From Geosiphon pyriformis (lineage: Eukaryota > Glomeromycota > Glomeromycetes > Archaeosporales > Geosiphonaceae): a stretch of 64,000 nt of DNA. The position numbers and the translations under genes are program-made. Below, one piece after another: positions 1 to 64,000 of this stretch (position 1 is the first letter of the stretch; the number at the start of each line of letters is the position of its first letter). The stretch covers positions 1,287,187 through 1,351,186 of the forward strand of contig JAAOMT010000003.1 in NCBI GenBank assembly GCA_016748015.1. The letters run 5' to 3'. The notes under the pieces are model-generated. The model searched no databases. It saw only the letters and a program-made list of their open reading frames with translations, and was not told the origin of the DNA.

Positions 1-3000
1 ATAAGAATTGGGGTGTCACACCATAGAAGACTTAAACCAATTGATATCAGCACGTAAACTATCATCTACAACACGAAAACCAACTCCAATCTCCCAACAA
101 GCTCGATGAACTAACCGGAAAACATTACAAACAAAGTGTCTAGAGTTACCAAAAACTGCTGTACCACCAGCACATAGAAAACGTTTACTGACTAAATGAG
201 GTAGGTGCCAAGCAGAGAAAGCAGTGCCTTTGGCAAGCATATCAGCATGCTCGTTGCTTGAAACACCTGAATGACCTTTCACCTTAACCCAATTCACATC
301 CAAATTCTTTTGACGAATAACGGTGGCAATGTGACGATGCTCGATTCAACAGCAGTTCCTGAAATCCGGACAAACCAGCGAAGACTCCGACCTGCATGCA
401 TTCAAAGCAGCCTGGCTATCCGAGAACAAGTCAATCGAACAAAAAAAAGGAACACACTCAAGGGCCAAAGCTATGGCTTGTAGTTCTGTTAGAGTAGAAG
501 AAACCAAACCAGACACCCCAACACCCAAACCCAAGTTAATGTCCTCAAAAAAACGGCAGCACCTGCTCTCATGTCAACAGTGCCCAGACCAGAAAGAGAT
601 TCATCCGTATACACAGAAAGGCGGGCAGCATCAATGGTCAGCAAAGTGTCACGAATTACACCAAAATCATGAGAAAGACGAATATCAGACACAGCATGAC
701 CATCCACCAAAGAAGAACTTGAGGAGAGAAGCACAACGCTACCAAGAAAGCGAACGGAAAGATCAAACCAGAAAGGGACTGGGCCACGAGGGTCCAGTCT
801 CTTCCAACACCTGAAGGTCCTCCAACTGAAAACATCACCATTACAGTCACAAAGCTGTTCCACAAAAGCAACTCCATAATGCTTGAGCGAAGAAACGTAC
901 TTGAAAAAACAGGATTCACCAAGAACCAAAGACATAGAAGTACCACGCCGATGACGAAAAGCACAAGTTAGAGGGCCTCCCAAAGACAAATCACACCCAG
1001 AAAAAATGTGAACCACACCTGCCAAAAAATTATCTGAGGGACTGATACCAACACGAGCCGGAAACAGCAAGGGATGATGAAGACGCCAGCTGAGAACCTG
1101 GAGGTCATGAGACCTATGAGAAAACAAGCGACCCAAGACACCAGTAGAATTTGCAAAAGCAACAATGGAGGCCAATTTACTCTCAGCCTGGATCTGTTTG
1201 AAAGTTTTTAAATTGTACAAAGAGGGGTGATGAAGTGCATCACTAGGAAAATCACGTGGCAATCCAGACTTAGACTTTAAGACCTTGTGTACCAAAGCAT
1301 CCCATTTATTACAAACACCAACAGAAACAAAACTGAACTGAGTCCTGTAGCTGATAATAGGGAAAAGAACTGCAGACACCAAATAAGCACACTGTTTGTC
1401 CGAAATCGCCTTTTTCAAAACAAGATTCACAAAAAACCGTACATCAGCCTGAGCTTTAGCCAAGCTAGGCTTTAAAAGACCCTCAGAAGACAAAAAAATA
1501 CCCAAATAGCAATGAGATTCCCCTCTCTTGGCAATGAAAATAGGCACACCACTGATAGTTAAATGAGGATCCAGCACCTGGCAATTGATGGGGATGGCCA
1601 CCGTTTTGTCATTGTTTACAGAAATATCGTTAAACCTAAAAAACTCATTAGCAACATCAAGGATGCGTTGTATAGCAGCCTGGCTGCTACCAACCCAAAT
1701 AGTATCATTGACAAAAGTGCCAGCAGCAAGAAATGAAGACAGCCCAGCTTGAGGATCCACCCGGCCGGTTCTTGATATGAAATTAGAATTCAACCTGTAG
1801 CCATACACACTATTCTGTCTCTTGACCTCACACAAAAGTGAATCATAAAAAATACACCAGAGAAGAGGTGAGAAGACTTTTCCCTGATCCAGCCCATTGT
1901 GGACACAATACCCATCAGTTAAGCCAAAGTCAGTTATCACTCTGTTGACGTGACCATTGTGAATACTGCCAAAAAATCTAATAAACCTGTCACACATTTT
2001 GATTCTGACTAGACTCCTCCTAAGATGTTTCTAACCCACCGAGTCATAAGCCTTGCGCATGTTCTGTAAAACCAGCCAAAGTTCATGGTTCTTCTTCAAG
2101 GCATTCTCAACCACAGAACCGATAGCAAAAATGGGAGACTGCGTTGTCGTACCCTTCAAAACCGAAAAATTGTCCCCATGAAGAACATCAAAAGCACTGC
2201 AAGCCAGAGAGATCCTATCTGAAAGGATCTTGGAGAGAATCTTGTGGGCCATTTCAATTAAAGCTATAGGATAGGTGTTTATAAGAACACTCTCCCATTT
2301 ATATGGTTTAGGAATCATCGAAACCCAAGCTTCTTTCCAAGGCCCAGGGGCTGACTTGCCAACCAAACAGAAATTCAAGAGCACCAAAAGCATATCCAAA
2401 ACAGATTTGTCACAATGTTTCCATAATTTGTTGGAGATACCAGAAAGACCAGCCGCTTTTCCATTAGGAAGATCCTTAACAACAGCTGACAACTCATCAA
2501 AACTAATCAAACACATGACATCAGAGAAAGCACCATCGAACACGTAATCCAGAGGCCGATATTGACAAGCCCAATTCTCAGACAAGACAAACACCACCTC
2601 ACGTTTTCTGGTCCATCCCTCCATAATTTCGTCCACCTTAGACTTAACCAACACAGGCTCTAAAATCAACTCATCTTCTATAACCAAATGATCCAGGACC
2701 ACTTTGCGAAAAGGACACTCCAAAACACTCCTAATGGTATGACCCTTGTTCAGCTCAAAACTCTCCATCCTCTTACCAACAGTCTGCTTAATCGAGGATT
2801 CCTCAGCACACTTGGATTTCACTAATTTGAAGGAGCAGTATGATTTTCTTGCCTTGGCCAGTGCAGAACAAATAAGATCAAAACTAGAGCCTGAAAGAAA
2901 CAGAGACTTAACCACTGATGCACCAGGGGAGTCGAGTCTGTGCCACACCTCCAACAAAGAAGCAAAACCATCACTAGAAGCCAAACGCGAAGCCTTGACC

Positions 3001-4019
3001 AGCTTAGAAACCAGCAGCTCCAGCTTGTGAAACCTAGAAAAAGTCTTGGTAAACACGCCATCAAAACCTTTGAACCATTTTTTTTTAAATGTACCACCCG
3101 CTGAAAGAACCATAATCTTGCGAACAATGTCCCACATAGCATCCACATCAGAAAATCTTACTGCCACACCAAAAGCATCCGAGAACATAGAGACATTAGC
3201 AGCTGAGGCATTCCTAAACTCCAACCACTTAGCTTTACTGGCACTATTGATGTTAAACTTCCAATGGTCTTTATTTGCTTACTTGCGAAGAGAATTCAAA
3301 CGCGTATCCAAGAGCCTGCCCAAACCCAAATCCACTGAAACAGCTTGATGGTCCATGTCAAAATGCTCACTGACATTCAAAACTTCATGATGCACTATTG
3401 CACTAACAAGACTCGAAAAGACAAATACATAATCAATTGTTTTCTTAACACCCCTAGAATTTTCCCAAGTGGGCATTTTTGCAGCTGGGCTACTAACTAA
3501 AGAATTGACCAAACCCAAATCAAAGCATCTTTTGAAACTCGCACTTTTATGAGAGCCGTCTTCATTGAAATCACCCTCGAGAATAATGAAAGAAGATTTG
3601 TTGACAGTCTTCGCAATGAGAGAAATGATCTCACCAGCCTGAGAGAACCGAACCACCAAAGAAGCACCAGCATAAAGCCCCAAAATTGACACAGAAAGTT
3701 TACCTTCAAAAAGTAATTTAATGGAAAGGAGCCAACCAGGCACCTCAGAAACCTTGCACACATGATGAGCCAAAGAAACGTCCATGATAACAGCAACACC
3801 CACACCCAAGTGACCAGAGTTCAAACCAGAAGTGAACACTCGGACACCATTGAACTTGTCTGCAATCCACGGACGAACCCTACTTCTTAATTTTGTTTCA
3901 GTAACGATAGAGACCAAATTGTTCATTTTCTTATGCCACCTAATAATGTCCTCTTGCTTAGTGGGATTGTTCATGCCCCTGACGTTGCACGTAGCAACTT
4001 TTCAGACTAAACTGCTCAT
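1..4019 (-). pseudogene. LINE A ORF2, endonuclease-RT-RNase H, broken
   Basis: Order of domains: endonuclease (GDFNEDGSHK, TIDYVF and a DMDH motif), RT (core near 2,500 to 1,200), RNase H (from about 600) and a conserved tail that leaves the window. The probable start is the ATG at 4019. In-frame stops lie at 4002-4004 (TGA), 3279-3281 (TAA), 2031-2033 (TAG) and 346-348 (TGA). At the same sites copy B has TGG, CAG, TGG and TGG. A shortened T-run near 550 shifts the frame in RNase H. The RT catalytic motif reads FVND instead of FVDD (codon at 1707-1709), and an upstream RT motif reads NMRKAYD. Both are G-to-A changes on the coding strand. The copy is dead. Confidence 0.88.
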
Positions 4020-5808
4020 TAGGTGAGGGTAGAGACACCGAAAGCACACCTATACTATCCACTTTGGCCGAAAGGTCCAAGACTGTCTCCATTAGACACT
4101 TCATGCTGTCTTCCAGCTTAAACACCAAAGATACATCAAAAAACACCGCTTCCGCAACATTTCCACCACTAGTGGACACACCTGAACCCTCACTCATCAC
4201 TACATCCGCCCCTTGATCCTGTGATGAAGGGGTCACCAATGGCTGACATCCAGGGCTAGGCTGGGGAACCATTGGCCCAAGTGCATCCAACTTCTTAGCC
4301 AGCTTACCAACTTGCTCCGCGAGGCTGGCGAGACTGCGCTCAAGAGCGGCGAACCTATCGTTGACTTCCATCGCTACCTGTAGGGACAGCTTCATCTCCG
4401 AAGAGGAGCCATTATTCACCACAATGTTCTGACCAAAGAGGGGGGGCAAAGAACACCCACGAGCAATCTTTGCCCAAGAGAGACCACCAAAAGAGACCGG
4501 ACAGGCAACTGGAGCCAAGTGTTTGGCATAGATGGTTGCTAGCCTGTTTTTATCCGTATTCGAGAAAACCCTATGCAGCGAACTACCAGAAGATAATTTT
4601 CCACCAACTACACAACCCAATGACGTGTAACCCAATTTCTCATACTTGGCGCATTTAGCAGAAATGAGGCAAGACCAGCGGAGATTGGTGTTCCTGAGTA
4701 CTGGCGTGGTTCCCACAACAGCATCCAATGATTCAGCAGAGTCGAAACAAACAACAGCACACCTGGCCCAAGCATACGTAACAGAATGATGATCAATGAC
4801 ACACGTTTTCCCACCCACAGATCTAACAAAGTCCCAGATATCATGAGCGGTGGTCCCCATCGGCAATGTGTAGAGCAGCACCCTATGTTGGTCTCTCACA
4901 TCCCATGTTTCCTTGTCTGAATCAGCCCTAGCCACATGTACAGCATCTTTCCCGATTAAGATGGACCACTCAGCTACGGCCAAATCAGCTTGATCCAATT
5001 GTTCGAATTCCACTATCGCCTTCTGCCACAGCCCGATCAATTGCATCTTGATCACCTTAATAACTCCAAACTCGGATAGTGCAGCACATACAGCCTCAGC
5101 CGATGTTCCAACTGGAATTTCTTTCACGACCACAGCCTGATCTGATCGTCCAGATGATCTCTTAAGATCGGTGTTTACCATGATATTCGCACCAGTAGCC
5201 TTTTCAGTGGCTTTCATTAGATCTGATTCGAAAGTGAATGTCGCTCTGATAATCCCTGAGAATTTTGAGGGGGTAGACGTCCCTCCAAAACCATTAATTC
5301 CAGAAAATAAACTCCTAATTTTCTTGAGCTTCTCCTGGGCCGAATTTTTTTCTACTGCTTTCAGATCCAAATTCAAAGCAAATGACTTCCTAACCGAAAC
5401 ATTGACCAGGTTCTTAAGAGGAGGGAGAAGCACCAGAGGGGCATCCAGAAGAACATCATTGTTATTATTGTCATCCAGGAAGTCGATTTTTCCCAAAGGT
5501 TTACCCAATGCTTTCCTAGTTGTCAACTGTAAACCTTTTGGCATTTGATCCAAATCTCTACTAATGAGCGCACCACCTTTACCATAATCAAAACTTGTCT
5601 CCTCAACAAGACATTTCTCTTCCATATCAACACTGTCAAATTCTGTGGTATCACCAGTCTCCGAATCCCATGAACAACTACTATGCACCCTAGCAGAACC
5701 CTCTTCAGCACCAGCATTGTCCTCAAGAACACTGCCTCTTCTCTTTTTTCTTGACAGAACAGCCTTGAAACCACCTTCAGAGCCAGAACTTTTAACCGTC
5801 TGTTTCAT
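3958..5808 (-). CDS. LINE A ORF1, RNA-binding protein, 616 aa, intact frame
   Basis: The nucleic-acid-binding ORF1 of LINE A, likely a component of the retrotransposition RNP. Visible parts are an acidic low-complexity N-terminus, an RRM-like fold at about residues 226-296 (VVVKEIP and KAIVEF as RNP2 and RNP1), a second at about 308-372, a CCHC-type knuckle at 386-399, and a heptad-like helix near 490-515. The knuckle is damaged: C386 and C399 remain, but the second Cys is Tyr (389) and the expected His is Tyr (394). Each Tyr is explained by one G-to-A or C-to-T change. The ATG at 5808 is the first after upstream stops. Its 3' end overlaps the ORF2 start (ATG at 4019) by about 60 bases, as is usual in LINEs. 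The frame is open, but function is doubtful. Confidence 0.8.
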   Translation of the reverse strand: MKQTVKSSGSEGGFKAVLSRKKRRGSVLEDNAGAEEGSARVHSSCSWDSETGDTTEFDSVDMEEKCLVEETSFDYGKGGALISRDLDQMPKGLQLTTRKALGKPLGKIDFLDDNNNNDVLLDAPLVLLPPLKNLVNVSVRKSFALNLDLKAVEKNSAQEKLKKIRSLFSGINGFGGTSTPSKFSGIIRATFTFESDLMKATEKATGANIMVNTDLKRSSGRSDQAVVVKEIPVGTSAEAVCAALSEFGVIKVIKMQLIGLWQKAIVEFEQLDQADLAVAEWSILIGKDAVHVARADSDKETWDVRDQHRVLLYTLPMGTTAHDIWDFVRSVGGKTCVIDHHSVTYAWARCAVVCFDSAESLDAVVGTTPVLRNTNLRWSCLISAKCAKYEKLGYTSLGCVVGGKLSSGSSLHRVFSNTDKNRLATIYAKHLAPVACPVSFGGLSWAKIARGCSLPPLFGQNIVVNNGSSSEMKLSLQVAMEVNDRFAALERSLASLAEQVGKLAKKLDALGPMVPQPSPGCQPLVTPSSQDQGADVVMSEGSGVSTSGGNVAEAVFFDVSLVFKLEDSMKCLMETVLDLSAKVDSIGVLSVSLPSPNEQFSLKSCYVQRQGHEQSH

Positions 5809-5959
5809 GACAACAATACTAGGGCCAACAACGGCCTCGTAATCAAGCAGAAATGATTTGGATTTATCGTACTGAATGGTAAAAAACTTCTTCCAAGAAA
5901 CTTTTGACTCTTTTTTTTTAGAATTTGTGGAGGAACGAGAGAAAGAAGTTTTTTTTTTT

Positions 5960-7100
5960 TTTTTCTTAAATATATAAATTTTATTTTAAATTATATTATA
6001 AATTTTTAATTTTTCTGTTTTAATTATTAAATATTATTAAAATTTATTTAACCAAGTATTTTTAAATTAATTATTGTGTGATTTTTCTTGTTTTTGATTT
6101 ATTATGTTAAATTTTTTAAATAACAAAATAATAATAATGTTAATTTATAGATAAAAAACAATAGTTTTTTTGGTGAATTTTATTTTGTAAATGTTTAATT
6201 TTTTATTATATATATATTATTGTTTTATTAAGTCTTTTAGCTTTTTTTTTGTGTTTAAAAGTTAATTGTATTAATTTGTTTTTTTAATATTAAATTGTTT
6301 ATGTAATACAAATATAAATAATTTTTTTAATTTTTTGTTAACCAATTTTACTTATTTTTTTACTAAAAGTTAAAATTAATAAAAATTGCATAAATAAACT
6401 TATTTACTTGAATTTTATAAACTTGTTTTTTTATTTTATAAATTCAGACAAACTTTTATTGATTAGTTTTTTAAAAATAACTAAGTTTGCTATTACATAT
6501 AATTTTGTATAAAAAGAATTATTTATTGTTTATACTTTGTTTTAAAATATAAAAATTATTATAAATATTTATTATTATTATTTGAATTAAAAATAAATTT
6601 GTACTAATGTATATATTAATATATTAATAAAGTGTAAAAAAAATAATCAAAAGACAATTTTAAAAAGATTTAAAGCATAAATTTTAATAGTTTAATATAA
6701 TGTTTTATGAAAACAAAAAAATAATATATTATGTTTAATAACTTTATTTTATGTAGTTAATGCTTGATTAATTGCTTTATTTATAATTTTGGCAAAAAAT
6801 TAAACTTAAACAATTTTGTAAAAATATGTTTAATTAAACAAGAGTTCTATTAAACTTTTATTTACCTTAAATAGTTAAATTTTTATTAAAAAAATGTTGT
6901 TTTTTGTTAAAAAGTTATAAGTTTAACTAACTTTTTTCAATAATACAATTTTTATTTTTTCTAATTTAATGTTTTTTGCTCCATTCTATTACTGCATTAA
7001 AAGCAAATTTGGCCAATTTCATTCATTGTTTTAAGAATTGTTTTTGAATATAATTTAATTAATAATGTACAATTAAGAGTATTTTCTGTTTTTTGGCATT
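5960..7100. other. AT desert, no gene seen
   Basis: Extremely AT-rich DNA with long T runs and almost no CpG. I see no coding signal. The texture matches the decayed repeats at 21.8-24.5 kb, so it is probably fossil transposon sequence. Confidence 0.5.
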
Positions 7101-7980
7101 TGTTATGGGTTGTTATGTTTTTTTTTGTGTTTTTTAGTTTCTATGTTTTCAATTATATCTTTTTTATCATTTTTGCATTTGACTGTTGATAAGAAGTGTG
7201 ATTTTTGCAAAATTGAAAAACAAGACATGTTGGAAGAAGTTGAAGCAACAGTGTCAATCATAATGGGTAAACACAATTTTCAAGACCATTCTGCAACTTG
7301 TTCATTCCAATAGGGTCTTAAAAAGCTGCTTTTAATTTTTAAATTTCTTTTTTTGTTTGGTAATGGTGGTGGTGGTGGTGGTGGTGGTGGTAATAATAAT
7401 AATAGTGGAATTGACATTTTTAGAAAGAGTAAAAGGTTACTTTTATAACAAAATAAAGGTAGTAATTGAAATAGTGTCAATAACAGTTCGAGATTTAAAT
7501 TGATGCTAAATACTGATTTATAGGGGCTTCGTAACAAACGTGTTTGTCTGAAATTAAATACTTGTGCAAAGGCAAGGCCTGCAAATTCACATACCATAAC
7601 TCGTACAGGTGTCAGTAATCCCACTATCCCAGAACCCTAATACCAAAATTTTCATTGTTGTAATCGTTCCGTGAAAATAGCTCACGAAATTAACTGGATG
7701 AAGAAACTTGAAATTCTGTATGAAATCACGATTGCGTAATTTTTAATCTAAAACATCCCATGAATCTCAGAACGCAGGGAAAAATTTAGTATAACTTCTC
7801 AAATGCCGATATCACCCCCTGTGTCTCCAGTGCAAAGCAATAACAAGTTTTCGAGCGACAAAACAACTCCTCACTCAATTTTCAACCTAGGAACTCCTCG
7901 ACGGTATCAGGTCAGGTATCAATTTCAAAGGATCGGGACTTAAGATTCTATTGGAACGAACAAGCTGCGAGATGGCGGCG
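7100..7980. other. mixed intergenic DNA with possible coding relics
   Basis: Base composition becomes more normal here. A short plus-strand stretch at 7181-7313 reads like protein (Cys-rich, ending CSFQ and stop), and 7540-7624 reads plausibly on the minus strand. Neither can be tied to a family or to splice sites. A GGT microsatellite lies inside. Confidence 0.3.
7365..7391 (+). repeat. (GGT)9 microsatellite
   Basis: Nine perfect GGT units, followed by a short run of AAT units. Confidence 0.9.
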
Positions 7981-7982
7981 GT

Positions 7983-8192
7983 TTGCGATATCTTGCCCCA
8001 GAAATTTTAATAGGAGGAACCTGATCTGCTGCAACCGATATTTACAGTTTTGGGATGATTATGTATAGCGTAGCAACCGGAAAAAGGACATTTTTTAATT
8101 GCAACCACGATGAAAAGTTACCCTCGAAGATTTATGGCGGCACACGTTCTAAAGTTTCGAAAGATATTCCCGAGAGTTACAGCATCCTCTTA
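7983..8192 (+). pseudogene. protein kinase C-lobe relic
   Basis: The plus-strand frame gives LRYLAPEIL, an in-frame TGA, then SAATDIYSFGMIMYSVATGK and FFNCNHDEK. These are the APE motif and the conserved D-x-YSFG region (subdomains VIII-IX) of Ser/Thr or TKL-like kinases, with the N-C-x-HDE tail typical of the large kinase families in arbuscular mycorrhizal fungi (family knowledge; the organism link is inference). The TGA sits at 8020-8022, between APE and the DIYSFG segment. No N-lobe, HRD or DFG segment in frame is found upstream. Downstream the frame runs into a region of stops after about 8,192. It is a broken fragment, not a working kinase. Confidence 0.75.
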
Positions 8193-8386
8193 CCCTTCAA
8201 AAAGCAGTACTATTCCAGACCCAAATATTAATAATAATAGAAATGACGACAAAAATTCCACAAATAATGTTATGACTTCAAATAGTAGCAAAACGACAAC
8301 CACAATATTAATGAAAACGAATTGTCTCAAATGTTGTCTCTATTTTCCAAGTGTGCTTTTCTATTAGGGGAAATTGAAATCTACTA

Positions 8387-9159
8387 CTAAGGAAAATTTA
8401 ATTCTTTGTTGCGCATCACGTTAGCCTCATATTTTTCTTCAACATTATCGTCCTTGTCAAAAATATTATTTTGAATGGCAATAAGTATAGTATGAAGAGC
8501 AGAAGGGCCTTTTTCATGTATGGGAAAAGGTATTATTTCGGTTTCTTCATGATTGGTCTTTTCTTCGACTTTGGGAGGATAAATATCCAAATCATAGAGT
8601 TGTTTGCCTGCTACTGTCATTGCTATTGGAAAGCAACTCAAAATCGGCAGGGTAATTTCTTTCATAGTATCATCATCCTCGAAATTGTAGGATTTTTCTA
8701 GTTCCTTTTTGATTACTGGAGCAAAATCGCTTTCAATTAATAATAGAATATCTACAAGAAAAGATTGAGAAGGTCCTCACATTCTTCATCGGTGAAATCA
8801 TTATCGTCACTGTCAACGGCTTCAATAGACCGCGATAAACATTGTCTTCAAGTGACACATCATCTGCTGTAGCTATAGATAACATTCAAAAACAATTTGA
8901 TAAAAGAAATACAATAAATATGAATTTATTTACCATCTTTGCCCAATTCTGTTGTCATTCTCCATTTCACCACTTCAAGAATTTCAGGTTTCTGTTCGAT
9001 GACGACTCACGGTATAACCAAATGCTTCAGCTCTTCATCTAATTCGGCTCTCTTTGCGATTTGAGCATTACTAATTTCTTTTTCATGACTTTTTAAATCT
9101 AGCTTATCAGTTCTAACTTCTTGAGATATTGATAAGTAGAGAGGTTCTGCCATTTCCAT
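8387..9159 (-). pseudogene. frameshifted unknown acidic protein gene
   Basis: Read on the minus strand from ATG 9159, the sequence is clearly coding-like: MEMAEPLYLSISQEVRTDKL, a helical charged stretch, then an in-frame TGA soon after LKHLVIP, then VVIEQKPEILEVVKW. A good intron follows (GTAAAT to TATAG, about 8,940 to 8,875) and leads into DDVSLEDNVYR. After that the frame changes twice: the acidic run SDDNDFTDEECEDLLNLF is in one frame and LVDILLLIESDFAPVIKKEL in the next. The final 92-codon block ends with TAG at 8387-8389. I do not recognise the family. One stop and two frame shifts argue for a recent pseudogene, although assembly indels could give the same picture. Confidence 0.55.
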
Positions 9160-9488
9160 TCTTTTTGTTTTTACAAATTGTATTTTTCTATCATCAGAGG
9201 AAAATTAATTTTTAGTAGAATGAAATTATAGTGCAGTTCCTGAGTCAAATGAAAGTCATGGAACATTGTATAATTTTTATTTTAGTTAAATAGTTCTTCT
9301 TCATCTTTTTAATACACTTCTTGATAGGCTTAAAGAATATTAGTAACCCAATTTTTTGCAAAATTATTTGTCATTCTTTTTGTAATTCAATAAATAATTT
9401 GCAATTATTGCAATTGTAATAATAACTGTAATTATTTCTAACTATTATAATTATTCCAATTAAATTATTTACAATAAGTGTAACTTTT

Positions 9489-9615
<127 letters not shown>

Positions 9616-9906
9616 CATTTTTAATATGCAATTATTGTAATTAATTACATTTAATTTACAACTTATAATTTTTAAAAATTACTCTTCAAATAATATTAAA
9701 AAAACAGTTTTATAAAAATGATACAGATTCTTAATTGTATATGATTTTTAATTAATAACACAATATTAGTTAATAATAATTAAATTTTAATTAAAATAAC
9801 ATTTTTAAAGTTTCAAAATTTTGAACAAAAATAATATAATAACAAGTTAATAATTAATTAATTAAAGTAAATAAAAAAATCATTTAGTATTAAGATTTTT
9901 TAATTA

Positions 9907-9909
<3 letters not shown>

Positions 9910-9961
<52 letters not shown>
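9910..9961. repeat. second (ATT)n microsatellite
   Basis: About 17 ATT units, 300 bases from the longer array. Confidence 0.9.
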
Positions 9962-9963
<2 letters not shown>

Positions 9964-10091
9964 TAGTTTTATATATGATTTTTTTTAAAAATAATGATAA
10001 TAAATAAAATAAACGGATTAAATCAAATATTCTTATAATTATTAAACATGAATTATTGTTAACTTTTATTATTTTATTTTATTTTTTGTAG

Positions 10092-10236
10092 TTGGTGTGG
10101 AAAACATCCAAAACATTGGAGGATCGGGGATATATATAGAGATGAAAATGGCGCTCGGGAAATTTTTCTCCGGGCATTGCTTGATGGAGTCTTGATTCTC
10201 TCTGGAGATCATGCAGGAAATAGTAGCAATGCTTAA
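10092..10236 (+). CDS. candidate terminal exon, gene unknown
   Basis: A pyrimidine-rich tract ending TTTTTTGTAG is followed by an open frame of 48 codons and TAA at 10234-10236. It reads WCGKHPKHWRIGDIYRDENG and ends LSGDHAGNSSNA. Composition is far more coding-like than the flanks. It would be the last exon of a plus-strand gene whose earlier exons I cannot find. The upstream 900 bases are microsatellite and AT-rich. It could also be a relic. Function is unknown. Confidence 0.3.
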
Positions 10237-10535
10237 CATTGTTTATTATTGATATATTACAATCCATCCGGGCCATCATCATGCTGTCTTACCATCTCGA
10301 CAAAGTACAAATTCACGCTGCGCCTCTTGTGGGAAGAAAGGCTTGTTTGGCCAAGCATTATTTTTTCAGACTTCTGCTAAATTGTTAAGTATTATAGAAG
10401 GGAGATGATGTATAAGAAATAATGAAATTCAATATATACATGTATATATATAATAATTATAACGATATTTTATTAACAATCTAAAATTAAAATGACTATA
10501 GTATTTTTGGTGACTTCGGTTTATCAAGAGTGACT

Positions 10536-11212
10536 ATGTATTATGGATTTGTACTGTATCTGGTTTCAATTATGGCATATGGTATTAGGCGACAATATTT
10601 TTTTTGAATATCTGAATTAAACCAATTTTTTTGCCGGAAACTTGGTATAATTTTCATTTTGTTATATTTGAGATATAGTAATCTATTTAATATGGGCTTA
10701 TTTGCCTGATGAAGCGCTCATTTCATTGGGGATTACATATTATCCCAGCAGGTTAGTTGTCTGCGAGTCACTCCAAAGAAACTTGTAGGGTTGACCTCAT
10801 TAATCGATCCCTTAATACTTTTTTGGATCAGATACTGGGCCCTCGCACTACCTGTTTGGACATTTGTTCTCATATTATTTATCTACATCGCTTTCATCTC
10901 AATTAACTTTTTAAATACGGCGCCTTTGGATTCGTTCAATACCATCACCGGTATTTCTCTATTTTCAGTCTAAATTTCAAGAGTTAAAAAATTTTTTATT
11001 AATTCTTTTTTTAATACCTAGATGATTATGCAAATATTGGTCAAGATCTTTCGCGATTATCCGTCATTAAGGATGATTTTGTCCCAGAATTACATGATAT
11101 ACCAATTGGGATCGTTAACGCTTGTCTATACCAAAATATAGAAGGAATCAACGATGGTCAAGGAAATCACGAAAATGTAGATGGTGATTATTTCCGGATG
11201 TCTCACTCTTAA
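10536..11212 (+). CDS. PIGP: PIG-P, subunit of GPI-N-acetylglucosaminyltransferase
   Basis: A subunit of the ER membrane complex that transfers GlcNAc to phosphatidylinositol, the first step of GPI-anchor synthesis. Exons are 10536-10581, 10679-10751, 10832-10950 and 11022-11212; all phases agree. The product of about 142 aa starts MYYGFVLYLVSIMAY, then has IYLIWAYLPDEAL, the hallmark RYWALALPVW at the start of the second membrane span, and LNTAPLDSFNTIT followed by DDYANIGQ. This is the PIG-P pattern (two TM segments, PPLDS-like motif). The C-terminus VPELHDIPIGIVN also fits the family. The start is uncertain and a short upstream exon may be missing. The tail from about residue 120 is unlike PIG-P, and a shifted frame there continues to a good splice donor (see findings). 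Confidence 0.85.
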
Positions 11213-11236
11213 AGGCTGATGAAGATCATTCATTGG

Positions 11237-12739
11237 GTAAGTTTTAATTAGAAGTTTAAATAGTAAAAAAAAAAATATGGCATTGATTTTACTTATTCAC
11301 AAATGTGTGTCCAAATATGATTACAATAAATAATTATGTTAAAATTTTATTTTATTATTATTTTTCTGTATTCATTTTTAACTTTTAGAATCTTGCAAAA
11401 ATAAATATTGTTTTTTTTTTTTTTTTTTACTTAACTTTTTAAATTCGAATATTGTCATTTTTATTTTAGTTTTATTACTTTTATGTTTATATTTTTATAT
11501 ATATAAAATGATAAAATAAATTTTAATTTTTAATATATAACAATATTATTTTTTAAACACTTAAAATAATGAAATTTTTATTATTTATTGTAAATAATGA
11601 AATTTTTATTATTTATTGTAAATAATAAAACTGCTTATTAAATAATCTAAAATTTTTTTAAAATACAGTTTACATTTTTTATGTTCAAATGTGTTAAATA
11701 CTTTTATAATAAACAAAAAAAAACTAATTACATTAATTTAATTGTTTTTTTATTAAATACAAACTTTCTATTTAATTTACTTTTTTTAAAGCACATTTTA
11801 CAAAAATTATTTTACTTACAAATGTTTTCAATATCCAAAATTATAAATTAAAAAAAGCTGGTTTTAGCTGGGGAGATAAAAAATCATATTTTATAGTTTT
11901 TTCTTAAAGTCATTCTTGAATACTGCTTTATTTTAAAAACTAAAGACAGTATTCTATAAAACTTTCCAATAAAAAAGAGAGTAATTATATATTTTTTTCG
12001 CATTAGTAAACAAAATAGTTAAAACCAAAAAAGTATTGCCTTTAAATTTGAATCTGAGAAAAATTGGAACGCTCATAATCCTTCAGGCCTATTACAAGAT
12101 GTATCATGTTATTATTATATAAAATAATAATATTTTTTTCTCTGTTTTCACAATACAATCAGTTTAAGAAAGTGGAGAATATATATTTAGATTTTATTAA
12201 CTTAATTTTAGATATAATCTACCATAATCGTAGGATAATTTTGTTAACAAAAGATTTAGGGTCACAAAATTGAAAATAAAATGTATAGATTTTTAATCAT
12301 AGAATTTACCAAAGAATATTTACAAGCAACGAAAAATGATCACTTATCCCTTTTTACTTCGTCGTCTTAAAAATGGCGGTAAAAATGTTTTTCAATAAAT
12401 ATTCCAAATTTTGTAATACTTAATCTCCCACAAAAAGTGATCCGTTAAATCTCAGTGATTTATTCAATTGAACACAATTGTTTCAGATTTCTTGGTCAGT
12501 TATTTTTTGTTTTTCATACTGACAGTTCCATTTGAAAAGTGCCCATTTATTTTTTTAAAAAGCGTATATGAAAAACTATAGAATTATAACATATAAGATA
12601 TACAAAGGCCTTAACACAGAAAATACTCGGAGCAGTGTGTCTAGCAGTAGTTGTTTTAACAACACTTTACAATTTCCGAACCGTTGCGCTTGAAAATAAA
12701 GGCTAGAAGCGCAAAAAGCAGCCGTGAAAAATTCCATTC

Positions 12740-12770
<31 letters not shown>

Positions 12771-12952
12771 TATTAGTGATATAGAAACTGGAAAGTAATG
12801 AATTTTAGTTTTGAACATTTCAAAGAGCTGATATAAATGACTTTTAAAGAATGTATATATCCCATTTAATATATATAAAGATCCATTTTTGCCCAGCTAA
12901 CTTATCGCCTTTTTATATCTGCCTTAACGTTATTATGCTATTTTTTTGCTAG
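11237..12952. other. AT-rich DNA between PIGP and an orphan last exon, possibly one long intron
   Basis: Begins with a perfect GTAAGT donor at 11237 and ends with TTTTTTTGCTAG at 12952. In between lie AT-rich decayed sequence, fragments of more normal composition near 12,040-12,110 and 12,340-12,840, and an AGT microsatellite. No complete gene is visible. Confidence 0.35.
12741..12770 (+). repeat. (AGT)10 microsatellite
   Basis: Ten perfect AGT units in a fragment of otherwise moderate composition. Confidence 0.95.
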
Positions 12953-13017
12953 CTCCTCTTAGCCCTCAGCCTGCCAAGCCTGCCACAAAGATTGAAAATA
13001 ATTTAGATAGTGATTAA
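12953..13017 (+). CDS. candidate terminal exon, PLSPQPAKPATK tail
   Basis: After TTTTTTTGCTAG an open frame of 20 codons ends in TAA at 13015-13017 and reads PLSPQPAKPATKIENNLDSD. Its GC content stands out against the desert. Its phase (two leftover bases) fits the donor at 11237, whose exon ends with one base after the frame SLLKADEDHSL. It may thus be the last exon of the PIGP gene or of an overlapping gene. Confidence 0.35.
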
Positions 13018-14904
13018 CCCAAAATTTTCGAGATGAAATGGTTATGATTATTATCTAATGAAAGTAAATTAAACATTAACATGATTAAGTTTCATGTTAT
13101 ACTGAAGTTAAAAATCAACTAAAAATATGTTCTGTAGCCTTATCAAAAATTTTATAAGCTTTTTCATAAAGTCTTTAAAATGCTCAAAATATTATATTAC
13201 TTGACTATAATGTCTTTGGATAGATGAATAGTTTCCGAATAGAAAATATTTATGAAAAAACACATTAGTAGCCAAGCGTCATTTCTTAACCTTCTTTTCA
13301 GCTATTAGAAATAACTTTAATTTCTCAAAGCCAATTTGTGTTTTTCTTCCCAAAGTCAATAAAAAGCCACAGGGAATTATTTTTACACTGGAAAATTCTA
13401 TTTTTCAAGATTTCTTTGATATTTAAAAATTTACATAAAAACCGAATATTTTTCTGAATTTTTTTTAATATTAAGTTTTGATTAGGAGTTTTATATAACT
13501 ATAATATTAAAAACATAATATTTCTCAAAAAATCATATTTTATTATTACCAAAATATCTTAAAAGTAATCAATTTTAAGTATCAGAAAATATTATTTAAA
13601 ATTACTTGAAAACCTAATTAAACTAATTTAAACCAAATTTCAGGCTTTTTTTTCTGAATTATATAACTAAAACAAAAAACCTTTTTTTAAATTTAATCAT
13701 ATTCTAATTAAAGAATTATCTCCTTTATTTATTATTAATAAAAATTAAATTAAATTAACCACAAAATATTACCAAAATGGCAAAAAATTTGATTTAAATT
13801 AAATAATGTTATTATATAAAAAAACCAAAATTAAAAATTAAAAACTGCAATAAAAATTTATAACCAAATCTGAATCAAACTAACTAATTAATTAAATTAA
13901 AAATATGTTTCAATTTTAATTACCAAAAAAAAATTCCAAATTATTGTACACAATAATAAATGTAATTTTTCTACAATTTTTATTATAATGTATATACATG
14001 TACTTTTTTACATGTAATTAACTATTTGAACCAATTAAAACTATTTTACAAAAATGCATTTTGTTTTTAAAATTTAAAATATTATTTATTTTAATCTTAT
14101 AAACTATAAAACTTTTTTTTTCTATTTTAATATTTTAATTATATAAAATTTTATTTTTAGTCATAAAAATATTAAAAATATTAAAATTAAAGCAAATTCA
14201 ATTTTTTTTAGCAAGATAATTAATAGTTTTTATAAATATTAATATCATTAAAACTAAATTTTAAACTTGTGTTTTTAATAAAAACAAATTTTTATTTTAT
14301 TTTCTATTAAATTTTACAAAAATAATTACAAAAACATTAAGTAAAAAAAAATTTAATTAATTTCATAAATTACAAAATTGAATAAAAATACCAAAGTCTT
14401 ATTACTTTTAAATATAAAATTAACAACACAGTACTTAATTTTAAATTAGCATTTTGATTATATTGTCTAATACAAATAAATCTAATTAAATATCACAAAA
14501 TAGTGAATTGAATAATTAAATTAAATATTTTAAATTATACAATTAACTAAATAAATAACAATAAATTAAACTTTTATTATTATTATTATTATTATTATTA
14601 TAATAAAGAGTTAAACTAAATAATACATTTAAAAACATGATAAATATTGAAATTACATTAATATTATTTTTATTTTTAATATTTATTTGTTTACATTTTT
14701 TATATATTTATTTAATAATAGTTTTTTTTATTTTTATATTTATAATTGTTGTTTTATTTGCAATAATAATAACAATAAAACTTTTATTAAAGCTGGTTTT
14801 AATTAATATTTAGCTAAATTGTTTAATATATTAAATTTTAATTATTTATTATTAGTTTTAAATACAAAAAAATTATATATATTTTTTTTATTATCATTTA
14901 ATAA
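13018..14904. other. AT desert with decayed repeats
   Basis: No gene seen. Very AT-rich with an ATT run near 14,577-14,600. Parts resemble the reverse complement of the desert repeat at 21.8-24.5 kb. Confidence 0.5.
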
Positions 14905-15013
14905 GTGAGGTCCAAATGCTACCTAGCACTATACATCATACAAATGATCTAAACTAGGCGCGAATCATGCACTTTCTATACATGACCAGCCACTCGAGCC
15001 AGTCAGAACAACA

Positions 15014-18000
15014 CTACATACCTATATGCATAGAAACTGTGTCCCCAATACCCGAAAAAAATAAACAAAGCTTACAAAACCCAAAACTAACCCCAAAAGC
15101 TTCAGCCACACTCAACAATCTAATCACACCAGCCAAAAACGCCAAAGACAAACTGGAAATTAATGCAGAAATGGACCCATCACGTGGAATCAAACCATGC
15201 TTCTCCATAAATGCCTGGTGTTTGGCACGGACCAACCAAATATCATCCCGAAACGTGAGACAAAACTCATGCACAAAGCTCACAATCTTTTTAGTACCTT
15301 CCTTAGAATTTTTAAAAACTGAGACAGACTCACAAAACCAGTCATCAAAAACAAAGCCCTTACACAGAGCAACACCAATTTTAACCTCAGAAATACAAGA
15401 AGCCAACATCTGCAAGACACATGAAGAAGAGCGAGATAGACCAAAAAGAGCCTCCCAAGCTGAAGCATGAGCATCCAACAAACAAACACGGTCAGTAATA
15501 TCATGAGGACACGAAAAGACATGATCCGAGATCTCAACATTACCACAGAACAGACAGACCACACTGGAGTATCTCCTATCATATAAGCGCTTGCGCACAG
15601 CAACAGGAAGCCAAAAATGAAGAGCCTTCATAAAGTAAGTACGACAGCTTGCCGTGCGCATACTGGTGAAACCGGAGACCAAGTGAGAATTAGTGTGCCA
15701 CACCAAAAAAGACTTAAACCAATTGATATCAGCATGCAAACTAGCAGCCACAATGCAAGAACCAACTCCAATCTCCCAATGAGCACAATTAACTGATTGG
15801 AAAACATTACGAACAAAGTGTCTAGAATTACCAGAAACTGCCATACTACCAGTACACAGAAACTGTTCACTGACTAAATGAGACAGACGCCAAGCAGATA
15901 GAGCAGTGTCTATGGCAAGTGCATCAGCATGCTTATTGTCTAAGACACCTAAATGACCTTTTACCTTAACCCAATTCACATCCAAATTTTTTTGACGAAT
16001 AATGGTAGCAATGTGGCGACGTTCAATCCAACAGCAGTTCTTGAAATCTGGATAAATTAATGAAAACTCCGACCTGTATGCATCTAAAGTGGCTTGGCTA
16101 TCTGAAAACAAGTTAATCGAACGAGAAGAAAGAACACACTCAAGGACCAAAGCTATGGCTTGCAGCTCCGCCATAATAGAAGAAACCAAACCAGACACCC
16201 CAACACCCAAATCCAAGTTAATGTCCTCAAAAAAAATGGCAGCACCTGCTTTCATGTCAATAGTGCCCAGACCAGACAGAAACCTATCCGTATACACAGA
16301 AAGGCAGGCAGCATCAATAGTTAGCAGAGTGTCACAAACTACACCAAAATCATGAGAAAAACAAACATCTGACACAGCACAATCATCCAACAAAGAAAAA
16401 CTTGAGGAGAGGGAAACAACACCACCAAGAAAGTGAATGGAGAGATCAAACCAGAAAGAGATTGGGCCATGAGAGTTCAGTCTCTTCCAACACTTGAAGG
16501 TCCCCCAGCTGAAAACATTACCATCTCTGCCACAAAACTGTTCCACAAAAGCAATTCCATAATGCCTGAGCAAAGAGACACACTTGAAAAAACAGGGTTC
16601 ACCAAGAACCAAGGACATAGATGTACTGCACCGACAGCAAAAAGCACAAGCCAGAGAGCCACCCAAAGACAAATCATATCCAGAAAAAATACGAACCACA
16701 CCAGCCAAAAAATTGTTTGAGGGATTGACACCAATACGAAATGAAAATAGCAAAGAATAACACGGGTGCCAGCTGAAGACTTAAAGGTTATGAGACCTAT
16801 GAGAAAAAAGCCAACCCAAAATACCAGTAGAATTCGCAAAAGTAACAGCAAATGTCAATTTACTCTTAGCCTGAATTTGCTCAAAAGCCTTCAGACCATA
16901 TAATAAAGGGTGGTGCAGTGTATTGTTGGGGAAATCACGGGGCAACCCAAACTTTGATTTCAAGATCTTGCATATTAGAGCATTCCATTTGTTACAAACA
17001 CCCACAGAAACAAAACTGAACTGAGTCTTATAGCAGATAATAGAAAAAAGAACTGTAGACACCAAATACACACATTGTTTATCAGAAACCACCTTCTTCA
17101 AAACCAGATTCACAAAAAACCTTACATTCGCCTGGGCTTTAGCTAAACTGGGCTTCGAAAGACCCTCGGAAGATAAAAAAATGCTTAGGTAATGATGAGA
17201 TTCCCCTTTCTTGGCAATAGAGATAGGCACACCACTGACAGTTAAATGAGGGTCTGACACCCAGCAATTGATAGGGATGGTTACTGTTTTGTTGTTATTT
17301 ATAGAAATATTGTTAAATCTAAAAAACTTACTAGTAACATCAAGAATGTGTTGTGTAGTAGCTTGGCTGCTACCAACCCAAATAGTATCATCGACAAAAG
17401 CACCAGCAGCAAGAAACAAAGACAGCCCAGCCCGAGGATCTGCCCGGCCAGTTTTGGATATAAAATGAGAATTCAACCTGTAGCCATACACACTATCTTG
17501 TCTTTTGACTTCACACAAGAGTGAATCATAGAATATACACCAGAGAAAAGAAGAGAAAACTTCCCCTTGATCTAGCCCATCATGAACACAATACCCATCA
17601 GTCAAGCTGAAGTCAGTCATCACTCTGTTAACACGACCATTGTGAATGCTACCAAAAAATCTAATAAACTTATCACACATCTTAATTCTGACCAGACTCC
17701 TCCTAAGATGTTTCCAACCAACCAAGTCGTAAGCTTTATGCATGTTCTGTAAAACCAGTCAGAGTTCTCAGTTTTTCTTTAGAGCATCTTCAATCACTGA
17801 TTCTACAGCAAAAATAGGAGACTGCGTTTACATACCCTTTAAAACTGAAAAATTGTCCCCACGAAGAACATCAAAAGTGTTGCAAGCCGAAAAAATCCTA
17901 TCTGAGAAGATCTTGGAAAAAATCTTGTGGGCCATTTCAATTAGAGCAATAGAACAAGTGTTCATGAGAACTCCCTTCTATTCATATGGTTTAGGAATCA

Positions 18001-19701
18001 TGAAACCCAAGCTTCTCTCCAAGGTCCAGGAATAGACTCACTAACTAAACATAGGTTCAAAAGCACCAGAAGCATATCCAAAATTGATTTGTCACAACGC
18101 TTCTACAATTCGTTAGAGATACCAGAGAGACCAGCCACTTTTCCATCAAGAAGATCCATGACGATTGCCAACATCTCATCAAAACTAATCAGACACATGA
18201 CACCAGAGAAAGCACCATCAAAAACATGCTCCAGAGACCAATATTGGCGAACCCAATTACCAGAGATGTCAGAAACCACCCTATGCTTTCTGGTCCACCC
18301 CTCCATAATTTTATCCACCTTCGATTTGACAGAGTCAGGCTCCAAAACCAACTCATCTCTCACAACCAAATGATCTAAGACCACCTTGCGAAAAGGATGC
18401 TCCAAAACACTCTTAATGGTGTGACTTTTGTTTAGTTCAAAACTCTCTATTCTCTTACTAATAGTCTGCTTGATCGAAGATTCCTCAGCGCATTTGGATT
18501 CCAACAACTTAGAAGCACAGTACAACTTCCTTGCTTTGGCCAGTGCAGAACAAATAGGATTAAAACCAGAACCAGAAAGGAACAGAGATTTCACCACTGA
18601 TACACCAGAGGAATTAAGCTTATTCCATGTCTCTAACAACAAAGCAAAATCTTCACTGGAAACCAAGCGAGAATTCCTAACCAGCTTAGACACCAGCAGC
18701 TCCAGTTTATGAAACTTAGACAAGACCTTATTAAAAACACTATCAAAACTCTTGAACCATTTTTTTTTGAAAGTTCCATTCGTTGAAAGAACCATAATTT
18801 TTCGAACAACATTCCATATCTCATCCATATCTGAAAATTTCTTAGCCATAACAAAAGCATCTGAAAACATAGAAGCATTATCAGCCGTGGCATTCTTGAA
18901 CTCCAACTATTTTACCTTACTGGCACATTTAATGTCAAATTTCCAACGATCCCTGTTGGCCTGTTTGTACAATAAAGATAGCTGCACATCCAATAACCCA
19001 CCTATACCCACAGACACAGAAACAGCCTTATAATCAGTATCAAAAAAGTCATCAATACCAGCTACACTGTGATTCACAACTGTGTTAATCAAATTAAAGG
19101 AGACAAAAATGTAGTCAATTGTCTTGGCAACACCATGAGAATTGCACCAAGTAGGAGATTTCACAAACGAACTCCCACCCAAAGAGTTGACCAAACCCAA
19201 ATCAAAACACTTGTTGAAACTGGCACATTTGTGAGAACCATCCTCATTGAAATCACCACCAAGAATGATAAAAGAAGATTTATTTATCACTTTAGCAATG
19301 AAAAAGTTGATATTACCAGCCTGAGAGAAACGAACTACCAAAGAAGCACCAGCATACAGCCCTAGAATTGACACAGAAAGTTTGTTCCTAAAAAGCAGCC
19401 TCACTGACAAGAGCTGACCAGGAACCTCTGAAACCTTGCACACATGTCTCGCCAACAAAGAGTTCAAAATAATAGCAACACCAGATCCCATGTGATCAGA
19501 ATCCAGATCAGAAGTAAAAATGCGAATGCCATCAAACCTATCAGCAATTCAAGGACGAATTTTCCCCTTTAACTTTGTTTCAGTGACAATAGAAACCAGA
19601 TTGTTCATATCCTTATGCCAATGCACAATGTCTGCCTGCTTTGCACAATTGTTCATACTTCTGACATTGCATGTGGCAATCTTCCAAACTAAATGAGTCA
19701 T
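15014..19701 (-). pseudogene. LINE B ORF2, endonuclease-RT-RNase H, broken
   Basis: The start is probably ATG 19701 (MTHLVWKIATCNVRSMNN, the normal N-terminus of an APE endonuclease). Endonuclease motifs GGDFNEDGSHK and TIDYIF are intact. The RT keeps FVDD, unlike copy A. RNase H follows, and a CCHC-like CLFCGNVEISDHVFSC near 15,550. Stops lie at 19549-19551 (TGA), 18907-18909 (TAG), 18103-18105 (TAG) and 16781-16783 (TAA). Copy A has TGG, TGG, TGG and CAG there. A one-base loss near 18,000 (copy A TTTCGATGATT, here TTTCATGATT) adds a frameshift, and a further Trp codon has become TAG just after it. Confidence 0.88.
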
Positions 19702-21653
19702 TGAGATAACATGAGAGCTGACAAACCCAAACCAGAACACAGAAGATTCAACTTATCCAAAACTGAACCGACTGAAGCTTCCAAAGTGACCAATTTTGTC
19801 TCCAAACCATCCACCTTGGCAGTAAGAACCTTAGAACCACTAGTGCTGAGGTTGACAACAGCATCATTAGCGACAAAGAGAGTAATACCAGAAGAACTTA
19901 AAGCATTGTTTACAATCATATCCGAATCCACTTCAGAATTCAAAGCTGCAGAAACAACAGAAGTGGAAACCATGAAAGAAGGAACTAAGGGAACCACACC
20001 AAAGGAATCCAACCTAACCAAGATGCCAGAAACACAGTCAGCCAAAAGCTCCAAAGAGTGTTCCAAAATTGCCAAACGATCATTCAAATGGGACACAACA
20101 AGAGGATCAGAGATTGCTAAAGGATGAACCAAACCAGAATGCAAATCATAACCAGAAGAACTAGAAAGAAACACATAGAAGGGGGTGCCACTAGCAACTT
20201 GGGCCCATGTCTTGCCACCAAACAAAACTGGATGAGCAATAGAAGCTGATTTTTTTTTATATATACCAGCCAGGTGAATCCGATCCTGATCAGAAACTAC
20301 CCTTTTCTCACGAGCACCAGAACTTCCATCCACAAGACAATCAGCATGGATATAACCAAATTGTTTGCACTTGGCACAGCTAGCCAAAACAAGACTAGTC
20401 TAACGCAAACTAACACTCTTGAAAATCGGAATGGTACTAATAGCAGCCAACTTGGCAGCCTTATCATTAAAACAAACAATTGCACATTTATTGCGAACAT
20501 AAGAGACAGAATTGCGACCAATGAAACATGTCTTCTCATTATAAGATTCCAACAAATCAGAAAGATCATAGGCTGTTGTTCCCACTGGCAAAGTATACAA
20601 CAAAGCCCGATGCCGATTCCTAGAAACCCACGATTGTTTATCTTCAGTTGCCAAAGCCACTCGCACAGAATCCTTACCCATGAAAACTGACCATTTGGAA
20701 GCAACCATGCCAGCTATTTCAGCTGACTTAAACTCCACCAAGATCTTTTGCCATAGACCAACTAACTGCATTCTGATTGAAACAATCTCACCAAACTTGG
20801 AAAAAACTGATTTCACAGCTGATTTGGGAAGATTGACTGAAATCTCCTTGACCACAATTTCCTGATTTGAACGACTGTTTATTTTTCTTAGCTCATTATT
20901 AACTAAAATTTTCCCACTGACAGCCAAACTCTTTGCCTTATTCATACTAGCTTCTGAAGTGAAAGTAGATCTGATGATTTCAGGAAACTTTGAGGAAGTG
21001 GAGGCCCCCCCAAAACCATCAACATGATAAAAATTTTTTTTGATTGAGACCAACTTATCACCATTAATTTTGCCAGGAATGGCAGATAGCTCAATATCTA
21101 ATGCAAATGATTTTGACGAATTAAAATTCCATTTCTCTAGTGCACGTGACCCGATTGGAGGAAGGTGAATAGATCCATAAAATTTGGGACTCGGGAGAGG
21201 CAAAGTATCCTCACCATCACTTGGAACGTTGAAAGAGAGAGGTGGCAGCTTACTGTTCAGAACATAGGTGCGGGTACATGTTTTCCTTGGCATGGCATCA
21301 TCCATGTTATCATCCAAACCCAAAACATTCGATTCTGCATAGCAAGTTTTCTCAGTGATGACGTTTTCCATATTATTCAAGTCCAAGACACCACTTATGC
21401 TATCCACTTTGCTGTTGACTTCGTTAGCCCACAATCATCCAATATTAGGTCTGTCACCACTTTTATCTATAACGTTCAAGACACCAGCAGACAACTCCAC
21501 CAACCCGTCAACTGCTACAGATTTTTTCGGCTTTTTATAGGATGCACTACGAGAATGAGGACCAACCAAACGCTTATTTTTGACACCAGACCGGGTCCTC
21601 AACTCAGCCGAAATAGACCCAGAACCACCAGCAGCAAAGCCCACTGGTTCCAT
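19698..21653 (-). pseudogene. LINE B ORF1, two premature stops
   Basis: Starts at ATG 21653 (MEPVGFAAGG). Premature stops lie at 21435-21437 (TGA) and 20400-20402 (TAG). The second replaces a Trp that copy A retains (LRWSC). RRM-like motifs are present (IVVKEISVN; KILVEF), then a second fold (RALLYTLPVGTTAYDL). A zinc knuckle CAKCKQFGYIHADC follows the second stop. It keeps the three Cys, but the expected His of CX2CX4HX4C is Tyr, as in copy A. A leucine-rich helical C-terminus follows. Apart from the two stops the frame is intact. Confidence 0.85.
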
Positions 21654-21780
21654 AGCTACAAAAAGGGGAATATCTGAAAAAATAACTGGAGAAAGTTGAA
21701 GGAGAAAGGGAAAAAGAAGGCTATTTTAGTGATGACTCAATGCTTTCATTGTGACTGGGGGATTAACGAAAGAAAAAGAT

Positions 21781-24714
21781 TAACTTTTTAAAACCCATAT
21801 TTTTGTATACAATTTTAATTAAATAAAAACCAATTTAATTTTTTTGTTTTTTAATAATATATTTAGTTCTAATAATATTTACAAGTTATTAAAAATTCTT
21901 AAATAAACAATTTTTATTTTAATATTTAATAAAATTATAAAAATTAAATAGTTTATATTAAAATCTGTATTTTAGATTTTATATGATTTTTTTGGTTTAA
22001 AATTAATTATTAAAAAAATTATTATTTTAAAAAATATATTTAAAACTAAATTAATAAATTTTTTATTTAATTATATTGTTTTAAAAATTAATAAGCTGGT
22101 TTTTTAAATATAAAATTATATATGTTTTGTTTTTTAATCTCTAAATTTTATATAATAATTAAAATATATTATTATTATTTTTGGTTTTTATAAAAAATTA
22201 AATATAATTATTATTAAAACTAATATTTTAAAAAAAAATTATATCTTATAAAAATTTTTAATTATTAGTATTGTTTTAAATATTAAGATTTAAATTATTT
22301 AAGTTTTAAATTTATAATAAAACTTAAATATTATTATTAATTCTTTTTTTTATAATTTTTATAATTATAACTAAAGCAAAAAATAAAAAAACTGTATTTT
22401 TTTTATTAATAAAATATTAGTAACTATAAAAATTGCTTAATAGTACATTTTTTTAAGTAATATAGTAATTAAATAGCTTTTTATTATTTTAAAACCACTT
22501 TTTTTGTTTTTAATTAAGTTTTTTTTCTAAAGTTTTTTTAAAATAATTCTAATGTTGTTTTTGTTTTTTTAAGAATTTTAAAGTATTTAATAAAAAATCA
22601 GTAATTAAAATGTTTTTTTTTGTTTTTTTTATTATTATTACTTAAATAACCAAAAAAACCAGAATAATCAAAAAACAATTTTTTTAATCATTTATTATGT
22701 TTAATAACAACTTTTTTGAAATATTAAAAAGTCTTTTTTTGGTTTTTTTAATAGTTTTAGTGTTTTAAAGTTTGTTTGTTTTTTTTGGTTTTTTTTTCAG
22801 TTTTGTATTATTAACTTCAATTATAAAATTTGGTTTTATTATAACTGTAAATAAAAAAAAATTTGTTTTAGATAATAACAATTAAAATATATTAATTAAT
22901 TCTAATTTAGATTAGTTTTTGGCTAATATTTTAATTTCTGGTTAATTTTTATTAGTTTTAAAAGCAAAACAAAACATGTTTTAAATGTGTTTTTAATAAA
23001 TTAATTTATCAGATTACTTAATTTTAAAATTTGAATTAATTAGATAAAAACCAAAATAATAATTTTTTTTTGTTTTTTAGTATTGTTTCTAATAGTGCTT
23101 AAAAAATTATTATTAATTATTAAAAATTGCTAAATTTTTAATTTTTAATTTAATATTTAATACTTTTTAAAATCAAATTAATTCTTATTAAGTCTGTTTT
23201 CTAATTTATACATAATTTTATTAATGTTAAATTTGTATTTAAAAACAATATAAAGTTTTTCTGTATAAAGTTTGCTTTTTAAGCTTTTTTAAATATTGTG
23301 TTTTAAGTTAAACTTATTAATTTTGTCCTTTTTTTTACTTTTAAATTGCTAAATTTATGGTAATATTTAAGTTTTTTTTTGGTGTTATTGCTTTAAATAA
23401 TATGTTTTTAATATATATCAATAACTAATATTAAAACAGTTTTTAATATAATAAAATTTTCAAAGTTATTTTAAAGTTTGCTAATATTTAGCAATATATT
23501 TTTATAAATTAAAAAAACTATTTTTTTATAACCAAATTAGTCAATTTTTTTTTGGTTGTTTAGCTTTTAAAATTAATAAACTGGTTTTTTAAGTTGGTAA
23601 TTATACTTGTTTTATTTTCTATTTTCTTAATTTTGCTTAATAGCTTCAATATATAATTGTTATTTTTGGTTTTAAAAATAATTTAAATGTTATTATTATT
23701 AAAATTGGTATTTTAAAAAAGTATAAAATTTGATAAAAAACTTTTAAATATTAATAATATTTTAAATATTAAAATTTTTTTATCTGATTTAAACTATAAA
23801 GTATTATTACTTTTTTTTTAAATTGTTTTTTAAGTTTTCTGGTAGTTTTAAGTTTTTTATTTCTTTTTTATTAATGTAAAATTTTATATTAATATATATA
23901 TTTTTTTTATTGTATTTTTAACTGTTTTTGTTGTTAATCTTGTAATTAAATCTAAATTAAATTTTTTGGATTTTGAATTTGGCTATTTTGATAAAATTTA
24001 TTATTAAGTTAATTGATTTGTTTATTACTTTGATTATTATTATTTTAAATATTTTTTTTACTTTATATAAAAAACTCAAAAGTATAATTACTATTGTACA
24101 AAATAAAATATTTGTTTTTAATAAATTTTTGAATAAAATTAACAAAAAATTAATTAACATTAAAACTGGCTATATAAATAGATTTAATGATAATTTAAAT
24201 AATCTGAATAAAAATACTTATATTAAATTATTGGCTTTTTGAAAACATTAATTAATTAATATTAAATCAAATACAAATAAAATTATTAAATAGATAAATA
24301 GTATTATTAATAATAATAATATGTTAATTATAATAATATATAAAATATCTTTTCAAAATATATTTTCTTTTATAAAATTAACATAATTTAACTTAAACTG
24401 AACTTATGTTTAGTCATATATAAAAAGTACATAAATTATATTTAATTTAAATTATTTGGTTTAACTTATTATATTAAATAATAGTTAGATTACATATTAA
24501 ATAAATAAATAAATAAATATAAAACTTGTAATTAATTTTAAGATTTTAATAAGTTATTTTACTAATATGATATTATAAACAAAACTATTGCTTTTTTGGT
24601 CTCTTTTTTTGTTATTGGTATTGATTTTGTAGTTAATTTCAAATTGGCTTCTTTAAAATTTAATTTAATTAAACTTTTTTTGTTAATTAAGTTTATTAAT
24701 AAGCTTATTAGTAT
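21781..24714. other. AT desert with decayed repeats
   Basis: No gene. T-rich on the plus strand with G more frequent than C. Two diverged direct repeats start near 22,076 and 23,570 (both contain AATTAATAA, CTGGTTTTTTAA and later TTATTTTTGG). The stretch 22,900-23,330 resembles 57,270-57,650. A short open frame at 23,973-24,242 is low-complexity Ile/Asn/Lys and is not credible as a gene. Confidence 0.55.
24370..24490 (+). repeat. decayed copy of the short repeat at 25,570-25,690
   Basis: Aligns almost base for base with 25,570 onward for about 70 bases. Nearly all differences are G-to-A or C-to-T in this copy. Confidence 0.65.
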
Positions 24715-24802
24715 TGTTACAGTTGAAACTTATACTTCTTATTAATTATCACATGTATTAGCCACTGATATCATATAAATTAGCCACTTTATTTTTAGAA
24801 AG

Positions 24803-24886
24803 TGATCATTGACCTAATCAATAACCTGACCATTGACCTGATCATTAACCTAATCATTGATCTGATCATTGACCTGATCATTGACC
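24803..24886 (+). repeat. seven tandem 12-bp repeats in LTR U3
   Basis: Units of TGATCATTGACC with one to three changes each, exactly in register for seven copies. They end 11 bases before the TATA box, as expected for an enhancer array. Confidence 0.9.
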
Positions 24887-24897
24887 ACTTTTGATAA

Positions 24898-24906
24898 CTA
24901 TATAAG
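24898..24906 (+). promoter_or_regulatory. LTR TATA box
   Basis: CTATATAAG directly downstream of the tandem array. Transcription would start about 25-30 bases further on. Confidence 0.55.
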
Positions 24907-25569
24907 TGATGAATCTCTTAGCTGTAGAAAAATATGTAAGAATCAAAAGAAATAAATAAATAAAATAACAACTTTCATCTCAATCATTCTCTTATTGCTA
25001 ATTTCTCTTTCCCTACCTTCAAGTATCTGAACATCTTGGGATAAAAGATTACTTGTTGGTTATTCCTTACCCTTTTCCTGACTCATATAATTGTAGTATT
25101 TGAAGATTATTGAATAAAACGTAACTGAAGAGCACATCTAATACCTGATATTGAATTCTAAGAGCGCTGACATGAGGCATAGAATTATACCAGGTGTGAT
25201 CATTTGTTGACAGTACGGACTATCTCTCTACCTTCAGATTCCCTGGTTATCTTTTGAAAGAATAGTGACTGAGATATTTTATGAGACTGATCTCGCACAT
25301 TGAATCCATACATATTCAATTCGCTCTTTAAAGTTGAATTCCCTTTGATTCCTTTCATCACCCTACAATCCTGTTCTCCCTTGCTATCCATTAGCTTGTT
25401 ACTCCAACCCGTAACAGTATTTTGTAAATATTTCTTCTTTTTTAAATATTAAAATTAAAAAAATATTGGCATTTTTGGAAAAGTTATTACAAATTTAGAT
25501 TCTTTTGTTAATAAGAAAAATTTTGTGATTTTGCATAAGATGACTATTGGATAAGTTCACTTCAGTAAA

Positions 25570-25695
25570 TTTAATGTAGTTTAGCCTTGACTGGGCTCGT
25601 GTTTGGTCACATGTAGAAAGCGCGTAAACCACATTTATTTTAAAAACACTAAGTTGTTGTATTGTAATAGATAGTGGTAGGGCTACACGTTAAAA
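25570..25695 (+). repeat. better preserved copy of a short repeat, with A-tail
   Basis: Partner of 24,370-24,490. Keeps CpG-containing words such as CTCGTG and GCGCG and ends in a run of A after CTACACGTT, like a retroposon 3' end. The solo LTR is inserted in the body of this copy. Confidence 0.55.
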
Positions 25696-25932
25696 AAAAA
25701 AAACTAGATTTTGAAGGATTGTTAACCAATTCAAATCTCTTTGTCCAATTGTTAATCCTTAATGAATTCCAAGTGTTCAAATTTAAAATTCTTGAACTTA
25801 GTATTTCGAAATAACTCTTGTATTTTTTTTAAAGATTAAATATAATTAAAAAAAATAATTTTATAACTTTTGGCTTTTTATCAATTATTTAATATTTGTA
25901 CTTATTAATCGGAAACTCTATCACACCAACAT

Positions 25933-26996
25933 ATGGATGATAATATAGTATCTTCTCCCCCTCCTCAGCCACCCTCACCCACAGAATTTCCACCCTTACC
26001 TTCTTCCCCACCTTCAACCGCAACTGATAACCCAGCTACCGAACAACCCACTTCAGATCTAGTCAAAACACATCGAATGCTTTTAGAATTATTTTGTGAT
26101 CCACTTCTAGCAGATTTACGCGCTTTGGCTGGTGTCGAAGATGTAATTTCGGATGTAAAGCTTAAGTCTCCGGTCCTTAAAACCCACACCGAAGAAGAGG
26201 GAGTTGCTCATGACCAGAGACTATTTGAATCGGAAGAAATTGGTTTAAAAAGTATGAAGCAGTTAGTGGAGAGAGTTACTGTAGACCACGTTGAAACATT
26301 AATCGCTTTGGAACAGGGCAACGCTTTTGAAATTTATGTCAAGCGTGGCGGTGTCCAAGATTTAGGTGAGATCACCTACCTCTTTATTTAGGAATAATCG
26401 GATATACTAAAAACCTTTAACTTTCTAGTGTTGGTCATCAAACAGAACGCTACCGTGTTTGATCTGAAAAATATGATTAAAACACGAATAGAACGTGACG
26501 AGAATGAAAAGAATGAACGGAAAAAGAATGAGGAAAAGGCACTAAAAAAACGAAAATTTGTTGAGGGTGGTTTTATGACAGGGAAGGGTTTCCTCGATGA
26601 AAGTGATAATCAATCTTCAAACTTACGAATTAAGAATGGAGGTGATTGTGATGGGGGAAGCTGGCAAGTAGATCGTTCTCTTCGTAGCGGATATGATGGT
26701 CTCTCGCGTAAAAAAAAGAAACAAGAGCGACGAAAAAGAAGAAATAAGAAAATAAGTTGGTAGGTGCCCTTAGACAATTAGGAAGATTTCTTATTGCATC
26801 AAAATTTAAAGATAATCCGTTTTCCCTTTTTAGGAGATATATTTGGAATTCTTACTGTTTAATGTTTGAAGGTCAACGCTTGTTAAACGATAAAGCGCGT
26901 ATTCAAGAATTGGGAATACGAAGCGCAAGTGTTTTGAAATTTTCAAGATTGGCAAATAAAGGCGATGAAAAACATAGGAATTACCAAAGCTGGTGA
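25933..26996 (+). CDS. SNRNP25: U11/U12 snRNP 25 kDa-like protein, minor spliceosome
   Basis: A ubiquitin-like protein of the U11/U12 di-snRNP, which recognises the 5' splice site of U12-type introns. Exons are 25933-26365, 26429-26759 and 26834-26996; phases agree and the product is 308 aa. The family core is split: residues about 112-167 hold VTVDHVETLIALEQGNAFEI and VIKQNATVFDLKNMIK, a Lys/Arg/Glu-rich insertion of about 85 residues follows, then KKISWRYIWNSYCLMFEGQR and IQELGIRSASVLKF complete the fold. Human SNRNP25 is much shorter and lacks the Pro-rich N-terminus and the long insertion. ISW-Y-W, GEKL/GQRL and LGIR are the diagnostic words. Tail to tail with HGD, 164 bases apart. Introns are ordinary GT-AG, U2 type. 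Confidence 0.87.
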
Positions 26997-27160
26997 ATTC
27001 TCATGCAACTGGCCACAATTTATTGTATGCTTTTCACGTATCCTTTAGCTGTTCCCTACTGTTAATATTGTTACATATGTTTTTGCATGAGTCAATATTA
27101 AATACATTTTTGTTTTATTCAAGCGTAGTTGGAAAAAAGTCGAGATTTAAATAGAATTTT

Positions 27161-29207
27161 TCAAGTATCCATCGGTTTTGTGCCATCCACAAAGTTGCTT
27201 TTGAGGCCTTGCCAAAATTTCCAATAATCTGATTGGACATGAACCTGGTTTGAAAGTGCCCAGGGAGTTAAGCCAAGCATCAGAGTAGTTTCAAACATGA
27301 ATGCTGTACGAAACAAGTTTCACATTAAATCAGAGATTACTAAATGATCCAAGGTCCAAAAACAAGAAAAGCATACCAATACTCCCATCACCGATGCGAG
27401 TTGGCTCAAGTTCTTGGTTGGTTGCTCTTTCAAATGTCGGAGCATCTGGACCGTGTGGAGTCATGTGGCTATGGAGGCTATTATTATAAAGTTGCAAGAT
27501 CTTGTTCAAAATTAGGTAGACTTTGCGGATGACTATTTGAAATATATATATACCTTGCGCCACCAGGAAGGAATCCTTCAGCCTTGGCTTCATACGAACC
27601 TTCAATTAAACCCATGAATTCGGAGGCATTGTTACGATGAAAAAAAGGTGGCCTAAACTGAAAAAACAATTGAAATTAATAGGGGAAAAACGTGGATATA
27701 TTATGATATTCATGATCATCCTACTGTATGTTCTTGTACGGCCCAACGTGGAGGGAAAATGACAAAGTCTGCGATGGGGGTGTTCGAAGAAGGGGATTTG
27801 GAAGTGAGGACCGTGAATATGGAAGGATCCTGCGTACATTAAAAATCAATCAGCTATTGTTTGGAGTTCGAGCATTGCGATAAAATATTTAACATATACC
27901 GGATGATCAAAGGTCACAGAGCTAATAGCATTGAAATTTCGCAGATTATATTTATAGGGAACATAATTTCCGTACCAGGCTACTACATTGAACGGTGAAT
28001 AATCCTAAACGAAATTTGAGATAAATAGTATCCTCATGAGCGGACTTTTTAGATCTCTGAAACTTCGAAATCTTACCTGCTTTGCTGTAAATAATTGTCC
28101 GACGTATTTATTCACTATCAACCAATCTCCTAGTTTGTCTTCAAAAGCAGCAGTAGGTGTGAAAAAGTCACGCGGACGTGCAAGGCCATTAGAACCTATT
28201 GTGTATATTTTAGTATAGCAAAGTTTGAAACTTTAAAGGAGATAATTTTTAAAAACTAACCGATAGCTCCCAGCTCTGGCAATTCAAAATGATTTTCAAA
28301 TACTTCGAGAATGAATCCGCGGCTGTAATTAAATTATGTGAAATATGAGCAATTTTGGTCTCCAACGTTATAATTTTCATAAAAGATTACCTGGGTCCAT
28401 CAGGCAAATTTACAGAATAACGTACCCCACGGGGTATTACGACAATTTCATTAGGAACAGCCAATATGCGACCGAATTCAGTAAAAATATCAAGTCGACC
28501 ATGCTGAGGAACTGCTCAGAAAAGAGAAATTGTAAGATTAATACAACTTGATTATTTATTCTCATTATTTGAATATTACACTTACCAATGAGAAAATCCC
28601 CGTCAGAATTGTAAAATGCCATGTTCTCCATATTTTTGTTTGCTTGATAAATATGAATTGCGAGTCCATTTTTGATCGTGGAATCACCCGACCCAGCAAG
28701 GGTATTCAAGCCGAATATAAAATTAATTGACTCCTCATCACTTGGTAGCGGAAACGGGCTCCAACGAATTTGATTTGGAATGAATTCCGTATTTTGAGGT
28801 GTGAAGCAAGCGCGGAGATTGGTTTTTGTATCTGATTTAACGAATGGCTCATGACATACTGTTGGGCGAATTCGATAAAGCCAACTAGAAAATAAAAGTT
28901 TAGATCTCCTTAATTTATTTTTTATAAAATTTTTTAAAAATTATACCTGTGCTGATTATATTTTCTCCCAGCGGTAAAAGCTGTTCCTGTTAACTGTTCA
29001 GCGTACAGGTTGTAAGGACACTTCTGAGGGTTATTCTGATCTATGAGACATAAAAGGACAATGAAAATTTCAGTTTTCATAAGTATTACACAGTTCACAG
29101 TCATGAGGAGAACCTTTGGGAAGCGCGCCAGGCAACGCCTCTGAACTGAAAGTGTTTCCAAAACCAGAAAAGTAGGTGTAAGAATCAGCTTTGCTTTCTG
29201 TGGTCAT
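27161..29207 (-). CDS. HGD: homogentisate 1,2-dioxygenase
   Basis: A non-haem Fe(II) cytosolic enzyme that opens the homogentisate ring to maleylacetoacetate in tyrosine and phenylalanine breakdown. Eleven exons (5' to 3'): 29114-29207, 28947-29040, 28586-28884, 28391-28511, 28261-28322, 28077-28195, 27900-28004, 27725-27829, 27554-27657, 27377-27477, 27161-27303. The product is 448 aa, the normal family length. Motifs in order: [48 protein letters not shown] and HMTPHGPD. The predicted iron ligands are H340, E346 and H376, matching human H335, E341 and H371 by alignment. It ends [13 protein letters not shown]. The first intron uses GTTCTC as donor, which is unusual but keeps GT. No sister genes of the tyrosine pathway are adjacent. 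Confidence 0.96.
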
Positions 29208-29269
29208 TTAAACTTAAGAAAAGGTTGGGTTACAAAAAATGGAACTTGATCACCAAGATTTATATAGAA

Positions 29270-29503
29270 ATGAATCAACTTTCTCACGCATCATTTAAAA
29301 ATTCTCCATTTGGTGATGATCAGTTGATCTATTCCTTTGGCTGCGAGAATTCTGGCGTCACTTTTGGTCGCGTGAGCAAGAACAAAGGTCCCAATTATGC
29401 AATGATCTACGAGTGCATGATTAAGGACCTTCCCTTTATTTTGGTCATGCTTTCCAGTGTGGCCATAGTGGGAGTGTGGCTCATTAACGGTGACTCAAAC
29501 TGA
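29270..29503 (+). CDS. small membrane protein, hypothetical
   Basis: A 77-aa frame from ATG 29270, starting 62 bases from the HGD start on the opposite strand. It has a polar N-terminus (with FGCENSGVTFGRV) and one likely membrane span (LPFILVMLSSVAIVGVWLI). Immediately after it, ATG 29503 opens another 53-codon frame to about 29,664, which may be part of the same transcript. No family is recognised. It could be a chance frame in the divergent promoter region. Confidence 0.25.
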   Translation: MNQLSHASFKNSPFGDDQLIYSFGCENSGVTFGRVSKNKGPNYAMIYECMIKDLPFILVMLSSVAIVGVWLINGDSN

Positions 29504-29507
29504 TGAT

Positions 29508-30250
29508 CAGTGGAAGGCTGTTTGATGTACAACAGGGCATCCTTGTTTCGATCAAGTGTTCTTGCATCATTGAGTTCAACCTTTCCGAGGTGGAATTCAT
29601 CCGGTCTTTAAAGTTTTTAAGTATGCAAGACCATCTCCGTGTTCCAGTTTCACAATTTACTTAATTAAGCGAGGTAATCTACGAGTTAGTCTCAATTTAG
29701 GTTGTTTTTCTTTGAGGGAGGTTCCCATTGTGTAGCGAAATGTCAGATATTTTCAAGCTTTTGACAACACACCCGATGCTGCGGCATGACTTTATTCATT
29801 ATTTTTCAAATCAGCCGAAATAATTATAGAGAAAGGGAACAATGAAATACTTAAAACGTGTTTCAACATTCGGGATTCGACTGCTTAAAATTAATGTGGA
29901 GAAGTTGTCTCTCGATAAAACTGAAATGAGCTAATACTTTTGTGTTAAAGAAAAAAATGCATTTTTGTAAGATGTATATCCTTTGTAACCAATATATTCC
30001 CTTGGTATGAAATCGTGTATTACAAGCATTTATAGTTAAATACTCGAAACGAAACCAAGTAAGTAAATCATTGAACCAATAGCAGCGATAATAATGAAAT
30101 TATTGAAAGATAAACTTCTTCAGGATCACTCAAGTTTTTCCTCTGGTTTTTTGATTTTTTTTTCTTTGGCTGATAAACCAAACATGTTTAGGATGTTGAT
30201 GCGGCAATTAATGGAAGCTCAAAAGAGCCTTGTCATCAGGAAACAGCTTC
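29508..30250. other. intergenic DNA upstream of HGD
   Basis: Moderate base composition. Apart from the short plus-strand frame at 29,503-29,664 I see no gene or RNA structure. Confidence 0.4.
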
Positions 30251-30337
30251 TTTTCGTTCTAATGATTTAATCCAAAGATTAAGAGAAAATTTTTCAATAA
30301 ATCCAAGGAAACAAAATCAATTGTCCAATATGTATAA

Positions 30338-31081
30338 TCAATGATGATGATGAAGAAAAAATACCCCAGTCTGTGAAGAAGATGCGCTTGTATCATCGGA
30401 AGGCAACAGCAAATTCGACAAAGACATTGCGCTTGGACGTGAGACAGCATCCGCGCTACCGATCTGGTTATTCGATTGATGGTGGACAAAGTATGCCCCA
30501 TTGGCTGCGTTGGCATGACAAGAAGCCTGGTTGGCAAACTGAAAGAGTTGCGCCGCGGCCAGCACGACCTCAGGATCCAACGATGTACGTGATAATGTGA
30601 CGTCCACAAGCATATTAATATCCCAAACGGCAGCCGCCGCAATCATGTTCAAATCGGATGCATAGAATGCTTGTTGGGAAGCCTGAGACGTCGACATTAC
30701 CTTTTTATTATCGATATCAGCAAAATTTGAGAAACCTTGGCTTTGTGACTGTTGTTGCTGTTGTTGTTGTTGTTGTTGATATTGTTCCTGGGATTCATTT
30801 GATTTATTATAATATCGTTCTTGTTGAGAAGTTTGTGGTGAAGGTTGGTTTGTTGCCGACGTAACATTATTGACAATGGACCTAGGCGTTGGTCGGTTAG
30901 AATTTGTGTTCGAGACAGGTCCAACAATAGAGGTTTGTCTCTTTGACCCCTCTCCGTCTATTTCCATAGGGTCGTACGAGTTTTTTTTCAATATAGCGTC
31001 GTTTTTCAAAGTTTTTTTGACAGTTTTCCGGGAGACAACAGAGGAAGGAGACTTGTAAGAAGTCGACATTTTTATTTTCAT
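30338..31081 (-). CDS. polyglutamine protein, unknown
   Basis: 247 aa from ATG 31081; the second Met at 31069 (MSTSYKSPSSVV) is also a good start. N-terminal part is basic and Ser-rich, followed by Asn/Ser/Pro-rich sequence, a Q-rich tract at about residues 100-112, and a more conserved-looking Ala-rich helical block (DLNMIAAAAVWDINMLVD, VVLAAAQLFQFANQASCHA). I do not recognise a family; a nuclear or regulatory role would be a guess. The 3' end may be spliced: GTATTT at about 30,365 could be a donor and CATTAG near 30,265 an acceptor, which would replace the odd VFFLHHHH end. Confidence 0.6.
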   Translation of the reverse strand: MKIKMSTSYKSPSSVVSRKTVKKTLKNDAILKKNSYDPMEIDGEGSKRQTSIVGPVSNTNSNRPTPRSIVNNVTSATNQPSPQTSQQERYYNKSNESQEQYQQQQQQQQQQSQSQGFSNFADIDNKKVMSTSQASQQAFYASDLNMIAAAAVWDINMLVDVTLSRTSLDPEVVLAAAQLFQFANQASCHANAANGAYFVHHQSNNQIGSADAVSRPSAMSLSNLLLPSDDTSASSSQTGVFFLHHHH

Positions 31082-32921
31082 TAAAATAAGTTGGTGAGTT
31101 TTTCTCGATTGTATGAAAAGTCAAGTTAATATCTCGGGGAAAAGTTTATATTGAAAAACGGTCGAAATGAAGGGTGAGTCGAAAAAGGGAAAAAGAAAAG
31201 AAGTAAAGAAGTAAAGAAAAAAGGGTTTTTTAAATTCAGGCTCGATACTGGTTCGGCAGGAAATAAAGTTATCCCTTTTTATATATGATACTTCACTGCA
31301 AAATAAACATGATGGTTTTTTAGAGTCAAACTTTTCTGTGATATGTACGATCAGTTTGCACTGAAGAAAAAACAATTATCATCAAAACTTGAAGAATCAT
31401 TTATTAGTAGCATATGATAACATAGCATACGGTGGAAACAGTGCCTGTCAGACCTCGAGGCAAAAACGCATTGCAGGCTGGGTCGATTGTCCATGAAACA
31501 GGTAAAGTGTCGGAGCTGGAAAGTGACACAACTTCCTAATATAGAATCAAATTACCAATCTCTACACGTGCTTTCATACTCTAATATGAAATAGTTCTCG
31601 TTTTTACAATGTTGGAGGAGAAACTTCTAACCATTGAAATTATGGTTAATAACCCAAAACCTAAGTCTAAGTCTCTAAGGTTCATAACGACCTGCTGAGA
31701 AATGGGGAATTTAGGATTTCAAAAAAAAAATCATGTAAGTTAATAAATTAGTTGATTGGTTAAGATGATTTTTAATGTATCATAGTTAAAAATTTCAGAA
31801 TTAATTGATAAAGGAAAGTATTTTTCGGATTTCAGATAAAATTAGCTTAAAATAACTGCGGTAATGAATTGTTTCTCATTAAAAAAAAGTCGGTTTGATT
31901 ATTTTTTGTTAATTAATTGGTATTAAATGCTCAAAGTGAGATTCCTGGAGTAAAAGAAATGTGATTTATTTTTGGAACCAAAGTGAAATTAAATCAAGAC
32001 GAATGGGAAGAATATAATTTATTAATAATAACTTTTCGTTATTACAAAGATATTATAAAACATAGTTGAACATCATCTAACTTTATTTAATTAAATTGTA
32101 AGAAAGAGAGAGATAAAGGATGGGCAATGTTAATTGAAGTTGATGTGCTTTTAGAATGAATAGAACATTAAACATGTTAATATAATTGAAGGTCGCAAGA
32201 TCTTGAATTTTGGGCTATTTCCCATTTTAAATTTAATTGGCCATGAATGATTTCAGATTATAATCTTGACACAGTGTTCGGCTATATACTTTTTCTTATC
32301 AGGACTAATTTTATTTTTAATCTAAAACTAATTTGTTAAGTATTCTTTAAATATATTCTCATTTCAAAGCAATCAGAAAATCATAATTATAATACTCTTT
32401 TTTTGCTAATATGATATTATTATCTTGAATCATGAAAAATAAAAACCTGTCAAAAAATATAATGAAAATTAAATTTATCTTGTAATTTCATACTTGATCA
32501 ATGAAATTTTATTTAAAAAATCATATCTTTTAATAATTTTAAAAATTGATTATAATAAAACATTATTTTATCAAAAGATGAATTTCTATAAATAATAAAT
32601 TACTAAAAATTATATTTATGCTGATTTGATATCTCGACGCTTGCAAATCACAATAGTAAATCTTTCAAGTGTCTATTTTTTTATTAATTGCTACTGATGT
32701 GGCAGCGACGGCGATTTTATAAATATTAATTGGAATTATTTTATTTTGTAAAGTTATACAATAGTATATGCTAAGCTAATTAAAAAAAACTGCTATCAAA
32801 TAAATATTGAATAAACATATGTAAATGCAAAATGGTTTGATGATAATTATGCAAAAAAAGTGATAAGACGAAACATCCATGGGCACAACATCATGAAAGA
32901 TGAATCTTCGAAAGTCACTTT
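31082..32921. other. intergenic DNA between polyQ gene and SYP1
   Basis: AT-rich but not desert-like. I see no gene; a stretch of more normal composition near 31,430-31,700 may be promoter DNA of the polyQ gene. Confidence 0.4.
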
Positions 32922-35900
32922 TTATGCCGAGGCGAAGAATCTTCCAGTTGCCACTTGATATGTAACTTCGTCAAATTCAATGAGATCATCTTGTCGTTGT
33001 TGGGGCGTCTCACATACTTCATGACTCCTTGGCTGTGAAACAACTTCTAAAGAGATATTACTTAACAATTGTCCCTTGCACAAAAACTTGATGGCAGCCG
33101 GTGCCGGGTTCGATACGTGTCTTGTTTCAAATCGTGCTACAAGACGTTTTCTCTCAGGCGAGGATATATCTAAATCACCTACTTGCCAAAAAATTTTTTG
33201 CTTCTCCCCATTCCAGACACCCGTTGGATTCGACTGTACGGTACCTACTTCTCCATCGACTGGTATTAGGAAAGAAAGGTCAGAAAGGGTGCCTGTGAGT
33301 TTAGATTCAGGATTTGGTTGGTAGAAAATAACTAGGGAGGTTTGATTTGGTTCACATTTCCACTGAGGAAAGACTTGAATCGGTAGGAATGAGGTTTTGT
33401 GTTCCGGATCTATATGAACTTGATATTTCATGACGATGACTGATATTCCATTCGTAAGCGAGAGCATTTCAGTATTAATATCATATTGCCCAGATTCACC
33501 CCCTGTAACTTCTTGGAGATAAGAAGCATTGGGGGCAGCTTTCTCCAAAGTTCCAAAATTTGCAATCTTGATCCGTATGGGTTGGGTTGTTGTATGATTG
33601 GAGATGATAGTTATTTCGCCCGTTACAAAAAGTTTAGATACTTCTCCGCCTTTTACAATTATATTTAAATTTTCAGAGATTGAAGCACGAAGTCCTTGGG
33701 AGCGTACTTCTGAAGAGTTGGATGACGACTTTTGATGATTAGCCTCTGAAAATTCAAAGGATGTTGGCGACGAAGTCGAGCTGCTACCGATTTCATTGGG
33801 GGAAAGACGATTGTCTAGAGGAGAATCAGTAAATATGTTATTTTCATTGGTTGGCACGACGGTTCTACGGTATTGGCTCCTACAAAAATATTTGAGTAAA
33901 TAATGAATATTGATTTGTTTGATAACGATAAAGAAATATTAGCTCACTCTCTTCGACCACGAAAGGTTCTACGACCCGTGTTCAAAGTAGATCTCTGGAT
34001 AGCAAACATAGAAGCGATAATTTATTAGTACGGGTGTTCACACTTTTTCCAGAATCTTTCCGATAAGATGCATACCGACTGAAGTGTATTGCGGACTTGG
34101 TTTATCGCAGTTGCAGCTTCTTCTTTATTATTTTCAGGGATAGATTCTTCTTTGATTTCCAAGCGAATCCTGTCATTAAAAAAAGAGCTTGTAAAGATGT
34201 TGCTCCGTCAACTCAAGGCATAAAATTTCCAGAATTATATTTACTCAAATTAAATCTTTTGATCACCTGGTTGCTTCCGATCGGGAATCCGAATCATCGT
34301 CTACTGAAGGATTGTAGCCAAAGAGATCCCATGGTTTTACATCCGCGGGGGGAATTGTATAACCTTCGTCGTCAACCCGCACTTTTGGCTGAGTAATCAA
34401 AAATGGGCAATTAATGAACTAATTGATATCCTTTGCAAGTTCAGATGAGACGAACAATTTACCAAGGTGCTTTCACTTGGAGGTGAATGTTCGAATTGGT
34501 CATCAAGTTTCGTGGAGATGTTCGAATCTTCATTTACTAGGTCGGTGACATCAGACCGTGTATTTATTATATCACTAAAAAGGTGAAATGGCGCATAGTA
34601 AGTTATAAGAAAGCGGAAAATTTATTCCAAATTATGTTACATACAAGGAGTTATTGGGAACGGAAGTTTTGTGCGTATTTCTGGAAGTGGGTTGTACTAT
34701 ATTTTAAAATGCATCATATATGAATTATGTTCAAAAAAAGACCTTTGGACAAAAACATTAAAATTTGTAATCAAATGAAAAAATGATTTTTAACATACAC
34801 CAAGAACTTGAAGGAGAGACATATCCAAGATTAAGGGAAGATTCATCGACAAAACTTCCTATCAATAAAGTAAAGGAGTTTAGATTAGAATAAGTATTGC
34901 AAGGATTTCTTTTCAATTCATCTTGGGGTCATTTCAAATTCTAATTTTGAATCAGCGTTCCACCGACTGTAGAGAAAGATTAAATATGAGGTACAGTAGA
35001 AAAGATGTTGATATTGTGAAATCCTAATTTAATTAAAAAATCCGCCAAGATGGGCTGGTGAAAACATCAAGTCTTATTTTCTCAGTCTGTGGACATTATG
35101 CCGCAATTAAGAAGAATGATGGATTCACAGATATATACCTTCCAATGAATGCATTCTTTGCAGGCAAAAATTTTCGATTTCACTTGGAACATCAAAAGTA
35201 AATACTAACTCAAGAGTACGTTCCGCCATCTAAAAAAAGAAAGATATTTTTAATACAATCCAATAATCTAAAATCAGATTTAGTTAATTGATCTTACAGC
35301 CACACGCTTTTGACAAGTTTCAACTTGCATCGTTTCAAAACGCGCTATGCTTTCCTTTAGATTGATCAACCGCAATTCATCAACAGATTGATATTTCTGT
35401 AAATAGATATTTATCAAAAACTTGGACTGCTATGAATGAAGTTCATGTAAAAACATTTCTTAACAAAAGTCAAACCTCAAGAATCCGCGGAGCCTCCTGT
35501 GACCATTCATTCTGAGTTTGCTCTAGTGCTTTTTGAGCTTCTTTAAGCTTAATCTCTAAAAGGAAGAAAATATATTGCACCATAATCGTTACGAGATTTA
35601 AAATTTTTTCATAATATGGAATTTTCGGTTGAGACGCTTACCAGAAGCTTCAAGTTTTTTACCGGCAGTGAGTTTTTCGCTCTGCTTTTTATGCTAAAAT
35701 AATTTTATGAATTGGAATTAATTGAATATTTTTATTTTTATTATGAAAATGAATACTGGATATTTTATTATAACCAGGTCGAATTAGTAGTTTCAAATAC
35801 TATATAGTCAGGACGGTAGGTGATCTTCGAAAATAATGAAATCCCACAAAACTTTCGCGGAAACATTATATACCCTGTATTTACCTAATTTGCAGATATG

Positions 35901-36723
35901 GCTGATCGTACCTTGTTAACTTTTTGAAGCCTGTCTTCATAATCTTTGACTATTTTATTCATAGTAGTATCACACTGATCAATGACATGAAAAATAAAGT
36001 TATTACTATGTAATGAGCAATTATTAAGTCAAAATGTTAAACGTGAATTTACTTTACATATTTTGGAATTTCTCTTACATTTTTCAGTTGCAGCCACTCT
36101 TCTGAAGTAGCCTTTTCACGTATTGGTCCCTCGACCTCTTCGAGGATCTTGCTAACAAAAAGAGAATGTGTATTGGATATTTCCGCAAGCTCTTGAAAAA
36201 GCGGTTCCCAAATAGCCGAAAAGGCACTAATGATGTAAAACTAATCATTAGTTTGAGGACGAAAATAGTAGATGAGTTAATAGAAAATATGGATCAATTT
36301 GTACCCTAGACTTGATTTTTCGCTTAAGAAATTCTTTCTTGTTAATTTTTGAAGACTTTTAACATAGTTGTCTTCAACTGATGCTCTGTAAAAAAATAGA
36401 TTAAAGGTGTGAGAGTAAGAAACGTGAAAAATAGTGGATCTGGTTATATATCTGACCTTTCTCGAAAATATTCTGCCAGTTCTTCGTTAAGGGTTTTTGC
36501 TTTTCTTAGCCTTGTTTGGATCGCGTCAAAAGCTTCTTTCGGACGTTCATGCTGGTTTTAGAAATTCCGAGTAAATTTTGCAGTCGTTTTTTTTTACCAT
36601 TTTTTAAATGCAAACCCTTACCAAAAAAGCCTGAGTATAATTCATGTTGACGGCTTCTTGAGTGGTATCTTTGGTGGGAGAAATTAATGAGGGTATTTGG
36701 GTTTGTCCATTGACCAATTCCAT
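32922..36723 (-). CDS. SYP1: SYP1/FCHo muniscin, endocytic F-BAR adaptor
   Basis: An early clathrin-endocytosis factor: an F-BAR domain bends PI(4,5)P2 membrane and a mu-homology domain binds cargo and Ede1/Eps15. Sixteen exons: 36622-36723, 36457-36551, 36305-36385, 36079-36226, 35912-35974, 35642-35693, 35476-35555, 35298-35396, 35139-35229, 34799-34858, 34645-34696, 34463-34574, 34267-34388, 34076-34169, 33948-33994, 32922-33879. Phases close, giving 751 aa. F-BAR is about residues 25-270 (AFDAIQTRLRKAKTLNEELA, NYVKSLQKL, SAIWEPLFQELAEISNTHS). A Ser-rich linker contains VDDEGYTIPP, a muniscin hallmark. The muHD is about 497-735 (from LRASISENLNIIVK), ending ATGRFFASA. Most introns are 55-120 bases. 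Confidence in the family is high. Confidence 0.94.
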
Positions 36724-37068
36724 TGGAGGAAATACTATTTCAAAGTTAACGGGGTTGAAACTTGAAAGCTTTGTAGATCAATAGAAGTGCAGATTTTTTC
36801 GAAGCTGGAAAATCCGTGGTGCCTAATTTCATTTGCACATGACAATTAGCCAATTTGATGGACTAGCATTTTTTGAATGCTAATTGTAAATGAGATTGGT
36901 CATGTCATGAAATATAATTTTGAGTAGTTTATAGCAAATATTAATTCATTTATAACGATCGGCAAAACGATTTTAAAAAAAATAGTATGCGTATCTCAAT
37001 AAGGCTAAAACTGGAATAATTTTTTTAAGAATGTGAAACACAATATTTCTTTGCTGATAACCATAAAT

Positions 37069-40000
37069 TTATTGCTCAAGCTCATAATCAATTGTATTGA
37101 CCACTTTTTTCCATAGTTTGCACAAATTTTCGAAGCGCCTCAAATTCTTTTTGCGAACTGCAAGGCCACCAGAAGTTATGGATATCTCATGTTCCAACTA
37201 AGGGATGAGATTATTTTAGCGTTAAAATCCAGATAAAGGAGAATAAATATAGAGACCTTTTTAAGAAATGCCTTCCCACGGTGTTTGTCAATTAAGGATA
37301 TTAAAAAAATTTTCCACTCACCAATTTCGCTTCATATTTACGTTTTTTTTGTCCTCGTTTCTTTGATTTCCCAGTTGGTGCTGGTGACACTCGAACTTCA
37401 GCATCGATCAACATGGCTACACGTCTCATTTCCAATTCATGCTCAATTGCGTCTTGAATTTCATGAACATGTTTTTGCAGGCGAATCAAAGAAATACTTG
37501 TGTTGTCTTCATGTTTAGTTTTGTAATCGATAGGCACTGATGGAAAAAATATATTTGAAGGGCAAATATAAACTTTGTTGTCGGCCTTTAATAAAGACAA
37601 ACTCTCCTCAAGTTGGTTTGGGTGAATTCGAATAATGTTGAATCCAAACAAATCTTCGCTTAAATCAACAGGTTTCGTAGGGTCAGTTATCGGCCGGCCG
37701 TTTACGAAGAACCTATAATGGTAAATTCTATCAACTTCTAAGTCAATCGAGACTTCAAAATGTGACTGGCCTTCGAGACGAGTCATTTCGATTTTTTCCC
37801 AATTGGAGAATGTTCCGGCTATGTAAGCTTGTTCGGCATCGTGAGTGAACTCGAATTTTTGAGATACGCTCGAATGTAAAACGGTCTACCATATTAAAAT
37901 ATCATGTGCATGAATGTAAACTAAGTAAGCTTTGTTTGCAAAAGACTTTAAATCATAAATAACCCGAGAATTTTCCTTGAAAGATTATTGGAAAAGTCCC
38001 CAAACCAGAATTAACAGAAATCTAGTAAAAACGTGAAGAGCTTGTTTTGTAAATATTTTGAGGCCACTTACACGATTTTTGGGTTCAAAAATCAAGCTCC
38101 GTGGATGATTTAAATCCGTTTTCTCGCTTTCCGTAAAAAGCTCGTAATCTTGTGATTTTTTTTGGGTATCTTCTCATTTGCAAAAGAAAAATTAGCGATA
38201 TTTTCATCATAAAGCTTGATATTTTTGTTGCAATACTTACCTTGTTCGCTAGAATTTTGAAAATGCGTAGCCTTTTCCAATACCTCAACATCAGGACAAA
38301 TGGATGACTCCTTTCGTGAGACTTTAATTTTTGTAATTAGTAATTGATTTCCCTCGGCTCTTTCTTGGGCATTGAATTCTTCAGTTTGATGAAGGCTGGC
38401 GAATGTATTTGCTCGAGTTTCAGTGTCACTTTTCTCTAATGTTGAAAGAAAAGTTGCGTTCTTTATTTCAGAATAAAAACTGCAAAATCGAATGACAATT
38501 CCATGGTTGTCTAAGAAATTAGACTAAATTGCTTCATTAAACCAAATTTAAAGCTCCCACACCTGCTACAGTAGCATTTTCTTGAATTTCACTTGGATCT
38601 ACAATTTTGTCAGTTTTTGATCGAGCTGAAATTTCCTGCTTTTGGTAGGGATCCCTTTCAGCAAAAACCTGTTGAATTAAGCCAAAGTCATTTTTCTCTC
38701 GAATTTCGTTTTTTCGAAGATTCTCCTCACAAATGAGATCCCTTTCTGGGTACTCATTTATTTCTTCATTTCCTTCAATGTCTTCGGAGCTCCCTGTATT
38801 TAGCTGAAGAGAAATCTCATTGTTCTGCCAAAGATGAATTGTTTGCGATGCGAGATCAGAATCATTTTCACTTTCAGGCTTTTGCAAACTTTGCTCGGTT
38901 TTTGGAAATAGAATTTGTTCAACTTCATAAGAAATTGGTTTTTTTTCTTTAACCTTGGTTTCTAGATTCTCAGATGTATTAAAATTGTCGACGGAGATGC
39001 GATTGTCAAATTCCCCGGTTTCAGCAGAGAATTCTTCAAGATATTCCTGTTTTTGGTCTTCATCGTCAATGTTTTTGTCAGCCGACTCTTGCATAGAAGA
39101 TTGTTCCTCGACGTGAATTTCATAAGGAACTAGTTCTCTTTCTTTAACCTCAGGCTCTAAATTTTCGACGAAGACGCGATTTTCAGATTCCCTGGTTTCA
39201 AACTGCTCCTGTTTTTCACGAGCAGGGACTTCTCCAAGATATCCCTTTTTTTGGTCATCATCATCGAGATCGTTCTCAGTTGACTCCAGCATAGTAGATT
39301 TTTCTTCGACATGAACTTCATAAGCAACTGGTTCTCTTTCTTTAGCTTCAGGTTCTAAATTCTCAGGGGTGTTAAAATTATCGACGGAGACGCGATTATC
39401 AAATTTACCAGTTTCGAAATGTTCTTGTTTTTCACGAGTAGAGACTTCTCCAAGATATCCCTCTTTTTGGTCTTCGTCATCGAGGTCGTTGTCAGTTGAC
39501 TCTTGCATAGGAGATTGTTCCTCGCCAGGAACTTCATAAAGAAGTGGTTCTCTTTCTTTAATCTGGGGTTCTAGATTCTCAGAGGTATTAGAAATTTCGA
39601 CAAAGATGGGATTGTCAAATTCCTCGGTTTCCAACTGCTCCTGTTTTTCATGAGCAGAAACTTCTTTAAGATATCCTTCTTTTTGATCTTGACCGGAGAC
39701 GTCTTTATGCTCAGATTCTAGGTTGGGAGGGGATTTAAAACTCTCGAGAAATATGCCGTTGTCCAAATATCGCGTTTTTGATTGTTCCTCAAAGCATTCA
39801 TTTTGGGTTTTCCAAGAAGCATTGACTTCCTCTTGGTTTAAAACCTCGGCTTTAATTTCGTGAAAATTGAATTCAGTTCGCTGCAAGGATTCCCTTTCAA
39901 TTTTATCAAGATTTAATTTCTCATAAAACGTTTCAAGCCCTAAATTTGATGCTAAAGCATTTGCTAAATCTTCAACATCATCAGATTCCCTCGCTTCTTC

Positions 40001-40993
40001 ATAATTTCCTTTATTGCCATGCAATAATTGTTGTTTTGGTATTTCAGAGGTTTTTTCGTCAATCGTTTTGAGGGTTCCCCGAGAGGGTGTATCCCGAAAG
40101 ACTGATTCAAAATCCTCTCGAGATGAATTAGAATTACCTTCATGAATTAGAATTGCATTTCTTGCCTCCTCATCATCTTGACCACTTTGAAGTAAAGGAA
40201 TTGTGTCAACAGAGATTTTGCGAGTTTCCAATATTTCATGAAAAATTTCCTGCTCAGAGGCTTCATTATCAAATCTCATGACTTCGCCTAAATCATCATT
40301 TTCGATGTCTTGGGACCAGTCAAAAGATCGTAAAAATTGCATATTTTGATCTTGTGAGGCATTTATGACTGAATTATCTGCGAGTAATTGGGAAATAGAC
40401 GGTTCTTTCTTTTCAGCGGAGTGAACATCTTTTTGTTGAGAGTATTTATCACTCTCGGAAATTTCCTCAATACGCAGACGTTTGTCTTGATGTTCTAGCA
40501 TGTTGATGTAGTCAAGGGGACAAATATGCTTTTCTGGGCGCTTGATATCTTTTTCTATTTGTTTTTCACATTTAGTGAGAAAATTTTCAGTCCCGCTGCT
40601 ATCCTTATTTTCAGTCGGTTCCTTCTGTTGAATTATCACCTTTTTTTTCTTTTTAAGACTCCCAGATTCTTTCCCAATATTTTCCTTCTTATCCTTTTGT
40701 ATGAGTTTCTTTGATTTTTTTTCCACCTTTGAAGTAACTTCAAGGTTCCATTCTTCTGGCACCACTTCTATCCAGTGGTTGATTACTCGTATTTTTCCTT
40801 GTGAATTAATCATGTCATCTTTCAAAATATGCGCGTAAGTATCTTTGATACTTTGGACTTTCTGATGTATTATAGGAAGATGAAGAGTTTCATATGTAAC
40901 AATAGCTAGAGCCTCGCTTATTGAAAGAAGACGTTTTGACTTTTCGGTCGGGATAAAGCATGGTTTGTTTGATGATCTCTTCTTAAATTTCAT
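37069..40993 (-). CDS. large acidic protein with C-terminal AMPK-type glycogen-binding domain
   Basis: Five exons (38563-40993, 38241-38510, 38072-38148, 37322-37885, 37069-37197) give 1,156 aa; all phases fit. The start ATG 40993 follows stops. The N-terminus is basic; the middle is acidic, Glu/Lys-rich and probably disordered, and includes four tandem repeats of about 72 aa. At about residues 930-1010 an E-set/CBM48-like domain reads FEFTHDAEQAYIAGTFSNWE, then FEVSIDLEVDRIYHYRFFVN and DPTKPVD. This is the pattern of AMPK-beta glycogen-binding modules (Y-x-x-G-T-F-x-x-W). The rest of AMPK-beta (the ASC domain) is absent, so it is not SNF4/SIP-type. The C-terminus is helical and basic. Function unknown; a scaffold near glycogen or membranes is only a guess. 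Confidence 0.8.
38890..39694 (-). repeat. four tandem coding repeats of about 216 bp
   Basis: Protein units begin DQKEGYLKEVS, DQKEGYLGEVS, DQKKGYLGEVP and DQKQEYLEEFS. Each then carries FDNR-like, ENLEP-KERE and YEV-EE words. Later units are shortened by small in-frame losses. Confidence 0.85.
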
Positions 40994-42764
40994 TTAGCTT
41001 CAATAATATTATGTAGGATGATTGAAAGAAATAAATGATCGAGAAACGTTTATGTAAAGGCATAAAGAAAAGGTCTGCTTTATATTGGGAACTAGTTCTT
41101 ATAAATCTATAAATATCAGTGATATTTGAACGATGAATTGGAAATAATTCCGTAACATAATTTCTCAATTTTCAAGTTTGATAAAGGGGATTTTTTTTAC
41201 AAATTTAACCTCAGAACAAATAAAAATTGACAGTAAACCTTGATAAATTAATGAGATCATTTCTATGACCACAAGAGGAGGTGAATAAGATTTTTTTTTA
41301 TTAATTCTAAAGAAGAATTGTAATATACATTTAAATTTTTTTTGAGTATCATATAAACTGATGGGGGGAATTAAAAATATTTTAAAATTCCTTGTGAGTA
41401 GACTAAAAAATTTCATGATTCACTTTTCTGGTCCCTTTAATTTTTGAATGAACACCGTTTAAATAGATAATTTAATTAAAATTCGATATTTTTCAAAATT
41501 TCAAAATTCTTTTGATTAAAAAGTTTATTTTTTTTGGTTATTCAACAACTGTGGAATATTTGGTCTCTTCTTCCATCAAGATTCTTAATGAACTGCCAAA
41601 TTTCAACATATCCCATCTTTCCTTTCCAATAAATTTATTAAATGGTTTTCACAGTCAATTTTAATATGAGGCCTGTAACATTCTTTAAAACATGATGGAA
41701 TACTTATAAATCGAGCTCTATAAAAGCGAGGTGCAACAAAATTAAGGCTTATTCCCAAAAAGAAAAGGACTAAATAGCAAAATTTTATCCGTTTTTATTA
41801 TTGGGTATGTATGTATGTGGTCGAAAGGATATTATAGTAAAAGTTATACAATTTCGTTGGGAAATTGATTAGATTATTTATTCTTTTTACAATTAAACGC
41901 AATTAAAATGAATGAAATTGTCTTTAATAAAATTTTTTCATATCAAAAAATGAATCCGTAACATACGTATTAGAAAGGAATTATAAAAACATTATTTTTA
42001 TTGTTAAATTCTATCTCCAAAAAATTTTCCTTTTAGTTGGTAAATCGTATTTTTTGTGCATTCATGTTTTTCCTCTCCTAATCCCTAAAAGACTAAAAAA
42101 AATATTTTTACCTTACTGGAAAAGGATGGACCATAGTGTCATTATTGAGTCATCGATATCCACTAAAATTTTATCCTTTGTTTATTTTGAAAATTTTTAC
42201 GTAATCTTTTTATATCAAATTAATTAAAGTTCAAATTTTATTTGATATATGTTTTATGGGAAATTAAATAAAAAAGTTTTTATGCTTTTTATGCATATTA
42301 TATTTTTTATTAAATAACATTGCATTAAAACTTTTTAATATTGTATCTATCTGGGTGAGATTTTCTATATGAATCAAAATTTTTTCTAGAATCTTTAAAG
42401 TCACTATAATCCCGAAAAACGATCATTCAAAAGGCTAATAATTCTTAAGTTTATTAATTTACCAGCTATTTACATCCAAAACGAGCACAGTCTCCAACAG
42501 CTTTGAGTGATGTTTACGAAAGAACCACCTTCTCTCAATCAATCAAATCAAATCAAATCAATCAGCTAACCAACCAACCACAAACAATTGAATCGCTAAT
42601 CTCGTCGTTGAAAATATCTCAAATATAATAATAGATTTACAATACACGAGAATAATGAGAATAATGGGAATATAGATTCAAGGGAACATCAAAAAAGGCT
42701 TGCTTTAGAAAGTGGATATGTGTCAATTAACCCTTGAATTTCTAAAAATGAGTCCGCCCATAAA
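40994..42764. other. intergenic DNA
   Basis: Likely promoter of the glycogen-binding-domain gene and 3' flank of the SAP gene. AT-rich; a short AATCA-type repeat lies near 42,530-42,570. No gene seen. Confidence 0.45.
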
Positions 42765-44418
42765 TTAAGGCCGCTCACCAGTATTGGCTAATATGATTTC
42801 ATAAAGTGAAAATATCATCGAAGCTCCAGCACCACTGTATATGACAGCTTCCGGTATGAAATCCCGTACGTCCTCTGCCCAATCAAAATTTCCAGAAGAC
42901 ACAAACCAAATGCAATATTGGGCAACGGCAAAAGCCAACGGGCTGACAGAATGACGATGAGGTTCAAAGTTGAAGATGTAGCCAAATAACAGTGGAATGC
43001 TCACAAGATACGTTGAAAAAACTAATAATGGACGCCAGAAACGATGCCAATCTGCAAAGATGCTCAAATCTGGCCCCATAAAATTTATAGGATAACCTTC
43101 GTGTCCAGTCGAAAAAGACGGAAATATCACGGTAATTACCTATGATCGTTTTAATGATTAGCCTAAATTTTTATTTAAAATTATTCGAAACAAAAACAAA
43201 AAATATTGAGAATAGAAATACCTCAACCCATTCAATTGACGTGTATAAAAAGATGCCTAGTTGCAAGGCTATGATAGTGATAGCAAATGCTTTTGTATTA
43301 GATATGTACTGGGAAATGATAAGAAAAGTTGTCAAGTATTAGGTAAATTTTTTGAAGTACGATAACTTTATATATTAAATAAATACCTCTCTTAATGTCA
43401 CAATCTTATTATTGATTCTGTTAAGCTTGAAGATTTTGTTAATAATACTAAATCGTTCTTCAGTAATTTCAACGTCAGTTTGTCGATTTCGAGGCGAGGT
43501 CAATAAGTAAGAATCAATTTCAGGTTCAGATGAAGGTTGAGCTTCAGCTTCACGTTCAGCTTCAGCCTCAGCTTCCTTTGGGATTTCTTCCTAATAAATG
43601 TGGAAATATGATATAATTAAATTTATCATTAATATATTATCTTTTGTCAAAATCACTACCTGGTTCTGGTTTTGATTTTGGTTTTGGTTTTGGTTTTGGT
43701 TTTGGTTTTGGTTTTGATTTTGATTTTGATTTTGGTTTTCAACGGATTCATCTGTTAACTCTTCTGACCGACTATGAGACAAATATAATATAATATAATT
43801 CAATTGATTTTAGTAGAACCTAGTTTTTCTTCCAGTAAAGATAGATGACTGCTGCAAAAGGAAAAACAGACCTGTCCCCATTCACATTGAATGCTTCTCT
43901 TTGTTTTTTTGTTTCAATAGGAGTCGATGACGTTTTGCGAGGAGAGAACCGACGTAGTGATCCAGATTTTCTTGATATATTTTCAACTATTGGTTCTTCA
44001 GAACTATCCTCTTTCTGACTTTCTAAATATGCTCTATAAAGTTAAAAGGGAGCTATATATTAGAGGCTTAGAGTAAAACAAATTGCATAAACATCAATGA
44101 CGTGAAGAGAGTTTTACTACCTTATCCTATCCTCTAAATCACTCCTAAGACCTTTGGTACTTAACCCTAATTCAATGGCGAGGTCTACAAACAACAATCA
44201 CAAGTGAAACAAAGTATAAGAAGGCGGAGAGTTATTTCTAGAGCTGCGATGGGACATTCGTTGAGTAAACGAAACAAATTTAATGACAGTTTTAAAAAAG
44301 AAAAGTAACACATAATACCTTTGAGTTCAGGCTTTTTCTTACTTTTAAGTGTAGCAAGTGTAATTGGGGAAGACATGTCGCTAGAAGTTTCGCTCTTTTG
44401 CTCAGCGTCTAAGACCAT
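42765..44418 (-). CDS. SAP-domain integral membrane protein
   Basis: Seven exons (44319-44418, 44121-44184, 43872-44033, 43660-43771, 43387-43590, 43222-43308, 42765-43139) give 367 aa with consistent phases. Residues about 27-55 form a SAP-like helix-extended-helix (KKKPELKDLAIELGLSTKGL, then RSDLEDRIRAYLE), a module usually binding DNA. A basic Ser-rich stretch and an Asn-Gln dipeptide tract follow, then an acidic part, and finally about four hydrophobic spans (AFAITIIALQLGIFLYT; PLLVFSTYLVSIPLLFGYIF; LAFAVAQYCIWFVSS; AVIYSGAGASMIFSLYEII). SAP plus multiple C-terminal TMs occurs in uncharacterised fungal proteins and would suit an inner nuclear membrane protein that touches chromatin, but that is inference. 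No gene symbol is assigned. Confidence 0.75.
43667..43739 (-). repeat. Asn-Gln coding hexanucleotide repeat
   Basis: About twelve AACCAA/AATCAA units within exon 4 of the SAP gene. They encode an (NQ) tract that is prone to length change. Confidence 0.9.
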
Positions 44419-44639
44419 CTGATAAAAGCAAAGACGAAGCGAAAGTGAATGGGAAATGACTTGTTTTTATTTTTTAGGATTACTAGATTTATCGTGAGAT
44501 TGGGTAAACATTGCAAATCTAGCCAATTTGTGTGACGAACGCGTTCAAGCGGCTGTTGTAACACAAATGCAAAGGAAGTCTCGAGAATTATACGGGCAAA
44601 AGGGGCTAAAAAAGTGAAAGAATGTTTTTTTCATAAATT

Positions 44640-47600
44640 TGTACATAATCACACAACATCTTGTCTTGCATTGCATTTCCATCGATTTTTGGCAACTTGG
44701 CATTCAGATAAAAACTTCAATTTTTAAACTTAAAAAGTTTTTTAACCTATAAATTTTTATTTCAAAATATATACTTAATAAAATATTTTTTATTAAAAGC
44801 ATTTGACTTGTATTAAAGATTATTATTTTAAAAGCATAAAAATTGATGGTTCATTACCAATTAATACCGATTGAGTTTTGGCTTATTTGTAAAAAGTAAA
44901 TATTTTTATCATTTATGTCAATTAACAATTATATCAATTATGTGCCCAATTCAATAATACAAATAATGGAATAATAAATTTAAAAAACTTCTTATTAATA
45001 CAATACAATATAATATATTATATATAATATAATATAATACATACAATTAATATTTTGCATTATTGCATAATACATTAATTTATTTAAATAATACACAATT
45101 GTTAAAAATAATACAATTTAATACAATTCAAAAATATATTTTATCCTATTTTACAAAAACATATATTAATTTAATTAATTTTTGTTAATAATTACGATTA
45201 ATTATATAATGTAAAAATACAATTAAAAAACAAAACAAAAATCTTTACTATTATTATTATTATTATTCTTTATTATTTAACATTTACAATTTACTGAAAG
45301 CTTATTTAAAACCACAAAAACGAAACAAAATAAATAAATGAATATTTATTTTAAAACAAAAATATAATATTATACTTTAACATATTGTGAAATAAAAAAT
45401 GTGAATAAAAAAAAATTTTTAACATTTTAATATTCAAAAAAAATTATATCATAGATATTTAATTAATATATTTATGAAAAAATTTTTTATTTTGAAAATA
45501 AATTAATTAAAAACTAATTATAATAAATATAAATATATACAAAACAAAACAAAAAAAAACATATATAAATTAATAAATACTTAAATTATAATTAAAAACA
45601 ACCCTTATTTTAAAATAATTTAATATATTTATCTAAGAATAATTTGTAAAAGTTTAAAATTATTATTAAAACTTGTAAAGAGGTAAGAAAATTTTTACAA
45701 ATATATCTAATAAAAAAAAATATAATAATTAATTTTCAATTAATTTTTAACAATATTTAATCTAAAACTGAATAAATATAAAATTTTAATTTTTTAAATT
45801 TAAACATTTTATGTCTTTGAAACACAATTAAAATTTTGTTTTCTTAATTTATATTCATCAATTTTTAAATTTTATAAAATTGATAATTAGTTATAATGTT
45901 TATTGTAAAAATATGTTTAATTATAAAAAATACAATTATTTAATGATTTCGATTGAAAAAATCGAAAAAAGAATAACACAAGAGTTTTAATTTCTTTTAT
46001 TTAATTTAATAAATTGAATAAAAATCGTTTATAAAATAATAATAATAATAAGATATATTCTATTAATGAAAAATCTTGAATATTAAATAAATATAAATTA
46101 ATAATTTTTTATTAAATTATTAATTCAAAATTTATTTTGAAATTTAAAATAATAAATTATAAAAAATTTAAATATTTTTTTAATGTGTTTAAATCCAATT
46201 TTTAATTAATAATAATTTAAAAAATATTTTAAATATAAAACAGATATTAGAACAAAAAAACTAAATAAATAAAGTAGATAAATTTAATAATATCAATTAT
46301 AATTTATAAATTTTAAGATTCAATTAGTTTATTTTATATAATAGATTAAGTAATTTAAGTATAATTATTAAAAAAATAAAATTTGGTTTAAAAGCTAAAT
46401 TTATTTTTAATATTACTATTATATATAATTTTTATAATTTAAAATTTTTATAATTTTTATTTATTTTTACACTTTTTTAGAGTTATTCTGGTATTTTTAT
46501 TGGTATTTCTGAAATTTCTGATATTATATTATTTTTTTAATCTTAATATTTAATTAATTGGTTATAATATATTATAAATATTAATTATTCTTTTTATTTT
46601 CTTTATAAATAATAACATTAAAAATAATTTAATAAAAAATTCAAAACTAAAACATAGAATTAATTTATAAAAAGTTAAATTTACCAAAAAAATAAAAAAC
46701 ATTAAAATAAAACATTAAATATTAAATGTTAAAATATTATACAAAAAACTTTAAACCAAAATTTTTATATTTATTAAATTTTTTAGATATTATTAAAAAT
46801 TATTAAAATTAAATTATAAGACTTAATTTGATAAATTTACTTATAGTAATAATATTTAAAAAAATTTAAAATACAAATATTATACAAAAAGTTTTATATT
46901 ATTTTTAAACATTAATTAAAAATCAATTTTAATATAAGATATTTTAATTTTAAAAAAAATACCAAATATTAAAATAAAAATTAATTATTTAGAAATTTGT
47001 TAATTAACAATAATTTTTTAATTATTATTAAAAACAGCACTATTAAAAAACAGGAAAAAAATGATTTGGTTTTATTTAATTAGTTTAATTTTTAAGATTA
47101 AATAATTTAATAAATTAATTAAATAAAATTATATGTAAAAATATAATTTATTTTGCTTTTAAAATCAATATTAACCAAAAACCAACATATTAAGTAATAT
47201 AACCAAAAATTAATTTAAACCAAAATTAATTAATATGTTTTTATTATTATTATTTAAAATAAAAATTAAAGTTTATTTATAATCAAAACAAAATTAAATA
47301 TTATAATTAATATAAATAATATAAAATTAACAAAAAGCTAAAAAATAGATAAAATTAAAACTCTTATAAGAAAAAAAACTGACTTTAAAAATAAAAAAAG
47401 TTTTTTAAATATTTTAAAAAGATTAATTATTATCAATAAAAATTTGATTTATTAATTAACATAAAATTATTTTTATAATTTTTATTATTAATTAGCATAT
47501 ATTATTATTTTAATTTATTACTTATTATTTTATTAAATTATTAAATAATAATATCTAATCAATAACTTAATTTATACAATATACAAATACAACTAAATAT

Positions 47601-49590
47601 AATAATCAGATTATATGATATATTAAATTATATAACATTCAAAAATTTACTAAAATATTTAAAAATTTGATAAATATTTAATAATTTATTAAAATAATTA
47701 ATAGTTTATAGAAAAAATTTGTAGTTTACCAAAATATATTTTTAGTTTACTAAAATATTAAAAAAAATACAAAATCATAAAATAATATTATAACAAATTA
47801 TATAAAAAAAGCTTTTTTTTTCGAAAAAATATATTTTTGTTTAAAATTATTTTATTTAATTTAGATAAGTAATTAGTTTTTATAAATTAATTTAATAAAT
47901 TTATATTTTAAATATTACCAAATTTTAATAATATTTAAAACAAAAAAAATATATCAAAAATTTAATTTAATTTAAAAATTATTAATCTAATATTTAAAAT
48001 AAAATTTTTTTTAAATAAAATTACAATAAAAATTTACAATTAAAATTATTTATTAGAATTATTAAAATATATAAATTATAATTTATTTATTAAAATTACT
48101 TATTTTAAATATTTGTTTTATTAAAACAACTATTGTTAACAATATTTATTTTAAAAATTTAATAATATTTAAACAATAATTTTTAATTATAACTATTAAC
48201 AGAATATTAATTTTCTATTTATTGTTTTTTTATTATTATTTATTTTGTTTTATTTTGTTGTTTGTTGTTTAAACTAATTGATTAAAAAAAAGTATTAAAA
48301 TTATAACATTAAAAATTATTTGGTAAAAAATATAAAAATAAGCATAAAATTAACTTATTAATAATTAAATTTTTTATTAAAAATAAAAACACCAAAATAA
48401 ACTAGTTATTATATTAAAAAAATCAAATATTAAATATTATTATTTATTATTATTTAAATTTTTGCTTATTATACAAAAAACTTAATTCTTAAAATTTTTA
48501 AATTCATTAAAAATTTTCAGATTAATTAATTAATTTATAATATTAATTTATAGACTATTAAATTATATATATATTTATAATAATATAATATTTTTTTAAT
48601 TAAATAACAATTTATTTACTATTGTTAAAATTCTTAATAAATTTGGTTTTTATATGTTTAATAAACATATATCTTTATTTTTAATCATATTTTTTTTTGA
48701 AAATTTTATAAATATTTTTCTAATATTATGTTTTATAACTTTAAATATTTGAATTATTGTTTGTATTTTTAAATAATACTTGTTTTTAATAATAATAAAA
48801 TAATAATTGCAATTATGTTTTTTTTTTAAATTTTATGAGTAAAATTCAAATATTATTTAATATAATATATTAAATTAAGTAATTTAAATTAAATATAAAT
48901 AATGTATTTACTATACATAATCAATTACTTAAAACAATTAAAATAACATTAAGTTTTTATATAAACATTAATATTATTATTAATATTAAAAATAAATAAA
49001 CATAAAATACATATGTTAAAGCTAATATTCAAAGTTTTAACAATATTAAGTAATTTAATTATATTTCTTAACAATATATTTAAAAAACTATTAATAAAAA
49101 AAGGCACCAAACTATTTAATAAAATTAAATTTTTTTTTCATAATTATATAATGCTTAAAATAGATAAATCAAATTTTATTTTTATAAATTAAAGCCAAAT
49201 TATATATAAAACTTACAATTTTATTAACAACAATCTTAGAATTTCTAAAAACAAAGAAAAACTTCAAAAATTAAGTCTTAAAAACAAAATTTTTGTACAA
49301 AATAGTATATACTATAGTATTTAATAAACATAATAATAATAATTAAGACATATAAAATAAAGATCTGTATAAATCAGAAAAAAATTCTTATAATAGTCTA
49401 AAAAACCAACAAAATATTATAAATAATAGAATCTAATAAACATAAAAATAATTAATTAAAAAACTTAATATTACTATACAAAAAACATAAAACACTATAG
49501 TAATATTTATTTATAAATATTTGTAAACAGTCATAAGCAACCAATAATAAAAAGTCTTTATAAAATAAAATAAACACCTATAGTAATTCA
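44640..49590. other. AT desert, no gene
   Basis: About 5 kb of extreme AT richness and almost no CpG. Plus strand is A-rich with C more frequent than G, the mirror image of 21.8-24.5 kb. This fits decayed repeats lying in the opposite orientation. Confidence 0.55.
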
Positions 49591-49599
49591 ATTTATATA

Positions 49600-50600
49600 T
49601 CTAGCTATTATATGAGAATTTAAATACAATACTTATAAAGAATCAGCCCAATCTATGTTTTTGAATAAACTTTGATCTAAAATAATGATATTATAATTGG
49701 TTTTTTAATAAATAATATGTCTTGTATTTTCAAATATATATGTACTATTAGTCCTTAAAAATTTTTTTAAACTATAGTTAGAAACACCAAATTCAAAAAA
49801 AAACATAATACTAACCAATATATTAGCTTTATTATTATAAAAAACACCAAAATAATTTTTAATTTTAAACCAAAACACATGTAAATTTTTTTATTAATTA
49901 TTTTTACAATATAATAATATTTTATTTAACAATAAACACAAAAACCAGACAATACTGAGATTATCTTCAAAAAACAAATTTTCAAAGCTATTTAACTATT
50001 TAAAAACACCATAATTATATAAAAAAAAAGATGTATTTCAAAATCAACATAATAGCTTATAACTTAGCTAAAATAAATAATATCAGACCAAAAATTTTAA
50101 TATTAATACTTAAATCTAAATTTTCAAAAAATAGTACAACACTAGTTTTTATGTTTATTAAATTTAAACTTTTTAGAAAATTATTAGTGTAAACAAAAAT
50201 ACAGAAAAGATTAATTTTTAATAATTTATTATATATTTAATAAAATTTTTCAGAATACAAGATATTTGAAAACTAAATATCTTTTAAAAAAAATATATAT
50301 TTGTAGATTTATTAAAATATCTAAATATGCTACTGTTAATTCAAACTATATAGAGACTAAACTATAAAAATCAAGCTATTTTCAATGCTTAAAGCTTTTT
50401 TAGTTAAGAATTTTACTATTTTTATTATGCAGTTATTCAATAAAAACAATATTAAAATATTTAATTAAGCAACAAATCTTAAAAAAACAGAATTACCAAG
50501 AACTACAAACATTAAAGTATTTCTAAAAAACCAAAATACCAAAAACAAAAAGCCATTTAGAAATAAATTATAATCACAAAAATTTTTATCATATTAGTTT
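49600..50600 (-). mobile_element. decayed LINE relic, RNase H part
   Basis: Collinear with LINE B 15,700-16,650. The clearest match is 49,860-49,915 against 15,965-16,020 (shared word CAAATTTTTTT-like core) and 50,480-50,560 against 16,585-16,660. Most G and C positions have become A or T. No frame survives. Confidence 0.65.
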
Positions 50601-51184
50601 CAATTAGCATTACTTTTAATTTATGTTGAATTTTTATTTAATATATTATTATTATTCTTTTATTTAAGAATCTGAAAGTTAGCTTAGTGAGTTTTTTTAA
50701 CTTTCTAATAAGTATTCAATAATTTTTTCTGGTGAATGTCTTTATTATTAAATTTGGTATATGACATAATGTTTTTATTAAAATTGTTGCTAATAGCCAC
50801 TGTTATGCTAGTTTTTTAAGAAAAATTCTTGTTATATTTTTACATTTTTAATTGTGTTTTTTCTTAAAACTTCTATGAAAATACTTTTTTTATCTTGTAC
50901 TAATATTAAATATCTGTATTTTTTTACTTATAGTAAAAAAGTACTTTATTTCTAATAAATTAAAAGAGAATTAAAAATAAAAAGTAAAATTTAACAAAAA
51001 TTAGTATTTCTAAAATAATCTTAATTAGAGATTATTTTTTTAAAAATATAGAGAGCTTATTCTAAATTTTTAAGTTAATTGTTGATTTTGGCCAAGATAT
51101 TACAAGTATTTTTTATATAATTTTATGTATTTAATATTTTTTTAATGTGTTTTTAATTTTGTTAAGCTTGGGTTTTATTTGTGC

Positions 51185-51915
51185 TGTTACAGATAATTAT
51201 TTGGGGTCTTAAGTCAAATAACAAATTCGTAACTTGGTGCTTAGTTGGTTTTCTGGTGTTGATATCTGAAGGTTTTGGTGTGGAGTTTTTTGTATAATGG
51301 ACAGAGATTTAGTTGATGGATTTTTTATCCATAGCTTTCCGAAACTGCAGTTTCATCAAATTTTTTTCTTAGTGTGGTGGCCAGTAATCCTTCTGGTAAG
51401 CTATTCTCAAATCTATGAGTGTTCTACTCTTGTTTTATGGGTTTTTTACCAGTCCCTATGACATCTGTAATACAGTACTTAATCCTTAATCAATTTAGTA
51501 AAACCAAAGAAATAACAAAAGAAATAAAAGAAAATAAAAGAGACTAAAAGAAAATAAAGAAACAAGTAAAAGCAATTACAACTTAGTATCTTGTCAATAG
51601 CTGTGATTAAGAGCTATTGTTTTAGTGTGGTCAAGTTTCAGTTACTATTAACATAAAGTGTTGATAGTGGAAAGTGGATTAAGATAGTAAATAATTATTT
51701 ATTGATATTTGTAAATGGAAGATTGTTTAGATCAAATCTAAACTGAGATGTCTCTAATGGAAGAATTCTGCTCTTTTTATTTCTAATGCTACTGCTATAT
51801 ATACATAATTGATATTCTACAAGATTGCTTACATTCCCGAGCAATGTGCTATGATTTCTTAAACAATGTGCCATTTTTCTGACATTGCTCCACATTGCTG
51901 AGCAATGTGCTCACA
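51185..51915 (-). mobile_element. LTR-like insertion of preserved composition
   Basis: A GC-richer island in the desert. Read on the minus strand it starts TGTGAGCACATTGC, has six ACATTGC/GCAATGT words in alternating orientation (51,831-51,910), a TATATATA box at about 51,797-51,804, and ends CTGTAACA. TG...CA ends and the enhancer-TATA order match the solo LTR at 24.7 kb. I cannot find a convincing target-site duplication (only TGC on both sides), so the exact ends are uncertain. Confidence 0.45.
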
Positions 51916-52620
51916 TGCTAAATACTATTCTCTTATTGGTTTGCTATTTTCTATATCTGTTTTCTTTTTTTATGAATAATAGTGCTTTTGTTAGTATGTT
52001 AAATGTTTCTATTGTTGTTTTTTCTTAATGAAAAGACAATAATAAAAGGAAAAATAGTGGTTTTTTTAGTTATTTGTAATAAAACCAGATTATAAAGATA
52101 AAAGGTTTTCAATTTTATTAATTTTAATATTAGTAGATATTATAATAAAAAGCTTAAAAGACATACTATTTAGCTTTTCTTAAAATTTATAATCCAATTT
52201 TTTTATTTTTTTTTTATTTTTATTTTGTCTAATTGACTTTTTGTTTTTTATTATTCTTTTTTTTTGTATGTTTTTTTTTCTAATTAGAGAGCTATTATAT
52301 GTATACATATTTTAAGTTATATATAATCATATCTATTTTAACTAATTAGTAAATAATTGCCAAGCTATTGGGTTTTCTATTTAACTGTAAGAGTCTCTTG
52401 GCTTACTTGTTTGTAATTATATTAAATTGGACACATTTGTGTATATTTTACATACTATTATGTACACATTATGTTTTCTAATTTTATTTATTAATTTGTG
52501 CTATTTATATTGTTATTTAATAATTAGTTAATATATTATAATATTATTACTTTTAATTTTTGTTAATTTCTATCAAGTAATACTATTTCAATCAATGCTA
52601 TCAATTTAGTGTTAGTTAGC
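51916..52620. other. AT-rich DNA between LTR-like insert and LINE relic
   Basis: No recognisable gene or LINE homology. Confidence 0.4.
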
Positions 52621-52639
52621 ATATTATCCCAATTATAGG

Positions 52640-55600
52640 GGTTTAAAATTATAGAAACCTAAGCTCTTTTTTATAAAGTAAAAACCATGTTAATATCTAA
52701 ACAATAATTTAATAAGACTAAGAAACAAGTTATAATTTCAGAATTATAGTGTTTTCACAACTTGTTTAAAATGCCAAATAATTCAGCAGTCTTGCCATTA
52801 GATAAATTTTTTATTATTAGAGTCAATTCATCTGAATTGATTTGTTTTATAATCTCAAAAAATGTTTTATTTTTAAAATAATTCAAAGACATATATTGTC
52901 AAGACAAAAAATTTGGCACCACTTTGGGCACCAGTTTTTTCCTAGTCTAGTTTCTCATGATCTTATTTATTTTGTTTTTTACCATTCCAGATTCCAAAAT
53001 CAAATCATTATCAATTACCAAATAATTTAAAATTATTTTCTAAAAAGGTTTTCTAGAACACTCTTAATTATATAACTCTTGTTTGTATAAAAGTTTTTTA
53101 TCTTCTTATTAATTATGTTTTTAATTACAACTGTCTTTATAGTTTCGAATTTTTGGTATTTGGATATGCAATACTTTTTCTTGATTTTTAATAAAAAAAA
53201 GTGTATTTTTTTACTCTTTATTCTACTTTTGGCCAAAAATAACAGCTTAAGAGAATTGTTAACATTCAATTTTGATCAAATTTTTTTAAAACAATCAAAC
53301 TTAATAATATTCTCTGAAAAAAAAACTTTATCATTTTTGAAACCAAAATTCCAATTTGTAAAATCTTAAAAACTACTTGTTCTTAAAATTGCTGAAGTTC
53401 TTAAATTAAACCTTATAAAAAACTTTGTCTGTCAACTTAATTATCACTAATCTTAGAAGCTTTTACATAACATTTAAATTACTTTGTTTTTTTAAAATAT
53501 AAAATCTGTTAAGCACACTAAATATCTACTCTAATAAATATTCTCTAAACTAAGTCTACTTTAAATTATCTGTATTTTTAATGCCAAATTTCCATTAATT
53601 TTTATTAGCTTGCTTGTAAATTATATTTAAGCATTTATTTAAAAAACTGCTCAAACCAATTAAAATCACAACAGCTGAATAATTAGTATTAAAAAAATCA
53701 GAAACACCACAAATTTTATGTCTAATTATTGTTAACAAAAGATGTTTACTGACCAAAATATAGTCAATAGTTTTTTTTACATCTTTTGAATTACTTTATA
53801 TTAAAATTTTAGTAATTAAATTACTTATCTAAGAATTATACAAACCCAAATTGAAATATTTCTTAAAGTTCATACTATGTTCTATACTATTTTCATTAAA
53901 ATTGCCACTTATCATAACATAAAAACTTAAATTAATTACCATAGCAATAATTGAATTCATCTTATAAGCTTAATCAAATTGCACATTAGCCAAAATACTA
54001 GTATACAAATCCAAAATTGTTATTGAAATTTTGTTGTTAAACAACAAATGAATTGAAATAAAGCAACTAAGAATTTTAGAAACTTTGTATATATGTCTAG
54101 TTAGAGCATTGTTTATTATTATTGTTATTTTAGCACTTATGTAATCAGTGTTTAAACCAGAAACAAAAAATTTTACAATTTAAAATCTATTTTTTATTTA
54201 AAATCTAGTTTGTTTCTTTAATTTAATCTTAATAATAATAGAAATCTAATTATTAAATTTATTGTGCCATCTGATTATATCTTTTTGCTTAGCTATATTG
54301 TTTATGCCTCTAACATTATATATAGCTATTTTCCAGATAAAATTACATATTAAGATAAAAAATGTGCCAAAAAATCCAAACCAACACACAATTAATCTAA
54401 CTTCTTTAAAATTGAGTCAATAGAAATCTTAAGAGCAACCATTTTTGACTTTAAGCCATCAATTTTAGTGGTCAAAATCCTTAAGTTACTTAAATTTAAA
54501 TCAAAAAACTTATTTTCTACAACTGAAAGTAAAGAAAAAAACAATACTAAAAAGTTATCTATAATTATATTCAAATCTAATCTTGAGTTTAAGAGTTTTG
54601 AAACTGCTAAGACAGAAGATTTAAAAGTAAATACCAAAGACACCAATTCTATATTGCTTAACTTATACATAATACTAGACATTTGGTTAGACAAAAGTTT
54701 CAAAGAACATTCTAATAAGACAGATAAGTATTAGTAGATATATTATTTAAAGCAACAGAAAAAGCTTTACCAACATGTAAAGCACTAAAAAAAGGCAACC
54801 CAAAACCAAAACCAAAACCAAGATAAGTAACATTAGAAAATATAACAGATAAAACCATTAGTAACACTATTTGTGTTCAGAATTTGTCACTAAAAACAGC
54901 AGGTCAAGCAATGAAAACATTTTTTTTCATATAAAGATGGGCCAACTAAAGATGATTTTCATTCAACACATTTTTTTTATAATTTTTTTTTAAAATAAAG
55001 ACAGATAAGCCTAAAAAATCACATTCAAGAGATGAATAACCAAATCTATTTTAGTCCAAAAGAGCTTAACATTATCTAAAATAGACTTTATATAAAAAAC
55101 TGACTTTAACTTTTTTTTTAATTCAAAATCAATTACTATATAGCAAATCTTATTACCAGTTTTAAATAAATGATTAATAATACAAGTATTCCTACCAGTC
55201 TTTTTTAACAGATTAACAAAATTATGAGCAGTTATTTTCACAGACAGAATAAACAAAAGTACCTTAAAACAATTTCTTAACATTTAAACATCATAATTTC
55301 TTATAGCTTTTGCCATATGTACTGAATTTTTCCAATTAAGAATAACTATTAAGCTGCTAAAAAATCAGCCTGTTTTAATTTAGCAAACTCTACTACAGTC
55401 TTTTATTACAGTTTAATAAGTTGTAATTTAATTAATATAATCTGACTATACTTAAATACTACAGCAATAATTATTTCTTTTAATATATCTATGAAAATTT
55501 TTTTGATTACTATAGTCTAATCTAAGCATATTTTTTGTCTTTTAATATTATTGTTTATAATAATTTTTTTATTTTTAGCCAATAATACAGTCTTCTTCAT

Positions 55601-56260
55601 ATTTTTTTGATGTGAATATTGATTAAATAATCTTTTTAAATTTTGAAGAAATAGTGATCTTCTTAAAACTATTAATTAATAAAAACATTTTTTTGATATA
55701 TTGAGTTTTTGCTATTATTGATTTGCTTTTAACTGTTAAAATATTAATATTCAATATAAAAGACTTCTTGACAGATATTTTTACTTAAGTTTTAGTAATT
55801 TTAAGATTGATTTATTTTTTGTTTAAAGAAATAGATAAGTAAAAAGAAAGAAAAACCTTATTATTATCTATGTTATAATTAGAAAAACCAATTAGAAAAC
55901 CAAAAACAGCACTAATATTAACTTGTTTGACTTTAAGTATATTTGTCTTAAAGTCAAACTGCTTTTTTTATTATTATTTGCCTTATAACTATTATTATCA
56001 TTAAAAGTAATTACTTTAAAAGTATTTTTATTTGTATCTATTTTAGCAAACTAATTAATAACATGTCTTACACTACCAAAACTTAAATCTGCTTTATTAT
56101 TTAAATGGTTTACTTTGTTAAAAAAAACTTTTTGTTTTAAGTCAAGCTTTTACTAATTGAACCTAATGTTAAAATCCTGGCTGGCCTTTTTTTAATTGTA
56201 AAATTACTCATAATAATAATTAACTCAATAACAAAGGATGTTTTTTGAGAAATTGTAAAA
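52640..56260 (-). mobile_element. decayed LINE relic: RT start, endonuclease and ORF1
   Basis: Collinear with LINE B from about 17,970 to 21,700. Recognisable blocks are the RT start (52,760-52,860), the TIDYVF region (53,750-53,780), the GDFNEDGS region (53,880-53,930), the ATCNV start of ORF2 (54,300-54,330) and the knuckle-flanking part of ORF1 (54,760-54,930). Every frame is full of stops. It is far older or more heavily mutated than copies A and B. Confidence 0.75.
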
Positions 56261-58080
56261 AGTAAAAATAAAACAAAAAAACTTTTTTAAATTTATGCTC
56301 TTTGGAAAATTTTAGAAATTTATATATATATATATTATTTTTGGTTATATAGAATAAAATTATGTTTATTAAATTATAAATTATTAATTATTTGTATTTT
56401 TTAGACTATTTTTTAAGTAATTTTATAAACTTGAATGTAATTACATATTTTTGTGTATTGTTATATTGTATTATATTTTTTGATTATTATTTATAAATTT
56501 ATATTATTTATATTATTAAATATTTTAATTAAAAATTAGTTAATCTATAATAATATTAATAATAATATTAATAATATATGTTAATTTTTATTAAATAATA
56601 TTAATTATAATTAATTACTGAAAAAAAAACTTTTAATTAAAAACAAAAATAATGTTTTAAAATTAGCAAAAGACTAATTTATTATTTTATTTAAAAAAAG
56701 CAATTTTATAAAATATTATTAAGCAATTTTAATAATTATAAATATTTTATTAATAAAAATATTACCAAATACTTTAAAAATAAAAATATTACAACTTTTA
56801 TTTTTTGTTTTAATTGTAATTATAAAATAAATAAAAAATTATATTTGTATTAGTAATTTAAAATTACAAAATAAATTATTTATAATAAATTTTATTAATA
56901 TTATTAATTAATAATAAATTTTTTTTTGTTTTTATATAAAAGTTTTTTTTATTCAAAATTTTTTTAAAATAATATATTATTAAAAGTTTTAAAGCTTTTA
57001 ATTATAAATTAATAATTAAGTATTTATTTATTTTTTATTATTAAAATAATAAAAATTTAAAGCCAACTTTTTGGAAATACTAAAAAATATTTTTTTTGTT
57101 AATTTTAAATTATTTTATTTTTAAATTTTTTTGGTTTTTTGATATTTTTACCAATTTTATTATAAATATATTAATTATATTATTTGGTTATTAACAATAT
57201 TTTTTTTGTTTTAAATAATAATAATAATATATTTAATTTTAACTTAAATTAATAATTGGCTGTATTATTTTATACATTAAATTTTAATTAATTACTGTTA
57301 GTTTTAAAAACAAAACAAGTTATATTTTAATATACTATTTTGATTAATTATATTTTTAAATTACTTAATTATAAAATTAAACAAATAAATAAAAACCAAA
57401 TCATTTTTTTTTGAAAATACTGCTAATTTTGGTAATATTTAAAATACAATTATTAATTATCAAAAATACTTTAAGTAAATAATTTTTATTTTAATATCTG
57501 GTATTATTATTAAGTTTTTACATGATTTTATTAAAATAAAAATAGCTTTTAAGAATAATATTAAGCTTTTTTGTATAAAATTTATATTTTAAGTTTTTTT
57601 AAATATTATTAATAAGATTAAACTTATTAAAACAATTATTTTTTTCTTTGTTAAAAATTATTATTAAGTTTAAATTTTAATAAATTCAAAAACCTAAAAT
57701 TCAAATTAATTTTAATTTAAATTAAAATCTAATAATTTAAAAAGTAATTTAAAAAACTAATTTTAAATTAATATTAGAAAACCATTCTTAAAAAAAATTT
57801 TCTTGTATTATTTTAAGTTATTTTATATTATTTTGTGTTATTACAACTATTTTATATTATTTTAAGCTATTGTAAATTATTATGTATTATTATGTATAAT
57901 TATGTTGTTTGAATTAATTTACTGTGATTATTATGATTGGTTAAATTTAATATTGTTAATTATTGATTTGTTTATTTGGATAACAATGAAAAAAGAACTA
58001 TTTTGGTATTTAATTTAAATTAATATATAAAAAATTGCATGTATAAGCTATGTATGTAAATAATAAATTCAATAAAAATC
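56261..58080. other. AT desert with decayed repeat
   Basis: No gene. The part 57,270-57,650 resembles 22,900-23,330 in the same orientation. Confidence 0.5.
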
Positions 58081-58342
58081 AGTTTATTAAAATTTTATTA
58101 CTTAAAATTTTTAAATTAATTATAATTGAAATATATTCCAAATCAATAATATAGCTATTTTTTTTGCGAAAAACCTTTAATTTTATCGTAAATAAGCCAA
58201 TCAATGAATGATAAATGTCGCTAAAGCGTAATAGGTTTATCAAAATTTCTGTGCAAACTGGTAATCTATTCACCTGTCTTTTAGGAACCATTTCTTATAC
58301 AAATGAGATAAACACAAGCTTGGGTCTGCTCACTTTAAAAAT

Positions 58343-59287
58343 TCATTGACCAATCTTCTCAAAAAAATCATCTTTTTGAAATCTTTGATATTCTTCACGT
58401 GCAAGTGAATTATGGGCTACTTGAATATCGGTGTTAATATCTTCAATAAGGGCAGCTTAGTAAATCCCAGGTTTACAAGGAAAGGTAAGTCAAATGATAA
58501 TTAGTTCGTTTAACAGAATTTCCAAAACGCTTGAAAGCATTGGATATAAACGAAAATGAATCAGAAAGGAAGAAAGGAATCCATACTTATAGAATTATAA
58601 TCTTTTTCTGGTCGTATATACCCCAAAACAATTACACGTAGCTCTTGATCATAGAAATCTTGGGGAAACTTATGCATTATATGAACTTCCTAAAGTTATC
58701 AGGTCCGAATGTGCAATCGCACAAGGAAAAAGCCCCTCATTAAAAATTCAAAAAACCAAAGGTAGCAAGTAGTAAAATATTCAAATCATAAAAAAGAAAA
58801 GAATTATATACAGCTTAATTAAATGATTTCACCTTAATATGAATGTTATCATACATACCGCACTCTGTTTCTCATTTTTGAAATATGGGTTCCACCCAAG
58901 GCTCATGACCATTGGGTAAATAGGGGTGGTAGGAAGTTCACTCTCCAAATTGCTTTTAATAACCTGAGCCCAACCAAAATAAATACCCGTTGCTAAACCC
59001 TTACATAAGGCGTCTATTGCATCTTCAGAAAGGTTTGCTAGATAAAAGACAAGGTTTTTAGTGCATTATGTGAGAATTTGTGGATTAAAACTGATGGCTT
59101 GAAGCAAATTCATACCTGTCGGAATTCCGAGTTCTTTACTACCACGACCGAAACCTTTCACAACTTTACCCTTCATTTGTATTGGGTAGGGTGGGCCTGG
59201 TATGTCAGGACCAACGATTTGTGGTCTGAGCTCCGCTTGTATAAGTTTCGAAGAGGAATTATTACTTTCATTAGGAACATTAGTCAT
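58343..59287 (-). CDS. FMN1: riboflavin kinase
   Basis: Phosphorylates riboflavin to FMN with ATP, an essential step of flavin cofactor synthesis. Four exons (59116-59287, 58859-59037, 58587-58689, 58343-58455) with matching phases give 188 aa, typical for the monofunctional eukaryotic enzyme. Key motifs: [16 protein letters not shown] across the first intron, holding the PTAN signature that binds Mg-[43 protein letters not shown] with the catalytic Glu region; and GYIRPEKDY. Start ATG 59287 leaves a short Asn/Ser-rich N-terminus without a signal peptide. Its 5' side lies 100 bases from the TIR element at 59,388. The FMN1 symbol is by function. Confidence 0.95.
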
Positions 59288-59387
59288 TTTGAAATTAATG
59301 TACCAAATTTTTTTTGTGTCAACGTGTAGCCACGCTGGTCTTTTATTATTTCAGCTATAAACATGTGACCTTTTCATAAAGCCAACT

Positions 59388-59620
59388 CACCCTATGAATA
59401 TGTTATGAGTTGGAACAGGATTTGAGTTGATTCGGAATCAACTTAAATTGATTTGGGATTCTAATTTAACTTGAGTTAATTCGGAATCCTTAATTCAACG
59501 CTATGTTGATTCCGAATCAACTCAACCAATTACATTATTTGGTTAATTGGCCAGTAAAAAGTTTCCCTTTCATTAGCCAATCAAAAAAATCAAAGTTTTG
59601 ATATTTGACGCGTTTTTTTA
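59388..59620 (+). repeat. left TIR arm, preserved
   Basis: About 230 bases. It has internal palindromic words (GAGTTGATTCGGAATCAACT and GTTGATTCCGAATCAAC) and ends near TTTGACGCG. Confidence 0.8.
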
Positions 59621-61761
59621 TTATTATTTCTATAATTCTAATTATTCATTTCGATTCTTACAAGCATTATTACTGCTATTATGATATCATACATTATATA
59701 AAATCTCAGCTTTTCTGTAATTATAATGATTAGTTTTATAGCTTTTTTTACAATTGCATTAATAATCTGTCATTTCTCCTTAACTTTGGCATAAGGCTGC
59801 TTTATGTAAAAAAATAAAAATGTTTGGTATTTCTTGTAATTCTGAAAAATCAGTAGTTTTAGTAAGCATTAATTCTGTTGTATGATAAAAATTTTTTATT
59901 ATTTCTAACTTGTATCCCAGTTTATATAATTTTTTATTAACAGTTCTAATTACTTTGCAGATAAAAAACTTTTTATTAGTACTTAAATAATCAATCTTTG
60001 AAATCCCAATTCACATAAAATCTTCAATTTTATAAAATATTTTCTACTTTGTATTTTTATGGAGCATTTTTACACAGTATTACTTTGGTATTATTAACAT
60101 ATTGGTCACAAGCAATTTAACATATTTTATAATAATTAGTAAGTAAATTAGTAATATTATGTAGCATATTGTTTTAATTATTATTATTCTATTAAAAAAT
60201 ATAAAATTATACAAAATAATATTAAAAAATACAAATAATAAAAAATCTTATTTTATTTCTTGAAATTATAATAAAAAAAACATAAGAATTATTAAAATAA
60301 GTATTAATATTTTTGAAAAGATTGCTTGGTTTTTTTACTTGTGACTTGATTTTTCTTGATTTTTTTTCAATATTATTTACTATATTATATTATTGCTGCT
60401 GGTTTAATGGTTGTTATTACTGCTTTCAATTATTTTGTTGTAATTATTGAATATTTTGCTATATATTATCTTGTTGTTGCTATTAATTATCTTGTTATTT
60501 ATTATCTTATTACTAATTATTTTGCTGTTATTGCTGGTTATTTTGTTGTTACAATTTGTTTTGCTATTGATTACTATTACTTTTAATTTTTTGTTGGATT
60601 GGCTTTTTATTAGTTGGTTTTATATTTAAATTATTAAGAAAATTTTTTTTTATGTAATTAATTATTTAAAAAAAGACTTGAAAAAAAAATAATTTGTATA
60701 AAATTTTCTTCTAAACATTATTTAATAAGATAAAAAACCAGTAATTACAAAGATTTATATATTTATTGTATTTAAATATAAAAATAAATTAGTTATTGTT
60801 TAAATAATTTAACCAATATAAAAATAATGTTTTTTATATATTATCTAATATAAACTATATAATCAATTTTTAATTTTTTTATTTTCTATTTATTTTGAAA
60901 GTTTTTGTTGAAGTATATTATTTGCTTTTTTAATTAATTTTTGAAATTAAGAATATTTTGGATATCTATTTATAATATAAATAATTGGTCATATTTTTAT
61001 TAATTTTTTGATTATATTAACTGTAAACTTTTTTTATTATTGGTTTAAAAAATAGTTGAAAATTTGAATGCAGTAAAAAATTGAAAAAAAACTTGCTATT
61101 TTTTTTGTTTCTTTAGAAAAAAGAACTATAGTTTAAAAAAATTTTGAACATAATAAATATATTTGTAAGAATTATTTGATTGATTATATATATTAACCAA
61201 GTCTACTTATAAACAATACATAAAACTTTTTGCTAAAATTGAATTTGCAGCTATTAGTTAAGCTCAAAATTATTATATAATGCATCTAGCATAGCAAAAA
61301 CAAAGCTATTTTATTAAATTCTTAAGTACTTAAGCATGTTTATTTTTAATATATAAATAAAAAATTATTAGTATCTATTTATATAAAAAATTAAATTAAT
61401 ATTATATATTATATTATAAGTTTTGCTTATTTTTTTATGTTCTATTTCTAAATAAAATTCATATAGTTTTTTATATAATTTTTTTTTAAACAAATTGGTT
61501 TTTTTGTTTTTTTAAAATAAAATATATTTTGTTTTTTAACTTGTGTAATATAAAAAGTAGTACATATTTAATAATTCAATTTAAAATTAAAGTTTTTTTT
61601 TCAGAAGTATTTTTTAATATCTTAATATATTAATTTAAGTATTTTTAAGAAAGCAAAGTTTTAACTTGTTTTTTTTTATAAATAGCTTTTAAAAAGATTA
61701 AAAAATGTTTTTTAAGTAAGTTATTCATAATTTATCAATAATAAATAGTGTTAAAAAGTCA

Positions 61762-61972
61762 TAAAAAAATGTGTCAAATATTAAAACTTTGATTTCTTTA
61801 ATTGGCCAATAAAAAAAAACTTTTTACTGGTTAATTAATCAAATAATGTAATTAGTTGAGTTAATTTAGAATCAACATAATATTGAATTAATAATTTCAA
61901 ATTAACTTAAATTAAATTAAAATTCTATATCAACTTAAATTTTGTTTTAACTTATAATAAATACAAAGAGTA
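61762..61972 (-). repeat. right TIR arm, decayed
   Basis: Reverse complement aligns to the left arm with an 11-base gap. Nearly all substitutions replace C by T or G by A in this arm. Confidence 0.8.
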
Positions 61973-62845
61973 AAAAATATAGTTAATCATAAGTAGACTA
62001 AATTTAATATTTAAGAATTAATATTACCAAAAATTTATTATTTTATCAGACAATTATAAATTTACAATTACATTAAAAATATTTATATGGTTTTTTACAA
62101 CAAAAAAATTAAACTGCAATATAGTAATCAATACAATCAATAAATTAATAAATTTAATTAACAAAAACAATTTTTTAATACAAAAAGTCCAAAAATATTA
62201 ACTTAAAAACAACAATAAAATTAAAAACAATAATAATAAAAAAATTTATAAAAACAACAATAAAAAAAACCACAAAAACAACAATTATAACATCAATAAA
62301 TTTTGAAATTAAAAAAGTTTTAGACAGTAATTTTGGAAAATAAAATATAATTAATAGTCAAATTAATATTTTAAATTTATAATAAACAATAATTTCAATC
62401 AAAAAACATTATAACATATATTAATTCAATAAAAATAATATTAATTAAAATTTTTTTAATTATTTGAATATAATTAAAAAAGTTTTTTTTATCAAATATT
62501 TTGTTTTTATTAAGAATTTTGTAAAATTTACAATAAAATAAATTTTTTAAATTATTTGTTTTTTTATATTATTATATAATATTTATTTGGTTTTATAACC
62601 AATACAGCTTTTTTTTGCTTTATATTTTCTTTTGTAAAATTAATGTTTTATAATAATAATAATATTAAATCACATTTTCAAAGCATAATAACTTTTTAAA
62701 AAAAATCAAACACTGTTTTTTTCTTATTACTATTGATAAAAAAAGTGAATTGTCTTCTTATCAGTTGTATTTTTAACTTTGTTTAAATATTACATATCTT
62801 AAAATCACAAATAAATTTATAGCCAAAAACTCAAAAAATTATTAC
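61973..62845. other. AT-rich DNA, no gene
   Basis: Continuation of the desert up to the more normal composition at 62,850. Confidence 0.5.
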
Positions 62846-62921
62846 CTTCCATTATTCCAGAAAGTTTTCCTTGGCTGAGGCTCTTAGCGAAAACCTCACT
62901 ATGGTGAGTCAATGACTGCAT
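62846..62921 (-). CDS. candidate orphan exon downstream of DHR1
   Basis: Coding-like composition. One reading starts at ATG 62921 (MQSLTHHSEVFAKSLSQGK) and ends at a GTAATA donor at 62845. Another takes CATAG at about 62,905 as acceptor and gives RFSLRASAKENFLE and stop, in a phase that would fit the donor at 63,186 behind the DHR1 stop. I cannot choose between them. Confidence 0.25.
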
Positions 62922-63219
62922 TTTCGTGTCATTCGTGACATAGCAAGGGTTGCATAGATTCTATCGTAATTGGGATACTATTTACTTGCAGTGACGGAAT
63001 TAATTTCTAGGGAACCGCAGCAATCCTGATTTAAAGATTGAAATATCCCCGAGATATACAAAATACACTTATACATTTCGATTCTGAAGCTTTTATTGGT
63101 GGGCTTTGGTCAAAATAGATAGTGAATTCAGTGATGGAAATTTAACTGCTTATACTTTAATTCTGTCCATTTATTAACTTACCAAGATTGGCAATGTTTT
63201 CCTGTCCAGGTTTCAACCG

Positions 63220-64000
63220 TCACATCTTGTCATAAATCCATCGGCCACCAACAAGTTTTGCTGTGACCTTTACAGGTGGTAATTTCCAGCTTTTAGGTCC
63301 AAATGAAGGAACAATGAATGCTTCAATTTCCGTTTCTCTTTTGTTCTTCAAAGTAGAGCTGTATGTAGGAAAATAGAGATGTAATATATAAATGTCTATG
63401 CAAAACAAATAAGCATTAGCATACCTAGCTTTCGGAAGATTTGATGGCTTTGAAAATGTGCACAATGATTTGCTAAGCTTCGGGAGCCAATTTGGTTCAA
63501 TAACGGTAAGGCCTAAGCGCAAAACAGAATACTAAGTCCAAGTTATATTCGTTTAACAAGTTATTGAGTGGAAATAATATTAACCTTTCATATACAGTTT
63601 AGTAGTCCGTTGTAATTCCTGGTAGGCGAGAAAATTTGGTGGTTTCCCATGAAATAGAACAGATGATGGGTGAATAAATGCATCTTCGTCGGACCACATT
63701 GTGACGTATGCAACACCACGTGTTGTTTTAAAGGAAGAAGGCAAATTAGCTGCTTTTTCAACCAAACCCTTGCGCACAGCTATTTGATCAGTAAATCCAG
63801 CGGTAATAATCTGGCGGATGGCTGTGAGCTTTCAAGGATGAAAATTTTTTTATAGATGGCAGAAATAAAAAATACAGATTTAACTTTTTCATACCTGAGA
63901 GCTAGAAGGAGGTTTTATTTTAGGATCAAGAGATATCTTAAGTTCCGGAAATATGTTCTGTAGAAGAGTTGTGAGTTGCCCTTTAAGTTTAAGAATTTCT
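63220..64000 (-). CDS. ECM16: DHR1/ECM16 (DHX37) RNA helicase, C-terminal part only
   Basis: The DEAH-box helicase that releases U3 snoRNA during 18S rRNA maturation in the nucleolus. Only the end of the gene is in the window: exons 63895-64000 (continuing outside), 63585-63828, 63425-63512 and 63220-63358. The product has the helicase-associated OB-fold region: LTAIRQIITAGFTDQIAVRK, SSVLFHGKPPNFLAYQEL, TTKLYMKGLTVIEPNWLPKL, and near the end FGPKSWKLPPVKV. SVLF-H and LYMKG-T-V-WL are distinctive of DHR1/DHX37 among DEAH helicases. The helicase core lies beyond 64,000. The frame stops at TGA 63220-63222, but it stays open for 13 more codons up to a perfect GTAAGT donor, so the true end may lie further on. 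Confidence 0.88.

What the first reader, a model, noticed from the sequence alone, without database searches (positions are those of the whole stretch)
346..21437. All comparable nonsense codons in two LINE copies are C-to-T or G-to-A transitions
In copy A the stops at 346, 2031, 3279 and 4002 stand where copy B has TGG, TGG, CAG and TGG. In copy B the stops at 16781, 18103, 18907, 19549 and 20400 stand where copy A has CAG, TGG, TGG, TGG and TGG. That is nine out of nine, seven of them Trp to stop. Random decay would also give Lys, Glu, Tyr or Leu stops through transversions. The pattern is that of repeat-induced point mutation or deamination of methylcytosine. RIP is classically known from Ascomycota, so such a signature in an apparently early-diverging fungus deserves attention.
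Basis: partly seen in the sequence, partly recalled or inferred. Interest (0 to 1): 0.75.

Follow-up and report, generated by a model that had tools for sequence, protein, structure and literature searches.

The report
Jumping genes riddled by cytosine mutation
In this genome, probably of an early-diverging fungus, the copies examined of a jumping gene are peppered with C-to-T changes and carry far fewer changes of any other kind, the mark of a mutation process aimed at mobile DNA that resembles, but does not match, the known fungal defence called RIP.

Summary
All nine stop/partner pairs exist. Across 30 genomic copies, 130 of 136 in-frame stops need only C:G>T:A changes and one is a single transversion, although transversion routes to a stop outnumber transition routes 368 to 86. 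The column majority keeps the frame open. Near-full copies carry about 188 C:G>T:A changes per 4.3 kb, against 43 other changes, only about 9 of them private; one pair differs by 315 transitions and 3 transversions. A pattern blind to C>T/G>A found 99 copies; no untouched copy was seen. A second transposon family shows the excess; Sel1 genes (Ts:Tv 1.0-1.5) and a duplicated methylase gene (2.3) do not. Context: CpG first, then TpC/CpC; CpA is not favoured. A CpG hit drops its partner to background; no patches, no strand grouping. No RID-type motif was found among the methylase loci read. Best reading: transposon-aimed cytosine methylation/deamination over many rounds, RIP-like in effect but not canonical RIP. 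Host (probably Glomeromycotina) is inferred; methylation was not measured.

The parts
1..5960 (-). LINE copy A (RRM-like ORF1; ORF2 with endonuclease and reverse transcriptase); runs off the window start, 3' end in locus L001; ends approximate
   Evidence: Pfam RRM_1 0.0053, RVT_1 5.6e-6, Exo_endo_phos_2 4.8e-4, all below the gathering cut-offs; ends read
14900..21940 (-). LINE copy B, a second subfamily, 79.6% identical to A over 4 kb; ends approximate
   Evidence: blastn self-comparison; transversion distance between A-type copies and B about 2.7%
346..348 (-). stop TGA in A; TGG in B
2031..2033 (-). stop TAG in A; TGG in B
3279..3281 (-). stop TAA in A; CAG in B (two transitions)
4002..4004 (-). 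stop TGA in A; TGG in B
16781..16783 (-). stop TAA in B; CAG in A (two transitions)
18103..18105 (-). stop TAG in B; TGG in A
18907..18909 (-). stop TAG in B; TGG in A
19549..19551 (-). stop TGA in B; TGG in A
20400..20402 (-). stop TAG in B; TGG in A
48997..55766 (-). third, far-decayed LINE remnant in AT-rich DNA, likely (inferred) the end state of the same decay
   Evidence: tblastn of ORF pieces of A and B, 27-43% identity, best E 1.3e-50; CpG observed/expected 0.21 in 44500-58000
59395..61960 (.). DNA transposon with inverted terminal repeats; its family shows a C:G>T:A excess
   Evidence: its two ends differ by 30 transitions and 4 transversions

Best explanation
Copies of this LINE, and of at least one DNA transposon, are targets of a host process that changes C to T on both DNA strands after insertion. 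The most likely mechanism is targeted cytosine methylation of transposon DNA, dense at CpG and sparser at TpC and CpC, by the DNMT1-like and DIM-2-like enzymes found in the genome, followed by deamination of the methylated (or enzyme-bound) cytosines that is not repaired. It acts as many independent hits over many replication rounds until the reading frames are full of Trp-to-stop, Gln-to-stop and Arg-to-stop changes, and it ends in AT-rich, mostly CpG-poor DNA. Shown here: direction, both strands, context, independence of hits, mutual exclusion at CpG, scarcity of other private mutations, presence in two transposon families, absence in two sets of repeated or duplicated genes, near absence from the branches shared by LINE copies. 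Inferred: methylation, the enzymes responsible, deamination as the chemistry, the many rounds, and how transposons are recognised.
For: 27 near-full copies: 188.5 C:G>T:A per copy against 4.7 private A:T>G:C and 4.4 private transversions over 4.3 kb. Extreme pair 315 transitions to 3 transversions; L063 differs from A at 6.8% of sites with transversion distance 0.000. Stops 130 of 136 by C:G>T:A alone. Context with intact neighbours: CpG 0.33-0.35, others 0.05-0.10; outside CpG, TpC over RpC 2.42-fold (95% interval 2.16-2.71) and CpC over RpC 1.58-fold. CpG partner exclusion: 72 TpA seen against 305 expected; partner rate after a hit 0.06, the CpA background. Non-CpG hits show no patches and no strand domains. 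CpG observed/expected 0.95 in the gene region, 0.21 and 0.27 in two AT-rich stretches, with TpC at 0.74-0.75 there. On branches shared by copies about 0.5 C:G>T:A per other change, against 18-20 to 1 for private changes. Controls without the excess: Sel1 paralogues 344:315 and tandem units 292:191; methylase gene duplicate 50:22. Second transposon family, 7 copies: C:G>T:A 0.151 per site, A:T>G:C 0.027, Tv 0.007. C5-methylase loci, one with BAH, one whose motif I is closest to PDB 9baq. CG methylation of most transposon loci is reported for an AM fungus (PMC8647823, passages).
Against: Methylation was not measured. The strength of the effect depends on the yardstick: CpG change is about 150 times the private A:T>G:C rate (other C 27 times), but only about 23 and 4 times the rate if subfamily-shared A:T>G:C variants are counted too (my arithmetic); the second yardstick would not demand an active step. 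The 5' pyrimidine preference outside CpG matches no DIM-2 pattern that I saw (Zymoseptoria: CG>CA>CC methylated, CA mutated). In the second transposon family CpG is not favoured (0.124, 89 observations). Two AT-rich stretches are less CpG-poor (0.87 in 6000-14500, 0.61 in 60000-64000), and a repeat pair at 22019-22291/23502-23777 is not transition-rich (28:31). In R. irregularis Sel1-like genes are more CG-methylated than ordinary genes, yet Sel1 genes here are spared. Load does not clearly rise with the private clock, which fits an early burst as well as equal ages. Another piece of L038 matches DNMT1 chains marginally better than 9baq, and other pieces of L034 found no relative in the PDB.
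Confidence: 0.57

Rival explanations
1. Classic repeat-induced point mutation: duplicated DNA is recognised before meiosis and mutated by a RID-type enzyme, mainly at CpA, within one or a few sexual cycles.
For: C:G>T:A excess on both strands of repeats; load nearly independent of the private clock (intercept 122.7+-3.1, slope 0.99+-0.34 over 34 copies).
Against: CpA is not favoured (0.049-0.065 against CpG 0.33-0.35); TpA is not in excess in the AT-rich DNA (0.84-0.89); no QT/ET motif VI in the six methylase loci where it could be read; no strand grouping; Sel1 repeats of about 3 kb up to 85% alike are spared.
Confidence: 0.12
2. Passive decay only: transposons are methylated, methylcytosine deaminates at the ordinary spontaneous rate, and all A copies are about equally old.
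For: CpG first, ACG highest among NCG, partner exclusion, independent hits; the flat regression is also expected if all copies have the same age; with all A:T>G:C variants as yardstick the CpG excess is only about 23-fold.
Against: With private changes as yardstick the excess is about 150-fold at CpG and 27-fold elsewhere, more than the roughly tenfold that I recall for mammals; non-CpG sites would need methylation too; 16 of 30 copies have no indel in the 4.2-kb frame; equal ratio rejected (p 7e-8, or 0.01 without L047), though L047 may just lack sampled sisters.
Confidence: 0.23
3. Genome-wide AT-biased mutation, with nothing aimed at repeats.
For: AT-rich genome; the 27 copies whose 3' flank (about 200 bases) was read lie in DNA of 7-34% GC.
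Against: Sel1 paralogues (Ts:Tv 1.0-1.5) and a methylase gene duplicate (2.3) lack the excess, although selection and older divergence weaken these controls; CpG observed/expected is 0.95 in the gene region; load does not follow flank GC (r -0.13).
Confidence: 0.04
4. Editing of LINE RNA or cDNA (APOBEC-like) during reverse transcription.
For: A TpC preference outside CpG and a load set at insertion would fit.
Against: C>T and G>A are about equally frequent and not strand-grouped; CpG preference with partner exclusion points to double-stranded DNA; a DNA transposon shows the excess too.
Confidence: 0.02
5. Artefact: systematic base-calling errors at methylated cytosines, or damaged template DNA.
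For: Sequencing platform unknown; such errors are C/T and sit in methylated DNA (recalled).
Against: About half of all CpG sites per copy differ, spread over nearly all CpG positions (1 of 298 unhit in 30 copies) in a different set in each copy; long Sel1 frames are open; a far-decayed remnant shows the long-term result.
Confidence: 0.02

Closest known systems
RIP of Neurospora crassa and other Ascomycota (RID, DIM-2)
   Same: C:G>T:A on both strands of repeated DNA, stops at Trp and Gln codons, AT-rich end state
   Different: CpG then TpC/CpC instead of CpA; no RID-type motif found; Sel1 repeats spared; no strand grouping
RIP-like hypermutation at TpCpG in Microbotryum and other Pucciniomycotina (passages in PMC4352252 and PMC4014442)
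   Same: CpG-centred C:G>T:A in transposons outside Ascomycota; a DNMT1/Masc2-type enzyme
   Different: TCG is the least mutated NCG here (0.298 against ACG 0.382); a strong non-CpG part
CpG signature linked to Masc2-type methylase (PMC4352252, passages)
   Same: CpG bias in transposon copies; DNMT1-like gene
   Different: Non-CpG sites also strongly mutated here; DIM-2-like genes present too
Dim2-dependent mitotic mutation in Zymoseptoria tritici (PMC8016269, passages)
   Same: Methylase-linked C>T in transposons without a sexual cycle; CG, CA and CC methylation
   Different: There more than 98% of C>T is at CA; here CG and YC
CG methylation of transposons in Rhizophagus irregularis (PMC8647823, passages)
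   Same: Probable relative of the host; most transposon loci highly CG-methylated
   Different: No mutation signature in the passages read; the paper cites absence of RIP in Gigaspora and Mucoromycotina; Sel1-like genes are there more methylated than ordinary genes

Membership tests
Repeat-induced point mutation (RIP) | C:G>T:A transitions predominate, on both strands | tested here: met
   C>T 1621 and G>A 1991 of 4501 minor variants, Tv 330, A:T>G:C 559; 174-217 C:G>T:A per near-full copy
Repeat-induced point mutation (RIP) | CpA preference | tested here: not met
   CpA 0.065/0.049, CpC 0.099/0.067, CpT 0.056/0.061, CpG 0.327/0.349 on the two strands
Repeat-induced point mutation (RIP) | RID/Masc1 methylase with QT or ET in motif VI | tested here: not met
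   10 PF00145 matches at about 7 loci; ENV read at six of them: L033, L034, L036, L038, L039, L041, not readable at L037; criterion from PMC6572847 section 14; genes searched exon by exon, so a miss is possible
Repeat-induced point mutation (RIP) | any duplicated DNA is hit, genes included | tested here: inconclusive
   two gene sets spared; selection and age could hide hits; only two sets examined
Repeat-induced point mutation (RIP) | acts before meiosis | not testable with these tools
   needs crosses
TpCpG hypermutation (Pucciniomycotina type) | TpCpG is the preferred site | tested here: not met
   TCG 0.298, ACG 0.382, GCG 0.352, CCG 0.326
Methylcytosine deamination at CpG | CpG strongly preferred, and the partner base loses the preference once the CpG is destroyed | tested here: met
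   TA 72 against 305 expected; partner rate 0.06 after a hit; not seen in the small second family
Methylcytosine deamination at CpG | the target cytosines are methylated | not testable with these tools
   no methylation data
Methylcytosine deamination at CpG | confined to CpG | tested here: not met
   non-CpG C>T 0.03-0.11 by trinucleotide, against A:T>G:C of 0.002 (private) or 0.014 (all variants) per site
APOBEC-type cDNA editing | one-strand bias | tested here: not met
   C>T 66.7 and G>A 57.9 per 1000 sites; no grouping

The most novel reading that the evidence does not exclude
A non-Dikarya fungus, probably an arbuscular mycorrhizal one, has its own RID-independent mutator that is aimed at transposons and spares repeated genes, works at CpG and at pyrimidine-C in many rounds without strand grouping, and has inactivated whole LINE families: a RIP analogue outside the phylum to which a 2025 kingdom-wide survey restricts RIP-like signatures.
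Probability: 0.45. Interest if true: 0.8.

Novelty: new variant of a known kind. Interest (0 to 1): 0.62.

Why it matters
A survey of fungal genomes (PMC12543289; abstract and passages seen) says that ascomycetes alone show RIP-like signatures in repeats, and papers on AM fungi say that RIP was not detected in, or is lacking from, Gigaspora (PMC8647823 and PMC7082362, passages). In the listings of eight searches (most of them capped) and the passages I read, I saw no report of such a signature in Glomeromycotina; two R. irregularis genome papers do not contain the word RIP (word counts). If the host is of that group, transposon-aimed cytosine mutation is either older than Dikarya or arose again, and screens tuned to CpA or AT-rich words may miss it. 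A pattern blind to the mutation also gives a simple way to count such copies.

Tried and rejected
Strand grouping of C>T against G>A: an apparent excess with all sites (0.512 against 0.488) vanished when CpG sites were left out (mean z 0.04); I ascribe it to CpG partner exclusion. A plain clock: regression of load on private changes gives a high intercept, but equal ages would give the same, and L047, which drives the homogeneity test, may simply lack sampled sisters; burst against equal age stays open. Flank GC as driver of load: r -0.13. Target-site duplications as a unique-DNA control: given up, as the flanks seen are nearly pure A/T. Repair loss: one partial UDG match and one HhH-GPD match, not conclusive for intron-split genes. 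An exact 316-bp repeat that seemed to show in 38982-39690 is only the overlap of the two stretches compared, and is dropped. Structure predictions were not run; they would not bear on the question. Host identification by SSU rRNA failed each time; the Sel1 expansion (1991 first-look candidates, 150 scored) is the main basis for 'Glomeromycotina-like', which rests on recalled knowledge. Rfam found nothing in the window.


Full report
What was checked. The nine stop/partner pairs were read from a pairwise alignment of the two LINE copies and all are there. The list is not complete; the extra stops that I take as comparable are transitions as well. The two copies are 79.6% identical over 4 kb; in a 3-kb stretch A-type copies differ from B by only about 2.7% in transversions, so most of the divergence is transitions.

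Many copies. The window lies in G000:C401 of a 124.7-Mb assembly of 406 contigs. A 1.5-kb query from copy A gave 40 copies, 91-94% identical, from 40 scored of 2267 first-look candidates. Loci of the best 30 (about 4.5 kb each, A included) were aligned; 4292 columns were used, with badly aligned stretches masked, chiefly in L004, L017 and L019. These 30 were ranked by likeness to A, which biases them. Against the column majority, minor variants are C>T 1621, G>A 1991, A>G 287, T>C 272 and all transversions 330. In 27 near-full copies the load is 188.5 C:G>T:A on average, against 30.0 A:T>G:C and 12.9 transversions; of these others only 4.7 and 4.4 are private, the rest being shared, in good part by subfamily. 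Sixteen of the 30 have no indel in the 4.2-kb frame. Over all 351 pairs of the 27, transitions to transversions are 15.1 to 1; the extreme pair has 315 to 3.

Stops. The majority frame is open over 4196 bases. In 41,192 codons of 30 copies there are 136 stops, of which 130 are explained by C:G>T:A alone; of the other six, five combine a C>T with a second change and one is a single transversion.

A sample not ranked by load. A 35-letter pattern with Y for C and R for G, blind to C>T and G>A, matched 99 places, and its reversed control none. The first 30 by contig number became loci. Nineteen of these 30 are A-type (13 of them already in the first set); they carry 117-165 C:G>T:A in 3035 bases, with 3.4 private A:T>G:C and 3.8 private transversions on average. 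L063 shows a transversion distance of 0.000 to A and is 6.8% different. By eye, one of the 99 shows no C>T or G>A within the 35 letters (C295); it is the copy L023, which carries 196 elsewhere. So no untouched copy was seen, but most of the 99 were read over 35 letters or not at all beyond that, and copies with other changes there would be missed. Copies of the B group also differ mostly by transitions, e.g. 299 to 12 and 307 to 18.

Context. With intact neighbours, CpG sites are changed in 33-35% of cases (25-28% without that condition), CpC 7-10%, CpA 5-7%, CpT about 6%. Outside CpG the 5' base matters most: TpC 9.5%, CpC 6.2%, RpC about 4%; the TpC to RpC ratio is 2.42 (95% interval 2.16-2.71 by site resampling). 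Both strands behave alike. At CpG the order ACG, GCG, CCG, TCG is unlike the TpCpG preference reported for Pucciniomycotina (passages in PMC4352252 and PMC4014442).

How the hits fall. A CpG hit on one strand makes the partner no more mutable than any CpA: TpA 72 against 305 expected, partner rate 0.06. Outside CpG, hits are not clustered and not grouped by strand. One-strand, one-round events should leave strand blocks (inference); these copies look like the sum of many independent rounds. Whether those rounds were fast or slow is open: load against private changes has intercept 122.7+-3.1 and slope 0.99+-0.34 over 34 copies, and a constant ratio is rejected with p 7e-8 (0.01 without L047), but equal ages would also give a flat line.

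Where it acts. On branches shared by copies there are about 0.5 C:G>T:A per other change, so the active lineage is not visibly hit (selection may help); the excess belongs to inserted copies. A DNA transposon end (7 copies, 505 columns) shows C:G>T:A 0.151, A:T>G:C 0.027 and transversions 0.007 per site; there CpG is not special. Controls lack the excess: Sel1 genes 344:315 between paralogues, tandem units 292:191 in the closest pair of L079 (85% alike) and about 1.0-1.2 to 1 in L080; a duplicated methylase gene 50:22. These controls are under selection and older, so they are weaker than neutral DNA would be. A short repeat pair in the AT-rich DNA (22019-22291/23502-23777) is not transition-rich, 28:31. 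CpG observed/expected is 0.95 in the gene region 26000-43500, 0.27 and 0.21 in 22000-25500 and 44500-58000, but 0.87 and 0.61 in 6000-14500 and 60000-64000. The stretch 48997-55766 holds a far-decayed third LINE.

Enzymes. Ten PF00145 matches make about seven loci. L034 has a BAH match; its relative L038 has a motif I closest to PDB 9baq/9bap, which I take from memory to be DIM-2, while another piece of L038 matches DNMT1 chains about equally well. Others look like DNMT1/Masc2 (L036) and DNMT2 (L041, perhaps L039); these names rest on recalled motifs. Motif VI reads ENV at the six loci where it could be read, not the QT/ET given for RID and Masc1 in PMC6572847 (section 14 read).

Reading. Canonical RIP is not supported on two tested features (CpA, RID). 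Methylation-linked deamination fits CpG and its partner effect, but the pyrimidine-C component and, on the private yardstick, the strength of the effect ask for more than passive CpG decay. I therefore favour a transposon-aimed methylation/deamination process, with an active or poorly repaired step, as a new variant of a known kind.

Noticed in passing
window 48997-55766 (-): A third LINE, decayed to 27-43% protein identity, lies in DNA of about 12-22% GC: the AT-rich compartment is at least partly made of old LINEs.
   Followed up: partly
window 59395-61960: DNA transposon with inverted terminal repeats; 54 matches from 40 scored of 219 first-look candidates; transition-rich divergence.
   Followed up: partly
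L033/L035 and L037 (C318, 32 kb apart): A C5-methylase gene pair, one copy apparently broken; L033 is not of RID type by motif VI, family not determined.
   Followed up: partly
G000:C314:806900-843300 and C301:125309: Very long open Sel1-repeat frames (up to 2065 aa and 4187 aa), open although highly repetitive.
   Followed up: partly
L001-L030, 3' ends: The 27 copies whose 3' flank was measured sit in DNA of 7-34% GC; the 15 printed have A-rich tails; insertion preference or survival bias unknown.
   Followed up: no
window 38921-39690: Repeated units, 73-84% alike, inside the 818-aa frame 38537-40993.
   Followed up: no
G000:C282:250264 and C330:1077108: One UDG-family and one HhH-GPD match in the genome; possible poor repair of deaminated bases, but introns limit the search.
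   Followed up: no
window 22019-22291 and 23502-23777: A short repeat pair in AT-rich DNA whose differences are mostly A/T swaps, unlike the transposon copies.
   Followed up: no
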